NCBI GenBank assembly: GCA_006739055.1
Contig: AP019702.1
Coordinates: 1,178,501-1,242,500, forward strand
DNA length: 64,000 nt
Direction of reading: 5' to 3'
DNA from: Allostella vacuolata
Lineage (GTDB): Bacteria; Pseudomonadota; Alphaproteobacteria; ATCC43930; Allostellaceae
The notes beneath the pieces were generated by a model, which worked only from the letters and a program-made list of their open reading frames with translations, was not told the origin of the DNA and searched no databases. The stretch's first letter is position 1; each line of letters starts with the position of its first letter. The translations under genes and the position numbers were made by a program. Below are positions 1 to 64,000 of the stretch, piece by piece.

Positions 1-177
1 GCTTTCCAGTTGGGCGATCTGATCCTTCAGCAGCAGCTTCCGCTTCTTCAGGCGCTGGATGCGCAGCTGGTCGACCGGCGGATGGTCGGACAGCCGCTCG
101 ATGACGTCGTCCAGGTCGCGATGCTCGCTCTGCACCGCGGCCAGCTTCTGCCGGATGAGTTCCAGGTCCAGATCCAT
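1..177 (-). CDS. YdcH/DUF465 family small protein (partial, C-terminus off the window)
   Basis: Reading leftwards from an ATG at 177, the frame gives 59 residues beginning MDLDLELIRQKLAAV and ending KLLLKDQIAQLES, with no stop before the window edge. The pattern (short helix, HRDLDDVIERL, then LRIQRLKKRKLLLKDQI) is that of the DUF465/YdcH family: small, soluble, two-helix coiled proteins of about 60-80 residues whose biochemical role is unknown. Nearly the full length is probably present. It is divergent from the phosphofructokinase gene at 253. A second member of the same family lies at 1956 on the other strand, so two paralogues flank pfk. The family call is confident; no function is proposed. 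Confidence 0.8.
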   Translation of the reverse strand, partial: MDLDLELIRQKLAAVQSEHRDLDDVIERLSDHPPVDQLRIQRLKKRKLLLKDQIAQLES

Positions 178-252
178 CGCCACCGTCGTGATCGTGCATG
201 GCACCATGACCCCTGCATGGCACGTTGGCGGGCATCATAGCGGAGAAGCACG

Positions 253-1338
253 ATGACGGCGAAGCGCATCGGCATTTTGACCAGCGGCGGCGACTGCGCC
301 GGCCTCAACGCGGTGATCCGGGCAGTCGTGCTGGCTGCTGCGGCCCGGGGCTGGACGGTGGTCGGCATCCGCCAGGGCACGCTGGGCCTGATGGCCCGGC
401 CGCCGATGGCGGCGGCCCTGGGGGCGGAGGCGACCGATGCCGCCATGCTGCGCATGGGCGGCACCATCCTCGGCACCACCAACCAGGGCGATCCGTTCGA
501 CTACCCGATGCCGGACGGCAGCCGCCTCGACCGCTCGGAGGAGGTGATCGAGGGCTATGGAATGCTGGAGCTCGATGCGCTGATCGGCGTCGGCGGCGAC
601 GGCAGCCTGGCGATCCTGCGGCGGCTGGCGCAGCAGGGCGGTATTCCCCTGATCGGCATTCCCAAGACGATCGACAACGACATCGGCCTGACCGAGACCG
701 CGATCGGCTACCAGACGGCCGTCGCCGTAGCGACCGAGGCGCTCGACCGGCTGCAGCCGACGGCGGCCAGCCACAGCCGGGTGATGATCCTGGAGGTGAT
801 GGGCCGCGACGCCGGGCATATCGCGCTCGCGACCGGCATCGCCGGCGGCGCCGATGTGATCCTGATCCCCGAGATCCCCTATGACTTCGCCGCCATCGCT
901 GGCCATCTGCGCCGGATCCACCAGGGCGGACGGAACTTCGCCCTGGTGGTGGTCGCCGAGGCGGTGCTGACCGACGAGGGGCGGCCGGTGCGCCAGGGCA
1001 AGGGCAGCTATGGCGGCATCGGCCACTATGTCGCGGAACGGCTGAGCCGCGACACCGGCGCCGAGACGCGGGTGACGGTGCTGGGCCATGTCCAGCGCGG
1101 CGGGGCGCCGACCGCCGGCGACCGGCTGCTGGCGTCGGCGCTGGGCGTCTATGCCGTGCAGCTGATCGCCGCGGGGCGGTTCGACCGGATGGTCGCCTGG
1201 ATCAACCGCCAGGTCGGCGACGTGCCGATCCAGCACGCGATCGAGCACTACCAGGCGGTGGACCCGGACGGCGCCATCGTCGCCACGGCGCGCGGCCTCG
1301 GGATCTGTCTGGGCGACGTGCCGGGGTCTGTCGCATGA
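253..1338 (+). CDS. pfkA: 6-phosphofructokinase (PfkA family)
   Basis: Phosphorylates fructose 6-phosphate to fructose 1,6-bisphosphate in the cytoplasm, the committed step of glycolysis. The 361-residue length is normal for a short bacterial PFK. Visible motifs are the phosphate-binding GGDCAGLN (12-19), GGDGS (114-118), PKTIDND (137-143, with D141 as catalytic base) and MGRDAGHIA. The Gly in GGDGS favours ATP as donor, whereas Lys in PKTIDND rather than PGTIDND is seen in PPi-using and mixed-substrate (group III) enzymes. Donor specificity is therefore uncertain. An RBS (ggagaag, 242-248) supports the ATG at 253. The stop overlaps the next start (ATGA), so translation is probably coupled to the TIGR02444 gene. 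Confidence 0.93.
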   Translation: MTAKRIGILTSGGDCAGLNAVIRAVVLAAAARGWTVVGIRQGTLGLMARPPMAAALGAEATDAAMLRMGGTILGTTNQGDPFDYPMPDGSRLDRSEEVIEGYGMLELDALIGVGGDGSLAILRRLAQQGGIPLIGIPKTIDNDIGLTETAIGYQTAVAVATEALDRLQPTAASHSRVMILEVMGRDAGHIALATGIAGGADVILIPEIPYDFAAIAGHLRRIHQGGRNFALVVVAEAVLTDEGRPVRQGKGSYGGIGHYVAERLSRDTGAETRVTVLGHVQRGGAPTAGDRLLASALGVYAVQLIAAGRFDRMVAWINRQVGDVPIQHAIEHYQAVDPDGAIVATARGLGICLGDVPGSVA

Positions 1339-1829
1339 CCGCGGGCGAGGGCCTGTGGGACTTCTCCCTGCGGGTCTACGGCACGCCCAGCATCGCCAAA
1401 TGGTGCCTGCGCCTGCAGGACGAGCACGGCGCGGACGTGAACATCCTGCTCTGGTGCGCCTGGGCCGGCAGCCAAGGGGTGCGCCTGACGGCGGACGATC
1501 TGGCCGCAGCGGAGGCGGCGACGGCGGCGTGGCGGGACCAGGTGGTGCTGCCGCTCCGGGCGCTGCGGCGGGCCCTGAAGCGGGACCTGGGCCAGGTCTC
1601 GGCCGACGCGGCGGTCGCGCTGCGCACGCGGATCAAGGGGGTGGAACTGGAGGCCGAGCGGCTGCAGCAGGCGGCGCTCGAACGGCTGCCGCAGGGGCGC
1701 CGGCGGCCGGGCAGGGGCTTCGTGGAAACCGCCATCGCCGACAACATCGCGCTCTACCAGCAGGCCCTCGGCGCCCCGGCCGGCGACGTGCCGGATGCCC
1801 TGCCGCTCGCTGCCCGATCGCGCCGATAG
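1335..1829 (+). CDS. TIGR02444 (DUF2390) family protein
   Basis: A 164-residue soluble protein beginning MTAGEGLWDFSLRVYGTP, with the WxFSLxxYxxPGV-like opening and the NILLWCAWAG core of the TIGR02444/DUF2390 family. This is an uncharacterised, helix-rich proteobacterial family. The end of the protein (FVETAIADNIALYQQAL) is also typical. Its start overlaps the phosphofructokinase stop by four bases, which implies one transcript and coupled translation. No enzymatic motif is visible and no function is proposed. The stop codon lies inside a 13-bp palindrome (CCGATAGTATCGG, 1823-1835) of unknown meaning. Confidence 0.75.
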   Translation: MTAGEGLWDFSLRVYGTPSIAKWCLRLQDEHGADVNILLWCAWAGSQGVRLTADDLAAAEAATAAWRDQVVLPLRALRRALKRDLGQVSADAAVALRTRIKGVELEAERLQQAALERLPQGRRRPGRGFVETAIADNIALYQQALGAPAGDVPDALPLAARSRR

Positions 1830-1955
1830 TATCGGAAGCCAATCATTTCAAGGATCCATAAGTCGCCCCGATGGTGTTTTCCCCCGCTTGGCGACCTTCA
1901 AGAACGGGCGTAAGCTCCCACATGTTGGTTGCGTGCAATCAAGCCGGAGGTAACG

Positions 1956-2126
1956 ATGGCTACCCTTGATCGGATCGAAGCGCTTCGCCGTCAGCATTCC
2001 ACCCTGGAACATCGCCTGGACGACGAGACGAAACGGCCTCTTCCCGACGACGGCCTGTTGGCCGAGCTGAAACGCCAGAAGCTCCGAATCAAGGACGAAA
2101 TCAACGACCTCGCCCGGCACGCCTGA
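1956..2126 (+). CDS. YdcH/DUF465 family small protein
   Basis: A 56-residue protein (MATLDRIEALRRQHSTLEHRL...) with the conserved LxxxHxxLExxL and LKRQKLRIKDEI halves of the DUF465/YdcH family, which is expected to form a two-helix coiled structure in the cytoplasm. The ATG at 1956 has a good RBS (ccggagg, 1944-1950). It is probably monocistronic: 126 bases separate it from the gene before, and a strong hairpin follows at 2150. Function in this family is not established. It is a paralogue of the partial gene at 1-177. Confidence 0.85.
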   Translation: MATLDRIEALRRQHSTLEHRLDDETKRPLPDDGLLAELKRQKLRIKDEINDLARHA

Positions 2127-2149
2127 CCGGGCTGCCCCCCCCCCCCCAG

Positions 2150-2185
2150 AAAGGCCCGCGACGGCAACCCCGTCGCGGGCCTTTT
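2150..2185. terminator. Bidirectional Rho-independent terminator
   Basis: A 15-bp perfect stem (2150-2164 pairs with 2170-2184) with a CAACC loop. It starts with AAA and ends with TTTT, so it works in both directions between the convergent YdcH gene and the glucan synthase gene. A second GC-only hairpin (2209-2219 with 2222-2232, 11-bp arms, no U-tract) lies just to the right. A run of 13 C residues (2135-2147) lies immediately to the left. Confidence 0.8.
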
Positions 2186-2258
2186 CGATTCCGGGGGCGG
2201 ACATGCGGAGGGCCGCCCCGGGGGGCGGCCCTCGCTCGTCTCCGGCAGTCGGCGCCGA

Positions 2259-4889
2259 CTAAGGGCGGGCGTCGGCCGCGCTGGAGGAGGGGTTGCCCCC
2301 GCCGATCGCGCGCTTGCGCAGGCCGAACAGGGCCAGCTTGGGCAGGGCGTCGCGCACCGCGGTGTAGACGGCCGCGGCATAGGGCGTCGCCTGCACGAAC
2401 AGGGTTGCCGACCACACCCAGGCCTCGCGGTCGAGCGTGCCGAAGCGCAGGCCGATGGCGAGCCCGCCCGCCACCAGCAGCACCAGCATGATCGCCTCGG
2501 TCCGGGCCATGGCCAGCGCCTGCACCAGGGCCGGCTTGTCGCCCATCTTCGGCGTGCGGTGGAACGGCAGCTTCCTGGTGAAGAGGCCGGACAGCATCGC
2601 GTAGCCGATGGTGTAGGTGAGGCCCAGGCCCGCCACGCCCGCCCGGACGCAGTCGGCGAAATCGCACTTCACCTTGGCGGTATAGAGCCAGAAGAAGCGG
2701 ATCAGCTTGAAGGCGAAGATGGCGATGGTCGGCGCCAGGAAGATGCTGAGCGGGAAGTCGAAGAGCGTCGGGAAGGCGAGCAGGCCCGCGGTCCACACCA
2801 AGCCCAGCACCGCCAGCACCACCGACAGCGCGTCGGCGAACCAGGGCAGCCAGCCCATGACGAAGTGGTAGCGCTGGGCGCCGGTCAGCTTGGTGGTCTT
2901 GTCCCACGGCAGCAGGGCGCGCCAGTGCCGCTTCAGGATCTGCACCGCACCGTAGGCCCAGCGGAAGCGCTGCCGCTTGAAGCCCGAGAAGGTATCCGGC
3001 GACAGCCCGTGCCCGAAGGAGTGGTTGACGTAGACCGATTCCCACCCGGCCTCCATCAGCCGGAGGCCGAGCTCGGCATCCTCGACGATGCACCACTCGC
3101 CCCAGCGGCCCGTCTTCTCGAGCGCGTCGCGGCGGATCAGCGTCATCGTGCCGTGCTGGATGATCGCATTGTCCTCGTTGCGCTGGACCATGCCGATGTT
3201 GAAGAACCCGGCATATTCCCAGTTGATCATGCGCTTGAAGGGGCTGACATGGGCGTCGCGATGGTCCTGCGGCGCCTGGACGAAGCCGACCTCCTGCCGG
3301 TCGAAATAGGGCATCAAGCTCTTCAGCCAGTCGGCCTGGACCAGGTAGTCGCTGTCGACCACGCCCACCACCTCGGCATCGGGGGCGGTGTGGGCGAGCG
3401 CGATGTTGAGCGCCTGCGCCTTGAACCCGGGGCAGTGCGGGATGTGCAGGAACTTCACCCGGTCGGTCTTGTCCGCGCAGTAGGCCTCCACCGGCCGCCA
3501 CACGTCCTCGTCCTTGGTGTTGTTGTCGACGACGATCACTTCCAGCGCCGGGTAGTCGAGGCGCAGCAGGCTGTCGATCGTCTGCATGACCATCTGCGGC
3601 GGCTCGTTGTAGATCGGCAGGTGGATCGAGACCTTGGGCCAGTGGCGCTCGCCCTCGACCTTGAGCGGCCGGAAGCCGCGCCGCATGGTCCGCGACCACA
3701 GCGCGTCGATCATCTCGCGGCCCTCGGACAGCAGGATGACGGCCAGCAGCACCATCGCCAGCACCAGGATGCCCCAGACCACCATGGCCGACGGCGACAG
3801 GTACTTGGTCGCGGTGACGTAGCCGACCCAGACGGTGCCGACCGCCAGCGTCTGCAGCAGGCCGGCATAGACCAGCCGCCCGGTGAAACGGATGTTGCCG
3901 GCGCGGCGCAGGAACAGGAGGGAGAAGAGGGCGCCCAGGGCCACCGACAGGCCGGCCAGGATGGGCCAGCTCGGCCGCTCCTGGAGCGTGCCCTGGTAGG
4001 CGAACTTGGGCGTGCGGTCGACGTTCCAGATGCCCCAGTAGGCACCGACGCCGCCTTCGGTGGAGTGCTTCCAGGGCTGGTCGAAGGCTTCGATGACGTA
4101 GTAGTCGAGGCCCCAGTCGTCGGCCTTGGCCAGGAACTGGCGGATGAAGCTCGCCTGGTTCACCCGGTTGGGCACCGAATCGAGCCGCATGCGGCCGTCG
4201 CTCGGCCAGCCCACTTCCGAGAGCACGATCTTCTTGTCGGGGAAGGTCCGGCGCAGCTGCTGGTAGCGGGTGAAGACCGATTCCACGGCCTGGTCGATCG
4301 GCGTCCCATCCCAGTAGGGCAGGATCTGCACGGCGATGAAGTCGACCGCCTCGGCCAGCTTGGGGTTGGCGAGCCACACGTCCCAGGTCTCGGCGGTGGA
4401 CACCGGCACCTGCACCTGGTCGCGGACGCGGCGGATGTACTGGGCCAGCTCGGGCACGGTCAGTTCCGCGCGCAGCAGCGCTTCGTTGCCGACGATCACC
4501 CGGTCGACGTTGCGGTGGGTGCGGGCCAGCCGGACGACGTCGCGCACCTCGCGCTCGCTGCGTTCCTTGCGGTTGTCCACCCAGGCGCCGAGCGTGACGG
4601 TCATGTCGTACTTCTGGGCCAGGCCGGGCACCACGTTCTGCCCGTCCTGGGTGGTGTAGACGCGGACCCGGTCGACCTTCCCCGACAGGATGCGCAGATC
4701 CTCGTCGATCTGCTCCGGCGTCGGGTGCGGCCCCCCGTTCGGGTTCTGGCCGGCACGATAGGGGCTGTAGGAAATCCCGGTGATGCGGCCGTTCCAGCCC
4801 GCCTCTTCACGCGGCTGATTGGTCGCTACCCAGAAGGCGGTCGTGGCGACGGCCAGGAGCGCCAGGATGCCGAAATTCTGCAGTCGCAT
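2259..4889 (-). CDS. Membrane beta-glucan synthase: GH17-like domain fused to GT2 (NdvB-like)
   Basis: An 876-residue inner-membrane protein. An N-terminal membrane anchor (about 5-22) is followed by a GH17-type beta-1,3-glucanase fold with the acid/base motif VGNEALL (E137) and nucleophile motif VLSEVGWPS (E225). Three or so membrane segments (310-388) follow, then a processive GT2 domain with DSD (512-514), VED (602-604) and QRFRW (640-644), and C-terminal membrane segments. This order matches bacterial GH17-GT2 proteins such as the Pseudomonas NdvB-type cyclic beta-1,3-glucan synthase. The likely role is synthesis and remodelling of a beta-1,3-linked periplasmic or exported glucan. The ATG at 4889 was chosen because the hydrophobic anchor follows directly. 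An upstream in-frame extension is compositionally poor. Precise product linkage is inferred. Confidence 0.85.
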   Translation of the reverse strand: MRLQNFGILALLAVATTAFWVATNQPREEAGWNGRITGISYSPYRAGQNPNGGPHPTPEQIDEDLRILSGKVDRVRVYTTQDGQNVVPGLAQKYDMTVTLGAWVDNRKERSEREVRDVVRLARTHRNVDRVIVGNEALLRAELTVPELAQYIRRVRDQVQVPVSTAETWDVWLANPKLAEAVDFIAVQILPYWDGTPIDQAVESVFTRYQQLRRTFPDKKIVLSEVGWPSDGRMRLDSVPNRVNQASFIRQFLAKADDWGLDYYVIEAFDQPWKHSTEGGVGAYWGIWNVDRTPKFAYQGTLQERPSWPILAGLSVALGALFSLLFLRRAGNIRFTGRLVYAGLLQTLAVGTVWVGYVTATKYLSPSAMVVWGILVLAMVLLAVILLSEGREMIDALWSRTMRRGFRPLKVEGERHWPKVSIHLPIYNEPPQMVMQTIDSLLRLDYPALEVIVVDNNTKDEDVWRPVEAYCADKTDRVKFLHIPHCPGFKAQALNIALAHTAPDAEVVGVVDSDYLVQADWLKSLMPYFDRQEVGFVQAPQDHRDAHVSPFKRMINWEYAGFFNIGMVQRNEDNAIIQHGTMTLIRRDALEKTGRWGEWCIVEDAELGLRLMEAGWESVYVNHSFGHGLSPDTFSGFKRQRFRWAYGAVQILKRHWRALLPWDKTTKLTGAQRYHFVMGWLPWFADALSVVLAVLGLVWTAGLLAFPTLFDFPLSIFLAPTIAIFAFKLIRFFWLYTAKVKCDFADCVRAGVAGLGLTYTIGYAMLSGLFTRKLPFHRTPKMGDKPALVQALAMARTEAIMLVLLVAGGLAIGLRFGTLDREAWVWSATLFVQATPYAAAVYTAVRDALPKLALFGLRKRAIGGGNPSSSAADARP

Positions 4890-5201
4890 GACGTGGGTCA
4901 GCCCATTCTGACGGAAAGGATGCCGGGGGGAGCCGGCCGACGTCGGGATAACGAGAAATGAAGGAATGTTAGTCCCAGGAAGTTTCCGCGACCGTGTGTC
5001 GCGGGCGAGGCGACCCTTCGACCCTCCCGGCGGTACCAGGGCATCGTCTCGAATCTCCGGAAAAGTCCTGGAATCCGGCGGCTCGCACCGGCCCGGATCC
5101 GCGCCCGAATAGGCGAGGAACCGGCCGCCGCGCAAGCCGGGCGCGGTTACAGTCTGAAGTCGTTGCCGGTCGGCCCCGCCCAGCCTGTGGGACGCCCCCC
5201 G
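4890..5201. other. 312-bp intergenic stretch with no recognised gene
   Basis: This lies between two leftward genes (galE ends at 5202, the glucan synthase starts at 4889). Open frames crossing it are extensions or antisense shadows without family similarity. It presumably contains the promoter of the glucan synthase gene, but no convincing -35/-10 pair, EcfG box or hairpin terminator was seen. Confidence 0.5.
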
Positions 5202-6200
5202 TCAGGCCGTCGGCGTCGCCGAATGCCACCGCCAGGCGGTCTCCACGATCGTGGTCATGTCCGAACATGCGGGCTGCCACCCAAGCAGTTTCCGTGCCTC
5301 GGACGGGTCGGCGACGAGGGCCGGCGGATCGCCAGCGCGGCGCGGCGCCAGGACGGCCGGCACCGCGCGGTTGGTGCGCCGGGAAACCGCGTCGATCACC
5401 GCCCGTACGGAATGGCCGGTGCCGGTGCCGAGGTTGAGCGCGTGGCTGCCGCGGTCCGCCAGCAGGTGCCCCAGGCTGCGCACATGGGCGTCGGCCAGGT
5501 CGGCCACATGGATATAGTCGCGGATGGCGGTGCCGTCCGGGGTCGGGTAGTCGGTGCCGAAGATCCGCAACGGCGGGCCGCCCCGGGCGGCCTCGATCGC
5601 CAGCGGGATCAGGTGCGTCTCCGGCTGGTGATTTTCGCCGATCTCGCCGTCGGGGTCGGCGCCGGCGGCGTTGAAATAGCGCAGGGCACCCCAGCCCAGG
5701 CCGTGGCACTGGCCGAACCAGTGCAGCATGCGCTCGACCGCGAGCTTGGTCTCGCCATAGGGATTGACCGGGCGTTGCGGATGATCCTCGGCGATCGGCA
5801 CCCGGATCGGGTCGCCATAGGTGGCGCAGGTCGAGGAGAAGACGATGCGGCGCACGTCGGCCGCGACCATCGCCTGCAGCAGGTTGAGGGTGTTGGCGAC
5901 GTTGGCCCGGTAATAGAGGCCGGGATCGGCCATCGATTCCCCGACATAGGCGAGTGCGGCGAAATGCATCACGGCGACCGGCCGCCATTCCGCCAGGGCG
6001 GCCGAGACGGCAGCCCCGTCGGCCAGGCTGGCCTCGACCAGCGGCCCCCAGCGCACCGCGCGGCGGAAGCCGCGGCTCAGGTCGTCCAGCACCACCGGGC
6101 GAAAGCCGGCCCGGTGCAACGCCTTGCAGGCATGGCTGCCGACATAGCCCGCACCCCCGGTCACCAGCACCGTCGGCTCGGTTCTCTCTGGAGCTGGCAT
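5202..6200 (-). CDS. galE: UDP-glucose 4-epimerase
   Basis: An extended-SDR enzyme that interconverts UDP-glucose and UDP-galactose, supplying galactose for envelope polysaccharide. Of 332 residues, it has the NAD-binding TGGAGYVGSH near the start, SSTCATYGD, the catalytic YGETK (Tyr-x3-Lys), RYFNAAGADPDGEIGE and IRDYIHV. All are hallmark GalE motifs and the length is canonical. It probably acts with the neighbouring glycan genes (glucan synthase at 2259, GT2 at 7157). It is divergent from the methyltransferase operon, with a 186-bp spacer for both promoters. A start a few codons further in is possible but the motif spacing fits this one. Confidence 0.93.
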   Translation of the reverse strand: MPAPERTEPTVLVTGGAGYVGSHACKALHRAGFRPVVLDDLSRGFRRAVRWGPLVEASLADGAAVSAALAEWRPVAVMHFAALAYVGESMADPGLYYRANVANTLNLLQAMVAADVRRIVFSSTCATYGDPIRVPIAEDHPQRPVNPYGETKLAVERMLHWFGQCHGLGWGALRYFNAAGADPDGEIGENHQPETHLIPLAIEAARGGPPLRIFGTDYPTPDGTAIRDYIHVADLADAHVRSLGHLLADRGSHALNLGTGTGHSVRAVIDAVSRRTNRAVPAVLAPRRAGDPPALVADPSEARKLLGWQPACSDMTTIVETAWRWHSATPTA

Positions 6201-6386
6201 GGCGGGCGTCCTCTCGGGGGCGGGGTTGGTGGTTTAGGGGACCGGCCGCCTGGCGACAAGTGCCGCATCCGCTGGAATGTCCGGCCGTGGAATAGCCGGA
6301 CCGTGCCCGCGTTCTTGTCGCATCCGCCCGCCGCGCCTAGGCTCCGCCGCCCGGCCGATGACCCGGGCGGTTGCTGGGGAACAGAG

Positions 6387-7160
6387 TTGGACGCCACGGA
6401 AGTCGAGAAGCTGGCCGCTGCCGAGGACGGGATGTGGTGGTTCCACGGCCTGCACGGCAACCTGGCGGCGCTGCTGCAACGGACCGGGGTGGGATCGCGG
6501 CCGGCGGCGGGCCCGGTGCTGGATGCCGGCTGCGGCACCGGCGGCCTGTTGCGGCGGCTGTCCGCCTGGATGCCGGACGCGGCCCTGGTCGGGCTCGACC
6601 GCGACCCGATGGCCTGCCGCGAGACGGCGCGGCGCTGGCCGGGGCCGGTGGTGCTGGGCTCGGTCGACCGCCTGCCGTTCGCGGACGCCAGCCTGGGCGC
6701 GATCGTCAGCGCCGACGTGCTGTGCCATGCCGGGGTGGACGAGGCCGCGGCCATGGCCGAGGCGTGGCGCTGCCTGCAGCCGGGTGGTGCCTATATTTTG
6801 AACCTTCCGGCCTATCGCTGGCTATTCAGTGACCATGACCGCGCGGTCGCCAATGCCCGCCGCTACCATGCGCCCGAGCTGGCGGCGGCGCTGGGCCGGG
6901 CGGGGTTCGGGCCGGTCCGCGTCACCTACTGGAATACGCTGCTGTTTCCGTTGATGGTGGCCCGGCGCAAGCTGTGGCCGGGCGGGACGGCGACCAGCGA
7001 TGTCGGCCTGGCGCCGGCGCCGGTCGAGCGCCTGTTCGCCGGGCTGGTCGCGATCGAGCGGCGCTGGCTCGCCGGTGGCGGCCGCTTGCCGTTCGGCGGC
7101 TCGGTACTGGCAGTGGGCATCAAGCCCGAAGCACCCCTGTCCCAAGGATCTCCTGCATGA
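6387..7160 (+). CDS. Class I SAM-dependent methyltransferase
   Basis: A 257-residue cytoplasmic methyltransferase. Motif I (VLDAGCGTGGLLRRL), the acidic end of strand 2 (GLDRD) and the post-I/II region (LPFADASLGAIVSADVLCH, then LQPGGAYILNLPAY) identify the Rossmann-type fold. Its substrate is unknown. It is the first gene of an operon in which its stop overlaps the start of an ArnC-like glycosyltransferase (ATGA), so a polyprenyl-linked sugar or lipid carrier is plausible. The start is a TTG at 6387 with a gggga RBS ten bases upstream. No ATG exists nearby in frame, and the long open frame further upstream has no family similarity. Confidence 0.8.
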   Translation: MDATEVEKLAAAEDGMWWFHGLHGNLAALLQRTGVGSRPAAGPVLDAGCGTGGLLRRLSAWMPDAALVGLDRDPMACRETARRWPGPVVLGSVDRLPFADASLGAIVSADVLCHAGVDEAAAMAEAWRCLQPGGAYILNLPAYRWLFSDHDRAVANARRYHAPELAAALGRAGFGPVRVTYWNTLLFPLMVARRKLWPGGTATSDVGLAPAPVERLFAGLVAIERRWLAGGGRLPFGGSVLAVGIKPEAPLSQGSPA

Positions 7161-8161
7161 GCGAGCCCGCCCCGTCCCTCTCTCCCGGCTGCACGCTGAG
7201 CATCGTCGTGCCCGTCTACAACGGGGCCGCATCGGTGGGCGAGCTGGTCGACGCGCTGTCGCAGCTGCCCGTGCCGGGCGGGCTGGAAATCGTGCTGGTC
7301 AACGACGGCAGTCCCGACGACAGCCTGGATGTCTGCCGTGCCCTGCTGGCGACCGCCCGGGTGCCGCTGGTGGTGGTCGACCATGCGCGCAATTTCGGCG
7401 AGCACAACGCGGTCATGACCGGCCTGCGCCATGCCAGCGGCCGCTACATCATCACCATGGACGACGACCTGCAGAACCCGCCCGAGGAGGTCCTGCGCAT
7501 CCTGGAACACGCCGAGGCGAACGCGCTCGACGTCGTCTATACGTTCTACGAGACCAAGGAGCATGCGCTCTGGCGCAACCTCGGCAGCCGCTTCACCAAC
7601 TGGTGCGCCGACCGCCTGCTCGACAAGCCGAAGGGGCTCTATTTGTCGAGCTTCCGCTGCATGAGCGCCTTCGCCGCGCGGGCGATCGGCCGCTATGACG
7701 GGCCCTTCCCCTATGTCGACGGGCTGCTGCTGCAGGTCACCAAGCGCATCGGCCGCATCCAGGTGCGCCACCTGCCGCGCGCGGTCGGCCGCAGCAACTA
7801 CACGCTGCGCCGGCTGGTGCGGCTGTGGATGAACATGTTCCTGAACTTCTCGGTCATGCCGCTGCGCGCCGCCACCCTGGTCGGGCTCAGCCTCAGCGCG
7901 CTCGGCGGCCTGACCGGGCTGGTCGTGCTGGTGGAGGCGATCATCAACCAGCCGCCGGCCGGCTGGGCCTCGCTGATGGTGGCGACGCTGCTGATCTCGG
8001 GGGTGCAGCTGGTGATGCTGGGAATGATCGGGGAATATCTCGGGCGGCTGTTCCTGACCGTCAACCGCAAGCCCCAGGGCATCGTCCGCACCGTCTACCG
8101 CAGTGCGGACGCGAGCGGGGCGGACGCAAGCGGGGCGGACGCGGGCGGGGACGCGCCATGA
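7157..8161 (+). CDS. Family 2 glycosyltransferase, polyprenyl-phosphate type (ArnC/DPM1-like)
   Basis: A 334-residue inner-membrane enzyme. The N-terminal GT2 domain has LSIVVPVYNG, VLVNDGSPDDS, a metal-binding MDDDLQNPPE and an R-rich acceptor loop. It is followed by two predicted membrane helices (about 230-255 and 270-295), the layout of ArnC, GtrB and dolichol-phosphate-mannose synthases, which move a sugar from a nucleotide donor to undecaprenyl phosphate. The sugar is unknown. It overlaps the methyltransferase and the SMR-type protein by four bases at each end, an operon that resembles an arnC-arnE/F sugar-lipid and flippase unit. The C-terminus (ADASGADASGADAGGDAP) is a low-complexity tail encoded by a 15-bp tandem repeat. 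Confidence 0.87.
   Translation: MSEPAPSLSPGCTLSIVVPVYNGAASVGELVDALSQLPVPGGLEIVLVNDGSPDDSLDVCRALLATARVPLVVVDHARNFGEHNAVMTGLRHASGRYIITMDDDLQNPPEEVLRILEHAEANALDVVYTFYETKEHALWRNLGSRFTNWCADRLLDKPKGLYLSSFRCMSAFAARAIGRYDGPFPYVDGLLLQVTKRIGRIQVRHLPRAVGRSNYTLRRLVRLWMNMFLNFSVMPLRAATLVGLSLSALGGLTGLVVLVEAIINQPPAGWASLMVATLLISGVQLVMLGMIGEYLGRLFLTVNRKPQGIVRTVYRSADASGADASGADAGGDAP
8105..8149 (+). repeat. Three 15-bp tandem repeats at the 3' end of the GT2 gene
   Basis: Units 8105-8119, 8120-8134 and 8135-8149 (gcggacgcgagcggg and one-base variants) encode in-frame Ala-Asp-Ala-Ser-Gly repeats immediately before the stop codon. This is a likely replication-slippage tail. Confidence 0.85.
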
Positions 8162-8517
8162 GCGCCGTGGCCGCGGTGCCGTCGCTCGGCCACTACCTGG
8201 CGCTGGCGGCCGCCATCATCGTCGGGGTCGGCGGGCAGCTCCTGCTCAAGTCGGGGGCGGCGGGCGCGGCCGGCTTCATCGACCAGCTCTTCCGCTGGCA
8301 TTCGATCATCGGCCTCGGCCTCTACGGGATGGCGGCCTTCCTCTACATGGCAGCCCTGCAGGCGATCCCGGTCTCGGTCGCGTTCCCCAGCGTGTCGATC
8401 AGCTACGCGCTGGTCGTGGTGGCCGGCTACTTCCTCTACGGCGAGGCGCTCGGCTGGCCCCAGGTGGTGGGCGTGGTCCTCATCTGCTCGGGCATATTGG
8501 TGCTGTTCCGGGGCTGA
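8158..8517 (+). CDS. Small four-helix transporter of the DMT superfamily (SMR/ArnE-F-like)
   Basis: A 119-residue integral membrane protein with four predicted helices (about 10-30, 45-65, 70-90, 95-117). It has the SMR/EamA-like features VGVGGQLLLKSGA and IPVSVAFPSVSISYALVVVAGYFLYGE. It is the third gene of an ATGA-coupled operon after the methyltransferase and the ArnC-like GT2. That context favours flipping of an undecaprenyl-phosphate-linked sugar across the inner membrane (ArnE/ArnF role) over drug efflux, although the EmrE-type Glu in helix 1 is not obvious. Its start overlaps the GT2 stop. The assignment to the DMT/SMR fold is strong; substrate is inferred from neighbours. Confidence 0.75.
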   Translation: MSAVAAVPSLGHYLALAAAIIVGVGGQLLLKSGAAGAAGFIDQLFRWHSIIGLGLYGMAAFLYMAALQAIPVSVAFPSVSISYALVVVAGYFLYGEALGWPQVVGVVLICSGILVLFRG

Positions 8518-8541
8518 CCGGCCCCGGAACGCCCCCCGTCG

Positions 8542-8616
8542 CTACCGCAGGCCGAGGAAACCCAGGATGAAGAGGATGATCACCACGGCGCCGACCAGCC
8601 AGATCAAGTTGTTCAT
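8542..8616 (-). CDS. 24-residue single-pass membrane microprotein
   Basis: ATG at 8616, stop TAG at 8542-8544. The product (MNNLIWLVGAVVIILF..., ending GFLGLR) is one hydrophobic helix with a basic C-terminal residue. A ggga RBS lies about ten bases upstream of the ATG. A textbook EcfG promoter (GGAAC-N17-CGTT) reads into it from 8680-8655. Similar tiny MNN(L/I)IWLVGAVV proteins occur as hypothetical genes in other alphaproteobacteria as far as I recall. Its function is unknown; a stress-induced membrane peptide or regulator is an inference from the promoter. Confidence 0.72.
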   Translation of the reverse strand: MNNLIWLVGAVVIILFILGFLGLR

Positions 8617-8654
8617 GGAACTCTGCTCCCGCTATCCAGACTTGCAGGGCCAGT

Positions 8655-8680
8655 AACGTCGCCGTCGGCGGCGGCGTTCC
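8655..8680 (-). promoter_or_regulatory. EcfG-type (general stress) promoter upstream of the microprotein
   Basis: On the minus strand, GGAAC (8680-8676), a 17-base spacer, and CGTT (8658-8655), matching the alphaproteobacterial EcfG consensus. The start codon of the 24-residue gene is 39 bases downstream of the -10 element. Confidence 0.7.
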
Positions 8681-8691
8681 CGCCGCCGGCG

Positions 8692-12261
<3,570 letters not shown>

Positions 12262-12399
12262 GCGGTCAAATGCTCAAGGCCGCATCTATTGCTCCGGCCC
12301 GGACCGCGTCCTAATGATCCGGCAGGCGGGAAGGCGGGCACCGGCCCGTCCGCCGACGAGGGGGTGAAGCGTGACGGTTTCCAGGGGCCAGGCCTAGCC

Positions 12400-13740
12400 T
12401 TGGCGCGACGCGGCATGCTGCGGGGCGTGCTCGCCAACGCGTCCGTCCTGCTCGCCGGCAAGTCGGTCGCGGCGGTGCTGACCCTCGCCCACACCGCGCT
12501 GGCCGCCCGCGCGCTCGGTATCGAGCAGTTCGGCGTGCTCATCCTGATCCATGCCTATGCCCAGACGATCGGCGATATCTGCAAGTTCCAGTCCTGGCAG
12601 GCGATCATCCACTATGGCACCGGCCCCCTGCGCGACGGGCGGCTCGGCGATTTCGGCCGCCTGCTCCGCTTCAGCCTGCGGCTCGACCTGCTGAGCGCCG
12701 TCGCCGGTACCCTGATCGGCGTCGCCGGCGCCGCCTATCTCGGCCGGTGGCTGGGCTGGCCGGCGGATTCCCTTCCGGCGGCCATGCTCTATGCCACCTC
12801 CGTCGCCTTCACCGTGATGGCAACGCCGACCGGCGTGCTGCGCCTCGTCGACCGCTTCGACCTGATGGCGGTGCAGAGCAACGTCGCGGCCCTGGTTCGC
12901 CTGGTCGGTGCGGTGGCGGTGTTCGCGTCGGGCGGCGGTCTCGGGGCGTTCCTGGCGGTCTGGTACGCGGCCAGCGTGGCGGCGTGGATCGCGCTCTTCG
13001 GCTCGGCCTGGTGGCAGCTCCGCCGCCGCGGCTACCTGGCGCCGGTCGAGCGCGCGCCCGACGGGCTCGGCGGCGGCTTCCCGGGCCTGTGGAAGTTCGT
13101 CTGGATCACCAACTTCAACACCACCATCAACATCGGCTTCAAGCAGCTGACCGTCCTGCTGATCGGGGCCATGCTCGGCCCGCGCGAGGCGGCCCTGTTC
13201 CGGGTGGCCCGCCAGGTCGGCGACGCCATCGCCAAGCCGGCCCGCCTGCTGATCCCGGCCCTCTACCCGGAGTTGGCCCAGCTCTGGTCCAGCGGCAAGG
13301 TGGCCGACCTGCGCCGGCTCGTCCTGCAGGTCGGGCTGATCGCCGGCGGGGTGGCGATCCTGCTGGTGGCGGTGGTGCTGGCGGCGGGCGGTCCTCTACT
13401 GCGGGTGGTGATGGGACCGGGTTTCGCGGAAGGAGCTGCGATCATGGCCTGGCTGGTCGCAGCGGCGGCGGTGGGGGTGGCGGCGCTGCCCTTCGAGCCG
13501 CTGCTGATCTCGGTCGGCCATGCTTCGTCTGCGCTAGTGATACGTATAGTAACTATAATACTGTACCTGCCCGCAGCCCTGGTACTGGTGGATCGCTACG
13601 CCCTCCTGGGCGCTGGAATTGCCGTTCTCGCCGGCGCGGTGATGTTGTTTTTCGGGCAGTTCATCGCGGTGCTTCGCTGGAATCGCGCAACGCCGCGTAC
13701 GCCGCGGGAGCCCGAGGCGGTGCCGAAGGGACGGGAATAG
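12400..13740 (+). CDS. Wzx-like polysaccharide/lipid flippase (MOP superfamily)
   Basis: About 446 residues with 12 or more predicted membrane helices. The opening MLRGVLANASVLLAGKSVAAVLTLAHTALAARALG and the middle segment NTTINIGFKQLTVLLIGAMLGPREAALFRVARQ are typical of Wzx/polysaccharide-transporter proteins, which flip lipid-linked saccharides across the inner membrane. The start is uncertain: TTG 12400 is used here (MARRGMLRG...), while ATG 12415 and GTG 12364 are alternatives, none with an ideal RBS. It is followed after 58 bases by the fatty-acyl-AMP ligase of the sphingolipid operon, so it might move a sphingolipid or glycan. Bases 13536-13572 are strikingly AT-rich with rare codons (ATA, GTA, ACT), unlike the rest of the gene. 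Confidence 0.8.
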   Translation: MARRGMLRGVLANASVLLAGKSVAAVLTLAHTALAARALGIEQFGVLILIHAYAQTIGDICKFQSWQAIIHYGTGPLRDGRLGDFGRLLRFSLRLDLLSAVAGTLIGVAGAAYLGRWLGWPADSLPAAMLYATSVAFTVMATPTGVLRLVDRFDLMAVQSNVAALVRLVGAVAVFASGGGLGAFLAVWYAASVAAWIALFGSAWWQLRRRGYLAPVERAPDGLGGGFPGLWKFVWITNFNTTINIGFKQLTVLLIGAMLGPREAALFRVARQVGDAIAKPARLLIPALYPELAQLWSSGKVADLRRLVLQVGLIAGGVAILLVAVVLAAGGPLLRVVMGPGFAEGAAIMAWLVAAAAVGVAALPFEPLLISVGHASSALVIRIVTIILYLPAALVLVDRYALLGAGIAVLAGAVMLFFGQFIAVLRWNRATPRTPREPEAVPKGRE

Positions 13741-13798
13741 TTTCCGCTGGTTCTCCGATCCACTATTATTTCATGACCATTTCTCATATTACGCCCAG

Positions 13799-15541
13799 AT
13801 GACCGCACCCACGCCGACCGCCAGCGGCCTCGTCCGCCAGCGCACTGCCGAGTTCGATACGATCCAGGAGGCGCTGGAGTTCGCGGCGCAGGGCGCGACG
13901 GGCTTGAATTTCTACTCCGGCCGGGGCCAGCTCGTCGAAGTGCTGCCCTACCGGCAGTTGCGGGCGGAGGCGATGGAGCTCGCCCGCGGCATGCTGGCGT
14001 CCGGGCTCGTCCCGGGCGACCGGGCCGCCCTGATCGCGGAAACCGACGGCGATTTCGTCCGCGCCTTCTTCGCCTGCCTCTATGCCCGGTTGATTCCCGT
14101 GCCGCTGCCCCTGCCGACCACGGTCGGCGGCAAGGACGGCTACATCGCCAACCTCCGGCGGATGATCGAATCGGCCGGCGCCGTCGCGGCCATTGGGCCG
14201 GCGTCGCTGGACGGCTGGCTGCAGGCCGCCGTCGAGGGCCTGCCGCTCAAGGTCCAGGGCGCGGTCGCCGCCTTCGCCGGCGTTCCGGCCAGGGAGGTCG
14301 ACCTGCCGGCGGCGCGGGCGAGCGACCTGCTCTACATCCAGTTCTCGTCGGGCAGCACGCGCTTCCCGCTCGGCGTATCGGTCACCCAGCGCGCCTTGAT
14401 GGCCAATGCGCGGGCGATCAGCGGCGACGGGCTGGTGACGACGGCGGCCGACCGCTGCGTCTCGTGGCTGCCGCTCTACCACGACATGGGGCTGGTGGGC
14501 TTCCTGCTGGCGCCGATGCTGAGCCAGCTGTCGGTCGACTTCATCCAGACCCGGGAATTCGCGCGCCGGCCGCTGCAGTGGCTCGATCTCATCACCCGCA
14601 ACGGCGGCACCATCTCCTACAGCCCGACCTTCGGCTACGAGCTGTGCACCCGCCGGGCGGAAGGGGCGCCGATGGACCGTCTCGACCTCGGCACCTGGCG
14701 GGTGGCCGGTGTCGGCGGCGACATGATCCGCCTCGGCCGGCTGAAGAGCTTCTCCGACACCTTCGCGGCCCGGGGCTTCCGCGGCAGCGCGTTCCTGGCC
14801 AGCTACGGCATGGCCGAGGCGACGCTGGCGCTGAGCTTCGCCCCGCTCGATGTCGGCCTCGTCACCGAGCATGTGGACATCGACCGCCTGGAGCGCAGCG
14901 GCGCGGCGGTTCCGCCCGATGCCGGGACCACCCGCGCCCGGGACTTCGTGCGCTGCGGCCCGGCCCTGCCGGGACATGCGCTGGAGGTGCGCGACGGGTC
15001 GGGCGCGGTGCTGCCGGAACGCCGGGTCGGGCGCATCTTCGCCCGCGGCCCCAGCCTCATGGAAGCCTATTTCGGCAGCCCGGCCGAGACCCAGCAGGTG
15101 CTGTCGCCGGACGGCTGGCTCGACACCGGCGACCTCGGCTTCATGGCCGACGGCGAGATCGTCATCACCGGCCGGGCCAAGGATCTGATCCTGGTCAATG
15201 GCCGCAACGTCTGGCCGCAGGACCTGGAGTGGACGATCGAGAACGAGGTGGAGACGATGCGCACGGGCGATGTCGTCGCCTTCGCGCTCGACACGGCGGC
15301 CGAGGAGCAGGTGGTGGTGCTGGCGCAGTGCCGTGCCTCCGGCCGGGACGAGCGTGTGGCCCTGCGCGACGAGATCACCCGCGTCATCCGCGCCCGGCAC
15401 AGCCTCGAGGTTTCGGTCACCCTGGTGCCGCCGCGCGCCCTGCCGCAGACCTCGTCCGGCAAGCTGAGCCGGGCGCAGGCGCGCGACTTCTATAGCCGCG
15501 GCCTCTTCACCGCGCAGGAGCCGCCCGGGCTTCCCGGGTGA
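13799..15541 (+). CDS. Fatty-acyl-AMP ligase (FAAL/acyl-ACP synthetase), sphingolipid locus
   Basis: A 580-residue adenylate-forming enzyme. It has the phosphate-binding YIQFSSGSTRFPLG (about 178-191), YHDMGLVG typical of FAALs, YGMAEATLAL (about 335), DTGDLGFMADGEIVITGR (about 441) and the C-terminal catalytic Lys in SSGKLSRAQ. It activates a fatty acid as acyl-AMP, most likely for loading onto the ACP encoded at 16715. Gene order (acyl ligase, NAD-epimerase-like reductase, ACP, serine palmitoyltransferase) parallels the Caulobacter crescentus ceramide cluster, where an acyl-CoA synthetase-like protein and an ACP are required. Its stop overlaps the following GTG start. An AT-rich 58-bp spacer upstream may carry a promoter. 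Confidence 0.85.
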   Translation: MTAPTPTASGLVRQRTAEFDTIQEALEFAAQGATGLNFYSGRGQLVEVLPYRQLRAEAMELARGMLASGLVPGDRAALIAETDGDFVRAFFACLYARLIPVPLPLPTTVGGKDGYIANLRRMIESAGAVAAIGPASLDGWLQAAVEGLPLKVQGAVAAFAGVPAREVDLPAARASDLLYIQFSSGSTRFPLGVSVTQRALMANARAISGDGLVTTAADRCVSWLPLYHDMGLVGFLLAPMLSQLSVDFIQTREFARRPLQWLDLITRNGGTISYSPTFGYELCTRRAEGAPMDRLDLGTWRVAGVGGDMIRLGRLKSFSDTFAARGFRGSAFLASYGMAEATLALSFAPLDVGLVTEHVDIDRLERSGAAVPPDAGTTRARDFVRCGPALPGHALEVRDGSGAVLPERRVGRIFARGPSLMEAYFGSPAETQQVLSPDGWLDTGDLGFMADGEIVITGRAKDLILVNGRNVWPQDLEWTIENEVETMRTGDVVAFALDTAAEEQVVVLAQCRASGRDERVALRDEITRVIRARHSLEVSVTLVPPRALPQTSSGKLSRAQARDFYSRGLFTAQEPPGLPG

Positions 15542-16503
15542 CTGCGCCCGTCGCCGCGCTGACCGGCGGCACCGGCTTTCTCGGCCGGCCGCTGGCCGCG
15601 GCACTGGCGGCCCGCGGCTACCGGGTCCGGCTGCTGGTGCGGCGCGATCCGGTCCACCCGCAGCTGCGGGACCTGGATTTCGAGATCGTGCCCGGCGGGC
15701 TGTCCGATCCGGGGGCGCTCGACCGTCTGGTGCGGGGGGCGGCCGTCGTCGTCCACGCCGCCGGCCTGGTGAAGGCGGCCCGGCCCGGCGCGCTGTGGGC
15801 CGCCAATCGGGACGGCACCGCCCGGCTGGTGGAGACGATGCGACGGCAGGCCGGCCGGCCGCGGCTGGTGCTGGTCTCCAGCCTGGCCGCGCGCGAGCCG
15901 GGCCTGTCGCCCTATGCGGCGAGCAAGCGGGCGGGCGAGGCGGCGGCGGAGGCCGGGCTGACGCCGGCCGAGCGCGTGATCGTGCGGCCGACCGCGATCT
16001 ACGGACCCTGGGATTGCGAGCTGCTGGACTTCTTCCGGCTGGCGGACCGCGGGCTGATGCCGGTGCCGGGCCCACCCGATGCCCGGCTGACCCTGATCCA
16101 TGTCGAGGATGCGGCCGCCGCCATCGCCGCCTTGGCCTGGGCGGCGCCCGGCGGCGGCGTCCACGCCCTGGCCGACGGCAACCCCGATGGATATGGCTGG
16201 GCGGAACTCGGTCAGGCGATGGGGGCGGCGTTCGGTCGCCGGCTGCGGCCGGTCCGGGTGCCGCGGCTGCCGATCGCTCTTTTCGCCCGGGCCGCCGCGG
16301 CCGGCGCCTGGGCGTCGGGCCGGCCGGCGATGCTGACCCCGGGGAAGCTGCGCGAGCTGACCCATCGCGACTGGCGCGTGCGGCCGGACGAGCTTCCGCC
16401 CGCCGGAATCGCCGGGCCGGCGGTCAGCCTGGCGCAAGGTCTGCGGGCTACGGTCGAGTGGTATCGCCAGGCCGGCTGGCTGCCTGCCGCCCGCGCCGGC
16501 TAG
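15538..16503 (+). CDS. NAD(P)-dependent epimerase/reductase, CerR-like (ceramide reductase candidate)
   Basis: A 321-residue extended SDR protein with the nucleotide-binding ALTGGTGFLGRPL at the start, VVHAAGLVK, and a Tyr-x3-Lys in YAASKRAGE (about 125-129). It starts at a GTG overlapping the acyl ligase stop (GTGA). In the Caulobacter ceramide cluster an NAD-epimerase-like protein (CerR) reduces the 3-keto group after N-acylation. The same position here, between the acyl ligase and ACP/SPT genes, supports that role. Motifs alone prove only the SDR fold; the substrate is inferred from context. Confidence 0.78.
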   Translation: MTAPVAALTGGTGFLGRPLAAALAARGYRVRLLVRRDPVHPQLRDLDFEIVPGGLSDPGALDRLVRGAAVVVHAAGLVKAARPGALWAANRDGTARLVETMRRQAGRPRLVLVSSLAAREPGLSPYAASKRAGEAAAEAGLTPAERVIVRPTAIYGPWDCELLDFFRLADRGLMPVPGPPDARLTLIHVEDAAAAIAALAWAAPGGGVHALADGNPDGYGWAELGQAMGAAFGRRLRPVRVPRLPIALFARAAAAGAWASGRPAMLTPGKLRELTHRDWRVRPDELPPAGIAGPAVSLAQGLRATVEWYRQAGWLPAARAG

Positions 16504-16714
16504 TCGCCCCAGCGAGTTGCCGGCGGGCCGGGCCAACCTCTCTCAACGCCCGAGCAACCGGAAAGTTCCGCCACTTTATGGATGACGTATTGCAATTGAC
16601 TTACGGTTCTGTGACCTTACGGCGGGCCACGGCTGTGGCCCCATGCGGCATGACCTGTCTGGTGCCGCGTCCTCGCCTTGCCTGGTATTTGCGACACTGC
16701 TGCGGATTGCGCGT

Positions 16715-16963
16715 ATGCACGCTTTGGATGCTTTGGAAGAGCGGATAGTCGCCGAGCTTCGGGCAGTGGTCGACCCCAACATCGAAATCTCCCGGAACAC
16801 CGACATCTCGCGGGATCTGGGCCTGGATTCGCTGACCATCATGAACTTCGTGATGAAGCTCGAAGACGCGTTCGATCTGTCGATCCCGCTGGAGCGACTT
16901 CCCGAGATTCAGACCGTCGCCGATCTGGCCAAGACGATCCGAGACATCCAGGCGAAGGTCTGA
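16715..16963 (+). CDS. Dedicated acyl carrier protein of the sphingolipid operon
   Basis: An 82-residue ACP with the phosphopantetheine attachment motif DLGLDSLTIMNFVMKLEDAF (Ser in DSL about residue 37) and the acidic helix-2 profile of the family. The ATG at 16715 gives a normal ACP length; upstream in-frame sequence is not ACP-like. It lies two bases before the serine palmitoyltransferase start, so the pair is co-translated. It probably supplies acyl-ACP, charged by the FAAL at 13799, to serine palmitoyltransferase, as the dedicated ACP does in Caulobacter sphingolipid synthesis. The 211 bp upstream contains an AT-rich patch (16570-16620) that may hold a promoter; no clear box was assigned. 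Confidence 0.9.
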   Translation: MHALDALEERIVAELRAVVDPNIEISRNTDISRDLGLDSLTIMNFVMKLEDAFDLSIPLERLPEIQTVADLAKTIRDIQAKV

Positions 16964-16965
16964 AG

Positions 16966-18180
16966 ATGACGATCCTCGAAAAATTCTCTCACCTGCGCGT
17001 TGCCTATGAGCAGCTGAGAAGCCTGGGCAGCGATCCCTTCACCGTGCGCTTCGACGGCGTGCTGTCGCCGACCGAGGGCCTGCGCGAGGGCAGGCGGACG
17101 ATCCTGTTCGGTACCAACAACTATCTCGGCCTGACCTTCGACCCATCCTGCATCGAGGCCGGGATCGAGGCGCTGATGCAATCGGGCACCGGCACCACCG
17201 GGTCGCGCATCGCCAACGGCAGCTACGACGCCCATACACGGCTGGAGCAGGCCCTGGCCGATTTCTACGGCCGTCGCCGCGGCATGGTGTTCACGACCGG
17301 CTACCAGGCGAACCTCGGCATCATCTCGACCGTCGTCGGCAAGGGCGACTACCTCATTCTCGACGCCGACAGCCACGCCAGCATCTATGACGGCGCGCGG
17401 CTGGGCACGGCCCAGGTCATCCGCTTCCGCCACAACGATCCCGAGGACCTGCGCAAGCGCCTCGCCCGCCTGCCGCAGGCCGGCAACAAGCTGATCGTCG
17501 TCGAGGGCATCTATTCGATGATGGGCGACACCGCCCCCTTGCGCGAGATCGCCCAGGTCAAGGCGGAGGCCGGCGCCTATCTGCTGGTCGACGAGGCCCA
17601 TTCGCTGGGCGTGCTGGGCCGCCAGGGGCGCGGCCTCGCCGAGGCGGCGGGGGTGGAGGCCGATGTCGACTTCATCGTCGGCACCTTCTCGAAGACGCTG
17701 GGCAGCATCGGCGGCTTCTGCGTCTCCGACCTGCCGGACTTCGACGTGCTGCGGGTCGCCTGCCGGCCCTACATGTTCACGGCCTCGCTGCCGCCGACCC
17801 TGGTCGCCTCGACCCTCCAGGCGCTGAACCGGCTGCAGTCGGATCCCGGCCTGCGCGCCCGGCTGCTGTCGAACTCGCGCCGTTTCCACAGCGGGCTGGA
17901 CCGGCTCGGCTTCCGGCTCGGCGCCGATGCGACCCCGATCGTGGCCGTGGTGCTGGAGGATCGCGACCTCGCGGTCGCCTTCTGGAACCGGCTGCTGGAA
18001 GCGGGGCTCTACGTCAACCTGGCCTTGCCCCCGGCGACCCCGGACGGCTCGGCCATCCTGCGCTCCAGCGTCAGCGCCGCGCACACGGTGCAGCAGATCG
18101 ACACCGCGATCGGACTGTTCGCCGCGGTCGGCGAGGAACTGGGCGTGCTGAGCCCCCGGCCGCTCGCGGCCATGGCCTGA
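16966..18180 (+). CDS. spt: Serine palmitoyltransferase (alpha-oxoamine synthase)
   Basis: A 404-residue PLP enzyme that condenses serine with an acyl thioester to give 3-ketosphinganine, the first step of sphingolipid synthesis. Visible motifs are TNNYLGLTFDP, GSGTTGSR-like SGTGTTGSRIANG, DADSHASIYDGARL, DEAHSLGVLG and the PLP lysine in TFSKTLGSIGG (about K243). The alternatives in the family (KBL, ALAS, BioF) are unlikely given the flanking ACP, FAAL, CerR-like gene and the ceramide kinase-like gene opposite. Length equals that of bacterial SPTs. An RBS-like gaag sits just before the ATG. The 3' end, including the stop codon, is part of a 24-bp tandem repeat. Confidence 0.9.
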   Translation: MTILEKFSHLRVAYEQLRSLGSDPFTVRFDGVLSPTEGLREGRRTILFGTNNYLGLTFDPSCIEAGIEALMQSGTGTTGSRIANGSYDAHTRLEQALADFYGRRRGMVFTTGYQANLGIISTVVGKGDYLILDADSHASIYDGARLGTAQVIRFRHNDPEDLRKRLARLPQAGNKLIVVEGIYSMMGDTAPLREIAQVKAEAGAYLLVDEAHSLGVLGRQGRGLAEAAGVEADVDFIVGTFSKTLGSIGGFCVSDLPDFDVLRVACRPYMFTASLPPTLVASTLQALNRLQSDPGLRARLLSNSRRFHSGLDRLGFRLGADATPIVAVVLEDRDLAVAFWNRLLEAGLYVNLALPPATPDGSAILRSSVSAAHTVQQIDTAIGLFAAVGEELGVLSPRPLAAMA

Positions 18181-18231
18181 ACGCCGCTCGCGGCCATGGC
18201 TTGAACACCGCTCGCGGCCATGGCCTGAACG
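18160..18231 (+). repeat. Three 24-bp tandem repeats straddling the spt stop codon
   Basis: Units 18160-18183, 18184-18207 and 18208-18231 differ by only two bases in the middle copy. Each carries an in-frame Leu-Ala-Ala-Met-Ala-stop, so the spt stop is present three times. The array separates spt from the convergent headgroup operon ending at 18248. Confidence 0.9.
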
Positions 18232-18247
18232 CCGTCGAGGGCACGGC

Positions 18248-19180
18248 CTATCGCACCACTCCGCGGCGCCACAGGCGCCAGAGAATGGCCGGTCCGGCCA
18301 GGACCGGATGGCGCAGCTGCCAGGGCGTCAGGTCGAGGCGGGTGCCGCTGTGGCGCTCGATCTTCCAGGCGAGATAGCGTCCGCCGTCGGTGAAGGTGAA
18401 GGCGGCCTTGACCAGCCGCACGAGATTGAGCGCCTTGCCGGCCATGGCGCGGCCGTGCCAGGTGCGGCGGGCGCGCCGGCGCGCCGCCGGTCCCACTCGC
18501 GGCGAGAGCGTGCCGTCGGCGCGCCGTTCCATCTCGATCCCGGCCTCGGCCCAGGCCGGCACCAGCATCTGGCGGTAGCGCGCGGGGGCATGATCGACGA
18601 TCTCCAGGGCCCGGCCCGCCCGTTCGACGCGCAGCTCGGCGCGATAGGTATGGGCGAAGAGGGTGCGCCAGAAGTCGAGCGGGTCGCCCGCTTCCGGTCC
18701 GAGCAGGGCGGCCCAGCGCGCGCCGGTGACGACGGCCCGGACCACTGCGGCCTCGACGCGGTCGCGGGCGGCGCCATCCCGCCAATGGACGAGTGCCGAG
18801 GGCTGCGCGAAGCGGGCCCAGATGGTGCCGTCCAGCCCCTCCGGCCCGGCGGCCCGGTGGAACCGGTCCAGGCGCAGGACGGCGACCTTGGCCCGCACCA
18901 CGCCGCCTTCATGCGGCACCTCCACATAGCTGACGTCGGGCGGCAGCAGGCGGCCGGCGACGGCCCGCCAGCCGGCCCCGTGCCAGGCGCGCAGGGAATC
19001 GACCAGGACGTAGAGGTCGAGCAGGCCGCCGGTATCGCCGTCGCGCAGCACCGAGCCGTAGAAGAGGATCCCCGCCACGGCGGGCGACCGCGCGGCCAGG
19101 TGGTCGGCCAGCGCCCGCGCGGCGGCCGGCACGGGCCGGGCGAGGTCCAGCCGGACGATCGCGGCGAGGTCGCCGGTCAT
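18248..19180 (-). CDS. Nucleotidyltransferase-fold protein of the ceramide headgroup operon
   Basis: A 310-residue soluble protein. The segment GILFYGSVLRDGDTGGLLDLYVLVD (about 36-60) resembles the GS...DxD core of nucleotidyltransferase-fold proteins. The rest (for example TIWARFAQPSALVHWRD) is not recognised. It is the last of three genes coupled by four-base overlaps after the CDP-alcohol phosphotransferase-like and ceramide-kinase-like genes, and it converges on spt. In Caulobacter a three-gene cluster (cpgABC) next to spt makes ceramide phosphoglycerate. This protein is a candidate equivalent of one of the non-kinase members, but which one cannot be said from memory. Catalytic competence is unproven. 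Confidence 0.6.
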   Translation of the reverse strand: MTGDLAAIVRLDLARPVPAAARALADHLAARSPAVAGILFYGSVLRDGDTGGLLDLYVLVDSLRAWHGAGWRAVAGRLLPPDVSYVEVPHEGGVVRAKVAVLRLDRFHRAAGPEGLDGTIWARFAQPSALVHWRDGAARDRVEAAVVRAVVTGARWAALLGPEAGDPLDFWRTLFAHTYRAELRVERAGRALEIVDHAPARYRQMLVPAWAEAGIEMERRADGTLSPRVGPAARRRARRTWHGRAMAGKALNLVRLVKAAFTFTDGGRYLAWKIERHSGTRLDLTPWQLRHPVLAGPAILWRLWRRGVVR

Positions 19181-20163
19181 GGGGCGAGGAAGCCGATCTC
19201 CGGGCCGGCCGAGATGCGGATGCGCCCGTCGCCATCGGCATCGAACGCCTCGCCGTCCAGGATGAAGGGCCGGGCCAGGGTCAGGGTGACCTCGCCGGCC
19301 CGCCCGCTGCGATAGTCCCGGGCCATCCAGGGCGCCGGCCGGCCGCGCAGGGTGCGCCAGAACCCGACCGACAGCCGGCGCGGGAGGGCGGCGACGTCGA
19401 GGAAGCGGACCGGCCCCGGCCCGGTTCCCCAGAACGGCCACAGGCCGAGCATCAGCCGGTCGAGCGTGGTCGCCAGGAAGACCAGCCGGTCGCCCGCCGT
19501 CGGCTGCATCCCGTCGAGCGCCACGGCCAGCGGCTCGCCGGCCCGCCAGCCGCCGGCCCGGCCGGACAGGGCCCGGAACAGCGATCCGGCGATGGTCAGC
19601 AGGACCGCCGGTCCCTGGGTGACGCCGCGGCGATGGACCGCCCCCTGCGCCAGCCCGACCGCCCGCGTGAAGGCGGCCGCCCCCAGGAAGAGCCCGTTGA
19701 CCGGCGGGTGCGACCGGTCGGGCCACTCGACCCGCAGCACCGGCCGCCGCCGGATCGCGCCCGGCATTTCGCCGGACCGGGCCAGTCCGGCCACGCGCCG
19801 CAGCCCGGCCGTCCCATGGCCGGCGCTGCCGAGCGCCGCCGCCACCAGGTTGGTCTTGCCCGAGGCCAGGATCGCCACGGCCGGCAGCCCGGCGCCGTAG
19901 GCCGCGGGCAGGGCGGTCAGCACCTCGCGCACGGTGCCGTCGCCGCCGTCTACGATCACCACCCCGACGGCTTCGCGTGCGAATTCGGCCAGGGCCTCCG
20001 CCAGTGCCGCGGGCGAGGCCGGGTCGGCGAAGCGGATGCCGAGCCGTTCCGCTTCGGCGTGCCGGGCACCGGCGGCCGCGGCCTTGTTGCGCTGGCTCCG
20101 CGGGTTGTGGATCAGCCCCAGGCGCGGTCCGGGTCCCCCCGAGATCGTCGGGCCCGGGATCAT
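19177..20163 (-). CDS. cpgB: Diacylglycerol/ceramide kinase family protein (CpgB-like)
   Basis: A 328-residue lipid kinase. The DAGK catalytic signature is clear: NPRSQRNK (20-27, variant of NPxSGxN) and IVDGGDGTVREVL (GGDGT at 73-77) near the N-terminus, with a beta-sandwich C-terminal half. In Caulobacter, a DAGK-family protein encoded beside spt (CpgB) phosphorylates ceramide as the first step to the ceramide-phosphoglycerate headgroup. The same adjacency here supports ceramide as substrate. A sequence-only reading would also allow diacylglycerol or another lipid alcohol. Four-base overlaps with both neighbours place it in one operon. Confidence 0.8.
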   Translation of the reverse strand: MIPGPTISGGPGPRLGLIHNPRSQRNKAAAAGARHAEAERLGIRFADPASPAALAEALAEFAREAVGVVIVDGGDGTVREVLTALPAAYGAGLPAVAILASGKTNLVAAALGSAGHGTAGLRRVAGLARSGEMPGAIRRRPVLRVEWPDRSHPPVNGLFLGAAAFTRAVGLAQGAVHRRGVTQGPAVLLTIAGSLFRALSGRAGGWRAGEPLAVALDGMQPTAGDRLVFLATTLDRLMLGLWPFWGTGPGPVRFLDVAALPRRLSVGFWRTLRGRPAPWMARDYRSGRAGEVTLTLARPFILDGEAFDADGDGRIRISAGPEIGFLAP

Positions 20164-21311
20164 CGCGACAGCCAGGACTCCACCGGTCCGTGGCGCCGCG
20201 CGAACCAGGCCTGGACGATCTGCGCCCCGTGGACGAGGAACGAGATCGCCGTCCAGGCCGCGACCGCCAGCATCCCCAGGTCGGGCCGGCCGAGCGCCAG
20301 CGCGGCCGTGAGCAGGATCAGGTTCGGGTTGCGCCGGGCGGTGATCAGCCGGAACCAGCTGTCGAACGGCCGCCAGATGTGCATCTGGATGCCGAAGGCG
20401 CTGATGAAGATCGCCTCCTGGAGGCGTTGGGCGATGTACCCGCCGAAGACGATGGCGAGCACGAGGTCGAACTGCGGCAGCGGCAGCCCCACCTGTTCCA
20501 GGCCGACCATCCAGGCCCACCACCAGAAGGGCGGATGCACTAGGTCGATGCCATGGTCGAAGACGTTGCCGAACCGGGTCGAGGTCAGGGTGACGCGGGC
20601 GAGCTTGCCGTCGACCGTGTCGAGGAAGGTCATGATCCAGGCGGCCAGCAGGCCGAGCCAGAAATGCCCGTGCCAGAAGAGGGCGAACGCCGCCAGCACC
20701 AGGACCAGGCTCGCCGCCGTCACCTGGTTGGGGGTGATGCCGGCGACCGCGCACCATTTGGTGACCAGCTGGGCGGGCCGCGGCCAGACATACTTGGTGA
20801 CGAGGTCGGTCACCCCCTTGTAGGAGCCGGCGAACATGCGCCGCTCGATCGCCGGCAGCCCGGCCTCGGTCAGGCGCAGCAGGTAGGGCGGCATGCGCTT
20901 GCGCAATGCCTTGTCGTAGGCCCCGCCCAGCTCGGCCGGGCCCATGCGGCGCAACGCCCCGGTCAGGCGCGGATCGGCGGCATCGGCGTTTGCCAGCGCG
21001 CGGGCGGCGTCCGCGACCTGGCCGGGGGCGGCATGCGCGGCGACCGCGTCGCCGGAATCCGCCAGCAGCAGGGTGCCCGGCTGGCGGACGAGGCTGGCGA
21101 TCAGGGCATCGTCGAAGACCCAGTCGGCGCGGACGAGGATCAGCGGCTGCCCGTCGTCGGCGACTTCGCCGGTCCGCACGTCGCGGACGCTGGCCCGGGC
21201 GAGCGAGCGCCGGAGCCGCTCGGACGAGGTCACCCCCCACAGCCGGATCGGGCTGGAGCCGACTATGTGCGCCGCCGGCCGTCGCTCGCCCGTCTTGTCC
21301 GTCTCCGCCAT
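20160..21311 (-). CDS. CDP-alcohol phosphatidyltransferase family enzyme
   Basis: A 383-residue inner-membrane enzyme with the complete signature D-x2-DG-x2-AR-x8-G-x3-D-x3-D (D231 to D256, FLDTVDGKLARVTL...FGNVFDHGID) and about six membrane helices from residue 190 on. The N-terminal 180 residues are soluble and include LILVRADWVFDDALI, reminiscent of a degenerate nucleotidyltransferase region as in fused CDP-inositol/IPC synthases, but without a clear active-site motif. It transfers a phospho-alcohol group from or to a CDP-activated molecule. Being first in the operon with the ceramide-kinase-like gene, it probably builds the sphingolipid headgroup. Substrate pair unknown. Confidence 0.82.
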   Translation of the reverse strand: MAETDKTGERRPAAHIVGSSPIRLWGVTSSERLRRSLARASVRDVRTGEVADDGQPLILVRADWVFDDALIASLVRQPGTLLLADSGDAVAAHAAPGQVADAARALANADAADPRLTGALRRMGPAELGGAYDKALRKRMPPYLLRLTEAGLPAIERRMFAGSYKGVTDLVTKYVWPRPAQLVTKWCAVAGITPNQVTAASLVLVLAAFALFWHGHFWLGLLAAWIMTFLDTVDGKLARVTLTSTRFGNVFDHGIDLVHPPFWWWAWMVGLEQVGLPLPQFDLVLAIVFGGYIAQRLQEAIFISAFGIQMHIWRPFDSWFRLITARRNPNLILLTAALALGRPDLGMLAVAAWTAISFLVHGAQIVQAWFARRHGPVESWLSR

Positions 21312-21410
21312 CCTCGCCCCGCTCGCCCGTCGCTATCCCGGCCCCTTGCCGATCGGCGGCACCATGCCGGGATCGTGTACACTTGTCCAAATCGCAGAGT
21401 GTCGACCCCC

Positions 21411-22388
21411 ATGGAAAGCCCGCCGGCCGTGCCGGAACTGACCCTCGCGCATTTCTCGGACGTGCACCTGCCGCTGCCGGCGGGGCGGCCGGCGATGCGC
21501 GACCTCCTGTCCAAGCGCGTGCTGGGCTACCTGTCCTGGCGCCGGTCGCGCCAGCGCATCCACCGGCCCGAGGTGCTGGCGGCGCTGCTGGCCGACGTGC
21601 ATCGCCACGCCCCCGACCACATCGCGGTGACCGGCGACCTGACCAACCTCTCGCTGCCGTCGGAGTTCGCGCTCGCGCGGGCGTGGCTGGGGACGGTCGG
21701 CCCGGCCGAGCGGGTGACGGTCATCCCCGGCAACCACGACGCCCTGGTCGCCATGCCCTGGGCCGAGGGGCTGGGGACCTGGCGGGAATGGATGCGGGGC
21801 GACGATCCGAGTGGCGATCCGGGCGGTAATCCGGGCACCGACGGGGCATTCCCGTTCGTGCGCGTGCGCGGCCGGGTGGCGCTGGTCGGGCTGTCCTCGG
21901 CGGTGCCGACCGCACCCCTGCTGGCGACCGGGCGGATCGGGGCAGGGCAGGCGGGCCGGCTCGCCGCCATCCTCGAAGAGCTCGGCCGGCAGGATCTCTT
22001 CCGCATCGTCCTGGTGCATCATCCGATCCACCGGGCGGGCGAGAAGCGCCGCAAGTCGCTGCGCGACGGCGACCGCCTGGCCGGCGTGCTGGCGCGCAGC
22101 GGGGCGGAGCTGGTGCTGCATGGCCATGGCCATGTCGGCCGGCTCGATGCGCTGCCGGGGCCGGTGCGGCCGATCGCCTCGCTGGGCTGCTCGTCCGCCT
22201 CGGCCCGGCCGGTCGGCCGGGGCCACAAGGGCGAGGCCGCGCGCTGGCATCTCCTGGCGATCTCGCGGCCGGGGCCGGAATGGCAGGTCCGCGTCACCGT
22301 CCGCCGCCTCGATTCCGCCGGCACGGGCTTCGAGACGGTCGGCACCTACAGCCTGGCGATGCCGGCGGCCGTCAGTATTTCAAGGTGA
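21411..22388 (+). CDS. Calcineurin-like metallophosphoesterase
   Basis: A 325-residue enzyme with the five metal-binding blocks in order: AHFSDVHL (D-x-H), TGDLTN (GD), IPGNHDALV (GNHD), LVHHPIHR and LHGHGHVGRL (GHxH). No signal peptide or helix is seen, so it acts in the cytoplasm. It is divergent from the CDP-alcohol phosphotransferase operon within the sphingolipid region, so a phospholipid or nucleotide pyrophosphate substrate (compare LpxH and UDP/CDP-lipid hydrolases in the same superfamily) is possible but unproven. A Gly/Asp/Pro-rich insert (DDPSGDPGGNPGTDG) is a small in-frame repeat. The 3' end overlaps the convergent DUF2141 gene by 17 bases. Confidence 0.82.
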   Translation: MESPPAVPELTLAHFSDVHLPLPAGRPAMRDLLSKRVLGYLSWRRSRQRIHRPEVLAALLADVHRHAPDHIAVTGDLTNLSLPSEFALARAWLGTVGPAERVTVIPGNHDALVAMPWAEGLGTWREWMRGDDPSGDPGGNPGTDGAFPFVRVRGRVALVGLSSAVPTAPLLATGRIGAGQAGRLAAILEELGRQDLFRIVLVHHPIHRAGEKRRKSLRDGDRLAGVLARSGAELVLHGHGHVGRLDALPGPVRPIASLGCSSASARPVGRGHKGEAARWHLLAISRPGPEWQVRVTVRRLDSAGTGFETVGTYSLAMPAAVSISR

Positions 22389-22854
22389 TCGCCATCGGGT
22401 TGTCACCGGCCCTGGCCACGAACCGGGCGGCGGCGAAGGAGGGCGGCCCCAGCAGGGTCGAGGCGTCGTTGGAGAAGCCATAGCCTTCGGCCGGCAGGCC
22501 GACCGCGCTGCGGGTGAATTTCCGGTCGCCATCCTCGTCGTGATAGATCGCCAGCGCATAGGCGCCGGCCGCCGGTACCGCCAGGCAGGCGACGGTGGCG
22601 GGCCTGGCCGCCGGCACCCGCAGGCGGGCGACCTTGCCGCGTGGCGCCAGGAACCTGGCCGGATCGTCCGGATAGACGGTGACCGTGATGACGCCGGCTG
22701 CGGCGCGCACTCCGGCAATGGTCAGCATCAGGCGTACCTCGCCCGGTGCCCCCCGGCAGTCGGTCTGGGCGGCGGCGGCCGCGCCGAGCGGCAGGGCCAG
22801 GGTCGCGGCCATGCCGGCGCCGAGCGCGCCGCGCCGCAATAACGCTCCCATCAT
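22372..22854 (-). CDS. Exported DUF2141 family protein
   Basis: A 160-residue protein with an N-terminal signal peptide (basic start, hydrophobic core to about 28, AAAAAQT cleavage region). A single DUF2141 domain follows: VRLMLTIAGVRAAAGVITVTVYPDD, then AYALAIYHDEDGDRKFTRSAVGLPAEGYGFSND. DUF2141 proteins are periplasmic or cell-surface beta-sandwiches of unknown function. Two ATGs in tandem (22854, 22851) are both possible starts. It is convergent with and overlaps the end of the metallophosphoesterase gene and is divergent from the HIT gene. Confidence 0.78.
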   Translation of the reverse strand: MMGALLRRGALGAGMAATLALPLGAAAAAQTDCRGAPGEVRLMLTIAGVRAAAGVITVTVYPDDPARFLAPRGKVARLRVPAARPATVACLAVPAAGAYALAIYHDEDGDRKFTRSAVGLPAEGYGFSNDASTLLGPPSFAAARFVARAGDNPMAITLKY

Positions 22855-22930
22855 CTTGTGCCGATCCCGGACTGTTCGATAACAATGCGGGGCCAGCCTG
22901 CCGCGGCCGGCCCTCTCGCCAGGATGTACC

Positions 22931-23368
22931 ATGCCCAATGCCACGATGACGAAATTCGGATTCCCCCGGACGCTGGTCGCGGAGACCCGGCACTGGGTGG
23001 TCCTGGTGCGGCCGCAGCAGGTGACGCTCGGGTCCCTGGTGCTGGTCTGCCGCGAGCCGGTCACGGCCTTCGGCCAGGCGAGCCCGGCGGCCTTCGCCGA
23101 CCTGCAGGCGGCGGTGGCGGCGACGGAGCGGGTGCTGCAGGGCTTCGTCGGCTATGAGCGCATCAACTACCTGATGCTGATGATGGTCGACCCGGACGTC
23201 CATTTCCACGTCATCCCGCGCTATTCCTCGGCGCGGGAGCGGGACGGCGTCGCCTATCCCGATGCCGGCTGGCCCGGCCCGCCCAACCTCGGCCAGTCGG
23301 TCGCGCTCGATGACGCGGCCCAGGCCGCGCTGGCGTCCCACCTGCGCGGGCTCTGGCCGGCCGGCTAG
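22931..23368 (+). CDS. HIT-superfamily hydrolase
   Basis: A 145-residue protein with the HIT-like core: LVAETRHWVVLVRPQQVTLGSLVLVCRE and the catalytic segment DVHFHVIPRY (histidine motif with VIPR, as in diadenosine-tetraphosphate phosphorylase-like HIT proteins). It hydrolyses or transfers nucleotide-phosphate bonds in the cytoplasm. An aggatg RBS precedes the ATG at 22931. It heads a rightward run of genes with the LptF/LptG pair, the bCerS-like acyltransferase and a MobA-like nucleotidyltransferase, so it may act on a CDP- or ADP-linked intermediate. That link is inference. Confidence 0.8.
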   Translation: MPNATMTKFGFPRTLVAETRHWVVLVRPQQVTLGSLVLVCREPVTAFGQASPAAFADLQAAVAATERVLQGFVGYERINYLMLMMVDPDVHFHVIPRYSSARERDGVAYPDAGWPGPPNLGQSVALDDAAQAALASHLRGLWPAG

Positions 23369-23402
23369 AGTCGGCGGCCGCGCGGTGCCGCGGCGCCTTT
23401 CA

Positions 23403-24626
23403 ATGCCGTCTCTGCGTCCCCCCACGCTGCTGGACCGCTACATCCTGGCCGAGGCGGCGCGTCCGCTCACGGTCTCGCTGGGGCTCGTCCTGACCGCCCT
23501 GCTGCTGGAACGGCTGTTGCGGCTCTTCAACATGCTGGCGCGCTCGGGCGGGGCTTTCGAGTCGGTGATCGAGCTGGTCGCCAACCTGGTGCCGCACTAT
23601 CTGGGGCTGGCCCTGCCGGCCGCCTTCTTCATCAGCATCTTCTTCGTCGTGGCGCGGCTGAGCGAGGAGAGCGAGCTGGAGGCGATGCTGTCGAGCGGCC
23701 TGTCGATCGGCCGCATCGCCAAGCCGCTGCTGTGGGTGGGGGTGGGGCTGTCGCTGTTCAGCGTCGCCCTGTTCGGCTTCCTGCAGCCCTACAGCCGCTA
23801 TGCCTATCGCGCGGTGCTGTATGCCGCCGTCAATGCCGGCTGGAGCGGCCGGGTGGAGCCGGTCGAGTTCGCCCGCGCGCCGCGCGGCTTCACCGTCACC
23901 GCCGACAAGGTGGATTATGACGGGCGGACGCTGGAAGGGGTGTTCGCCCAGCGCATCCTGGACGGCACCGAGGAGGCGTACACGGCCGAGACCGGTCGGC
24001 TCGGCCTGTCGGCGGACGGCCGGCGGCTGGTCCTGGTGCTGCGCAACGGACAGCGCTGGCAGCAGCCACCGGACGCGGCCCCGCCCAACCTGACGCGCTT
24101 CGACGAGCTGTCGATCGGCACCGACTTCAACCCGGACGCGCCGCCGTTCCGCAGCCGCGGCGACAGCGAGCGGGAGCTGACCCTGGTCGAGCTGTGGCGC
24201 GAGATGCACGATCCCGCCTCGAAGATGTCCCGGCGCCGGCTGGCGGCGGAGTTCCATACCCGGCTGGTGCGGGCGGTCTCGCTGCCGCTGCTGCCGCTGC
24301 TCGCGATCCCGCTCGGCGTGGCGGCCAAGCGCGGGCGGCGCTCGTCCGGCCTGATCATGGCGGCGCTGGTCCTGGTCCTCTACCACCACGGCATTCAGCT
24401 CGGGCAGACGCTGGCCGCGGCCGGCCGGCTGCCGCCCGTGCCCGCCGTGTGGGTCCCGTTCGGCCTGTTCGCGCTCATCTGCCTGTGGCTCTTCCGCAGC
24501 AGCCTGGCGCGGCCCGGGCAGAACCCGTTCACCTGGATGGTGGAACGGATCGAGCACGGCATGCAGGCCGCCAGGCGCGCTTTCGCCCGCCGGCCGCGCG
24601 GCCCGATGGCCGGCGGGGCGGCATGA
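23403..24626 (+). CDS. LptF/YjgP-type ABC lipid exporter permease
   Basis: A 407-residue YjgP/YjgQ protein with six predicted membrane helices in two groups of three (about 25-125 and 300-380), around a periplasmic beta-jellyroll (LEGVFAQRILDGTEEAYTAETGRL). In the canonical Lpt system LptF pairs with LptG and the LptB ATPase to extract LPS from the inner membrane. Here it overlaps its partner LptG-like gene by four bases and lies directly before the bCerS-like gene. No lptD, surA, rsmA or aminopeptidase gene is nearby, the usual neighbours of the housekeeping pair. A role in exporting the sphingolipid is therefore possible, but it could be the only LptF in the genome. Confidence 0.85.
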   Translation: MPSLRPPTLLDRYILAEAARPLTVSLGLVLTALLLERLLRLFNMLARSGGAFESVIELVANLVPHYLGLALPAAFFISIFFVVARLSEESELEAMLSSGLSIGRIAKPLLWVGVGLSLFSVALFGFLQPYSRYAYRAVLYAAVNAGWSGRVEPVEFARAPRGFTVTADKVDYDGRTLEGVFAQRILDGTEEAYTAETGRLGLSADGRRLVLVLRNGQRWQQPPDAAPPNLTRFDELSIGTDFNPDAPPFRSRGDSERELTLVELWREMHDPASKMSRRRLAAEFHTRLVRAVSLPLLPLLAIPLGVAAKRGRRSSGLIMAALVLVLYHHGIQLGQTLAAAGRLPPVPAVWVPFGLFALICLWLFRSSLARPGQNPFTWMVERIEHGMQAARRAFARRPRGPMAGGAA

Positions 24627-25690
24627 CCGGACGGATGGCCCGCTATGTCGTCGGGATCTTCCTCGGCCGGACCATCGGCGCCGCCCTGGCGCTGGCGGCG
24701 CTGATGCAGGTTCTCGACCTGCTCGACGCCGCGACCGAGGTCATGGACCGCGGCAAGGGCGTGGCCGGGATCGGCTACTATGCCCTGCTGCGGCTGCCGG
24801 TCATCCTGGAGCAGACCTTTCCCCTGGCGGTCCTGGTGGGGGCGCTGCTGACCTTCGCCGGCCTCGCCCGGCACAACGAGATCGTCATCATGCGGGCGGC
24901 GGGCCTGTCGGTGACCCGGCTGACGGGCATGCTCCTGCTGCCGGTGCTGGCCATCGCCGGGCTGCATCTGGCCATCGCCGACCAGGTGGTGCCGCGCTTC
25001 GAGCGCCGGCTGGCGGTGTGGTGGGAGAAGCCGCCCGGCGAGGCGGATGGCGCGGGCAAGGCGACCTGGCTGCGGGTCGGGGAAGACCTGGTGTCGATCG
25101 ACCGGATCACCGCCGCCGGCACCCGGCTCGAGGGGGTACGCATCTATCGCCGCGGGCCCGACGACCAGCTGGTGCAGCGCACCTACGCCGCGACCGCCAT
25201 CCGCCAGGACCGGGTCTGGCGGCTCTATTCCGCCTCCGACGCCGTGGCCGGCCCGGACGGGATCGTCGTCGCCCGCACCACCGACCGGGTCTGGGATGTC
25301 CGCCTCACGCCCTCGAACCTGATCGAGGCGATGATGCCGTTCGCGCACATCTCTGCCACCACCGCCCGCAGCGGCCTGGCCGGGACCCGCGCCGGCGCGC
25401 GCCAGCCGGCCTACTACGCCATGCGCCTGCAGCGGGCGTTCGCCGAGCCGCTGGCGGTGGTCGTGATGCTGCTGCTGGCGACGCCGGCCGCGACCGCCAG
25501 CCGCCGGTCGGGGCAGTCCGGGCAGCGGTTGCTCCTGGGGCTGGCGCTCGGCATGCTGTTCCTGCTGGCCGACGGGATGCTGGCGGCGCTGGGCGAGGCC
25601 GGACGGCTCATCCCCGAAGTGGCGGCCTGGGGCGCGCTCGCCGTCTTCGGGAGCCTCGGTATCGCGATCCTGATCCACATCGACAGCTGA
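24623..25690 (+). CDS. LptG/YjgQ-type ABC lipid exporter permease
   Basis: A 355-residue partner of the preceding protein, with the YjgQ opening (MARYVVGIFLGRTIGAALALAALMQVLDLLD), the coupling region LARHNEIVIMRAAGLSVTRL that contacts the LptB ATPase, a jellyroll domain (TWLRVGEDLVSIDRITAAGTRLEGVRIYR) and three C-terminal helices. Its ATG overlaps the LptF-like stop. A bCerS-like acyltransferase starts nine bases after its end, so lipid synthesis and lipid export are transcriptionally linked. No ATPase gene is in the window, so it would have to use LptB encoded elsewhere. Confidence 0.85.
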   Translation: MTGRMARYVVGIFLGRTIGAALALAALMQVLDLLDAATEVMDRGKGVAGIGYYALLRLPVILEQTFPLAVLVGALLTFAGLARHNEIVIMRAAGLSVTRLTGMLLLPVLAIAGLHLAIADQVVPRFERRLAVWWEKPPGEADGAGKATWLRVGEDLVSIDRITAAGTRLEGVRIYRRGPDDQLVQRTYAATAIRQDRVWRLYSASDAVAGPDGIVVARTTDRVWDVRLTPSNLIEAMMPFAHISATTARSGLAGTRAGARQPAYYAMRLQRAFAEPLAVVVMLLLATPAATASRRSGQSGQRLLLGLALGMLFLLADGMLAALGEAGRLIPEVAAWGALAVFGSLGIAILIHIDS

Positions 25691-25698
25691 ACGGCGCC

Positions 25699-26829
25699 AT
25701 GATCGACATCCAGCCCGTCGCGGGCAAAGCCATGCTGGAGCAGTTCATCCGGCTGCCCTACCGCCTGCAGCGCGGCGACCCGGCCTGGGTCCCGCCGCTG
25801 CTGATGGAGCGGCGCGAGGCGCTGTCGGCGCGCAAGAACCCGCTGTTCCGCCAGGCCGAGGTGTGCTTCTGGCTCGCCCGCCGCGACGGCCGCGCAGTGG
25901 GGCGCATCAGTGCCCAGATCGACCGCCGGCTCCAGGCCGACGGGCGCGAGGGGATCGGCCATTTCGGCATGCTGGCCGGCGAGGACGACCCGGCCGTCTT
26001 CGCCGGACTGGTCGGTGCCGCGGAGGCCTGGCTGCGGTCCCGCGGCATCGGCCGGGTGCTGGGGCCCTTCAACCTGTCCATCAACGAGGAGGCCGGCCTG
26101 CTGGTCGACGGCCACGACACCCCGCCGATGCTGATGATGGGCCACGACGCGCCCTACGTCGCCGGGCACCTGGAGCGGCTCGGCTACGCCAAGGAAAAGG
26201 ACCTGCTGGCCTATCTCTACGACCTGAAGCGGCCATTGCCGGCCGCGATCACGGCGCGGATGGAGCGTACGGTGCCGGCCAACCTGCGCCTGCGGCCGGT
26301 CGACATGCGCCGGTTCGACCAGGAGGTGCAGACCCTGGTCGACATCTTCAACGACGCCTGGTCGGACAACTGGGGCTTCCTGCCGTTCAGCCGCGACGAG
26401 GCCCACCATCTGGGCCGGTCCATGCGGCCGCTGGTCGACCGGCGGCTCATCTGGTTCGCCGAGGTCGATGGCGAGGCGGCGGGCTTCATCGTCGGCCTGC
26501 CCAACCTCAACGCCGTCATCGCCGACCTGGACGGGCGGCTGCTGCCGTTCGGCTGGGCCAAGCTGCTGTGGCGCCTGAAGGTGCGGCGGCCGACGTCGGC
26601 CCGGGTGCCGCTGATGGGGATCCGGCGCCGCTTCGGGCACGGGCTCCTGGGCGGGCTGCTGCCGTTCCTGCTGATCGGGTCGCTGCGCCGCGAGGGGGAG
26701 GCGCTCGGCTACCGCCATGTCGAGCTGTCGTGGATCCTGGAGGACAACCAGCCGATGCGGCGCATCAACGAGGTGGTCGGCAGCGTCGCCTACAAGACCT
26801 ATCGCGTCTACGGAAAGTCCCTGGGGTGA
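25699..26829 (+). CDS. GNAT-fold N-acyltransferase, bacterial ceramide synthase (bCerS) candidate
   Basis: A 376-residue soluble acyltransferase (MIDIQPVAGKAMLEQFIRLPYRL...WVPPLL). Two GNAT-like halves can be seen: FWLARRDGRAVGRISAQID...GIGHFGML with AEAWLRSRGIGRVLGPFNLSINEEAGLLVDG, and IWFAEVDGEAAGFIVGLPNLN with the closing ELSWILEDNQPMRRINEVVG. This protein type, about 370-380 residues, corresponds to the GNAT-family ceramide synthase of Caulobacter, which N-acylates 3-ketosphinganine. With spt, ACP, FAAL and CerR-like genes 8 kb away, the set for ceramide is complete. It is coupled to the next gene by a GTGA overlap. The enzymatic role rests on context plus family resemblance. Confidence 0.78.
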   Translation: MIDIQPVAGKAMLEQFIRLPYRLQRGDPAWVPPLLMERREALSARKNPLFRQAEVCFWLARRDGRAVGRISAQIDRRLQADGREGIGHFGMLAGEDDPAVFAGLVGAAEAWLRSRGIGRVLGPFNLSINEEAGLLVDGHDTPPMLMMGHDAPYVAGHLERLGYAKEKDLLAYLYDLKRPLPAAITARMERTVPANLRLRPVDMRRFDQEVQTLVDIFNDAWSDNWGFLPFSRDEAHHLGRSMRPLVDRRLIWFAEVDGEAAGFIVGLPNLNAVIADLDGRLLPFGWAKLLWRLKVRRPTSARVPLMGIRRRFGHGLLGGLLPFLLIGSLRREGEALGYRHVELSWILEDNQPMRRINEVVGSVAYKTYRVYGKSLG

Positions 26830-27599
26830 CCCCGGTCACGGCGCTGGTCCTGGCCGGGTCGCGCGGGCCGGGCGACCCGATGGCGGTGGCGGCGGGGGTC
26901 GGGCACAAGGCGCTGATTCCGGCGGGCGGGGTGCCGATGCTGGTCCGGGTCGTCCGCGCCCTGCTGGCGACGCCGGAGGTCGGCCGGATCGTGGTCTGCA
27001 TCGAGGACCGGGCCATCGCGCTCGGCCTGCCGGAGATCGCCCGGGCGGCCGCGGCCGGGCGGCTCGACTGCATCGCCGCCGCCGGCAGCCCCAGCCAGAG
27101 CGTGGCGGCAGCACTCGCCCAACTCGGCACGCCGCTCCTGGTCACGACCGCCGACCATGCCCTGCTGCGGCCGGAATGGATCCGCCATTTCCTGGCCGGG
27201 CTGTCGCCCGACGCCGACGTGACGGCCGCCGTCGCGCGGGCCGAGGCGATCTTCGCCGCCGTGCCGAAGACCCGGCGCACCCTGCTGCGGTTCGCCGACG
27301 GGTCCTTCTCGGGCTGCAACCTGTTCCACCTGCGAACCCCGGCCGCAGCGGGCGCCGTCCAGCTGTGGCGCCGGGTCGAGGCCGAGCGCAAGCGCCCGCT
27401 GCGCATGGTCCGGCTGCTGGGCCCGGGGTTCCTGCTGCGCTTCGCGCTCGGCCGGCTGACGCTGGCCCGGGCGCTGGACCGCTTCGGACAGCTGGCCCGG
27501 GTCCGGGCCGCCGTGGTGGAAATGCCGTTCGGGGAAAGTGCGGTCGACGTCGACAAGCCGGCCGACCTGGAACTGGTCGAGACGCTGCTCCGTCGGTAG
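26826..27599 (+). CDS. MobA-like NTP transferase domain protein
   Basis: A 257-residue nucleotidyltransferase-fold protein starting with a GTG that overlaps the preceding stop. It opens TALVLAGSRGPGDPMA (G-x-R-x-P-D variant of the NTP-transferase nucleotide loop) and continues HKALIPAGGVPMLVRVVRAL, TTADHALLRPEWI (metal-binding D) and SAVDVDKPADLELVE. It probably couples NTP (CTP or GTP) to a phosphorylated alcohol or acid. As the last gene of the HIT-LptF-LptG-bCerS operon it is a candidate for making the activated headgroup precursor of the sphingolipid. Substrates unknown. Confidence 0.75.
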   Translation: MTPVTALVLAGSRGPGDPMAVAAGVGHKALIPAGGVPMLVRVVRALLATPEVGRIVVCIEDRAIALGLPEIARAAAAGRLDCIAAAGSPSQSVAAALAQLGTPLLVTTADHALLRPEWIRHFLAGLSPDADVTAAVARAEAIFAAVPKTRRTLLRFADGSFSGCNLFHLRTPAAAGAVQLWRRVEAERKRPLRMVRLLGPGFLLRFALGRLTLARALDRFGQLARVRAAVVEMPFGESAVDVDKPADLELVETLLRR

Positions 27600-27636
27600 C
27601 CGGTTGCCCCGGTATCGGGTTGAGCCGGGCGCGAAT

Positions 27637-28404
27637 TCAGCCGGCGCCGGCCAGCACCGCGGGCCCGCGCGGGGCAAGCCAGCCCTGGACCAACCGCTCG
27701 GCTCGCTTGACGTCGACCGGAAAGTCGATCTCGCCCCAGTCCAGCCCCTCGATCGACCGCACCCCGACCGGGATGCCCCGGCCGGCGAGCCGGTCGATCA
27801 CCGACAGGTACCAGAGCTTCAGGCCGGGCGGCGCGCGCATCAGGCGCTCGACCTCGCCCCGGAAGTGCCGGCCGCCGTCGGCGGTGAAGCGCAGGAAGCC
27901 GATCGACTCGCCGCCGACCAGCTCGGCCGACAGGGTCTTGCCGATCGCCAGCAGGCGGTCGCCGTCGAGCTGCACCTTCATGTCGTCGGCGTCGTAGGCG
28001 GGCTTGCGGTCGATGGTGACCGTGATGGGCGCCGATACCGGCTCCAGCAGCCGCGCGGCCACGGCCGGCTCGAACAGGGTGTCGCCGTTCAGGATCAGGA
28101 ACTCGTCCTGCATCTCCGGCCGCGCGATCCAGCAGCTCGCCAGGTTGTCGGCCACCGCGTAGAAGGGGTTGTAGAGCGTGCGCACCGCCAGGCCCGGCAA
28201 GCGCAGGCCGGCGAGCAGCGCCTCGATCTGCTCGGCGCCGAAGCCGGTGACCACCACCGCCTCCTCGACCCCGGCCTCGGCCAGGCCGCGCAGCTGCCAT
28301 TCGAGCACCGGCACCTGGGCCAGCTCGATCAGGCATTTCGGGCGCGTTTCGGTAAGGGGCAGCAGGCGCCGGCCCTGGCCGGCACCGAGGATTATCGCCT
28401 TCAT
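27637..28404 (-). CDS. Sugar/phosphocholine-type nucleotidyltransferase (LicC-like)
   Basis: A 255-residue NTP transferase: MKAIILGAGQGRRLLPLTETRPKCL (nucleotide loop), then NPFYAVADNLASCW, resembling the LicC phosphocholine cytidylyltransferase motif, LILNGDTLFEP (metal Asp) and a C-terminal IDFPVDVKRAERL. It likely forms a CDP- or NDP-linked product from a small phosphorylated alcohol or sugar. It is convergent with the preceding operon and divergent from a CDP-glycerol phosphotransferase-like gene, suggesting that the two form a CDP-donor/transferase couple. Choline itself cannot be concluded, because no choline kinase or transporter is nearby. Confidence 0.78.
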   Translation of the reverse strand: MKAIILGAGQGRRLLPLTETRPKCLIELAQVPVLEWQLRGLAEAGVEEAVVVTGFGAEQIEALLAGLRLPGLAVRTLYNPFYAVADNLASCWIARPEMQDEFLILNGDTLFEPAVAARLLEPVSAPITVTIDRKPAYDADDMKVQLDGDRLLAIGKTLSAELVGGESIGFLRFTADGGRHFRGEVERLMRAPPGLKLWYLSVIDRLAGRGIPVGVRSIEGLDWGEIDFPVDVKRAERLVQGWLAPRGPAVLAGAG

Positions 28405-28559
28405 CGACTACTCACCATCACCGCCCCGTGGCCACCCGAAAGCCGGCGCAGGCTGCCTGCCGGCCGGATCCACCGGGCACTCCTCCCGGCGGGCGAAAGC
28501 TCCTATCATGGGAAGCGTTCACCGAACCGCCACATAGCACAATCCGGACCCCAATTCCC

Positions 28560-29723
28560 GTGCCGACCGAGCCCGCCCTGCGGATCGCCTTCCTCTTCAA
28601 CGCCCAGTTCCACCAGATCCTGCACAGCCTGCCCATCGCATGCGCGATGGCTGCCGGCCACGCGGCGGCCGAAGTCTCGATCCTGGCGCCGACCGCGGCG
28701 CATTTCGCCTTCGTCGCCCGCTACCTGCCGCCCGCGGCCGCCGGCCGCCTGCGCTTCGTCGACCTCGGCTCGCCGGCCTGGCTGCGGCTCTACCGCGCCC
28801 TGTCGGGCGACCTCGCCGCCGGCAAGAAGGCGATTCTGGCCCACAACCGCGCCCTGCTGGCCGGGTTCGACGCGCTGGTCGTGCCGGAGCGCACCAGCGC
28901 CTACGTCAAGGAACTCGGCCTGCCGGGCCTGAAGCTGGTCCATACCGGGCACGGTGCCGGCGACCGCGAGCGCAGTTTCAACCCGGAAATCCGCAAGTAT
29001 GACTTCGTCCTGCTGTCGGGCCGCAAGTACGAGGAGCGGCTGCTGGCGCAGGGGCTGATCCGGCCGGGCCACTATGCCGTGGCCGGCTACAGCAAGTTCG
29101 ACCTGCTGCTCGACCGGCCGCCGCCCGACGGCCGCCGGCTGTTCGCCAACGATCGGCCGACCGTCCTTTATGCGCCGCACTTCGACCCGCGGGTCTCCTC
29201 CTGGCCGAAGCTGGGCCCGGCCCTGCTGGAGCAGGCCCTGGCGCGCCCGAACTACAACCTGATCTTCGCCCCCCACGTGCGCCTGTTCGACCCGGTGCGG
29301 TGGTGGAAGCGGCTGCCGTTCCGCCGCTTCGCCGCCGCGCCCAACATCCTGGTCGACCTGGGCAGCGACTGCTCGGTCGACATGACCTATACCAATGCCG
29401 CCGACGTCTATGCAGGCGACGTCAGCAGCCAGGTCTACGAGTTCATCGCCCGGCCGCGCCCTTGCGTGTTCCTGAACGCGCACCGCGCCGACTGGGAAAA
29501 GGATCCGTTCTATCTGTGCTGGCGGGGCGGCCCGGTGATCGAGGACGTCGCGGCCTTTCCCGCCGCCCTGCAGACCGCGCTCGATCGGTTCGAACGCTAC
29601 CGGCCGGAACAGGAGGCACTGTTCGCCCACACCTTCGACCTCGACCGCCGGCCGTCCGCCGAGCGGGCGGCGGACGCGATCGTCGCATTTCTGGAGAGGG
29701 GCCGGTCTACGCCCGGGCGATGA
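28560..29723 (+). CDS. CDP-glycerol glycerophosphotransferase-like protein
   Basis: A 387-residue protein with a GT-B-like layout. The N-terminal half starts ALRIAFLFNAQFHQILHSLPIA. The C-terminal half holds PTVLYAPHFDPRVSSWP, NYNLIFAPHVRLFD, ADVYAGDVSSQVYEFIARPRPCVFLN, matching the glyphos_transf (TagF/TagB) family that moves glycerol phosphate from CDP-glycerol. It has no membrane helix; such enzymes are membrane-associated. In a Gram-negative sphingolipid region it could add phosphoglycerol or a similar group to a lipid or glycan. The start is uncertain: GTG 28560 gives the conserved N-terminus but has a weak RBS, and an upstream GTG at 28428 adds 44 poorly conserved residues. The 3' end overlaps the convergent receiver gene. 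Confidence 0.75.
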   Translation: MPTEPALRIAFLFNAQFHQILHSLPIACAMAAGHAAAEVSILAPTAAHFAFVARYLPPAAAGRLRFVDLGSPAWLRLYRALSGDLAAGKKAILAHNRALLAGFDALVVPERTSAYVKELGLPGLKLVHTGHGAGDRERSFNPEIRKYDFVLLSGRKYEERLLAQGLIRPGHYAVAGYSKFDLLLDRPPPDGRRLFANDRPTVLYAPHFDPRVSSWPKLGPALLEQALARPNYNLIFAPHVRLFDPVRWWKRLPFRRFAAAPNILVDLGSDCSVDMTYTNAADVYAGDVSSQVYEFIARPRPCVFLNAHRADWEKDPFYLCWRGGPVIEDVAAFPAALQTALDRFERYRPEQEALFAHTFDLDRRPSAERAADAIVAFLERGRSTPGR

Positions 29724-30012
29724 TCCGGTCGAGCGACCGAGTGGCCAGGCGCACCATCTCGTCCAGCGCGTGGGTCTGGAGAACGGGCACCCGCGGCCTG
29801 TACCGCTGGACGAGGGCGGCCAGCGTGTCCGCGTCGACCTCGCCGCGGATCGAGAAATTCACGAAGATGAAGACGATGCGGTGGTTCTCGTGCAGCAGCG
29901 CCAGCGCCTCCTGCCCGGTGGCGGCGCCGAGGGCTTCGAAGCCCGAATGCCGCAGATGGTCGACAGCGACCCGCCGGACGCCGGGATCATCGTCGACGAC
30001 CATCACCACCAT
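29707..30012 (-). CDS. Single-domain receiver protein with a missing phospho-acceptor Asp (degenerate)
   Basis: A 101-residue CheY-like receiver. The acidic pocket is intact at the start (MVVMVVDDDPGVRRVAVDHL), and the family spacing GFEALGAATGQEALALL is present. At the position of the phosphorylated Asp the sequence reads IFVNFSIRG, with Asn instead of Asp, and the conserved C-terminal Lys is not visible. It therefore probably cannot be phosphorylated in the usual way and may act as a constitutive or scaffold receiver. No kinase is adjacent. A weak sigma70-like promoter (TTGACT-N17-AAATGT on the minus strand, 30111-30083) lies upstream. A second in-frame ATG at 30003 is possible. Confidence 0.72.
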   Translation of the reverse strand: MVVMVVDDDPGVRRVAVDHLRHSGFEALGAATGQEALALLHENHRIVFIFVNFSIRGEVDADTLAALVQRYRPRVPVLQTHALDEMVRLATRSLDRIIARA

Positions 30013-30229
30013 CGCCCGCTCCCCCGCCGCCCGCAGCCGCCCCGGCCTTCGCGAACGCCATCACTTCGTGTCGGTTGTTTTCACATTTCGTGACCGCGAG
30101 GTTACAGTCAAGTGACGCGCTGATCGAGGGGGGGCGTGATCGCGCCATAGCGGGGGGGCCAATGCGTACGCACGGGTGCTGCCGGGCCGCCGGCTGTCCC
30201 GCGCTGCGGGGAATCTCGGCCGGCGGCGG

Positions 30230-30928
30230 CTATTCGGCGGCGGACGATCGTGCGGCGATGGCGGCGGGCACCGCGTCCTGGGTCGCCGCATGGCTGGCCG
30301 GAACCTTCCGCACGGACTTCTTCCGCCCGCCCTTGGCCCCGGCGAGATCCTTCCCGGCCTCGGCCGGCGCGGGCAACTGCTGGCCCAGTCGATGGAACAG
30401 GTCCATCAGCGCGCCGCGCAGCTCGGTGTCGGCGATCCGCTCATAGGCCCGGGACAGCTCGATCGCCTCCCGCCGGAGGGCGACGCCGCCATTCTCGGGC
30501 TCCCGCCCGTCGTCCAGCCCGATGAAGAAGGCGGGGACGGGGACCCCGAGCACGGCGGCGATCCGGGTCAGGGTGCTGGCGGATATCCGGTTGGCGCCGC
30601 GCTCGTACTTCTGCACCTGCTGGAAGGTGAGCCCGATCGATTCGGCGAGCTGGGTCTGGCTGAGCCCGGCGACGGTGCGGTGCAGCCGGACCTGCCGGCC
30701 GACATGGACGTCCACCGGCGACGGCCCGTCGATGCTGGCGATGCGCCGGCGGGTGGTGCGCGGGGCGGCGGGGCGCTTGGCCGCGGGCCGATCCGCCGGG
30801 GCCGGGGCCAGCAGGCGTCGAACCGCGACCAGACCGATCTGCAGCTTGGTGGCGATCGCCACATCGTTCATGCCACCCGAGTGCAAGGCCTGGACACGAT
30901 CGGCCTGGGACGCGCGGAAACGGGGCAT
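30230..30928 (-). CDS. XRE-family transcriptional regulator with an extra N-terminal HTH-like segment
   Basis: A 232-residue regulator. Residues 1-40 (MPRFRASQADRVQALHSGG...) look like a short resolvase/Hin-type helix-turn-helix. A basic linker leads to a clear Cro/C1 HTH (VGRQVRLHRTVAGLSQTQLAESIGLTFQQVQKYERG, about 75-115), followed by LTRIAAVLGVPVPAFF, as in alphaproteobacterial XRE regulators. The C-terminus is low complexity and Lys/Ala-rich. A strong AGGAGGG RBS sits upstream of this ATG, which decides the start. It is divergent from ku-1. The AT-rich spacer between them holds two inverted repeats that could be its operators. No target is known. Confidence 0.8.
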   Translation of the reverse strand: MPRFRASQADRVQALHSGGMNDVAIATKLQIGLVAVRRLLAPAPADRPAAKRPAAPRTTRRRIASIDGPSPVDVHVGRQVRLHRTVAGLSQTQLAESIGLTFQQVQKYERGANRISASTLTRIAAVLGVPVPAFFIGLDDGREPENGGVALRREAIELSRAYERIADTELRGALMDLFHRLGQQLPAPAEAGKDLAGAKGGRKKSVRKVPASHAATQDAVPAAIAARSSAAE

Positions 30929-31021
30929 CGGCTTCCCTCCTGAAACAGCTGAACTCCGCCCGACCGACGTGGCCCGGCGGATTCTCGAGCGGACCATGCG
31001 CGAGATTCTTGACGGTACGAA

Positions 31022-31095
31022 GGCAAGCGAACACTTGCCGGTGACTATATCTTACAAGGTGCAACTACCTAAAATAGAACGTTACTATATCGTTC
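31022..31095. promoter_or_regulatory. Two inverted repeats between the XRE regulator and ku-1
   Basis: IR1: GGCAAG (31022-31027), 6-base spacer, CTTGCC (31034-31039). IR2: GAACG (31077-31081), 9-base AT-rich spacer, CGTTC (31091-31095). They lie in the only AT-rich stretch of this region, between divergent genes, and could be XRE operators. IR2 resembles half-sites of alphaproteobacterial SOS boxes but has inverted rather than direct orientation. Confidence 0.4.
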
Positions 31096-31112
31096 CATGA
31101 CTTCGGGTTATG

Positions 31113-31137
31113 GGAACCGGCGGGCCTCGGCGCCGTT
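31113..31137 (+). promoter_or_regulatory. EcfG-type promoter of ku-1
   Basis: GGAAC (31113-31117), 16-base spacer, CGTT (31134-31137), reading toward the ku-1 ATG at 31190. This matches the EcfG consensus GGAAC-N16/17-CGTT. Confidence 0.65.
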
Positions 31138-31189
31138 GCCTGAACGGGGTGGGGACGCTTGTGTCCTCACCCGGACCGGGAGCCTGGCG

Positions 31190-31996
31190 ATGCCACCCTC
31201 GCGTGCGTTCTGGAAGGGCTACCTGAAGCTGTCGCTGGTCACCTGCCCGGTGGCCATGACCCCGGCGATAACGGACGGCGAGAAGATCCGGTTCCGCACC
31301 CTGAACCGGTCGACCGGCAACCCGATCATCAGCCGCTATGTCGACGGCGAGACCGGGGAGCCGGTCGAGGATGACGACGCGGTGATGGGCTACGAGACCG
31401 CGCAGGACGAGTTCGTCCTGCTCGAGGAGGACGAACTCGAGGCGGTGCAGCTGGAAAGCACCCGGACCATCGACATCCGGCAGTTCGTGCCGCGCGAGTC
31501 GGTCGGCAGCATCTGGCGCGACCGCCCGCACTATCTGGTCCCGGACGACAAGGTCGGCGAGGAAGCGTTCGCGGTCATCCGCCAGGGCATGGTCGAGACC
31601 CGCACCGCCGGCCTGTCGCAGGTCGTCCTCTACCGGCGCGAGCGCCGCGTCCTGCTGGAGCCGCGCGACCGGGGGATCGTGCTGTGGACCCTGCGCGATG
31701 CGGGCCAGGTGCGGGATGCGGATGAGTATTTCGGCAAGCTCAAGGAAGAGGCTGCCCCCAAGGACATGCTGAAGGTCGCCCGCTCGGTGATCGCGGAGCG
31801 CACCCGCGCCTGGGACGCCTCGATGCTGGGCGACCGGGTGCAGGATCGCCTGCACGAGATCATCGCCGCCAAGCAGAAGGGGGCCAAGCCGGCGAAGCGC
31901 AAGGCCCCGGCCGAGGGCCGCTCGGCCGGCAACGTCATCGACATCATGGACGCGCTGCGCCGCAGCCTGGCCGGGGAGCGCAAGCCCAAGCGGTAG
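31190..31996 (+). CDS. ku: Ku DNA end-binding protein (ku-1)
   Basis: A 268-residue bacterial Ku that forms a homodimeric ring on broken DNA ends and recruits LigD for non-homologous end joining. The family pattern is clear: RAFWKGYLKLSLVTCPVAMTPA, IRFRTLNRSTGNPI, VDGETGEPVEDDDAVMGYE, IDIRQFVPRESV, YYLVPD-like HYLVPDDKVGEEAFAVIRQGM. The C-terminus is a Lys/Arg-rich tail. The ATG at 31190 (cgggagc RBS) puts the conserved FWKGYLK at residues 7-13; an in-frame extension upstream crosses the promoter. It is convergent with ligD, with eight bases between the stops. It is a paralogue of the Ku at 34540. Confidence 0.92.
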   Translation: MPPSRAFWKGYLKLSLVTCPVAMTPAITDGEKIRFRTLNRSTGNPIISRYVDGETGEPVEDDDAVMGYETAQDEFVLLEEDELEAVQLESTRTIDIRQFVPRESVGSIWRDRPHYLVPDDKVGEEAFAVIRQGMVETRTAGLSQVVLYRRERRVLLEPRDRGIVLWTLRDAGQVRDADEYFGKLKEEAAPKDMLKVARSVIAERTRAWDASMLGDRVQDRLHEIIAAKQKGAKPAKRKAPAEGRSAGNVIDIMDALRRSLAGERKPKR

Positions 31997-32004
31997 GGGG
32001 CGGG

Positions 32005-34536
32005 CTACTTCCGGCGCCGGCGGGCCTGGCGCGGCAGCTCGACCGCGCTGCGGCGCAGGGCGGCCCACGGGTCGGCCTTCAGGTTCGCCAGGCGCGCCGG
32101 GGCGTTGGCCACGGTGAACCAGTCCGGCCCGATCGAGGGGTCGAGCTCGTCCCAGTCGACCGGCATCGAGACGGCCGCGCCGGGGCGCGCGCGCGGGCCG
32201 TAGGCGACGACCGCGGTGGCACCCCGGGCGTTGCGCAGATAGTCGATGAAGATGCGCCCGCGCCGCTCGGCCTTGATCGCCTTGGCGACGTAGAGGCGGG
32301 GCTCGTCCGCGGCCATCGCCTCGGCCACGCCCCGGCAGAAGGCCTTGGCATCGTCCCAGCCGGCCGCGCCCTCGAGCGGGACCACGACATGCAGGCCCTT
32401 GCCGCCGGAGGTCTTGACGAAGGCCGGCATGTCCTGGTCGGCCAGCCGCCGGCGGACCTCGCGGGCGGCGGCGATCACCGCCTCCCAGCCGACCCCGTCG
32501 CCGGGATCGAGGTCGAAGGTCAGGGTGTCGGGCCGGTCGATGGCCTGCAGCGTCGCCCCCCAGGGATGGATCTCCAGCACCCCCGACTGGACCAGCGCGA
32601 TCGCCCCGTCGAGCCCGTCGATCGACAGCAGCTCGTCGTCGCCGTCCCGCGTCACCCGCACGGCCGACGGCATGCCGCGCCAGGCGTGCTTCTGGAAGAA
32701 GCACTGGCCCCCGACCCCGTCCGGGCAGCGCACCAGCGCGAGCGGGCGGCCGACGACATGGGGTGCCATCCACTTCCAGACGTCGGCATAGTATTCGGCC
32801 AGCCCCTCCTTGGTCAGGCCGACATCCGGCCAGTAGACCCGGTCGGGATGGGTCAGCCGGATGCCGCTCGCCGGACCGCGCCGGGTCTCGGGCGCCGCCT
32901 CGATGCCGACTTCGGCCGCCGGTTTGTCTTCGCGCAGGCCGCGGAAGGCGGCGTGGCGCAGGCGGCGGTCGGCGGTCCAGCCGCGATACTCGACCTCGGC
33001 CACCTGCTCGGGCCGCACGAAGCGCACGCCGCGCGACTGCTCGGCGTCGAGGCGCCCGGCGAAGGGCGATTCCCTGGTCCGGGTTCGATCGAGCCGGCGC
33101 CACAGGTCCCCGGCGATCGCCTGGCTGAAGCCGGTGCCGACCCGGCCGGCATGGCGCAGCTGGCCATCCTCGTAGTAGCCCAGCACGAGCGAGCCGATCG
33201 CGCGTGCGGAGACGGCCGAGGGCACGAAGCCGCCGATCACGAACTCCTGCCGCTCGCTGCACTTGGCCTTGACCCAGTCCTTCTGCCGGCCGGAGCGGTA
33301 GGGGGCCGCGCGCAGCTTCGACACCACGCCCTCGAGGCTGAGCCGGCAGGCATGGCGCTGCATGATGGCGCCTTCCTCGTCGAAATGCTGGCTGAGGCGG
33401 ACCCGCGGATCGGCGCCTTCCAGCAGCGGTGCCAGCGCGGCCTTGCGGCGCTCCAGCGGCACCGGGCGCAGGTCCCGGCCGTCGAGATGCAGCAGGTCGA
33501 AGAGATAGATGACGAAGCGGTCGGTGCGATCCTCCGCCAGGTCGGCCTGCAGCAGCGAGAAGTCCGACGCGCCGGCCGGCCCCTCGACCACGATCTCGGC
33601 GTCGAGCAGGGCCTCCTCGACCGGCAGGGCGGCCAGGGCCGCCGCCAGGTCGCGGCCGAACCGGCTGGTCCAGTCCAGCCCCGTCCGGGTCAACAGCCGG
33701 GCGCGGCCGCCAGCGATGCGCACCTGGATGCGGTAGCCGTCGAACTTGATCTCGTGCAGCCAGCGGGCGCCGGCCGGCGCCTTGCGCTGCAGGGTCGCCA
33801 GGCAGGGCTCGACGAAGTCGGGCAGGGGGGCCTCTACCGCACCCTTCGGCCCTGCACCTTTCGCCCCGGCGGACTTTGTCGTCGCGCGTTCGGCCTTGGC
33901 CGTCTTCGCACCGGCCTTCGCCCGACCGCGGCTAGCGGGCCTGGTCGCCACGCCGGCCTCGACGTCGGCGAGGCTGCGGCCGCTCTGGGCGGAATCCGGT
34001 TGCTCCTCCAGGATGTCGGGGGCGTCGGCGGGCCGCGCGGCCGCGTCGTCGCTCTTGATCAGCAGCCAGTTCTCGCGCTTCTCGCGCGGCTTGCCGCGGA
34101 TCCGCACGAGGTGCCAGCGGCCGGACAGCTTGTCGCCGTGCAGGGAGAAATCGAGATGCCCCTTGGCATAGGCGCGGGCGGCATCCCCTTCCGGCTCCCA
34201 GGTGCCGCGATCCCAGACGATGACCGTGCCGCCGCCATACTGCCCTTTCGGGATGGTGCCCTCGAAGGTGCCGTAGTCGAGCGGATGGTCCTCGACATGG
34301 ACGGCCAGGCGCTTCTCGCCGGCCACCAGGCTCGGGCCGCGGGTGACCGCCCAGCTCTTGTAGACCCCGTCCATCTCCAGCCGCAGGTCGTAGTGGAGCC
34401 GGGTGGCGTCGTGCTTCTGGATGACGAAGCGGCCGCCGGGGGCCTCCGCCGCGCCGCCGCCCTCGGGCTCCGAGGTCTGCGTGAAGTCGCGCCTGGCCCG
34501 ATAGGGCGCCAGGCCGGCGGGTGCGGCGCGCGCCAT
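32005..34536 (-). CDS. ligD: Multifunctional ATP-dependent DNA ligase D (PE-LIG-POL)
   Basis: An 843-residue NHEJ enzyme with three domains. The first is a 3'-phosphoesterase (about 20-165; FVIQKHDATRLHYDLRLE, HPLDYGTFEGTIPKGQYGGG). After an Ala/Lys-rich linker (200-232) comes an ATP-dependent ligase with the adenylated Lys in HEIKFDGYR (K264) and LEGVVSKLRAAPYRSGR. The third is a primase-polymerase domain (about 555-830; LTFDLDPGDGVGWE, TSGGKGLHVVVPLEG). It repairs double-strand breaks with Ku: end processing, fill-in and sealing. It follows ku-2 after only three bases, so ku-2 and ligD are one unit. Domain order PE-LIG-POL is common in proteobacteria. Confidence 0.95.
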   Translation of the reverse strand: MARAAPAGLAPYRARRDFTQTSEPEGGGAAEAPGGRFVIQKHDATRLHYDLRLEMDGVYKSWAVTRGPSLVAGEKRLAVHVEDHPLDYGTFEGTIPKGQYGGGTVIVWDRGTWEPEGDAARAYAKGHLDFSLHGDKLSGRWHLVRIRGKPREKRENWLLIKSDDAAARPADAPDILEEQPDSAQSGRSLADVEAGVATRPASRGRAKAGAKTAKAERATTKSAGAKGAGPKGAVEAPLPDFVEPCLATLQRKAPAGARWLHEIKFDGYRIQVRIAGGRARLLTRTGLDWTSRFGRDLAAALAALPVEEALLDAEIVVEGPAGASDFSLLQADLAEDRTDRFVIYLFDLLHLDGRDLRPVPLERRKAALAPLLEGADPRVRLSQHFDEEGAIMQRHACRLSLEGVVSKLRAAPYRSGRQKDWVKAKCSERQEFVIGGFVPSAVSARAIGSLVLGYYEDGQLRHAGRVGTGFSQAIAGDLWRRLDRTRTRESPFAGRLDAEQSRGVRFVRPEQVAEVEYRGWTADRRLRHAAFRGLREDKPAAEVGIEAAPETRRGPASGIRLTHPDRVYWPDVGLTKEGLAEYYADVWKWMAPHVVGRPLALVRCPDGVGGQCFFQKHAWRGMPSAVRVTRDGDDELLSIDGLDGAIALVQSGVLEIHPWGATLQAIDRPDTLTFDLDPGDGVGWEAVIAAAREVRRRLADQDMPAFVKTSGGKGLHVVVPLEGAAGWDDAKAFCRGVAEAMAADEPRLYVAKAIKAERRGRIFIDYLRNARGATAVVAYGPRARPGAAVSMPVDWDELDPSIGPDWFTVANAPARLANLKADPWAALRRSAVELPRQARRRRK

Positions 34537-34539
34537 GGT

Positions 34540-35433
34540 TCAGCCTGCCCGCCGGCGCGGCGCCGCCTTGGCTGCCGGTGCCTTGGCGGCAGTCTTCCGG
34601 GCGGTGGCCTTGCGGGCCGCGGGCTTCTTGGCTGCCGGTTTCTTGCCAGTGGCTTTCCGGGCGGCACCGGCGCTTTCGCGCAGGGCGTCGAGCAGGCTGA
34701 CGACGTTGGGCGCCTTCCGCTCGACCGGCTTCGGCATCGGCTTGCCGTCCTTCTTGGCGCGGATCAGCTCCGCCAGGGCCGTCTCGTAGTGATCCTCGAA
34801 GGCGGCCGGGTCGAAGCGGCCGCGCTTGGTCGCGATGATGTGCCGGACGAGGTCGACCATCTCCACGTCGAGGTTCCGCTCCGGCACCTCGGCGAAGATC
34901 GCCTCTGCCGCGCGCACCTCGTAGTCGAAATGCAGGGTGGAGGCGACGAAGCCGGATTCGCGCGGGCACAGCAGGATGCTGCGGTCGCGGCGGAACAGCA
35001 CCGTCCGGCCGATGCCGACGACCTTCCGGGACTCCATGGCCGCGCGGATCACGGCGAAGGCCTCGCGGCTGATGCGGTCGGTCGGCGCCAGGTAGTAGGG
35101 GCGGTCGACGAACACCGGGTCGAACTCCGCCTCGGGCACGAATGCCTCGACCTCGATGGTGCGGGTGCTGGCCGGGATGACGGCATCGATCTCGGCCTGT
35201 TCCAGGACCACGAAGCGGCCGTCGCCCACCTCGTAGCCCTTGGCCTGCTCGTCGCGCTCGACGACCTCGCCCGTCTCCTCGTCGACGAACTGGCGGCGCA
35301 CCCGGTGGCCGGTCTCCCGGTTGAGGGTGTGGAGGTGGATGCGCTCGCCCTCGGTCGCCGCCGTGTAGAGCGCGACCGGGCAGTGGAGCGCGCCCAGCTT
35401 CAGGTACCCCCGCCAGTTGGCGCGCGGCGCCAA
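34540..35433 (-). CDS. ku: Ku DNA end-binding protein with basic C-terminal tail (ku-2)
   Basis: A 297-residue Ku homologue: ANWRGYLKLGALHCPVALYTA, RIHLHTLNRETGHRV, VDEETGEVVERDEQAKGYE, IEVEAFVPEAEFDPVFVDRPYYLAP. The last 45 residues are a Lys/Ala-rich extension (repeats of KKPAARKATARK) of the kind that lets some bacterial Ku proteins contact DNA and LigD. No ATG is available; the TTG at 35433 is preceded by a perfect AGGAGG six bases upstream, which itself overlaps the stop of the DUF3606 gene. It is the middle gene of DUF3606-ku-ligD, downstream of an EcfG-type promoter. Confidence 0.92.
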   Translation of the reverse strand: MAPRANWRGYLKLGALHCPVALYTAATEGERIHLHTLNRETGHRVRRQFVDEETGEVVERDEQAKGYEVGDGRFVVLEQAEIDAVIPASTRTIEVEAFVPEAEFDPVFVDRPYYLAPTDRISREAFAVIRAAMESRKVVGIGRTVLFRRDRSILLCPRESGFVASTLHFDYEVRAAEAIFAEVPERNLDVEMVDLVRHIIATKRGRFDPAAFEDHYETALAELIRAKKDGKPMPKPVERKAPNVVSLLDALRESAGAARKATGKKPAAKKPAARKATARKTAAKAPAAKAAPRRRAG

Positions 35434-35443
35434 GGCCGGCCTC

Positions 35444-35623
35444 CTATACCCGCCCGAGCTCGCCCGCGACCTTGTCGGCCATCGGGCCGACCTTGGCGAC
35501 GGCGGCGCGCAGGCGCTCGGCATCGACGCCGAACTTCCGCGACCAGTAGCGCAGCTCGTAGTCCTGCTCGACGTTGATGCGGGCGCGGTCCGCCGGGCCG
35601 CGTTCGTTGGGATCGTCCGCCAT
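35444..35623 (-). CDS. DUF3606 family small protein
   Basis: A 59-residue protein: MADDPNERGPADRARINVEQ, then YELRYWSRKFGV and RLRAAVAKVGPMADKV. The RINxxxxYExxYWxxKFGVxxxxLxxAVxxVG pattern is characteristic of DUF3606, small alphaproteobacterial proteins often found in stress regulons. An RBS (ggagag) precedes the ATG. Its TAG stop lies within the RBS of ku-2 (tataggagg), and an EcfG promoter is 31 bases upstream of its start codon. It is therefore the first gene of the DUF3606-ku-ligD operon. Molecular role unknown. Confidence 0.82.
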   Translation of the reverse strand: MADDPNERGPADRARINVEQDYELRYWSRKFGVDAERLRAAVAKVGPMADKVAGELGRV

Positions 35624-35653
35624 GACGGCTCTCCATCTTGAGGTCGGCAGGTC

Positions 35654-35679
35654 AACGGCGGGAACGCGGAGTCCGTTCC
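35654..35679 (-). promoter_or_regulatory. EcfG-type promoter of the DUF3606-ku-2-ligD operon
   Basis: Minus strand: GGAAC (35679-35675), 17-base spacer, CGTT (35657-35654). The operon's first ATG is at 35623. Confidence 0.7.
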
Positions 35680-35710
35680 GGGCGCTTCCGCCGCGGGTCG
35701 CGGGGGCGCG

Positions 35711-35893
35711 TCAGCCGATGGCGAGGCTGCCCCGATCCGGCCGGGCGACGAAGTCGATCGACACCGAGAGCCCCTGGGGCGTGAAGTCGATCTGGCTGTG
35801 GCCGAGCAGGTTATGGGACACCTCGCGTTCCACCAGGTCGAGGCCGAAGCCGCGCTGGGCCGGCGGCCGCACGGCGGGGCCGCCTTGCTCCCG
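35711..35893 (-). pseudogene. Detached C-terminal end of the HWE kinase beyond the amber codon
   Basis: Read in the same frame as the kinase, the bases after the TAG (35896-35894) continue without interruption for 60 codons to a TGA at 35711-35713. The translated segment begins REQGGPAVRPP and contains GFGLDLVEREVSHNLLGHS, the last ATP-binding (G) box of HWE kinases, then SVSIDFVARP. It is thus the genuine C-terminus, separated by one nonsense codon. Confidence 0.82.
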
Positions 35894-38839
35894 CTAGTCC
35901 AGGACGATCCGGTCGCCGGCCGGGTCCGGCTCGGTCGTCCAGCGGATGGCGAGCCGCCCGCCATCTGCCGACAGGGCGCCGTGCTTGGCGGCATTCGTCG
36001 CCAGTTCGTGGACCACCATGGCGATCGACAGGGCGTAGTGCGGCCGGAGCCGGATCTCGGGGCCTTCGGCCCGGATCCGCTCCGGTCCGAACGGGTCCAG
36101 TTCCTGCCGCACGATCTCGCCGATCGAAGCCTCGCCCCAGTTCTCGCGCGCCAGGACCGAGAAGGATCGCGCCATGGCATGGACACGTCCGGTGAAGGCC
36201 TCGTGGAAGGCGGCCACCGAACCGGTGGTCTTCATGGTCTGGCGGGCGATGCTGATGACGACCGTCAGCATGTTCTTGACCCGATGCTGCAGCTCGGCCA
36301 CCAGCACCTGGAGCTGGGCTTCGGCCTGCTTCAGCCCGGTCACGTCGATGAAGGTCGCCACCACCCCCGCAATCGGGCTCGAGCTCGTCCGATAGGGCAC
36401 CACCCGGACCAGGTAGTGGGTGGCGAGCGTATCGTGGTCCACATGCCGCTCGATGATCGACCCGGTGCGCAGGACGGTCCGCAGATCGTCCTCGAGCGTC
36501 GGAAAATCCACCCGGGTGGCGAAGTCGGTGATCGGCCGGCCGCGATCGCCGGGCTGGATGCGGAAGATCGTCGTCACCGCCGGGGTGAACGACCGGATCG
36601 CCATGTCGCAATCCATGAAGATGGTGGCGATCCGGCTGCTCTCGAGCAGGTTGACGATGTCGTTGTTGGCGACATCGAGCTGCTCGAGCTTGCCCGCCAG
36701 CTCGTGATTGACGGTCTCCAGCTCCTCGTTGATCGACTGCATCTCCTCCTTCGAGGATTCCAGCTCCTCGTTGGTCGACTGCAGCTCCTCGTTCGCCGAG
36801 AACAGCTCTTCGTTGGACGCCTTCAACTCCTCGAGGGCGGTCTCGTACTCCTCGATCAGCGACTGCAGGTGCTCGCGCGTGTTGCGGAGTTCCGACTCCA
36901 GGAACTCCGTCTGGACTTCGGAGGGGCGGTCGAACTCCGCCTGGGCGTCCTGGCTCTCGGTCGACTCGCCCGTCTCCGCGAAGACGACGATGAACAGGCG
37001 CGCCTCCTCGCCCCGGGCCATCAGCGGCTCGACGGTGATCCGGACGCGCTGCATGCGGCCATCGCTGTCCTCGAAGGGGATGCCTTCGCGCGCCGCGGGA
37101 CGCAGCGTGTGCACGACCTCGTGGAAGACGGTGCGCAGGTCGAGCCGCAGGCCGCGCCGCACGCTGGTCAGCAGCTGCCGGCTCGGCGGGCCGGGCGGCG
37201 CCTCCAGGTAGCGGCCGGTGCGAGCGGAATAATACACGATCTCGCCGTCGCGACTGGTCACCACATGGGCCGGCGCGAAGCGCTCGGCCACATGGCTTTC
37301 GATGGCTTCACGGAGGCGGACGCCGGCCAGGGGCTGGCGGCCGTCCCGGGTCTCGCCACCGATCCGCGCCCGGCCGATGGTGGCCAGCGCGCCCGGAACC
37401 CGCGCATCGGCCACCCGGTCCGGGTGGGTGCGGAAGATGCGCTGCTTCTTGTCGACCGGCACGAAGATGTCCCCGAACTCACCGATGTTCTCGGCGATCC
37501 CGAGGAAGAGGAAGCCGCCGGGGCGGAGCGCATAGTGGAAGATCGGAATGACCTGGGCCTGCACCTGCGGGCCGAAATAGATCAGCAGGTTGCGGCAGGA
37601 CACCAGGTCGAGGCGTGAGAAGGGCGGATCGCGGATCACGCTGTGTGGCGAGAAGATGCACATCTCGCGCTGTTCCTTGTTGAGGACATAGCTACCGTCC
37701 TCGTAGGTGAAGAAGCGCGCCAGGCGCTCCGCCGACATCCCCTCCAGCAGGGCCCGGGGAAACCGGGCGGCGCGGGCGACGTTCAGGGCCAGCTCGTCGA
37801 TGTCGGTCGCGAAGATCTGGATGCGCGGCCGGGCCGTCTGGTGCTGCAGCTGCTCGCTCAGCAGGATCGCCAGGGAGAACGCCTCCTCGCCGGTGGCGCA
37901 GGCGGGAACCCAGATCCGCACCGTATCAGTGGCGCCGCGCCCCTCCAGCAGCCTGGGCACCACCAGTCGCCCGAGAGCCTCGAACGCCTCGTCGTCGCGG
38001 AAGAAGCTGGTGACGTTGATCAGCAGGTCGCGGAAGAGGGCGGTAGCCTCGTCCGGATCCTGCTCCAGGCGGGCGATGTAGTCCTCGACGGAATCCGCCT
38101 GGGTTACCTGCATCCGGCGCTGCACCCGTCGCCCGAAGGTCCGCTTCTTGTAGCCGCTGAAGTCATGCCCGAGCTGGTTGCGCAGGATCGCGTAGATCTC
38201 GCCGCGCGCGGCTGCCAGTTCGGGGGGCTGGTCCGTATCGCCTCCGACCTCCAGAGCCCTGAGACGGTCGGCAAAGTCGGCCAGCCGCGCGCCCATCTCC
38301 TCCACCGGGACGGCGAAGTCGACCAGGCCCGTCGCGATCGCCGTGCGCGGCATGTCGGGATGGCGCGGCCCGAAGCCGTCCGGGGTCTGGGCCAGGGTCA
38401 GCCCGCCATGCTCCTTGATCGCCTTGATGCCGAGGCTGCCGTCGCCGTCGCCGCCGGACAGGACGACGGCGGCAGCACATGGGCCGCACTCCGTCGCCAG
38501 GGCGCTGAAGAACACGTCGATCGGCTTGCGGATGCGGCCTTCGGCGCGCTGGATCGTGAGCTTGCCGTCGGCGATCCCGAGCACCGCGTTCGCCGGCAGG
38601 ACATAGACATGGTCCGGCTCGATGGCGACACCATCGCTTGCGACATGGACGGGCATGTCGGTGTAGCGGCCGATGATCTCGTGCAGCAGGCTCTCCCGCT
38701 CCGGGCTGAGATGGGTGACCACCGCATAGGCCGCTCCGCTGTCCGCGCGGATGCCGCGGAAGAACCCCTCCAGCGCCTCGATGCCACCGGCCGATGCGCC
38801 GATGCCGACCACGGGAAAGCGCCATTTTGGTTCCGGCAT
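35894..38839 (-). CDS. CheB-CheR-PAS-HWE histidine kinase, truncated by an in-frame amber codon
   Basis: 981 residues as read. The order is: CheB methylesterase (about 1-190; [36 protein letters not shown]); CheR methyltransferase (200-470; [33 protein letters not shown]); a PAS-like region; a Glu-rich coiled coil (about 640-710, [20 protein letters not shown]); a PAS domain; and an HWE kinase core with [12 protein letters not shown] (phospho-His) and [15 protein letters not shown] (N box). The frame stops at TAG right after DRIVLD, where HWE kinases have a Trp (W-R-E motif). The next 60 in-frame codons restore the G box, so this looks like one TGG-to-TAG change. Such kinases feed light, stress or general stress pathways. 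RBS aaggag supports ATG 38839; an EcfG promoter lies at 39088-39063. Confidence 0.85.
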
Positions 38840-39062
38840 GGGCGCTCTCCTTCTGCACGCCGACGACGACGGCCGCGCCGGCGGTACGCGGCTGCGCTCT
38901 CTTGTGATTCGCGCGGGCGCCCACGCAGACAGCCGAGCCGCCCCCATGCGCGCCACCATCGCGCAAACTGTGCCATGTTCAGGATCCGCCTGACCAGCAT
39001 CGGCGGGCATTCCGCCTGCCGCTGCAGGGCAGGCGTCGGAACGGGTGCTCCCCTGCCCTTTC

Positions 39063-39088
39063 AACGGGCCCCGCGCGGCGATCGTTCC
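39063..39088 (-). promoter_or_regulatory. EcfG-type promoter of the CheB-CheR-HWE kinase
   Basis: Minus strand: GGAAC (39088-39084), 17-base spacer, CGTT (39066-39063). The leader to the ATG at 38839 would be about 215 bases; no gene was recognised in that leader. Confidence 0.6.
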
Positions 39089-39103
39089 GTCTGGCGGCGG
39101 GAG

Positions 39104-39128
39104 GGAACAATGCGGCGCCGGCGGGGTT
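39104..39128 (+). promoter_or_regulatory. EcfG-like promoter of the DUF2892-like gene
   Basis: GGAAC (39104-39108), 17-base spacer, GTT (39126-39128), 31 bases before the ATG at 39159. The -10 element matches only GTT (preceded by G, not C), so it is weaker than the others. Confidence 0.5.
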
Positions 39129-39158
39129 GCAGAGGCGAGCCATGAACGGAGGCCCCCG

Positions 39159-39620
39159 ATGCTGCCCGCCGCCACTGCCGACCCGATCCCCTTCCCCGAG
39201 TTCGATTCCGCCAGCCGGCGCGTCCGCCGCGAGATCGAGGCCCGCGTCGGCTACTTTGCCGACCGTCCGGCCGAGATCGAGGGCCGGCTGGTCGAGCTCG
39301 ACCGCGAATGGGCGCTCGAGCAGGCGCTCGACGTGCAGACCGCGGCCGCCACCCTGGCCGGGTCGCTGCTGGCGCTGGGGTCGAGGCGCTGGATCCTGGT
39401 GCCGGCGGTGCTTTCGGGCTTCATGCTGCAGCACGCCTTCCAGGGCCGCTGCGCGCCACGCACCCTGCTGCGCCGCCTGGGGTTCCGCACCGCGGCCGAG
39501 ATCGAGCTGGAACGCTATGCCCTGAAGGCGGTGCGCGGCGACTTCCGGGACCTGTCGCCGCCCGGCATCCGCAGCGCGCAGGAGCGCATGCGCCAGGCGC
39601 TGCGGGTGGTCCGCCTCTGA
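39159..39620 (+). CDS. DUF2892-like membrane protein
   Basis: A 153-residue protein. The N-terminal part is soluble (REIEARVGYFADRPAEIEGRLVELDREWALEQALDVQ). Two closely spaced hydrophobic segments (about 60-72 and 78-95, TLAGSLLALGSRRWILVPAVLSGFMLQHAFQG) resemble DUF2892/YgaP-type membrane domains. A C-terminal helix (FRTAAEIELERYALKAVRGDF) follows. Proteins with this order occur in many rhizobia and relatives without known function. The RBS ggagg (39148-39152) fixes the ATG at 39159. It is divergent from the HWE kinase and under an EcfG-like promoter. Confidence 0.7.
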   Translation: MLPAATADPIPFPEFDSASRRVRREIEARVGYFADRPAEIEGRLVELDREWALEQALDVQTAAATLAGSLLALGSRRWILVPAVLSGFMLQHAFQGRCAPRTLLRRLGFRTAAEIELERYALKAVRGDFRDLSPPGIRSAQERMRQALRVVRL

Positions 39621-39639
39621 TCCCCGCGGGCGGCGGCGC

Positions 39640-40521
39640 CTACAGCGGCGTGCCGTGCCAGCCGGCCTCGCGCTTGCGCCAGTAGAGTGCGTTCAGCGCC
39701 GCCGTGACCGGGCCCGGCACCGCGCCGCGGATCGGCCGGCCGGACACCTCGCGGACCGGCAGCGCCGCCCCGGAGGTGCTGCAGGTGAAGACCTCGTCGG
39801 CCGAGAAGAGATCGTAGGCCGTCAGGTGGCCGACCTCCAGCGGGATGCCGAGTTCGCCCGCCAGCTCGCAGAAGGTCTGGTGGGTGATGCCGTGCAGCAC
39901 GCCCAGCGCCGGGGTGCGCAGGATGCCTTTCTTAACCAGGAAGACGTTCGAGCGCGGCGCCTCCTCCACCTGGCCCTGGGCCGACAGCCAGACGACGTCG
40001 TCGTAGCCGGCCGCCAGCGCCTCGACCCGCGCCAGCTGGTACTGCAGGCGAGAGATGTGCTTGTAGCGCGGGTCGAGCGTGTCGGGGGCCATGCCGCGCT
40101 GATGCCCGATCATCAGGCGGATGCCGGCCGCGCGCTGCTCGGCGGTGCCGATATGGCCGTAGGGCGTGGCGAAGGCGATCGTGGTCGGCCTGGCCCGGCG
40201 CGGGTCGGTGGTGCCGGCCGGCAGCAGGCCGCGGGTCACGATGATCTTGACCGAGGCGTCGGCCAGCCCGTTGCGCCGTGCCGTGTCGGCGACGATCGTG
40301 CGCCAGTCGGCCCGCGACAGGCCGGGATCGATGCGGGTCGCGTGCAGCCCGTCCTCCAGCCGGTCGAGATGGTCGTCGAGCCGGAACAGCAGGCCCTTCC
40401 AGGCGGATACGACCTCGTACACGCCGTCGCCGAACTGCACCCCCAGGTCGAAGGGCGACAGGCGCGCGTCCGCCTCGGGGCCATAGACGCCATTGCAGTA
40501 GACGACGGGCGGGCTCGACAT
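39640..40521 (-). CDS. Class IV aminotransferase, D-amino-acid transaminase type
   Basis: A 293-residue fold-IV PLP enzyme. It has VVYCNGVYGPEADARLSPFDLGVQFGDGVYEVV (substrate-binding N-terminal domain), PLP lysine in PRYKHISRLQ, the Glu in VEEAPRSNVFLV, and GVLHGITHQ. The DAAT-like short N-terminus favours D-alanine/D-amino-acid transaminase over branched-chain aminotransferase (about 310 residues with different flanks). It would supply D-glutamate or D-alanine or degrade D-amino acids. It is convergent with the DUF2892-like gene and divergent from the LacI regulator. Stereospecificity is not certain from sequence. Confidence 0.82.
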   Translation of the reverse strand: MSSPPVVYCNGVYGPEADARLSPFDLGVQFGDGVYEVVSAWKGLLFRLDDHLDRLEDGLHATRIDPGLSRADWRTIVADTARRNGLADASVKIIVTRGLLPAGTTDPRRARPTTIAFATPYGHIGTAEQRAAGIRLMIGHQRGMAPDTLDPRYKHISRLQYQLARVEALAAGYDDVVWLSAQGQVEEAPRSNVFLVKKGILRTPALGVLHGITHQTFCELAGELGIPLEVGHLTAYDLFSADEVFTCSTSGAALPVREVSGRPIRGAVPGPVTAALNALYWRKREAGWHGTPL

Positions 40522-40692
40522 GGGGTGCGTTCCTCGTGCGCGGGGGGCGATGCGGCCGGCAGGCATGCAAGGGCCATGCTCGATCTGCGCCGGTTCCGCG
40601 TGCTAGATCGCACGGGAGGCGCGATCGTCGGCGTGAACCTTGCTGGCGCGATCGGACGGCACCAGTCGGCACGATAACGGTCGGGACGGGGG

Positions 40693-41769
40693 ATGATCGG
40701 CAAGAAGGGTGGAGGGCCGGCGCGGGCCGGGGCGTCGAAGGCGGCACCCTTGAAGGCCGGGACCTTGAAGGATGTCGCGGATCTGGTCGGCGTTTCGGTC
40801 AGCACCGTGTCGCGCGCGCTGACCGGCAAGGGGCTGATCGGCAAGGACACCGAGGAGCGCATCCGCAAGGCGGCCGAGGCGGTGAATTATCGGGCGAACA
40901 CGCTGGCCCGCGGCCTGAAGACGCAGCGCTCCCGCCTGATCGGGCTGATGGTCCACAATCTGGTCGGCACCTCGCACCGGCTGCTGGCCGAGCTGGCGCA
41001 GCAGCGGCTGGGCGCCGCCGGCTACCAGGTCATCCTGTCCGTCACCAGCGACGACCCGGAGCAGGAGGCCCGCTTCCTGGACACGCTGGAGAACTACCGG
41101 GCGGAGGGGCTGATCATCATCCCGACCGGGCGCAACGGCGCGCGTCTGGCGCGCTTCGCCCAGGCCGGGGTGCCGGTGGTGGTCGTCATCCGCCGCCAGG
41201 AGGAGCTGGAGCTGGAGACGATCCTCCACGCCAACGAGGAGGGTGCCTATGCCGGCACCCGCTACCTGCTCGATCTCGGCCATCGCGACATCGGCTTCAT
41301 CGTCGGGCGGGCCGACACCACGTCCGGCCGCGAGCGATACACGGGCCATGTCCGCGCCCTGAAGGAGGCGGGCCTGCGGCCGGACCCGTCGCGGATCCAT
41401 TTCGGCTCCTACCGGCCGGAGACCGGCTTCCGCGCCTGCGAGGCCATGCTCGGCAGCGGCCGGCCGCCCACCGCCCTCTTCGTCGCCAACCACGAGGCGT
41501 CGATGGGGGCCATGAAGTACGTGACCGAGCAGGGCATCGCCGTTCCCGACCAGCTGTCGCTGCTCTGCTACGAGGACGTGCCCTGGTTCAGCTGGCACAA
41601 GCCGGCCATCTCCGTGGTCGACAGCGGCTCGCAGCGCCTGGCCGAGCTGGCCGTGGAGCGGCTGCTGCTGCGGCTGGGGGAAGGGGCCGCGCCGGCACCG
41701 GCCCGGCCGCTCGAGCACCGCGTCGATGCCGGGCTGATCATCCGCGAATCCTGCGCCCCACCACGCTGA
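40693..41769 (+). CDS. LacI-family transcriptional regulator
   Basis: A 358-residue repressor-type protein. After a basic leader, the LacI HTH with hinge helix is at about 23-80 (TLKDVADLVGVSVSTVSRALTGKGLIG...AVNYRANTLARGLKTQRSRLIGLM). It is followed by the periplasmic-binding-like effector domain to the end (VANHEASMGAMKYV, LLCYEDVPWFSW). It probably controls the adjacent catabolic operon and the TRAP transporter: a 12-bp palindrome of LacI type (GCAAACGTTTGC, central CG as in family operators) lies just downstream of this gene at 41803 and twice at 46839-46886. The inducer is presumably the transported substrate or a degradation product. Confidence 0.9.
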   Translation: MIGKKGGGPARAGASKAAPLKAGTLKDVADLVGVSVSTVSRALTGKGLIGKDTEERIRKAAEAVNYRANTLARGLKTQRSRLIGLMVHNLVGTSHRLLAELAQQRLGAAGYQVILSVTSDDPEQEARFLDTLENYRAEGLIIIPTGRNGARLARFAQAGVPVVVVIRRQEELELETILHANEEGAYAGTRYLLDLGHRDIGFIVGRADTTSGRERYTGHVRALKEAGLRPDPSRIHFGSYRPETGFRACEAMLGSGRPPTALFVANHEASMGAMKYVTEQGIAVPDQLSLLCYEDVPWFSWHKPAISVVDSGSQRLAELAVERLLLRLGEGAAPAPARPLEHRVDAGLIIRESCAPPR

Positions 41770-41802
41770 CCACCGCCCGGACGAACTGTCGCCGCCCTCT
41801 AT

Positions 41803-41814
41803 GCAAACGTTTGC
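41803..41814. promoter_or_regulatory. LacI-family operator palindrome O1
   Basis: A perfect 12-bp palindrome GCAAACGTTTGC, 86 bases upstream of the tautomerase start at 41900. Identical copies occur at 46839 and 46875. The centre CG and flanking AAA/TTT are typical of LacI/GalR operators. Confidence 0.75.
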
Positions 41815-41899
41815 GGTTTTGCTAGTCAGGTCAGCGATCTTGTCTCACCGCCGCGCCGGACGGCGCGGGCGGCGGGGCCGGCCCGAAGGGGGAGCGCGG

Positions 41900-42319
41900 A
41901 TGCCATTTCTCGAGATCTACCACTTCAATCTCGAGCCGCAGCGGCGGCGGGACATGGCGCGCGACGTGACGGACGGCCTGGCGGCGGCCTTCTCGATCAG
42001 CCCCGACATCATCACCACCTACTTCCACAATTGCGGGCCCGACGACTACGCCCATGCCGGCGTGCTGCCGGCGGCGCCCGAGGCGCGGCGCATGTTCGTC
42101 AAGGTGCACGCCTTCCCGCGCCCGGCCGACCGGCTGCGCGACGCCGCGGGGCGGATCACCGATGCGGTCGCGGCCAACGCCCCGGTCGGGCCCGAGAACA
42201 TCGCCGTCTATTTCCTGCCGCGCGACCCGCAGGAGGCGGCCCATGCCGGCCGCCTGGTGTCCGACGGCGAGGCCCCCCTTCCAACCCTGGCGGCCGCCGG
42301 CAGCGGGGCGCGGCCATGA
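41900..42319 (+). CDS. Tautomerase-superfamily protein (4-OT-like)
   Basis: A 139-residue protein beginning MPFLEIYHFNLEPQRRRDMARDVTDGLAAAF. Pro directly after Met, the beta-alpha opening, and a second half (MFVKVHAFPRPADRLRDAAGRITDAVAA) repeating the same fold suggest a tautomerase-type double beta-alpha-beta unit with catalytic Pro1 after Met removal. Such enzymes isomerise keto-enol acids in aromatic or unsaturated acid catabolism. A strong RBS (gggggag) precedes the ATG. The stop overlaps the next ATG. It is the first gene downstream of operator O1. Activity is inferred from fold; no family-specific Arg pattern was verified. Confidence 0.65.
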   Translation: MPFLEIYHFNLEPQRRRDMARDVTDGLAAAFSISPDIITTYFHNCGPDDYAHAGVLPAAPEARRMFVKVHAFPRPADRLRDAAGRITDAVAANAPVGPENIAVYFLPRDPQEAAHAGRLVSDGEAPLPTLAAAGSGARP

Positions 42320-43260
42320 CGCCGCTCGCCGACGTCGTCGTCGCCACCATCCTGCCGTTCGACGAGCGGCTGGAGATCGATTGGCGGAGCTACAGCCGCT
42401 TCCTCGGCTTCTGCGTCCGGCCCGGCGTCTCCGCCGTCTTCGTCAACGGCCATGCGGGCGAGGGCGCCAGCCTGTCGCCCGACGAGCGGGCCGAGGTGAT
42501 CCGGCGCACCCGCGCCATCATCGGCCCGGCCCGGCCGCTGCTGGCCGGCATCATCGCCTATTCGACGGCGGACGCGGTCGTCCAGGCGCGCGAGGCGGCC
42601 GACGCGGGGGCGGACGTGGCCGTCCTGTTCCCGCTGCCGCAGTTCGCCGGCGGCGACGCGGCCGACCCGGGCGTGGCCCTGCACTATGTCGACAGCGTGC
42701 GGGACGGGGCGGGGCTGCCGGTCTCGGTCTTCCAGTACCCGATCGCCTCGGGGCTCGGCTTCTCGACCGAGGTGCTGACCGCGATCGCACGGCGCCCGGG
42801 CGTCGTCGCGATCAAGGAAGGCAGCGCCGACATCCGCGTCTATGAGGAGAACTGGCGGGCGGTCAAGGCGGCGGCGCCCGGCGTGGCGATCCTCGCCTCC
42901 AACTTCGACTGGTTCCTGGCCCAGGCCGCGACCGGTGCCGACGGCATCCTCTCCGGCCTGGCGAGCCTCGTCCCCGACATGCTGGTCGACCTGTGGACGG
43001 CGACCCGGGCGGGCGACCTGCACGCCATGCAGGCCGCCAACGACCGGCTCTACCCGGTCGTCCGGGCGATCTACGGCGCCCGCCCGCTGATGGACATGCA
43101 CACCCGGATCAAGGTCGGCCTGCGCCATCTCGGCGTCATCGACTGCGCCTTGCCGCGCGCGCCGCTGCGCCCGGTGCCGGACGCGACCGAGCGGGCCGTC
43201 ATCGACACCGTGGCGCGGGCCGGCATCGCGGTCCCGGCCCGGTCCAGCGAAGGGAGATAG
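42316..43260 (+). CDS. DapA/NAL-family aldolase or dehydratase (copy 1)
   Basis: A 314-residue class I (Schiff-base) lyase of the dihydrodipicolinate synthase/N-acetylneuraminate lyase family. It has ATILPFDERLEIDW, VFVNGHAGEGASLSPDER (G-x-x-G-E), the Tyr in VFQYPIAS and the Schiff-base Lys in VVAIKEGSA (about K167). In catabolic clusters, members act on 2-keto-3-deoxy sugar acids or hydroxy-oxo acids rather than in lysine synthesis. It is coupled to the tautomerase by ATGA and followed by MaoC and crotonase genes. A divergent paralogue lies at 44552. Substrate unknown. Confidence 0.83.
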   Translation: MTPLADVVVATILPFDERLEIDWRSYSRFLGFCVRPGVSAVFVNGHAGEGASLSPDERAEVIRRTRAIIGPARPLLAGIIAYSTADAVVQAREAADAGADVAVLFPLPQFAGGDAADPGVALHYVDSVRDGAGLPVSVFQYPIASGLGFSTEVLTAIARRPGVVAIKEGSADIRVYEENWRAVKAAAPGVAILASNFDWFLAQAATGADGILSGLASLVPDMLVDLWTATRAGDLHAMQAANDRLYPVVRAIYGARPLMDMHTRIKVGLRHLGVIDCALPRAPLRPVPDATERAVIDTVARAGIAVPARSSEGR

Positions 43261-43262
43261 GG

Positions 43263-43733
43263 ATGGGCGAAGCCGCCGCGATGGTCGACCTGTTCTACGA
43301 GGATGTCGTCGTCGGCGACGGCGTCTCGACCCATGCGCACACCATCACCATGGACGACATACTGGGGTTCGCCAACGTCACCCGCGACCGCCACCCGCTG
43401 CATGTCGACGAGGAGTACTGCCGCAATACCGAGTTCGGGCGGCCGATCGCGCACGGCCTCTACGGCCTGTCGCTGATCGAGGGGCTGAAGTCGGAGCTGA
43501 AGCTCTACGAGAACACCTCGATCGCCTCGCTCGGCTGGGACAAGGTCAGCTTCCGGGCGCCGGCCTTCGTCGGCGACACCGTCCATGTGCGGATGACGTT
43601 CCTCGCCAAGCGGCCGAGCCGCAACGGCGCGCGCGGGGTGGTGACCGAGGGGGTGGCACTGGTGAACCAGGACGGCCAGGTGGTGGTCGAGGGCGAGCAC
43701 GTCACCCTGCTGAAGTGCCGGTCGGCGGCCTGA
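43263..43733 (+). CDS. MaoC-like hotdog dehydratase (copy 1)
   Basis: A 156-residue hotdog-fold protein of the (R)-specific enoyl-CoA hydratase/MaoC type: FYEDVVVGDGVSTHAHTIT, VTRDRHPLHVDEEYCR (D...H of the active site) and FGRPIAHGLYGLSLIEGL. It hydrates or dehydrates an acyl-CoA thioester. An RBS (ggagatag) suits ATG 43263; ATG 43281 is an alternative. A close paralogue is encoded at 49921 in the neighbouring TRAP operon; the two share AHGLYGLSL, the EGLKS stretch and TSIASLGWD. The pair probably arose by duplication within this locus. Confidence 0.85.
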   Translation: MGEAAAMVDLFYEDVVVGDGVSTHAHTITMDDILGFANVTRDRHPLHVDEEYCRNTEFGRPIAHGLYGLSLIEGLKSELKLYENTSIASLGWDKVSFRAPAFVGDTVHVRMTFLAKRPSRNGARGVVTEGVALVNQDGQVVVEGEHVTLLKCRSAA

Positions 43734-43738
43734 CCCGG

Positions 43739-44503
43739 ATGGCGACGATCGCGGTCAGCCGGCCCGCCCCCCATGTCTGCCTGATCCGCTTCGACCGGCC
43801 GCGTGCGCGCAATGCGCTGAGCCGCGAACTGCTGGTGGAGACGGCGGCCGAACTCGACCGCGCGGCGGCCGACCCCGAGGTGCGGTGCGTGGTGCTGACC
43901 GGCGACGATGCGGCGTTTTCCGCGGGCGCCGACATCAAGGAGATGCCGGACGGCGGCATCCCGATGTGGGGGCAGGCCGACCGCCTGCGCGCCTGGAAGA
44001 CGATCGAGCGCTTTCCCAAGCCGCTCCTGGCCGCGGTCGACGGCTACGCGCTGGGCGGCGGCTGCGAGCTGACCACGCTGTGCGACATCGTCATCGCCGG
44101 CGACGGCGCCCGCTTCGGCTTTCCCGAGGTGCGCATCGCCGCCTTCCCGGGCGACGGCGGGACCCAGCGCCTGCCCCGCGTCGTCGGCAAGACCCGCGCC
44201 ATGTGGATGATGATGACGGGCGAGATGATCGACGCCCAGACGGCCTGCGCCTGGGGCCTGGCGATCGCCGTGGTGCCGGCGGCCGAGACGGTGGCGCGCA
44301 CCCTCGATCTCGCCGGCCGTATCGCCGCCATGTCGCCGATCGCGGTCGCGATGATCAAGGAGGAGGTGCTGATGACCTATCAGAAGCCCCTCGACGAGAG
44401 CCTCAGCCTGGAGCGCAAGCTGCTGCTCTGGCAGACCGAGGATCATGACGAGGGCATCGCCGCCTTCGTCGAGAAGCGCCCGCCCGTGTTCAAGGGCCGC
44501 TGA
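43739..44503 (+). CDS. Enoyl-CoA hydratase/isomerase (crotonase) family
   Basis: A 254-residue crotonase. The oxyanion-hole and catalytic segments are visible: FSAGADIKEM, ALGGGCELTTLCD (first Glu) and FGFPEVRIAAFPGDGGTQRLPR (second Glu), then AMWMMMTGEMIDAQTACAWGL. Both Glu residues of true hydratases are present. It acts on an unsaturated acyl-CoA in the catabolic operon. ATG 43739 gives the family-typical N-terminus; an in-frame GTG at 43715 inside the MaoC gene is less likely. The C-terminus (DHDEGIAAFVEKRPPVFKGR) is canonical. Confidence 0.88.
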   Translation: MATIAVSRPAPHVCLIRFDRPRARNALSRELLVETAAELDRAAADPEVRCVVLTGDDAAFSAGADIKEMPDGGIPMWGQADRLRAWKTIERFPKPLLAAVDGYALGGGCELTTLCDIVIAGDGARFGFPEVRIAAFPGDGGTQRLPRVVGKTRAMWMMMTGEMIDAQTACAWGLAIAVVPAAETVARTLDLAGRIAAMSPIAVAMIKEEVLMTYQKPLDESLSLERKLLLWQTEDHDEGIAAFVEKRPPVFKGR

Positions 44504-44551
44504 CCCGCCCCCGCCATCATCCCGAAGCCGAAGCCGCCCGGAGGCCCGAGC

Positions 44552-45487
44552 ATGACGATCCATCGAGGTACCTTCACCGTCCTGATCACGCCGTTCGCCG
44601 ACGGCGCCCGGCGGATCAACGAGGAGCGCCTGCGCCAGCTGGTCGAGTACCAGGTGGAGGAGGGCATCCACGGGCTGGTGCCGCTCGGCAGCACCGGCGA
44701 GTTCCTGTCGCTCTCCGACGCCGAGCGGGCCGAGGTCGCGCGCATCGTCGTCGACCAGGCCGCCGGGCGGGTCCCGGTCTTCGTCGGCACCGCCGCGGAA
44801 TCGACCGACGACGCGATCCGCTACTCGCGCGAGGCCGAGAATCTGGGTGCCGACGGGCTGATGATCATCCCGCCCTTCTACTCGACCCCGACCGAGGACG
44901 AGCTGTTCGAGCATTTCCGCCGCATCTCGGACCAGGTCGGCATCCCGATCATGCTCTACAACAACCCGGGCTCGGCCAACGTCGACGTCAAGCCGGCGCT
45001 GATCGCCCGCATGGCCGAGTCGACCAAGGTCACCTACGTCAAGGAATCGACCGTCGACGTCCGCCGCATCCACCAGATCAAGCGCCTGTGCGGCGACCGG
45101 GTGCAGGTCCTCGGCGGCTACATGGGCTTCGAGTCCTTCATGGTCGGGGCCGACGGCTGGGTCTCGGTATGCGCCAACGTCATCCCCGGCCTGTCCGCGC
45201 GCATGTTCGATCTGTGGGACCGGGACCGCGACTATGACGGCGCGCGGGCCCTGTTCGAGAAGATCAACCCGATCATCGAGGCGCTGGGCGCCCACTGGTA
45301 CGTCCAGGGGACCAAGGCGTGCTTCGACCTGATGGGGGTCGACATGGGCCTGGCCCGGCCGCCGCGTTCGCTGCTGCCGGCCGCCGTGCGCGAGGAGTTC
45401 CGCCAGGTCCTGGACGGCCTCGGCATGCTGACCGGCCAGCCGCCGGCCGCCTTCGGCCCGGCCCGGCGCGCGGCCGCCGCGGAGTAG
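44552..45487 (+). CDS. DapA-family aldolase or dehydratase (copy 2)
   Basis: A 311-residue Schiff-base lyase: TFTVLITPFADGARRINEE, VPLGSTGEFLSLSDAER (G-S-T-G-E phosphate/carboxylate loop), LYNNPGSANVDV (Tyr) and the Schiff-base Lys in VTYVKESTVDV (about K164). This is the more canonical of two DapA-type proteins in the operon. It could be 5-keto-4-deoxyglucarate- or 2-keto-3-deoxy-acid-type. Biosynthetic DapA is unlikely in this context. It is the last gene before the repeat-rich spacer at 45580-45888, which may terminate transcription. Confidence 0.88.
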   Translation: MTIHRGTFTVLITPFADGARRINEERLRQLVEYQVEEGIHGLVPLGSTGEFLSLSDAERAEVARIVVDQAAGRVPVFVGTAAESTDDAIRYSREAENLGADGLMIIPPFYSTPTEDELFEHFRRISDQVGIPIMLYNNPGSANVDVKPALIARMAESTKVTYVKESTVDVRRIHQIKRLCGDRVQVLGGYMGFESFMVGADGWVSVCANVIPGLSARMFDLWDRDRDYDGARALFEKINPIIEALGAHWYVQGTKACFDLMGVDMGLARPPRSLLPAAVREEFRQVLDGLGMLTGQPPAAFGPARRAAAAE

Positions 45488-45579
45488 CCCCGAGGCCTGA
45501 GCAGCCGACCGGTATGCGGTGCCGGCAGATTGCTCGGCCCGCCAGGGAATGAAGAAGGGCGTGCTGGACGCGGGTAAAA

Positions 45580-45888
45580 GCGTCCCTCGACTTGCGCTCG
45601 GGATGAGGATCCTTTCCGTTCTTCACAAGCACTTGTGCAGAACGGGATTCCTCATAGATCGAAGCTGGGCCTTGCCCGTCGGTCGTAGCGTCCCTCGACG
45701 GGGCTCGGGATGAGGGGACTTCTCCATCGGCACAAATGCTTGTGGAGAAACGAAAATCTCCTCATCCCGAGCGCAAGTCGAGGGACGCTTTGACCGGTGA
45801 CCAGTGCTCCTGTCGACGGCCGCCGGCGGTTTCATCCCGGCGGGTCGGACAACCGGTGGGAACCGATCCCGAGCCCGCTTGAGGGACG
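45580..45888. repeat. Interleaved long inverted repeats (REP/BIME-like) in a 432-bp gene-free spacer
   Basis: Four copies of a motif around gcgtccctcgac...ctcgggatgagg. Copy 1 (45580-45609) and copy 3 (45759-45788) are perfect reverse complements over 30 bp. Copy 2 (about 45675-45715) and copy 4 (about 45863-45895, degenerate) form a second inverted pair of roughly 34 bp. Between them are two smaller palindromes: 45618-45645 (CGTTCT...AGAACG) and 45721-45748 (TCTCCA...TGGAGA). The whole spacer 45488-45919 has no credible gene. It separates convergent genes and may act as terminator or protein-bound element. Confidence 0.85.
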
Positions 45889-45919
45889 CTGCGACCGACG
45901 GGGAGCGCGCCTGTTCCGA

Positions 45920-46729
45920 TCAGTCGATCCGGATCAAGGGAAACTGCGGGCCGCCCATCCGGTCGCCATGGGCCAGGCCCGGATCGGTCGGCAGCTTGAT
46001 GACCGCGCGCTTGACGGCGAAGCGGACGTCGTCGCCGGTGTAGCGCACCGCGACCGCGCGGCGGCGCCGGTCGCTGGCGGCATTGCCGCCCGCGCCATGC
46101 ACGGTCAGCGCGCTGAAGACGACGCAGTCGCCCGGCTCCAGGTCGTAGGCGACGATGTCGTAGCGGGCGGGGTCGGCGTCGATGTCGGGGATCGGCTCGT
46201 AGTCGGGGTCCTCGATCGGGGCCATGTTGGTGAAGTTCATCGGCTGGAAGCGCTGCTTCCAGCGGTGCGAGCCGCGGATGAAGGCGACCCGGCCGTTGCC
46301 GGCGTCGACCCGGTCGAGCGCCACCCAGATCGACAGGCACTGGCTGCCCTGGCAGGGCCAGTAGTTCTGGTCGTGGTGCCACCTGGTGGGGACGTCGCTG
46401 CCCGGCTCCTTCACCAGCAGGTGGTCGTAGAACAGGTTGACCGTGCGGCTGCCGACCAGCCCGGCGGCGATCGCCGGCAGGTTCGAGTCCGTGGCCAGGG
46501 CGCGGAAGTCCGGGTCGCGCATCCACATGAACTTGTCGCCCAGGAAGGACGCGCGCGCAGGGTCGCCGTAGCGCTCCCCGAACGGGCTGGGGTCGGCCAG
46601 CACGCGCTCGGTCGCCTGGCGCAGGCGCTCGACCCAGCCGGCATCGAGCGCCCGGCGGACGCAGACGATCCCGTCGCGGTCGTACTCGGCCGCCAGATCC
46701 TCGGAGGGGAAGGGAAAGGCGCTCGGCAT
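45920..46729 (-). CDS. Phytanoyl-CoA dioxygenase (PhyH) family protein
   Basis: A 269-residue Fe(II)/2-oxoglutarate-dependent dioxygenase. It has the iron-binding RWHHDQNYWPCQG (H-x-D) in the middle, distal VHGAGGNAA (His) and a downstream Arg in RRRRAVAVRYTGDD. The N-terminus EYDRDGIVCVRRALDAGWV is the PhyH opening. It hydroxylates an unknown small molecule or acyl-CoA. An aagagg RBS precedes ATG 46729. It is divergent from the TRAP operon, and both promoters share a spacer with two LacI-type operators, so it probably belongs to the same regulon. Confidence 0.85.
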   Translation of the reverse strand: MPSAFPFPSEDLAAEYDRDGIVCVRRALDAGWVERLRQATERVLADPSPFGERYGDPARASFLGDKFMWMRDPDFRALATDSNLPAIAAGLVGSRTVNLFYDHLLVKEPGSDVPTRWHHDQNYWPCQGSQCLSIWVALDRVDAGNGRVAFIRGSHRWKQRFQPMNFTNMAPIEDPDYEPIPDIDADPARYDIVAYDLEPGDCVVFSALTVHGAGGNAASDRRRRAVAVRYTGDDVRFAVKRAVIKLPTDPGLAHGDRMGGPQFPLIRID

Positions 46730-46838
46730 GTCGGCCTCTTCGGCTGGAATGGCGCTTCGGGCGGTGCGCGCGCCGTTTGGCCGCCGCTCGCGGCTTGGCG
46801 CGGGAACTGCATGATCTTGCATCGGTCGCGGCGTGACT

Positions 46839-46850
46839 GCAAACGTTTGC
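46839..46850. promoter_or_regulatory. LacI-family operator palindrome O2
   Basis: GCAAACGTTTGC, identical to 41803-41814, within the 282-bp divergent spacer between the PhyH gene and the TRAP operon. Confidence 0.75.
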
Positions 46851-46874
46851 TTGCGAAGTTCTGGCATGTCCGTT

Positions 46875-46886
46875 GCAAACGTTTGC
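46875..46886. promoter_or_regulatory. LacI-family operator palindrome O3
   Basis: GCAAACGTTTGC, centred 36 bp from O2. Paired sites in a divergent promoter suggest cooperative binding controlling both directions. Confidence 0.75.
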
Positions 46887-47011
46887 GGGCCCAGTGAGCT
46901 CGCTCCTCCGCGGTGGCGAAGCGGCAGCGGACGACACGGGGACGGCACACGCACGCGGCAGTCCTGCCTGAAAAAGCGGCAGGCGGCGCAACAGGGATGA
47001 AGGAGAAGGCA

Positions 47012-47992
47012 ATGACGGCTCATTCCATACGGATCCTCGCCGCCTCGCTGCTGTGGGCCTCGGCCGCAGCCATGTCGCCGGCCGGCGCGCAGACCGTCCT
47101 CAAGGCCAGCCATTCGGCGGCCGCCGACGAGCCCTTCCAGGTCGGCATGGAGGAGTTCTCGCGCATCGTCGGCGAGAAGACGAACGGCAAGTACAAGCTG
47201 CAGATCTTCCCCAGCAACCAGCTGGGCCAGGAGCGCGAGGTGGCGGAGCAGATCCTGCTCGGCACCGTCGACATCGCCAACCCGTCGAACGCGGTGCTGA
47301 CCAACTTCGTGCCGCAGCTCATCCTCTTCGACATGCCCTTCCTGTTCCGCGACCGCGACCACATGGCCAAGGTGGTCGAGGGCCCGGTCGGCCAGAAGCT
47401 GGCCGACGCGGCGCGCGGCCGCGGCTTCCGCATCCTCGGCTGGCACGAGGCCGGCGTGCGCCACATCATGACCCGCACCAGGGCGGTCGACAGCATCGCC
47501 GACATGAAGGGGCTGAAGATCCGCACCATGCAGAGCTCGGCCCACATCGCCGCCTTCCAGGCGATGGGCGCCAACCCCACCCCGCTCGCCTATGGCGAAC
47601 TCTACGGCGCGCTGCAGTCGGGCGTGGTCGACGGGGCGGAGGCCGCCAACACCAACTATGCCGCCCAGCGCTTCTTCGAGGTGGCCCCCAACTGGTCGAT
47701 GGTGGCGTGGCTGCTGCTGGCCAACCCGCTGGTCATGTCGGAGCGCAAGTTCCAGGCCCTGCCGGCCGCCGAGCAGAAGATCTTCCTCGAGGCCGGGCTG
47801 CTGTCGTCGCGGGTCGAGCGCAAGGCCTACGCGGCCGGCGAGGAGGCGCGGCTGGCCCAGGCGGTGTCGGGCGGCACCAGGGTCACCCGGCCCGACATCA
47901 CCCCGTTCCGCGAGGCGGTGAAGCCGGTCTACGAGAAGTTCCTGCAGCCGGCCGACCGGGCGCTGCTGCAGGAAGTGCTGGACACGAAGTAG
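47012..47992 (+). CDS. TRAP transporter substrate-binding protein DctP
   Basis: A 326-residue periplasmic protein: signal peptide to about AGAQ (residue 25), then VLKASHSAAADEPFQVGMEEFSRIV, IFPSNQLGQEREVAEQILLGTVDIA, MKGLKIRTMQSSAHIAAFQAMGANPTPLAYGELYGALQSGVVDGAEA with the conserved Arg that binds the substrate carboxylate. It captures an organic acid for the DctQM membrane subunits encoded next. RBS aaggag supports ATG 47012; ATG 46997 is a poorer alternative. It lies 126 bases downstream of operator O3. The ligand cannot be predicted from motifs; uronate, sialic-acid-like or hydroxy acids are all compatible. Confidence 0.93.
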   Translation: MTAHSIRILAASLLWASAAAMSPAGAQTVLKASHSAAADEPFQVGMEEFSRIVGEKTNGKYKLQIFPSNQLGQEREVAEQILLGTVDIANPSNAVLTNFVPQLILFDMPFLFRDRDHMAKVVEGPVGQKLADAARGRGFRILGWHEAGVRHIMTRTRAVDSIADMKGLKIRTMQSSAHIAAFQAMGANPTPLAYGELYGALQSGVVDGAEAANTNYAAQRFFEVAPNWSMVAWLLLANPLVMSERKFQALPAAEQKIFLEAGLLSSRVERKAYAAGEEARLAQAVSGGTRVTRPDITPFREAVKPVYEKFLQPADRALLQEVLDTK

Positions 47993-48066
47993 GCCTGGCC
48001 GCATCCGGCGGGGCCGCGTCCCGACGCCCCGCCGACCGGCTGCTCCGCGACCCCGCGAGGCGACCC

Positions 48067-48633
48067 ATGCTGAACTCCGCCACCCATGCCATGCCGGCCG
48101 GCCTGCCCGCGCACCCGCTGCTGCGCGCGGCCGGGCAGGCGCTGGGCCTGCTCCGGCTCGCCATCTCCGCGATCGTCGTCGTGCTCTTCGTCACCATGAC
48201 GGCGGCGACCCTGATCCAGGTGGCGGGCCGCTACGTCTTCGGCTACGGCATCGCCTGGACGACCGAGGTCGCCACCTTCTCGCAGATCTGGCTGGTGTTC
48301 CTGGCGAGCGGCGTCGCCATGCGCTACGGCATGCATATCGGCGTCGACGTGGTCGCCACCATGCTGCCGGCCGCCGTGCGGCGGGTCCTGGCGATCGTCA
48401 TCGGCGCGGCCTCGCTGGTCTTCCTGTGGATCATCTTCGATCGCAGCCTGATGATCGTCGACATGGGGCAGTTCCAGACCTCGCCGCTGCTCCAGCTCAG
48501 CATGTCGAACGTCTATCTCGCGATCCCGATCGGGGTCGCCTACCTCGCCCTCGAATACGCCATCGTCATTGCCCGCCTGGCGCTCGGCCGGGAGCCGTTC
48601 GAGCGCCATGCGGCGGAGGATGCCGCGTCATGA
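48067..48633 (+). CDS. TRAP transporter small permease subunit DctQ
   Basis: A 188-residue inner-membrane protein with four predicted helices (about 32-54, 65-85, 102-124, 146-168). Motifs are GRYVFGYGIAWTTEVATFSQIWLVFLASGVAMRYGMHIGVDVV, typical of DctQ. It links the binding protein to the large subunit. Its stop overlaps the DctM start by four bases. Confidence 0.92.
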   Translation: MLNSATHAMPAGLPAHPLLRAAGQALGLLRLAISAIVVVLFVTMTAATLIQVAGRYVFGYGIAWTTEVATFSQIWLVFLASGVAMRYGMHIGVDVVATMLPAAVRRVLAIVIGAASLVFLWIIFDRSLMIVDMGQFQTSPLLQLSMSNVYLAIPIGVAYLALEYAIVIARLALGREPFERHAAEDAAS

Positions 48634-49910
48634 TGGTGACATTCCCGGTCTTCCTCTTCTTCATCCTGATGGGGATGCCGATCGTCTTCTGCCTCGGCGT
48701 GGCCGCGGCGCTGACCCTGCACCTCACCACCGCGACCCCGCTCGTGGTGCTGCCGCAGCGGCTCTATTCCGGCCTCGACAGCTACACCCTGCTGGCGATC
48801 CCCTTCTTCATCGCCGCCGGGCTGGTGATGGAGATGGGCGGCATCGCCAAGCGCATCATCGAGTTCGCGGCCTCCCTGGTCGGCTGGATCACCGGCGGCC
48901 TGCTCATGGTGGCGATCATCGCCGGGGCGGGGCTCGCCTCCATCTCCGGGTCGGGTTCCGCCGACACCGCCGCCATCGCCTCGGTGATGACGCCGGAGAT
49001 GCGGCGGCGGCGCTACAACATCGATTTCGCCGCCGGCATCATGGCCTGCGCCGGCGCGCTCGGCCCGATCATCCCGCCGTCGATCATCATGGTGGTGATC
49101 GCGACCGTCTCCGGCCTGTCGGTCGGCCGCATGTTCCTGGGCGGGGTCGTGCCCGGCCTGCTGATGGGGATGGCGCTCCTGCTCGCCTCCTATCTGCATG
49201 CGCGGCGCAACCCCGGGGTCTACCGCGACGCCGAGGCCTTCTCGGCCGCCCGGGTCGGCCGCGCCTTCCTGGCGGCGGTGCCGGCCCTGCTCATGCCCGT
49301 GATCATCGTCGGCGGCATCGTCGGCGGCGTCTTCACGCCGACCGAGGCCGCGGCCGTGGTGCTGTTCTACGGGCTGGTGGTCGGGCTCTTCGTCTATCGC
49401 GAGCTGACCTTCGCCATGCTGCCGCGGCTCTTCCTGCGGGCGGCCTGCACCACCGCAGCGGTCATGCTGATCATCGGAACGGCGGCCATCTTCTCGTGGC
49501 TGATCGCGGTCCAGGACGTGCCCGGCACCCTGTCGCGGTTCCTGAAGGCGACGGCCGACAGCCCCTTCCTCTTCCTGCTCTTCGTCAACATCCTGCTGCT
49601 CGCGGTCGGCATGTTCATGGAAAGCATCGCCGCGGTGCTGATCCTGGTGCCGGTGCTGATGCCGATCGCGGTCGGCTTCGGCATCGATCCGATCCATTTC
49701 GGCGTGCTGATCGCGGTCAACCTGTCGGTCGGGCTGGCGACGCCGCCCTACGGCATCTGCCTGTTCGTCGCCTGCTCGGTGACGGGCCGGCGGGTGATGC
49801 AGGTGGCCCGCCACCTCGGCCTGCCGCTGGCGGCGATGGTCACGGTCCAGTTCCTCATCACCTACGTGCCGGACCTGGTGCTGTTCCTGCCGCGCCTGTT
49901 CCTGAGCTGA
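48630..49910 (+). CDS. TRAP transporter large permease subunit DctM
   Basis: A 426-residue, roughly 12-helix transporter that performs Na+-driven import. It has YTLLAIPFFIAAGLVMEMGGIAKRII, SGSGSADTAAIASVMTPEM, ALGPIIPPSIIMVV, GGVFTPTEAAAVVLFYGLVVG and NLSVGLATPPYGICLF, all DctM signatures. It is complete at typical family length and co-translated with DctQ. Downstream genes (MaoC, acyl-CoA dehydrogenase, CoA-transferase, aldo-keto reductase) continue the same run, linking uptake to catabolism. Confidence 0.95.
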   Translation: MMVTFPVFLFFILMGMPIVFCLGVAAALTLHLTTATPLVVLPQRLYSGLDSYTLLAIPFFIAAGLVMEMGGIAKRIIEFAASLVGWITGGLLMVAIIAGAGLASISGSGSADTAAIASVMTPEMRRRRYNIDFAAGIMACAGALGPIIPPSIIMVVIATVSGLSVGRMFLGGVVPGLLMGMALLLASYLHARRNPGVYRDAEAFSAARVGRAFLAAVPALLMPVIIVGGIVGGVFTPTEAAAVVLFYGLVVGLFVYRELTFAMLPRLFLRAACTTAAVMLIIGTAAIFSWLIAVQDVPGTLSRFLKATADSPFLFLLFVNILLLAVGMFMESIAAVLILVPVLMPIAVGFGIDPIHFGVLIAVNLSVGLATPPYGICLFVACSVTGRRVMQVARHLGLPLAAMVTVQFLITYVPDLVLFLPRLFLS

Positions 49911-49920
49911 GGGGGCGGCG

Positions 49921-50373
49921 ATGCAGGATCTCCACTACGAGGACGTGGTGCCGGGGGCGAGCTTCGTCACGCCCGAGCACATCGTCACCGACGCCGCCAT
50001 CCGGCAGTTCGCCGAGGTGACGCTCGACCATTCCAGCCTCCACCTCGACGACGACCTGGCCCGCGCCATGGGCTTTCCGCGGCGCATCGCCCACGGGCTC
50101 TACGGCCTGTCGCTGATGGAGGGGCTGAAGAGCAAGCTCCGGCTCTACGACCAGACCTCGATCGCCTCGCTGGGCTGGGACCGGGTGCGCTTCCGCCAGC
50201 CGATCCTGTCCGGCGACACGGTGCGGGTGCACTTCGCCTTCGTCTCCAAGCGCGAGAGCAGCAAGCCCGACCGCGGCGTCGTGATCGAGGCGGCACGGCT
50301 GGAGCGCAGCGACGGCACCCTCCTCATCGAGGCCGAGCACGCCACCCTGCTCCGGCGGCGCCCCGCCGCCTGA
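49921..50373 (+). CDS. MaoC-like hotdog dehydratase (copy 2)
   Basis: A 150-residue hotdog protein: LHYEDVVPGASFVTPEHIVTD, VTLDHSSLHLDDDLARAMGFPRRIAHGLYGLSLMEGL. It is clearly paralogous to the protein at 43263 and sits ten bases after the transporter gene, with gggg/gggcgg as RBS. The D...H active-site pair is kept (DHSSLHLDD). It hydrates or dehydrates an acyl-CoA or similar. Two copies in two operons of one regulon suggest either different chain intermediates or a heteromer. Confidence 0.85.
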   Translation: MQDLHYEDVVPGASFVTPEHIVTDAAIRQFAEVTLDHSSLHLDDDLARAMGFPRRIAHGLYGLSLMEGLKSKLRLYDQTSIASLGWDRVRFRQPILSGDTVRVHFAFVSKRESSKPDRGVVIEAARLERSDGTLLIEAEHATLLRRRPAA

Positions 50374-50436
50374 GGCGCGGCCGCGCCGCAGGACCACAAG
50401 CAAGACAGCACCCGGGCCCAAGGAAACCCAAGCTCC

Positions 50437-51594
50437 ATGGAATTCTTCTACGACGAGGCTGAGCGGCAGGTCGTCGACATGACCCGCCGCTTCGCCACCG
50501 ATGTGGTGGCGCCGGCCGCCGCCGCCATCGACGAGGCCGACGAGTTCCCGCGCGAGATCTATCGCGGGATGGCCGATCTCGGCCTGTTCGGCATCAATCT
50601 GCCGGAGGCGGCGGGCGGCAGCGGCTTCGACACCACCTGCTTCTCCCTGGCGATGGAGGAGCTGGCCAAGGCGTCGGGCGCGGTCGGCAACAGCTTCGCC
50701 ATCCCGGTCGAGATGGCCCGCCTGCTGCACGAGCAGGGCGACGCCCACCACCAGCGGATGATCCCCGACCTGCTGGCGGGCAAGCTCCTCACCTCGACCG
50801 CGGTCAGCGAGCCGGAGGGCGGCTCCGACGTGGCGGCGATGAAGACCTTCGCCCGGCGCGACGGCGACGACTACCGCATCAGCGGCGTCAAGGCGTGGCT
50901 CAGCCTCGGCCTGGTCGCGGACTACATCCTGGTCTTCGCCAAGACCGACCCCGCACTCGGCGCCAAGGGGGTCAGCGCCTTCATGGTGCCGCGCGACGCG
51001 CCGGGCCTCACCTTCGGGCGCAAGGAGAAGCTGCTCGGCATGCGCGGCCTCGCCACCTGCCAGGTGGCGTTCGACCAGGTGCGGGTGCCGGCCCGCGACC
51101 GCTTCGGGGCCGAGAACGACGCCTTCCGCATGGCCATGGTCAATTTCGACTATGGCCGCATCGCCATGGCGTCGATGGCGCTCGGCATGGCCCAGGCGGC
51201 CTTCGAGGATTCGCTCGCCTATGCCCAGCAGCGCGTGCAGTTCGGCCGGCCGATCTTCGAGCACCAGGCGGTGCAGTTCATGATCGCCGACATGGCCAAG
51301 GACATCGCCGCCTCGCGCCTGATGATCCACCACGCGGCCCGGCTGCTCGATGCCGGCCGGCCGATCGCCAAGGAAGCCGCGATGGCCAAGCTGTTCACCA
51401 CCGACATGGCCATGGCCCATGCGACCAACGCCATCCAGATCCATGGCGGCAACGGCTACTCGCGCGACTACCGGGTCGAGCGGATCTTCCGAGACGTGAA
51501 GCTGGCGCAGATCTACGAGGGCACCAACCAGATCCAGCGCATCATCATCGCCCGGCGGGTCGCCCGCGAAGCCGCGGCGGGGCCGCGGGCATGA
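50437..51594 (+). CDS. Acyl-CoA dehydrogenase
   Basis: A 385-residue flavoprotein: [61 protein letters not shown] (FAD/substrate contacts), [56 protein letters not shown] with the catalytic Glu in YEGT. It introduces a C2-C3 double bond into an acyl-CoA and passes electrons to ETF. Its stop overlaps the CoA-transferase start (ATGA). Position and motifs suggest a short or branched-chain substrate, not proven. Confidence 0.93.
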
Positions 51595-53147
51595 AGGCCC
51601 GCATCCTGTCGGCGGCGGACGCCGTCCGCCTGATCGGCGACGGCCGCTCGGTCATCGTCGGCGGCTCCCAGGGCATGGGGGTGGCCGACAGCGTGCTGGA
51701 GGCGATGAACGCCCGCTTCAGGGCCGACGGCCATCCGCGCGACCTGACGGTGATCCACACCACCGGGGTCGGCGACTTCGCCACCCGCGGCATGGGCTGG
51801 CTGGCGGAAGAGGGGCTGGTCCGCCGCGTGATCGGCGGCAACTACGGGCCGCAGCCGCTGTTCATGAAGCTGATCGTCGCCAACAAGGTCGAGGCCTACA
51901 ACCTGCCGCAGGGGGTGCTGAGCCAGCTCTACCGGGCGATGGCCGCCAAGCAGCCGGGCGTGCTGACCCATGTCGGGCTCGACACCTACATGGACCCGCG
52001 CCACACCGGCGCGAAGATGAACGCCGTCGCCCGGGACGAGCTGATCGAGGTGGTCGAGGCCGCCGGGCGCGAATGGCTGCTCTACAAGTCCCTGCCGGCC
52101 GATGTCGCCATCCTGCGCGGCACCACCGCCGACGAGGAGGGCAATGTCAGCCTGGAGGAGGAGGCGGTGACCCTGGAGACGCTGTCCATCGCCCAGGCTG
52201 TCCACAACAATGGCGGCATCGTCATCTGCCAGGTGAAGCGGCTCGCCCCCAGGGGGCACCTGCTGCCGCAGGCGGTGCGGCTGCCCTGCTTCCTGGTCGA
52301 CGCCCTGGTCGTGGAGCCGGAGGCCTGGCAGACCTGGGGCAGCAAGTACGACCCCAGCCTCAGTGGCGAGATGCCGCGGCCGATCTCCACCCTCGCCCCC
52401 GACCCGCTCACCGAGCGCCGGGTGATCGCCCGGCGCGGCGCCTTCGAGCTGCATCGCGGCGCGGTGGTCAATCTCGGCGTCGGCATCTCCACCTCGATCC
52501 CCAACGTCTGCGCCGAGGAGGGGATCGACGACGCCTTCTACCTGACGGTCGAATCGGGCGTGGTCGGCGGCGTGCCCGGCTCCGGCCTCAATTTCGGCGC
52601 CGCCTACAACCCGCGCGCCATCCTCGACCAGGCCTACCAGTTCGACTTCTACGACGGGGGCGGGCTGGACACCGCCTTCCTGTCCTTCGCCGAGCTCGAC
52701 CCGGAGGGCAACGTCAACGTCACCAGGTTCGGCAACCGCGCGGACGGCTGCGGCGGCTTCATCAACATCTCGCAGAACGCCAAGCGGGTCGTCTTCATGG
52801 GCACCCTGGTGGCGGGCGCCAAATACCGCATCGGCGACGGCCGCATCGCCATCCAGGAGGAGGGGCGGACCCGCAAGTGCGTGGCGGCCGTGCAGCAGGT
52901 GAGCTTCAGCGGCGGTCGCGCGCGGGACCGCGGCCAGCCGGTCATGTACGTGACCGAGCGCGCGGTCTTCGGCCTGGAGGCGGACGGGGTGGTCCTGCGC
53001 GAGATCGCGCCCGGCCTGCGCCTGCAGGAGGACGTGCTCGACTGGATGGACTTCGCGCCGCGGGTCGCCCCGGCGCTGCGGACCATGGACCCGCGCATCT
53101 TCACCACGGGCGCGATGGGGCTGGCCCGGGACCTGGCGCCGGCGTGA
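51591..53147 (+). CDS. Family I CoA-transferase (fused alpha/beta, propionate/acetoacetate CoA-transferase type)
   Basis: A 518-residue CoA-transferase with both halves in one chain: N-terminal [24 protein letters not shown] and C-terminal [26 protein letters not shown], then the catalytic Glu in [20 protein letters not shown] (about E321) and [19 protein letters not shown]. The layout matches propionate CoA-transferase/YdiF proteins. It would activate the imported carboxylate, or a product, using acetyl-CoA or succinyl-CoA, so no separate CoA ligase is needed. It is overlap-coupled on both sides with the dehydrogenase and the aldo-keto reductase. Confidence 0.92.
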
Positions 53148-54145
53148 GCGATCCCGATATGGTCAGCCCGGGCCGGTTTCCGGCCCGGGCCCTGCCCCGG
53201 GCCGGCTTCGCCCTGTCGGCGCTGGGCTTCGGCGGCGCCACCATCGGCACCTTGCACGGGCCGGTCGACGAGGACGCGGCAGCCGCGACCCTGGCGGCGG
53301 CCTGGGCGGGCGGCGTGCGCTACTTCGACACCGCGCCGCTCTATGGCGCGGGGCTGGGCGAGGCCCGGCTCGGGCGCTTCCTTGCCGGGGCGGTGCCGGA
53401 CGGCTGCCGGATCTCGACCAAGACCGGGTGGCTGGTGGAGGAGGGCGGGGGATGCCGCGCCGACTACACCGCGGCCGGCACCCGGACCAGCATCGAGGCC
53501 AGCCTCGACCGGCTCGGGCTCGACCGGGTCGACATCGCCTATATCCACGACCTCGACCCCTACAACCATGGCGACGCGCTCGGGGCGCGCTTCGCCGAGG
53601 CGATGGCCGGTGCGGCCCCCGAGCTGCGGCGGCTGCGCGCCGCCGGCCGGGTCGGCGCCATCGGCATCGGCGTCAACGACCCGGAGGTCTGCCTGCGGGC
53701 GTTCGACCACGGCGATTTCGACGTCTTCCTGATGGCCGGGCGCTACACCCTGATCGACCAGGGCGCGTTCGACCGGCTGATGCCGGCCTGCCTGGCGCGC
53801 GGCTCGCGGATCGTGGTCGGGGCGCCCTTCAACACCGGCATCCTCGCTACCGGCGCCCGCGACGGCGCCCGCTTCCGCCACCGGCCGGCCGATGCGGCGA
53901 TGCTGGCCCGGGTGGCCGGGATCGAGGCGGTCGCCCGCCGCAACGGCGTGCCGCTGCCGGCAGCCGCCCTGCAGTTCCCGCTCGGCCATCCGGCGGTGGT
54001 GTCGGTCCTGCCCGGGCCACGGACGGCGGCCCAGATGGACGGCTGCATGGCCTGGATGCGCCACCCGATCCCGGCCGGCTTCTGGCGCGACCTCCGGAAC
54101 GGCGGGCTGCTGCGGGCGGACCTGCCGGTGCCGGAAGCGGGGTAG
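53144..54145 (+). CDS. Aldo/keto reductase family, aldose (L-fucose/D-threo-aldose) dehydrogenase-like
   Basis: A 333-residue TIM-barrel oxidoreductase: FALSALGFGGATIGTLHG, YFDTAPLYGAGLGEARLGRFL (catalytic Asp and Tyr), ISTKTGW (Lys), YIHDLDPYNHGD (His). The LGFGGAxLG opening and length fit AKR members such as L-fucose dehydrogenase or pyridoxal 4-dehydrogenase. It may oxidise a sugar or aldehyde in the pathway. GTG 53144 overlaps the CoA-transferase stop; ATG 53159 is the alternative. It ends just before a 16-bp tandem repeat array. Confidence 0.85.
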   Translation: MSDPDMVSPGRFPARALPRAGFALSALGFGGATIGTLHGPVDEDAAAATLAAAWAGGVRYFDTAPLYGAGLGEARLGRFLAGAVPDGCRISTKTGWLVEEGGGCRADYTAAGTRTSIEASLDRLGLDRVDIAYIHDLDPYNHGDALGARFAEAMAGAAPELRRLRAAGRVGAIGIGVNDPEVCLRAFDHGDFDVFLMAGRYTLIDQGAFDRLMPACLARGSRIVVGAPFNTGILATGARDGARFRHRPADAAMLARVAGIEAVARRNGVPLPAAALQFPLGHPAVVSVLPGPRTAAQMDGCMAWMRHPIPAGFWRDLRNGGLLRADLPVPEAG

Positions 54146-54147
54146 CC

Positions 54148-54209
54148 GCTCAGTCCCGGGCCCGCTCAGTCTCGGGCCCGCTCAGTCTCGGGCCCGCTCA
54201 GTCTCGGGG
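54148..54209. repeat. Four 16-bp tandem repeats between convergent genes
   Basis: Units of gctcagtctcgggccc starting at 54148 (one variant base), 54164, 54180 and 54196 (last partial). The stop codon of the convergent reductase gene (54198-54200) lies inside the fourth unit, as for the array at the end of spt. Confidence 0.88.
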
Positions 54210-55214
54210 CAGGGTTGCGATCCGCACCCGGTTCTCGGCCATGACGTGGTCGAGCAGCCGGCAGCAGGCATGCATGGCGTCGAGCAGCGGCGTCGGCGTG
54301 CCGGTCAGCCGGCCGATCTCGCCGATCACGCCGACCAGCGCGTCGACCTCCAGGCGCCGGCCGGCCTCCACGTCCTGGTGGGTCGAGGTCCGGACCGCCC
54401 CCAGCGTGCCCGAGTTCGCCAGCCGGTCGTCGAGCCCCATGGGGAAGGCGATGCCGACGCTCCGCGCCACCGCCTCGACCTCCGCCATCAGGTTGCGGGC
54501 GAGCGCGCGCGACGGCGCGAAGCCGTGGATCTCGCCCAGCGTCGCATGGGCGAGCGCGCCGATCGGGTTGAGCGCGGCGTTGCCCCAGGCCTTGACCCAT
54601 TTCTCGGCCCGGATGTCGGGTACGACCGGCGCCCGGATGCCGGCCGCGGCAAAGGTGGCGGCGATCGCGGCCACCCGTTCCGAGCTGGTCCCGTCCGGCT
54701 CGCCGAGCGGTATGCGGTCGCGCGGGGTATCGCCGCCGCGCACCACCCCCGGCTCGGGGATGTCGTAGGCGCCCCAGGCGACGCTGCCGATGACGCGCCG
54801 GCCCTCGACATGGCGGGAAACCACGCCGTCGGGGTCGACGCTCTCCAGCCGGCTGCCGTCCAGGGCTCCGCCGTGGCGGTGGAAGTACCACCAGGGGATG
54901 CCGTTCTGCAGCGCGACCACCGGGGTGTCGGCCCCGAACAGGGCCGGCAGCTCCGGCGCCAGCGGCGGGATCTGGTGCGACTTGACGGCCAGCACGACCA
55001 GATCCTGCGGCCCGGCCTCGGCCGGCCGCTCCACCGCCTGCACGGCCGGTGCCCGGTGGAGGACGCCGTCCGGGCCGAGCCGCCCCAGCCCGTCGCGGCG
55101 GATCGCCGCCAGGTGGGGGCCGCGCGCGATCAGCGAGACGGCGTGGCCGGCCGTCGCCAGACGGTGGCCGATGACCCCGCCGACCGCGCCGGCGCCGACG
55201 ATGCAGATGCGCAT
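54198..55214 (-). CDS. 2-Dehydropantoate 2-reductase (ApbA/PanE) family protein
   Basis: A 338-residue NADPH-binding reductase: MRICIVGAGAVGGVIGHRL (Rossmann loop), VVLAVKSHQIPPL, VVALQNGIPWWYF and the C-terminal KWVKAWGNAALNPIGAL (catalytic Lys) with EVEAVARSVGI. In biosynthesis PanE reduces ketopantoate to pantoate. Many paralogues act on other 2-keto acids. Position beside a TauD-type dioxygenase and a TTT transporter, not panB/panC, makes a catabolic 2-oxo acid substrate more likely. ATG 55214 was chosen because the glycine-rich loop follows directly. Confidence 0.82.
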   Translation of the reverse strand: MRICIVGAGAVGGVIGHRLATAGHAVSLIARGPHLAAIRRDGLGRLGPDGVLHRAPAVQAVERPAEAGPQDLVVLAVKSHQIPPLAPELPALFGADTPVVALQNGIPWWYFHRHGGALDGSRLESVDPDGVVSRHVEGRRVIGSVAWGAYDIPEPGVVRGGDTPRDRIPLGEPDGTSSERVAAIAATFAAAGIRAPVVPDIRAEKWVKAWGNAALNPIGALAHATLGEIHGFAPSRALARNLMAEVEAVARSVGIAFPMGLDDRLANSGTLGAVRTSTHQDVEAGRRLEVDALVGVIGEIGRLTGTPTPLLDAMHACCRLLDHVMAENRVRIATLPRD

Positions 55215-55253
55215 GAGGGTGGGGTCTCCCGGCTGGCCGGCCATGCCCGGCGA

Positions 55254-56126
55254 TCAGGCCGCCTGCGCCTCATTGTACAGCCGGCCGATCGGTTCGCCCA
55301 GCAGCGTGGTCCGCAGCATGTGCCGCGGCTGGCTCTGGTCGAAGTCGGCCAGGGCGAGGTGCATGGTGCAGCGGTTGTCCCACATCAGCAGGTCGTGCAC
55401 CTGCCACTGGTGGCGGTAGACGAACTCGTGGCTGGTCGCGTGGTCGCACAGGAAGTCGAGGATCGGCCGGCTCTCGGCCTCCGTCATGCCGACGAAGCTG
55501 CGCACCCGCTGGCTGACGAACAGCGCCTTGCGGCCCGTGTCGGGATGGACCCGCACCACCGGGTGGGCGACCGGCGGGCTCAGGCGCTTCATCTCGGCCG
55601 TCTTCTCCGGGTCGCGCTCGCCGATGCCGGCCACCAGGCTGACGTCGTGGACGGCCCAGAGGTCCTCCAGGATCGCCTTCATGCGCTCCGACAGCGTCTC
55701 GTAGGCCATGTACATGTTGGTGAACATGGTGTCGCCGCCGACATCGGGCTTCTGGCGACAGTTGAGCAGCGAACCCTTGGCCGGATGGCGCGTGTAGGAC
55801 AGGTCGGAGTGCCAGTTCCGGCCGGTGTTCCGGGTATCGGACGGCTTGCCGCCGACCTTCAGGTTGGTGATCTGCAGGATCTCCGGATAGTCGTCCAGGC
55901 GATAGCGGGGGTTCGACCCGTGCTGGTCCAGCTCTCCCAGCCGGCGGCTGAACGCGATGTGCTGATCGGGCGTGATGTCCTGGCCCCGGAACAGCAGCAC
56001 GAGATGGTCGTGCCAGGCCTTCTCGACGGCGGCGAAGGTCGAGTCGTCGACGGGCTGGCGCAGGTCGACGCCGGTGATTTCCGCCCCCAGTCCGTTCGAG
56101 AGGCGCCGGATGCCGATGGTTGCCAT
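55254..56126 (-). CDS. TauD/TfdA-type Fe(II)/2-oxoglutarate dioxygenase
   Basis: A 290-residue dioxygenase: GAEITGVDLRQPVDDSTFAAVEKAWHDHLVLLFRGQ, iron-binding NWHSDLSYTRHPA (His, Asp), distal TMHLALADFDQSQPRHMLRTTL (His, Arg). The family includes taurine, 2,4-D and alkyl-sulfate dioxygenases. It is the first gene of a leftward pair with the PanE-like gene and divergent from tctC, with inverted repeats between them, so it is probably co-regulated with the transporter and acts on the imported acid. Confidence 0.87.
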   Translation of the reverse strand: MATIGIRRLSNGLGAEITGVDLRQPVDDSTFAAVEKAWHDHLVLLFRGQDITPDQHIAFSRRLGELDQHGSNPRYRLDDYPEILQITNLKVGGKPSDTRNTGRNWHSDLSYTRHPAKGSLLNCRQKPDVGGDTMFTNMYMAYETLSERMKAILEDLWAVHDVSLVAGIGERDPEKTAEMKRLSPPVAHPVVRVHPDTGRKALFVSQRVRSFVGMTEAESRPILDFLCDHATSHEFVYRHQWQVHDLLMWDNRCTMHLALADFDQSQPRHMLRTTLLGEPIGRLYNEAQAA

Positions 56127-56250
56127 GCGCGTTCCTCCAGATGCTTCCGCGGTGTCGGGAATGTGCGGCAGAGGCAGCGATGCCGACCCTGTCCGGGGTT
56201 TCGACGATCCTTTCGCGTGCCGCAGGAGGGGGCACGCTAGCCAGATTGAG

Positions 56251-56286
56251 GATTGACAATCAAGGGAGTGGTTCCGACTATCGGAA
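56251..56286. promoter_or_regulatory. Candidate operators between the TauD-type gene and tctC
   Basis: An 11-bp palindrome GATTGACAATC (56251-56261) and an inverted repeat TTCCGA-CTA-TCGGAA (56272-56286), followed by an AT-rich stretch, 36 bases before the tctC start. The second resembles IclR-family operator geometry, and an IclR gene closes the operon at 60288. Confidence 0.5.
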
Positions 56287-56321
56287 AAATTTTAACTCCA
56301 AGTCTCACAGGGAGAGACGAA

Positions 56322-57293
56322 ATGCGAAACGCCCATCCCATTCCGTTCGCGGCCGTGCTGCTGGCAACCGCCGCGATGGCATTCTCCGTCCCGGCCGATG
56401 CCAAGTTCCCGCGCAAGCCGGTCGAGCTCGTGATCCCCTTCGCGCAAGGCGGAGGGACCGACCGGGTCGGCCGGATGTTCGCCGACCATGCCCCCAAGTA
56501 CCTGGGCGGCAGCATGTTCGTCTCGAACCGCACCGGCGGCAGCGGCGCGGTCGGCTTCGCCCACGGGGCCCAGGCGCGGCCCGACGGCCATGTCCTGACG
56601 ATGGCGGTGACGACGCTGGTGACCGCGCCCAGCACGGTCGCGGGCTATCCCGTCGATCATTCCAGCTTCGCCCCGGTCTGCCTGCTGGCGGCCCTGCCGA
56701 TGACCCTCTCGGTCGGCGTCGACAGCCCGCACAAGACCATCGAGGATTTCATGGCGGCAGCCGGCAAGCAGCCCGGCGCCCTGAAGGTCGGCACGGCCGG
56801 CGCGGCCACGAACAACTATCTGGCCGGGGTCGCCTTCGCCAAGAAGGCCGGGATCGAGGCCACCTTCGTCCCCTATGGCGGTGCGGGCCCCGCCCTGGTC
56901 GCCCTACTGGGCGGCCATGTCGACGCGGCCATGGCCGATGCGTCCGAGGCGCTGCCCTATCTCCAGGGCAAGCAGCTGCGGACCCTGGTGGCGTTCAGCG
57001 ATGCGCCGGTCTCGAGCATGCCGGGCGTTCCGATCTCGGCCGGCAAGCCCTACCACGTCAATGTCGCCTCCTTCCGCGGCATCGCCGCCCCGAAGGGCAC
57101 GCCCAAGCCGATCCTGTCGCAGCTGGTGTCGGCCTGCGAGAAGACCGCGAAGGATCCCGCCTTCATCGAGCAGATGGGCAAGTTCGGCATGGAGGTGAAC
57201 CTCATGCTGGGCGACAAGTTCGGCGAGTGGCTGCGTGAGCAGCACGAGACCTACGCCCAGGCGGCGAAGTCCGCCGGCATCGCCGCGAAGTAG
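56322..57293 (+). CDS. tctC: TTT transporter substrate-binding protein TctC (Bug family)
   Basis: A 323-residue periplasmic binding protein: signal peptide ending AFSVPADA (about 27), then KFPRKPVELVIPFAQGGGTDRVGRMFADHAPKYLGG (typical GG-x-D-x-x-R), VSNRTGGSGAVGF, FAPVCLLAALPMTLSV, LKVGTAGAATNNYLA, GGHVDAAMADASEALP. Bug proteins bind carboxylates for the TctAB channel. RBS ggga-gaga precedes the ATG at 56322. It is followed by an unusual TctB that carries a second TctC-like module. Confidence 0.9.
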   Translation: MRNAHPIPFAAVLLATAAMAFSVPADAKFPRKPVELVIPFAQGGGTDRVGRMFADHAPKYLGGSMFVSNRTGGSGAVGFAHGAQARPDGHVLTMAVTTLVTAPSTVAGYPVDHSSFAPVCLLAALPMTLSVGVDSPHKTIEDFMAAAGKQPGALKVGTAGAATNNYLAGVAFAKKAGIEATFVPYGGAGPALVALLGGHVDAAMADASEALPYLQGKQLRTLVAFSDAPVSSMPGVPISAGKPYHVNVASFRGIAAPKGTPKPILSQLVSACEKTAKDPAFIEQMGKFGMEVNLMLGDKFGEWLREQHETYAQAAKSAGIAAK

Positions 57294-57371
57294 CTGCGTC
57301 GCACGGCGGGCCGGCCGCCGCGGCGGACCGGTCCGCCCCCTTGCGATTGCATGACGGAAGGCGGCACGACG

Positions 57372-58688
57372 ATGCTCTTTCGCAAATCGAAGGTTGCCGA
57401 GGTCGCCTTCTACGCGCTGCTGGCGGCGTCGGCGGCGGGATTGCTGGTCCTGGCGCTGCGCATGGACCTGGTCGTGCGCGATGCCATCGGACCCGGCCTC
57501 TATCCGGCCCTGGTGCTGGCCGCGCTGCTCGTCCTCGTCCTGGTCGTCCTGGCCGGCACCGTCACCCGGCGCGACATCCGCCTGCTGTCGCCGTTTCCCG
57601 AGGGGCTGTGGCACGACACCATGCTGCGGCGCGCGGCGGCGGGGGCGGGCAGGGCCCTGGGGCAGCGCGTGCAGGTCGTGGCCAATACAGGGGTCGGCTG
57701 GTTCTCGGCGGTCCATGCCGGCCGGCGGGCGCCGGCCGACGGGCAGACGATGGTGGTCGTGACGTCGGAGACGGCCGACCTTGCCGGTGCGGAGGCCGCC
57801 GCCTTCGCCCGGCAGCAGCTCGTGCCGATCGGCCGGCTGTGGTTCGATCCCGACGCGCTGGTCGTGCGCGAGAACGCTCCCTGGCGCGATCTGGACGCGC
57901 TGTTCGCCAGCCCGGAGCCGCTGCGCATCGGGGTCGCCGGTACGGCGGCCGCGGCGGCGCCGATCACCGCCTGGATTGGCGACCACCGGTCCGCGGCCGT
58001 GGAGGTCGTGACGGAGCCGGAGGCGCCGACGGTGCTGCGGGCGCTCGCCGAAGGCCGGATCGACCTGGCGATCGTCGGCCGTTCGGACATGGGAGACGGG
58101 GCGGCGGCGATCGGCGCGCGCCACGGCTTCCGCATTCTGGCGATGCTCGACGAGGCGCAGGGCGGGGCCGGCGAGCCCGGGGACAATGGCGCCGCCGGCG
58201 CCACGGCGGCCGACCAGGGGTTTGCGTTCGTCTCCGGCCGCTGGGCCGGATTGGCGATGCCGGCCGGTTCCCCGGCAGCCGCGGTCGCGCGCGTCCAGAC
58301 GGCGTTCGGCGGGGGCGAACCCGGTGGGGATTCCTGGAGGGCGGCGCCGACCGAGGCGTTCGCGGCGTTCCTGGCCGGGCTCGACCGGCAATGGCGCACG
58401 GCGGCGGGGCGGGATGGCCAGGTCCGGCTGCCGCGCGGCAAGGTCGCGGGGTTCGCGGTCGCCCTGCTGGGCGTGCCGCTCTTTCCCTGGGCGATGGACC
58501 TGGTCGGCTTCCCGGTCGCGGCCTTCCTGTTCCTTGCCGCATCGATGGGGCTGCTCTGGCCAAGCCCGTCCGTCCGGGCGGCGGGCCTGATCGTCCCGGT
58601 CGCCGCCCTGGTGACGGCCGCGCTCTACCTGCTGTTCGGCGACCTGTTCTACGTGGTCTTTCCGGTCGGCCTGCTGTGGGAGAGCTGA
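57372..58688 (+). CDS. TctB (DUF1468) small permease with an inserted TctC-like binding domain
   Basis: A 438-residue protein where TctB is normally about 150. Residues 1-62 form two helices around IGPGLYPALVLAALL, and 370-438 form the last two (LLGVPLFPWAMDLVGFPVAAFLFLA, YLLFGDLFYVVFPVGLLW), together a complete DUF1468 unit. Residues about 75-365 look like a Bug/TctC protein: RAPADGQTMVVVTSETADLAG, LVPIGRLWFDPDALVVRENAPWRDLDALFA, LRIGVAGTAAAAAPI, ALAEGRIDLAIVG, WAGLAMPAGSPAAAVARV. The basic N-terminus and RRDIR after helix 2 predict that the insert faces the cytoplasm, unlike normal TctC. ATG 57372 has ggaagg ten bases upstream; ATG 57351 is an alternative. It is four bases from tctA. Confidence 0.82.
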   Translation: MLFRKSKVAEVAFYALLAASAAGLLVLALRMDLVVRDAIGPGLYPALVLAALLVLVLVVLAGTVTRRDIRLLSPFPEGLWHDTMLRRAAAGAGRALGQRVQVVANTGVGWFSAVHAGRRAPADGQTMVVVTSETADLAGAEAAAFARQQLVPIGRLWFDPDALVVRENAPWRDLDALFASPEPLRIGVAGTAAAAAPITAWIGDHRSAAVEVVTEPEAPTVLRALAEGRIDLAIVGRSDMGDGAAAIGARHGFRILAMLDEAQGGAGEPGDNGAAGATAADQGFAFVSGRWAGLAMPAGSPAAAVARVQTAFGGGEPGGDSWRAAPTEAFAAFLAGLDRQWRTAAGRDGQVRLPRGKVAGFAVALLGVPLFPWAMDLVGFPVAAFLFLAASMGLLWPSPSVRAAGLIVPVAALVTAALYLLFGDLFYVVFPVGLLWES

Positions 58689-58691
58689 GCC

Positions 58692-60203
58692 ATGGGTGAG
58701 CTCTTCCTGCAGGGGGTGGGCGCGATCCTGCAGCCCGACATCCTGCTGATCCTGTTCGGCTCCGTGGCCGTCGGCATCATCGGCGGTGCGCTGCCCGGGA
58801 TCTCCGCCACCATGAGCGTGGCGGTGGTCAGCCCGCTCACCTTCGCCATGGAGCCGCTGCCGGGCATCATGGCGCTGCTCGGCATCTATACCGGCGCCGT
58901 CTATGGCGGCTCGATATCCGCGATCCTGCTCGGTATCCCGGGCACCCCCGGCGCGGTGGCCACGGTCATGGACGGCTACACCATGGGCCGCAGGGGCCAG
59001 GCCGGCCGGGCGCTCGGCATCGCCACCCTGTCGTCGTTCTTCGGGGGCGTCTTCAGCGTCCTGGCGCTGGGGCTGCTGGCCTATCCGATCGCCGGCTTCG
59101 CCCTGTCCTTCGGCCCGCGGGAATACCTGGCGCTGGCATTCTTCGCGCTGACGGCCGTGGCCGCACTCTCCGGCGGCTCGGCGCTGAAGGGCGGCGTGGC
59201 GGCCCTGATGGGCATGTTCTTCGCGACCATCGGCATCGACGAGATGTACGGCACGTCGCGCTTCCACTTCGGCCAGCTCGGCCTGATGGGCGGGATTCCC
59301 TTCATCCCGGCGATCATCGGCCTGTTCGCCGTGCCGGAGACCCTGGCCGCCATCCAGGGCATCTCGGCCGTGCGCCGGCGCAGCCTGCAGGTTTCCAGGA
59401 TCCTGCCGGAACGCTCGGCGCTGGTGGCCCTGCTGCCGGCCCAGCTGCGCTCGTCGATCATCGGCACCATCGTCGGGGCGGTCCCGGGGACGGGCAGCGA
59501 CATCGCGGCCATCGTCGCCTACAGCCAGGGCAAGAACCTGTCCCGCGCGCCGGAGACGTTCGGCACCGGCTGCGACGAAGGGATCGCCTGTCCCGAATCC
59601 GGCAACAACGCGGCGGTGGGCGGCACCATGATCCCGCTCCTCACCCTGGGCATCCCGGGGGGTGCGGTGACGGCGATCATCCTCGGCGCCTTCATGACCC
59701 ATGACCTGCGGCCGGGCCCGCTGCTGCTGCAGAACAATGCCGACCTCGTCTACCAGATCTTCGTCGGCATGTTCGTCGCCAATCTGGCGATGCTTCTGTT
59801 CGGCCTGCTGGGCGCGCGCGTCTTCGCCCGGGTGATCCAGATCCCGGAGGCGATGCTGGCCCCGATCGTGCTGCTGCTGTGCGTGGTCGGCGCCTATGCG
59901 CTCAACAACAACGTCTTCGACGTCTACGTCATGGCGGCGGCCGGGCTTCTGGGCTATGCGATGGTCCGGGTCGGGCTGCCGCGGGCGCCGCTCGTCATCG
60001 GCCTGATCGTGGGCCCGATGGTCGAGCGCGAGCTGACGCGGACGATCCTGGTCATCCGGGGCGACTGGCTGCAGCTGTTCACGCCGACCAGCACCGTGAT
60101 CTGGATCCTTGCCGCCCTTCCGTTCGTCGTGCCGTTGGTTCGGCGCCTGCTTCCGAGGGGGCGGCGCAGGGCCCGATTGACGGCGGCGGGGAACGCCGAC
60201 TAG
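58692..60203 (+). CDS. tctA: TTT transporter large permease TctA
   Basis: A 503-residue, about 12-helix permease: GSVAVGIIGGALPGISATMSVAVVSPLTFAMEPLPGIMALLGIYTGAVYGGSISAILLGIPGTPGAVATVMDGY, and later GAVPGTGSDIAAIVAYSQGKNLSR, EGIACPESGNNAAVGGTMIPLLTLGIPGGAVTAIILGAFM. Both TctA repeat signatures are intact. It imports carboxylates with a proton or sodium gradient. It starts three bases after the TctB fusion gene. Confidence 0.94.
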   Translation: MGELFLQGVGAILQPDILLILFGSVAVGIIGGALPGISATMSVAVVSPLTFAMEPLPGIMALLGIYTGAVYGGSISAILLGIPGTPGAVATVMDGYTMGRRGQAGRALGIATLSSFFGGVFSVLALGLLAYPIAGFALSFGPREYLALAFFALTAVAALSGGSALKGGVAALMGMFFATIGIDEMYGTSRFHFGQLGLMGGIPFIPAIIGLFAVPETLAAIQGISAVRRRSLQVSRILPERSALVALLPAQLRSSIIGTIVGAVPGTGSDIAAIVAYSQGKNLSRAPETFGTGCDEGIACPESGNNAAVGGTMIPLLTLGIPGGAVTAIILGAFMTHDLRPGPLLLQNNADLVYQIFVGMFVANLAMLLFGLLGARVFARVIQIPEAMLAPIVLLLCVVGAYALNNNVFDVYVMAAAGLLGYAMVRVGLPRAPLVIGLIVGPMVERELTRTILVIRGDWLQLFTPTSTVIWILAALPFVVPLVRRLLPRGRRRARLTAAGNAD

Positions 60204-60287
60204 GAGCTTGCGGCTGCGGCCATCCGCGGGATCGGCGGTCGGGCGAGGCGGCCCGGTGGATGAACGAGGCCGGTGGACGGACGTGGA

Positions 60288-61157
60288 ATGACCGAAGACG
60301 GTGCCGGGCGGGACCCGGATGGCGAACAGGTGCGCAGCCTCAGCCGCGCCATCGCCCTGATGCGCATCCTGGGCCGGGCGGACGGCGCCTCCATGCGCCT
60401 GACCGACATCGTGTCGGCGAGCGGCCTGCACAAGGCGACTGCGCATCGCATCCTCGCCACCCTGGTGCGCGAAGGCCTGGTGCAGCATGACGGGCGCGAG
60501 GGCTACGTGCTCGGGCCGGAGCTGTTCCTGCTGGGGGCGATCGCGGCCCGCCGCTTCGACATCTCCGCCATCGCCCGGCCGATCCTGGACCGCATCGCCC
60601 GGGCCACCGGCGACGTCGCGCTGCTGTTCGTTCCTTCCGGCGCCAACGGCGTCTGCGTGCTGCGCTGCGAGGGGACGGCCCCGATCATCCCCGGCACGAC
60701 GCGGGTCGGCACGATCAAGCCGCTCGGCGTCGGCGCCGGCTGCATGGCGCTGCTCATGGCGGCCGACCCGGACGATGCCGAGGAGATCATCGTCCGCGAC
60801 GAGGCGGCGCGCCTGACGGCGTGGCCCGGCTTCGACGCGGACCATGTCCGCACCCAGCTGTCCCTTAGCCGCGAGCGCGGGTTCTCCTTCGACGAGGAGC
60901 GCATCACCCCCGGCGTTCGCGCCGTCGGCGTGCCGGTCCGCGATGCCCGGGGCCGCCTGATCGCCGGGCTGTCCTGCACGGCGTTCGCCGAGCGCATGCG
61001 GCCGCCCCGCCCGCTGGAAATGGCCGGGCTGTTGATGGACGCCGCGCGCGAGATCACCGGGCTGCTGGGGTCGGGCCGGGCAAGTCCGGCGGGCCCGGCG
61101 CGCGTCCGGCGGGCGCGCGCCGCCCCGGTCAGGGACCGTCCACCGCCAGCCGCATGA
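60288..61157 (+). CDS. IclR-family transcriptional regulator
   Basis: A 289-residue regulator: winged HTH at about 14-75 (SLSRAIALMRILGRADGASMRLTDIVSASGLHKATAHRILATLVREGLV), then the GAF-like effector domain (YVLGPELFLLGAIAARRFDISAIARPILDRIA, TIKPLGVGAGCMALLMA, RERGFSFDEERITPGVRAVGVPVRD). It closes the TTT locus and probably controls it by the inverted repeats at 56251-56286. ATG 60288 versus GTG 60273 is undecided. Its 3' end overlaps the convergent hydrolase gene by 29 bases. Confidence 0.9.
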   Translation: MTEDGAGRDPDGEQVRSLSRAIALMRILGRADGASMRLTDIVSASGLHKATAHRILATLVREGLVQHDGREGYVLGPELFLLGAIAARRFDISAIARPILDRIARATGDVALLFVPSGANGVCVLRCEGTAPIIPGTTRVGTIKPLGVGAGCMALLMAADPDDAEEIIVRDEAARLTAWPGFDADHVRTQLSLSRERGFSFDEERITPGVRAVGVPVRDARGRLIAGLSCTAFAERMRPPRPLEMAGLLMDAAREITGLLGSGRASPAGPARVRRARAAPVRDRPPPAA

Positions 61158-62037
61158 GCTGCGGCAGGAAGCTGTCGTCCTCGTTGATCGCCTCGCCGTG
61201 GGTCATGACGGTGAGGAACAGCTCCCGCCCGTCGGGCAGGACGGCGCGGATGGCGTCGTGGCGGAAGAAATTGGCGCGCTCGTCGCCGACCCAGCGCGTC
61301 CGTCCGGCCTTCGACCAGAAGGCCGAGCCGGCGGGCAGGCCGGAACCCAGGTAGCCGCCGAGCTGGTAGGCCGACAGATGGCGGCTGGGATGGTCCGCAT
61401 GGCGGCGCAGGTGGCCGCGCACCAGCTCGGCCCGGGCCGCCGGCAGGATCGGCTCGTGGAAGACCGCGTACATCAGCCGGGCCATGGCGATCGGCGTCAG
61501 GGCGTTGTGGCCGTCGCCGTCGGGGCCGAGCCCGGCCAGCTCGCGGCCGTAGCGTCGGTCGTCCATCAGCTTCTGGTCGAGGTTGATGCCGGCCAGCTCG
61601 GGCCAGTCCCAGCCGGCGAAGAAGCGGTTGAAGGCGCGGCGGCGGTACTGCCAATCCGCCATGGCCTCGGCGTCGAGCAGCGTGTCGCCGGTCGTCTCCG
61701 TGAAGAGGTCGATGACGTAGTTGGTGGCGGTGTTGGACGACCACAGGATCATGTCGCGCATCGCCCGGTCGAGATCCTCGTGCGCCGAAAGGCGGCCCTC
61801 CTCCAGCGCCGCCTGGACGGCGACGAGGTGGAACAGCTTGACGAGCGAGCAGGGATAGCAGCGCCAGTCCGCGCGCAGGCTGGTGCCGCGCGGCCGTCCG
61901 TTCGCGCCGGGGGCGGTCAGCAGCACGAAGGCGAACTGCCGCTCCGGCAGGCCCTTGCGGCGGAAGGCGTCGGCCGCGAATGCCTCGATGGCGCGCCCCG
62001 TGGCGCGCAGGTCCTCGTCCTCGTCGAAAAAGCGCAT
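61129..62037 (-). CDS. Class A beta-lactamase-fold serine hydrolase without signal peptide
   Basis: A 302-residue protein with the serine beta-lactamase/transpeptidase motifs CSLVK (S64-x-x-K67), SSNTATNYVID and a KAG box (SKAGRTRWVGD) in the positions of SxxK, SDN and KTG. From ATG 62037 (MRFFDEDED) no export signal is seen, and a longer in-frame start also lacks one, so a cytoplasmic esterase or amidase role is more likely than antibiotic resistance. It is convergent with the iclR gene. Family members of this kind (beta-lactamase class A catalytic domain) have diverse substrates. Confidence 0.75.
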   Translation of the reverse strand: MRFFDEDEDLRATGRAIEAFAADAFRRKGLPERQFAFVLLTAPGANGRPRGTSLRADWRCYPCSLVKLFHLVAVQAALEEGRLSAHEDLDRAMRDMILWSSNTATNYVIDLFTETTGDTLLDAEAMADWQYRRRAFNRFFAGWDWPELAGINLDQKLMDDRRYGRELAGLGPDGDGHNALTPIAMARLMYAVFHEPILPAARAELVRGHLRRHADHPSRHLSAYQLGGYLGSGLPAGSAFWSKAGRTRWVGDERANFFRHDAIRAVLPDGRELFLTVMTHGEAINEDDSFLPQLMRLAVDGP

Positions 62038-62154
62038 GGTCGGCTGCCGGTGTCCGTGTCGGGGGTTGCAGCGGCGATGGTGCACGCGGCGGGCCGGGCT
62101 TGGCGAGCGGGGAATCCGGTCGGCGAACGCGATCACGGATCCGTCATGGGGCTG

Positions 62155-62178
62155 TCACGCCGGAGTGACCCGGCGTGA
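62155..62178. promoter_or_regulatory. Perfect inverted repeat upstream of the repeat-protein gene
   Basis: TCACGCCGG (62155-62163), six-base spacer, CCGGCGTGA (62170-62178), about 100 bases before the ATG at 62282. It could be an operator or a hairpin. No promoter box was assigned with it. Confidence 0.45.
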
Positions 62179-62281
62179 TTCGCCCGGGCCGGGGCCCCCG
62201 CCTACATTCTGGTCATCAAGAGCGGCGCGGGGATGGACCGGGTCGCCCGACAGATAAAGCCAGAATTCAGGAGTTGGACCC

Positions 62282-62569
62282 ATGATCAAGATCCTCGCTT
62301 CCGCCACCGTCGCCAGCCTGCTCGCCTTCGGTGCCGTCGCCGCCCCCCTGTCGCTCGACGAGGGCAAGTTCGGGATGAACCAGGACCAGGGCAAGTACGG
62401 CGCGCTGGTCGATGACGGGAAGTTCGGTGCCAATGCCGACGAAGGCAAGCTCGGCGCGAACACCGATGAAGGCAAGTACGGCCGCAACACCGACGAGGGC
62501 AAGTACGGCGCCAACGTCGACGAGGGCAAGTTCGGCCGGCTGATGGACGACGGCAAGCTCGGCCGCTAG
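62282..62569 (+). CDS. Exported protein of eight 9-residue repeats (x-D-E-G-K-[FYL]-G-x-x)
   Basis: A 95-residue protein. Residues 1-21 are a signal peptide (MIKILASATVASLLAFGAVA|A). Residues 25-95 are eight consecutive units with the pattern D-[EDQ]-G-K-[FYL]-G-[AMR]-[NL] (for example TDEGKYGAN, VDDGKFGAN), the last one residue short. Each unit has one aromatic or Leu, two Gly and one Lys between acidic residues; there is no Cys. The RBS aggag precedes the ATG. A strong hairpin pair follows the stop, so it is a monocistronic unit. I do not recognise a family. Regular 9-residue spacing with Gly turns could form a beta-solenoid or fibre-like surface protein; that is speculation. Confidence 0.8.
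   Translation: MIKILASATVASLLAFGAVAAPLSLDEGKFGMNQDQGKYGALVDDGKFGANADEGKLGANTDEGKYGRNTDEGKYGANVDEGKFGRLMDDGKLGR
62354..62566 (+). repeat. Eight in-frame 27-bp units inside the repeat-protein gene
   Basis: Each 27-bp unit encodes one 9-residue repeat. Third-position differences between units show that the array is not a very recent exact expansion. Confidence 0.85.
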
Positions 62570-62577
62570 TCGGCAAC

Positions 62578-62695
62578 AGGCAGGCGGCGCCGGGCCCGGA
62601 ACCTCCTCGCCCGAGATCGGCTTCCCCCCAGGCCGGCCGGACCGGCGCCGCCTGCCTTTGCCCGGACGGGCCCGTGGAGCGATCCACGGGCCCGT
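62578..62695. terminator. Two strong hairpins between convergent genes
   Basis: Hairpin 1: 16-bp arms 62578-62593 and 62642-62657 (aggcaggcggcgccgg and complement) ending in TTT. Hairpin 2: 13-bp perfect arms 62666-62678 and 62683-62695 with a gcga loop. They lie between the repeat-protein gene and the leftward dehydrogenase gene. Neither has a long U-tract, so termination efficiency is uncertain. Confidence 0.65.
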
Positions 62696-62722
62696 TCGCG
62701 CGTTCGGGGCGCGCATTCGGGA

Positions 62723-63655
62723 TCAGTACCCCCGCCCGCGATCGACCTGGTTGGGCAGCGGCTCGCCCCGCCGGGCCCGGGCGAGCGCGTCCGCGATCGC
62801 CGCGGCGGCCGTCTCCGGCACCGTCAGGCTGGCGACGTGCGGGGTGACGGTCACGCCCGGGTGAAGCCAGAACGGATGGGCGGGCGGCAGCGGCTCGTCG
62901 GCGAAGACATCCAGCACCGCGTGTTCCAGCCGGCCGCCGTCGAGCGCGGCCAGCAGGTCGGATTCGACCAGATGCCCGCCGCGGCCGGCATTGACCAGCC
63001 CGGCGCCGGGCGCCAGCCGGTCGAACAGGGGCCGGCCGAGAATGCCCCGCGTCTCCGCCGTCAGCGGCAGCAGGCAGACCAGGATCCGCGCCCGGGCGGC
63101 GAGCTCGGCCAGCCCTTCCGGGCCATGCAGGCAGACGACCCCGGGCATGCTCCGCGCGGTGCGCGACCAGCCCATGACCGGAAAGCCGATCCCGGCCAGC
63201 AGCTCCGCCGCCGCGCGGCCCAGCACCCCCATGCCGAGGATCCCGACCGGCCGCTCCGCCGGATCGCAGCGCGGCCGGGGGCTCCATTCGCAGGCGCGCT
63301 GCCGGCGCGCGTAGTGGTGCAGGTCGCGGTGCAGGAAGAGCACCGCCGACAGGACGTATTCCGCCATGCTGCGGGTCAGGGTGGGGTCGACCAGACGCAC
63401 GATCGGCAGCCCGGGCGGGATCGTGGCCGGGTCGCGCAGGAAGGCATCGACCCCGGCGCCGGTCGTGGCCAGGAAGCGCAGCCCGGGAAATCCCGACAGG
63501 GGCTCCGGCAGGGGCGACATGGCGACCACGACCTCGACCGCCGCGCGCGGGCCGACATCGGGCCAGACCCGGACCGGGCTGTCTCCCGCGACCGCGGCCA
63601 GGGCCGCCGCCCAGCGTTCGCGGCGGTCAGGACGGCAATGCAGCAGGATGGTCAT
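62723..63655 (-). CDS. D-2-hydroxyacid dehydrogenase (glyoxylate/hydroxypyruvate reductase A type)
   Basis: A 310-residue NAD(P)H-dependent enzyme: GILGMGVLGRAAAELLAGIGFPVMGWSRT (GxGxxG), NAGRGGHLVESDLLAAL (Arg), LDVFADEPLPPAHPFWLHPGVTVTPHVAS (Glu and His). The short form with an N-terminal TILLHCRPDRRERW resembles GhrA. It reduces glyoxylate or hydroxypyruvate, or oxidises a 2-hydroxy acid. It is divergent from a serine hydroxymethyltransferase-like gene at 63790, consistent with serine/hydroxypyruvate metabolism. Confidence 0.87.
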   Translation of the reverse strand: MTILLHCRPDRRERWAAALAAVAGDSPVRVWPDVGPRAAVEVVVAMSPLPEPLSGFPGLRFLATTGAGVDAFLRDPATIPPGLPIVRLVDPTLTRSMAEYVLSAVLFLHRDLHHYARRQRACEWSPRPRCDPAERPVGILGMGVLGRAAAELLAGIGFPVMGWSRTARSMPGVVCLHGPEGLAELAARARILVCLLPLTAETRGILGRPLFDRLAPGAGLVNAGRGGHLVESDLLAALDGGRLEHAVLDVFADEPLPPAHPFWLHPGVTVTPHVASLTVPETAAAAIADALARARRGEPLPNQVDRGRGY

Positions 63656-63712
63656 GGGCGGCTCCGCGTCGGCTCGGCACATCGGTCGATCGGGATATAG
63701 TCACCCGACTCA

Positions 63713-63729
63713 TGTCTGAGTACTAGACA
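63713..63729. promoter_or_regulatory. Inverted repeat TGTCT-N7-AGACA in a divergent promoter
   Basis: TGTCT (63713-63717), GAGTACT, AGACA (63725-63729) in the 134-bp spacer between the GhrA-like gene and the SHMT-like gene. The geometry resembles GntR-family operators. No regulator gene is in view. Confidence 0.45.
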
Positions 63730-63789
63730 AAGGCGGCGCCGCCGCGACACTCTGGGCCGCCGCGGGATGCGGCCGGGGGAGGTCGGGCG

Positions 63790-64000
63790 ATGGGGCAGGG
63801 CGGCTGGGCGGCGCATTTCATCGAACCCCTGGCGACGGCCGATCCGGCGCTGGCGCGCCTGCTGGCGGACCAGCGGCGGCAGAACGACGAGACGGTGAAC
63901 CTGGTCGCCTCCGAGAGCTATTGCTGCCGTGCCGCCCTGGAGGCGGAGGCATCCTCGCTGGTGAACAAGAACGCGTCCGGCTATCCGCCACGGCGCTCGG
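63790..64000 (+). CDS. Serine hydroxymethyltransferase-like protein (partial, C-terminus off the window)
   Basis: The first 70 codons are seen: MGQGGWAAHFIEPLATADPA, then QNDETVNLVASESYCCRAALEAEASSLVNKNASGYPPRRS. This matches the SHMT N-terminus (L-I-A-S-E-N, then V-L-E-A...N-K-Y-A-E-G-Y-P-G-R-R). Several normally invariant positions differ (SESYCC, NKNASGYP), so it may be a divergent paralogue acting on another hydroxy-amino acid. A ggggagg RBS lies eight bases before the ATG. The PLP lysine is beyond the window. Confidence 0.72.
   Translation, partial: MGQGGWAAHFIEPLATADPALARLLADQRRQNDETVNLVASESYCCRAALEAEASSLVNKNASGYPPRRS

Follow-up and report, generated by a model that had tools for sequence, protein, structure and literature searches.

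A conserved gene block of Allostella vacuolata resembling the Caulobacter phosphosphingolipid cluster, with a TagF-like protein as a candidate headgroup enzyme

A 17-gene conserved block at positions 12415 to 29723 of the Allostella vacuolata DNA analyzed here (the window, 64,000 nucleotides in all) is, in our judgment, likely to be the orthologue of the CC_1168-CC_1152 phosphosphingolipid cluster of Caulobacter. Judged from sequence, it would build headgroups of the ceramide phosphoglycerate (CPG and CPG2) type and move the lipid towards the outer membrane, with a TagF/TagB-like CDP-alcohol phosphotransferase (GPT) as an optional linked part. Two observations go beyond the published cluster: the Tam41 fold of the modeled CpgC-like protein and the tendency of GPT to accompany sphingolipid synthesis genes. 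The fold provides a concrete reaction to propose for CpgC, and GPT is a specific candidate for one of the several Caulobacter headgroup enzymes still to be assigned. As described in the available text of the Caulobacter studies, CPG2 is part of what lets Caulobacter survive in the absence of LPS (PMC12275187), and its sensitivity to polymyxin B requires the CPG2 genes (PMC11324152).

Gene content and conservation of the block

The block contains the following genes (Caulobacter counterparts or positions in parentheses).

12415..13740, + strand: Wzx-like flippase (CC_1166 position); PF01943, 8e-8; frame open from 12145, start uncertain
13799..15541, + strand: fatty acyl-AMP ligase (FAAL), AasR-like (CC_1165); NF006624, 849 bits, cut-off 600
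15538..16503, + strand: CerR-like reductase (CC_1164); PF01370, 4.9e-22, and synteny
16715..16963, + strand: specialized acyl carrier protein (ACP), AcpR-like (CC_1163); PF00550, 4.7e-13, and DSL motif
16966..18180, + strand: serine palmitoyltransferase (SPT) (CC_1162); NF047599, 663 bits, cut-off 500
18248..19180, - strand: CpgC-like protein (CC_1161 position), 310 aa, Tam41 fold in the predicted model; proposed ceramide-1-phosphate cytidylyltransferase
19177..20160, - strand: ceramide kinase, CpgB-like (CC_1160); PF00781, 1e-10, and GGDGT motif
20160..21311, - strand: CDP-alcohol phosphotransferase, CpgA-like (CC_1159); PF01066, 2.5e-10, and motif
21411..22388, + strand: metallophosphoesterase, CC_1158-like; PF00149, 1.1e-11
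22372..22854, - strand: DUF2141 protein; PF09912, 2.7e-24
22931..23368, + strand: HIT protein (CC_1157 position); PF01230, 0.0039, below cut-off
23403..24626, + strand: LptF2; PF03739, 1.6e-70
24623..25690, + strand: LptG2; PF03739, 1.2e-63
25699..26829, + strand: bacterial ceramide synthase, bCerS-like GNAT acyltransferase (CC_1154); PF00583, 1.9e-5
26826..27599, + strand: CofC-like nucleotidyltransferase (CC_1153); PF12804, 6.4e-13
27637..28404, - strand: CpgD, predicted CTP:phosphoglycerate cytidylyltransferase (CC_1152); 62% to CpgD of Caulobacter locus L218
28428..29723, + strand: GPT, TagF/TagB-like CDP-alcohol phosphotransferase, probably starting at 28560; TagF Z 24.7

Profile matches and motifs placed every gene named by the initial annotation at the position and on the strand that it had given; the metallophosphoesterase, DUF2141, and CpgC-like genes were absent from its list. 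All five ceramide genes (FAAL, CerR, AcpR, SPT, and bCerS) are present. Motifs that we take to be those of the active sites are seen in the ACP (DSL), SPT (the TFSK lysine), the kinase (GGDGT), and the CpgA-like protein (D..DG..AR(8)G...D...D). The HIT protein scores 18.2 bits against a Pfam cut-off of 21.5, and the CofC-like protein matches TIGR03552 (F420_cofC) at 3.5e-4, far below cut-off.

The gene order is not due to chance, because all 17 genes are colinear in the congeneric genome G405 (62 to 85% identity), dN/dS between the two species stays below 0.5 (0.09 to 0.48 across the 17 genes), and the neighbors recur at other loci centered on SPT. Every SPT-positive genome of the alphaproteobacterial class sample except the window's own contributed one SPT-centered locus, 39 in all; 32 of them span ≥17 kb and the rest end at contig ends, so that neighbor counts are lower bounds. 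Ceramide genes were found at at least 33 (ACP), 31 (FAAL), 30 (CerR), and 19 (bCerS) loci, and headgroup genes at at least 22 (CpgC-like), 17 (kinase), 14 (phosphoesterase), 13 (CofC-like), 9 (CpgA), and 6 (CpgD). The minimum counts were 19, 18, and 4 for the export genes (LptG, LptF, and Wzx) and 5, 4, and 2 for the DUF2141, HIT, and GPT genes. Most of the genes regarded initially as extras do travel with spt, with Wzx, HIT, and GPT doing so least often. A control of 400 kb from an SPT-less congener gave no match of ≥45 bits, and in 400 kb taken at a guessed place in the SPT-less congener G182 the genes flanking the block in the window did not turn up as a set (28% and 42% in the two matches obtained).

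Individual placements agree with those in a genome closely related to C. crescentus NA1000 (loci L218 and L219). The counterparts of CC_1161, CC_1160, CC_1159, CC_1158, CC_1153, and CC_1152, six headgroup genes, have the relative positions seen in L218, where the HIT gene lies between those for the phosphoesterase and LptF and the gene at the CC_1154 position matches the bCerS-like protein at 54%. The Wzx-like gene adjoins FAAL in G405 and in Caulobacter loci, and several loci from Caulobacter, Phenylobacterium, Belnapia, and Oleisolibacter likewise have a DUF2141 gene inside the block. The flippase of L219 gave no Pfam match at E 0.1 and is so named from its 42% match to the Wzx-like protein of the window. 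Two of the four PF03739 genes in the genome lie in the block, with the other LptF/LptG pair elsewhere. LptC2 was not found in the window, and a single LptC was detected in the genome, at 5336297.

Predicted headgroup synthesis and export

Gene families and synteny support the initial proposal of a full synthesis-to-export pathway, and the conserved CpgD residues speak against its suggestion of a possibly different headgroup. CpgD residues that contact CTP and 2-phosphoglycerate have been published (available text of PMC13228409); 7 of 9 are identical in the window protein, T93 being replaced by S and T88, a backbone contact, by A. Phosphoglycerate rather than a new headgroup is therefore expected. 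A PDB sequence search with the window CpgD returned distant nucleotidyltransferases only (best, phosphocholine cytidylyltransferase, 6e-15), the published CpgD structures apparently not being in the set searched. A sphingolipid with another headgroup, e.g., phosphoglycerol from CDP-glycerol, would fit the presence of a CDP-glycerol phosphotransferase-like enzyme and a second nucleotidyltransferase, but it is rather improbable given these residues, and none of the 17 genes matched a glycerol-3-phosphate cytidylyltransferase family.

The CpgC-like protein has no Pfam match, no Tam41 family occurs among the Pfam matches of 31 CpgC-like members, and a PDB profile search gave no match. Its predicted model (pLDDT 92) nevertheless matches Tam41 with a Z score of 18.2 (rmsd 3.3 over 229), the next unrelated structure scoring 7.5. 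This fold supports a step from ceramide-1-phosphate to CDP-ceramide, and on the strength of the model the CpgC-like enzyme probably makes CDP-ceramide from ceramide-1-phosphate and CTP. A literature search on Tam41 with ceramide-1-phosphate or CDP-ceramide found nothing beyond a review of lipid transfer proteins.

We predict the following pathway. (i) A fatty acid would be charged onto the ACP by FAAL and condensed with serine by SPT; N-acylation by bCerS and reduction by CerR would yield ceramide. These assignments rest on family and synteny, the steps being shown in Caulobacter. (ii) Ceramide would be phosphorylated by CpgB, as shown in Caulobacter, and ceramide-1-phosphate would react with CTP to give CDP-ceramide, probably via the CpgC-like enzyme. 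(iii) CDP-glycerate would come from CpgD, as in Caulobacter and in keeping with the contact residues, and a second NDP-linked phospho-acid probably from the CofC-like enzyme; CpgA and GPT may transfer such units to form CPG/CPG2-type headgroups. (iv) The phosphoesterase may trim the product, the Wzx-like protein may flip it, and LptF2/LptG2 may pull it towards the outer membrane with the genome's one detected LptC.

A TagF-like protein linked to sphingolipid genes

The GPT of the window falls below the PF04464 (Glyphos_transf) cut-off (16.6 versus 22.1 bits), as does that of L219 (14.1 versus 22.1 bits), and of 50 aligned GPT proteins 36 match PF04464 with an E value no higher than 0.1, the lowest being 5.3e-7. 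H175-G176, P282-H283, and D331-x-S-S are invariant across the 50. The structure match to TagF (3l7k; rmsd 3.7 over 324) is closely followed by UDP-GlcNAc 2-epimerases (Z 23.7 versus 24.7), and fold alone therefore does not settle the family.

Genomic distribution links GPT to sphingolipid synthesis. SPT is present in 8 of 9 genomes with a strong GPT match, the window's own included, compared with 40 of all 289 genomes (Fisher p 5.7e-7). Among 80 named GPT loci, SPT lies inside the stretch read in 37, and in 36 of these, including loci of Caulobacter, Niveispirillum, and Acetobacteraceae, GPT is ≤1 kb from FAAL or the flippase; for the other 43, SPT is elsewhere in the genome in 40 of the 41 genomes tested. 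In the NA1000 relative, GPT lies between LptC2 (PF06835, 3.4e-23, in L219) and the flippase, the place of CC_1167 in C. crescentus. At E 10, PF04464 also gives a weak match, with neither place nor score, to a named Caulobacter vibrioides control genome. GPT is found in 8 of 40 SPT-positive alphaproteobacteria. It is missing from the other 32, from 16 of the 41 Caulobacter genomes in the sample, and from G329, which is closely related to NA1000 and otherwise has the cluster, and is therefore not essential for CPG in general. GPT is an optional sphingolipid-linked part and, by position, most likely the counterpart of CC_1167, and it may change the number of phosphoglycerates added.

A role for GPT in capsule or polysaccharide synthesis, its nearness to the cluster being incidental, seems very unlikely. 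Its best PDB profile match is Cps3D, a TagF-like capsule polymerase, the GT-B fold is common to sugar enzymes, and GPT is near SPT at just 2 of the 39 SPT-centered loci; against this stand the SPT genes in nearly all tested genomes whose GPT stretch lacked one, the proximity to FAAL or the flippase, and the fact that GPT closes the conserved block in G405. A more plausible, still tentative alternative is that GPT and the CofC-like enzyme form their own branch parallel to CpgD and CpgA, with CofC making NDP-glycerate (e.g., from 3-phosphoglycerate) for transfer by GPT. A CofC/FbiD homologue uses 3-phosphoglycerate (available text of PMC8498797), and among the 43 loci whose stretch lacks SPT, 17 have CofC ≤3 kb from GPT, 11 of them as the sole such neighbor. 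Likewise, neither CpgA nor CpgD was matched in Acetobacteraceae loci with GPT, CofC, and SPT, most of which end at or just past CofC. However, a CofC-like gene can also lie near SPT where GPT is absent, and CpgD is present in 7 of 8 genomes with GPT and SPT versus 13 of 32 with SPT but not GPT (p 0.044), a bias that points to CpgD as the enzyme making the donor.

A bolder version of the link to sphingolipids, which we consider unlikely, is that GPT corresponds, for sphingolipids, to the enzymes of teichoic-acid synthesis. In this reading GPT would extend ceramide-linked headgroups with phosphoglycerate units taken from CDP-glycerate (or from an NDP-glycerate made by CofC). The product, CPG3 or longer, would be a teichoic-acid-like polymer anchored on ceramide and carried to the outer membrane by a second Lpt-type system, and CC_1167 would be the same enzyme. 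A literature search found no CDP-glycerol-type enzyme in sphingolipid clusters; among the matches listed, only PMC11324152 mentions CDP-glycerol, once, and supplementary files (S1 Text of PMC11324152, possibly with more on CC_1167) lay outside the search.

Comparison with known systems

The transport and CDP-linked genes, initially viewed as additions to the Caulobacter pathway, belong to the published cluster. The 2024-25 Caulobacter papers, in their available text, assign this same group of genes to CPG and CPG2 (PMC11324152, PMC12275187), including second copies of LptC/LptF/LptG, a potential flippase, a CDP-alcohol phosphotransferase, and two nucleotidyltransferase-like genes (PMC11324152), with CpgD making CDP-glycerate (PMC12275187). 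LptC2 is absent from three of the published clusters, a so-far unknown enzyme might be needed, and CC_1167 was judged "probably unrelated" despite a cofitness of 0.57 between its mutants and an spt mutant (available text of PMC11324152).

The NA1000 relative served as the reference. Its genome matched 5 of 8 NA1000 cpgD primers exactly, the others having 2, 2, and 4 mismatches, of which 4 is the chance level in other stretches. The cpgD start was found with ≤2 mismatches in 19 of 75 Caulobacter genomes (exactly in 4 of these), and none of the stretches from the four exact genomes matched all eight primers. In L218, 16 of the 17 window genes are matched (the ceramide genes, CpgA-D, CofC-like, phosphoesterase, HIT, flippase, LptF2/LptG2, and GPT), with order and strands alike except for GPT, which in the window lies beyond CpgD and not beside the flippase. 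The window block also differs in having DUF2141 and lacking LptC2.

Two likenesses extend beyond sphingolipid clusters. The CpgC-like model matches three entries of the CDP-DAG synthase Tam41 (Z 15.6 to 18.2), but identity is 12 to 13% and the expected lipid is ceramide-1-phosphate. GPT shares the GT-B fold with the TagF/TagB/TarL teichoic-acid phosphotransferases (PF04464), TagF being its best structure match; unlike them, it accompanies SPT, and the match, at 13 to 15% identity, is confined to the C-terminal portion of TagF (chain residues 351-724).

Organization and conservation of the cluster

The host genome is a single contig of 5.83 Mb, and the sphingolipid genes and their flanks are arranged as follows.

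Features of the cluster and its flanks
12415-29723, both strands: cluster, 17 genes
Left end of cluster, plus strand, in this order: Wzx-like flippase, fatty acyl-AMP ligase (FAAL), ceramide reductase-like (CerR), ACP, serine palmitoyltransferase (SPT)
Right of SPT, minus strand, in this order: CpgC-like, CpgB-like kinase, CpgA-like CDP-alcohol phosphotransferase
Between CpgA-like gene and DUF2141, plus strand: metallophosphoesterase
22372-22854, minus strand: DUF2141
Right of DUF2141, plus strand, in this order: HIT, LptF, LptG, bacterial ceramide synthase-like (bCerS), CofC-like
Between CofC-like gene and GPT, minus strand: CpgD
28428-29723, plus strand, right end of cluster: TagF/TagB-like CDP-alcohol phosphotransferase (GPT)
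8692-12261, left flank: PAS/GAF sensor kinase
Right flank: response-regulator-like short frame (under its cut-off), HTH gene, Ku, LigD

The 17 genes are one unit. All are colinear in the second genome of the genus (G405), with identities of 62 to 85% and dN/dS of 0.09 to 0.48 (Nei-Gojobori counts with Jukes-Cantor correction, uncorrected for high G+C), and when the flanking window genes served as queries against 46 kb of G405, 1 of 21 matched, weakly (36%). The G+C content is 72.5% in the cluster versus 71.0% in the remainder of the window, so composition gives the cluster no foreign mark. Congeners G182 and G406 gave no SPT match at 1e-100, a level reached in 4 of 41 genomes of the order, including the host. 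Beyond the right end, Ku and LigD (nonhomologous end joining) form a convergent pair (31097-34536), and 35894-39175 encodes a CheB-CheR-PAS-HWE histidine kinase fusion of 1,093 aa.

Identity of GPT and its linkage to SPT

By its structure model, GPT is a TagF-like GT-B protein: fold comparison gave Z scores of 24.7 for TagF, 23.7 for UDP-GlcNAc 2-epimerase, and 23.1 for TarL. A profile of 50 GPT proteins matches the TagF-like Cps3D (E 0.0015) and TarL (0.14); PF04464 detects 36 of the 50 at E 0.1 or lower (best 5.3e-7), with the window's own protein falling below the cut-off. Across the 50, 31 columns are invariant, including H175, G176, P282, H283, D331, S333, S334, and E338. The N-terminal 42 residues are unordered in the model, which makes 28560 the probable true start.

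Among 289 alphaproteobacterial genomes (host included), SPT was found at 1e-100 in 40 and GPT at 0.001 in 11. Nine of the latter, the host among them, match at 1e-50 or better, and eight of these nine carry SPT (p 5.7e-7); the two weak matches (2e-17 and 1.3e-5), both in genomes without SPT, were left out. Among the best 80 named GPT loci (of 580 confirmed), SPT falls inside the stretch in 37, of which 36 place GPT no more than 1 kb from FAAL or the flippase. The other 43 stretches, some ending early, lack SPT; three of them (L112, L126, and L131) contain most of the cluster, and L114 stops after FAAL. SPT was present in 40 of the 41 genomes tested for these 43 loci (L128 and L148, which share a Solimonas marina assembly with L110, were excluded). 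The sole SPT-less one is a MAG with a contig equal in length to that of the exception in the class sample (G091), and the two may be a single genome. By title, the 80 loci belong to Acetobacteraceae, Caulobacterales, Sphingomonadales, Azospirillum-like organisms, and Solimonas-type gammaproteobacteria, and a handful come from MAGs labelled Burkholderiales, Nitrospirales, Marinimicrobia, or Klebsiella. We put forward these genomic associations as new evidence that the TagF-like GPT is probably a sphingolipid gene.

GPT occurs in 25 of 41 sampled Caulobacter genomes. In 15 Caulobacter loci read, it lies within 72 bases of a flippase match in 10 and 750 to 790 bases away in 3; the other 2 loci hold an additional GPT copy and no flippase. 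Caulobacter genome G292 has such an additional GPT (L204) ∼5 kb away from a second SPT-like gene (65% identity), and no other cluster gene was matched in that stretch. GPT is optional in the cluster: it is absent from the cluster of G329, is carried by 8 of the 40 SPT genomes, and lies near SPT in 2 of 39 SPT-centred loci.

Probable headgroup enzymes

The donor for GPT could be either the CDP-glycerate made by CpgD or a CofC product, with one association on each side. In the 43 loci without SPT (from the best 80 of 580), CofC turns up within 3 kb of GPT more often than any other cluster gene (17 loci, alone in 11), followed by Wzx (9), with no cluster gene in 16; one CofC homologue takes 3-phosphoglycerate, according to PMC8498797. 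CpgD, for its part, is present in 7 of 8 genomes with GPT and SPT versus 13 of 32 SPT genomes without GPT (p 0.044). In six loci (L026, L027, L029, L036, L101, and L143), a second CDP-alcohol phosphotransferase (34 to 37% identity to CpgA), absent from the window cluster, follows LptG and precedes bCerS where the stretch includes it.

CpgD (near-full-length match, identity at least 48%, E 4e-65 or better) was found in 20 of the 289 genomes, host included, all 20 with SPT. The nine residues named in PMC13228409 are all present, numbered as published, in CpgD of two compared loci (L218 and L220). Seven are identical in the window, with Thr93 replaced by Ser and Thr88, which acts via its backbone, by Ala. 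Given these retained contact residues, CTP and phosphoglycerate are the expected substrates.

The CpgC-like protein (310 aa, minus strand) had no match in Pfam or PDB sequence searches. Its structure model (pLDDT 92) retrieved Tam41 CDP-DAG synthases as the top five Foldseek rows, with Z scores of 18.2, 16.6, and 15.6 against Tam41 entries and 7.5 for the next kind of protein. The predicted Tam41-like fold is new here, a likeness hinted at earlier by an InterPro domain (PMC11324152). The simplest reading is a putative ceramide-1-phosphate cytidylyltransferase.

Comparison with the Caulobacter cluster

As described in PMC11324152, Caulobacter CC_1168-CC_1152 comprises 17 genes: LptC2, CC_1167, the flippase, four ceramide genes, CC_1161-CC_1158 for the headgroup, CC_1157, LptF2, LptG2, bCerS, CC_1153, and CC_1152 (CpgD), whose product is CDP-glycerate (PMC12275187). 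A close relative of NA1000 (L218/L219) matches five of eight NA1000 cpgD primers exactly, the others with 2, 2, and 4 mismatches, 4 being the chance level in other stretches. Its order is LptC2-GPT-flippase-FAAL-CerR-ACP-SPT / CpgC-CpgB-CpgA, then phosphoesterase-HIT-LptF-LptG-bCerS-CofC / CpgD. LptC exceeds the PF06835 cut-off (82.6 bits versus 21); the flippase, with no Pfam match, was named by its 42% match to the window's Wzx-like protein. By position in this genome, taken as a stand-in for NA1000, GPT is most likely CC_1167 and HIT would be CC_1157.

In G405, and in loci of Caulobacter, Phenylobacterium, Oleisolibacter, and Belnapia, the cluster likewise includes DUF2141. L218 lacks a counterpart of this gene, the one exception among the window genes, 16 of 17 of which are matched in L218/L219. 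Conversely, LptC2 is the sole Caulobacter member missing from the window. With this near-complete, well-conserved gene set, the region is, by gene content, a known kind of cluster, of the Caulobacter type for synthesis and export of the ceramide phosphoglycerates CPG and CPG2.
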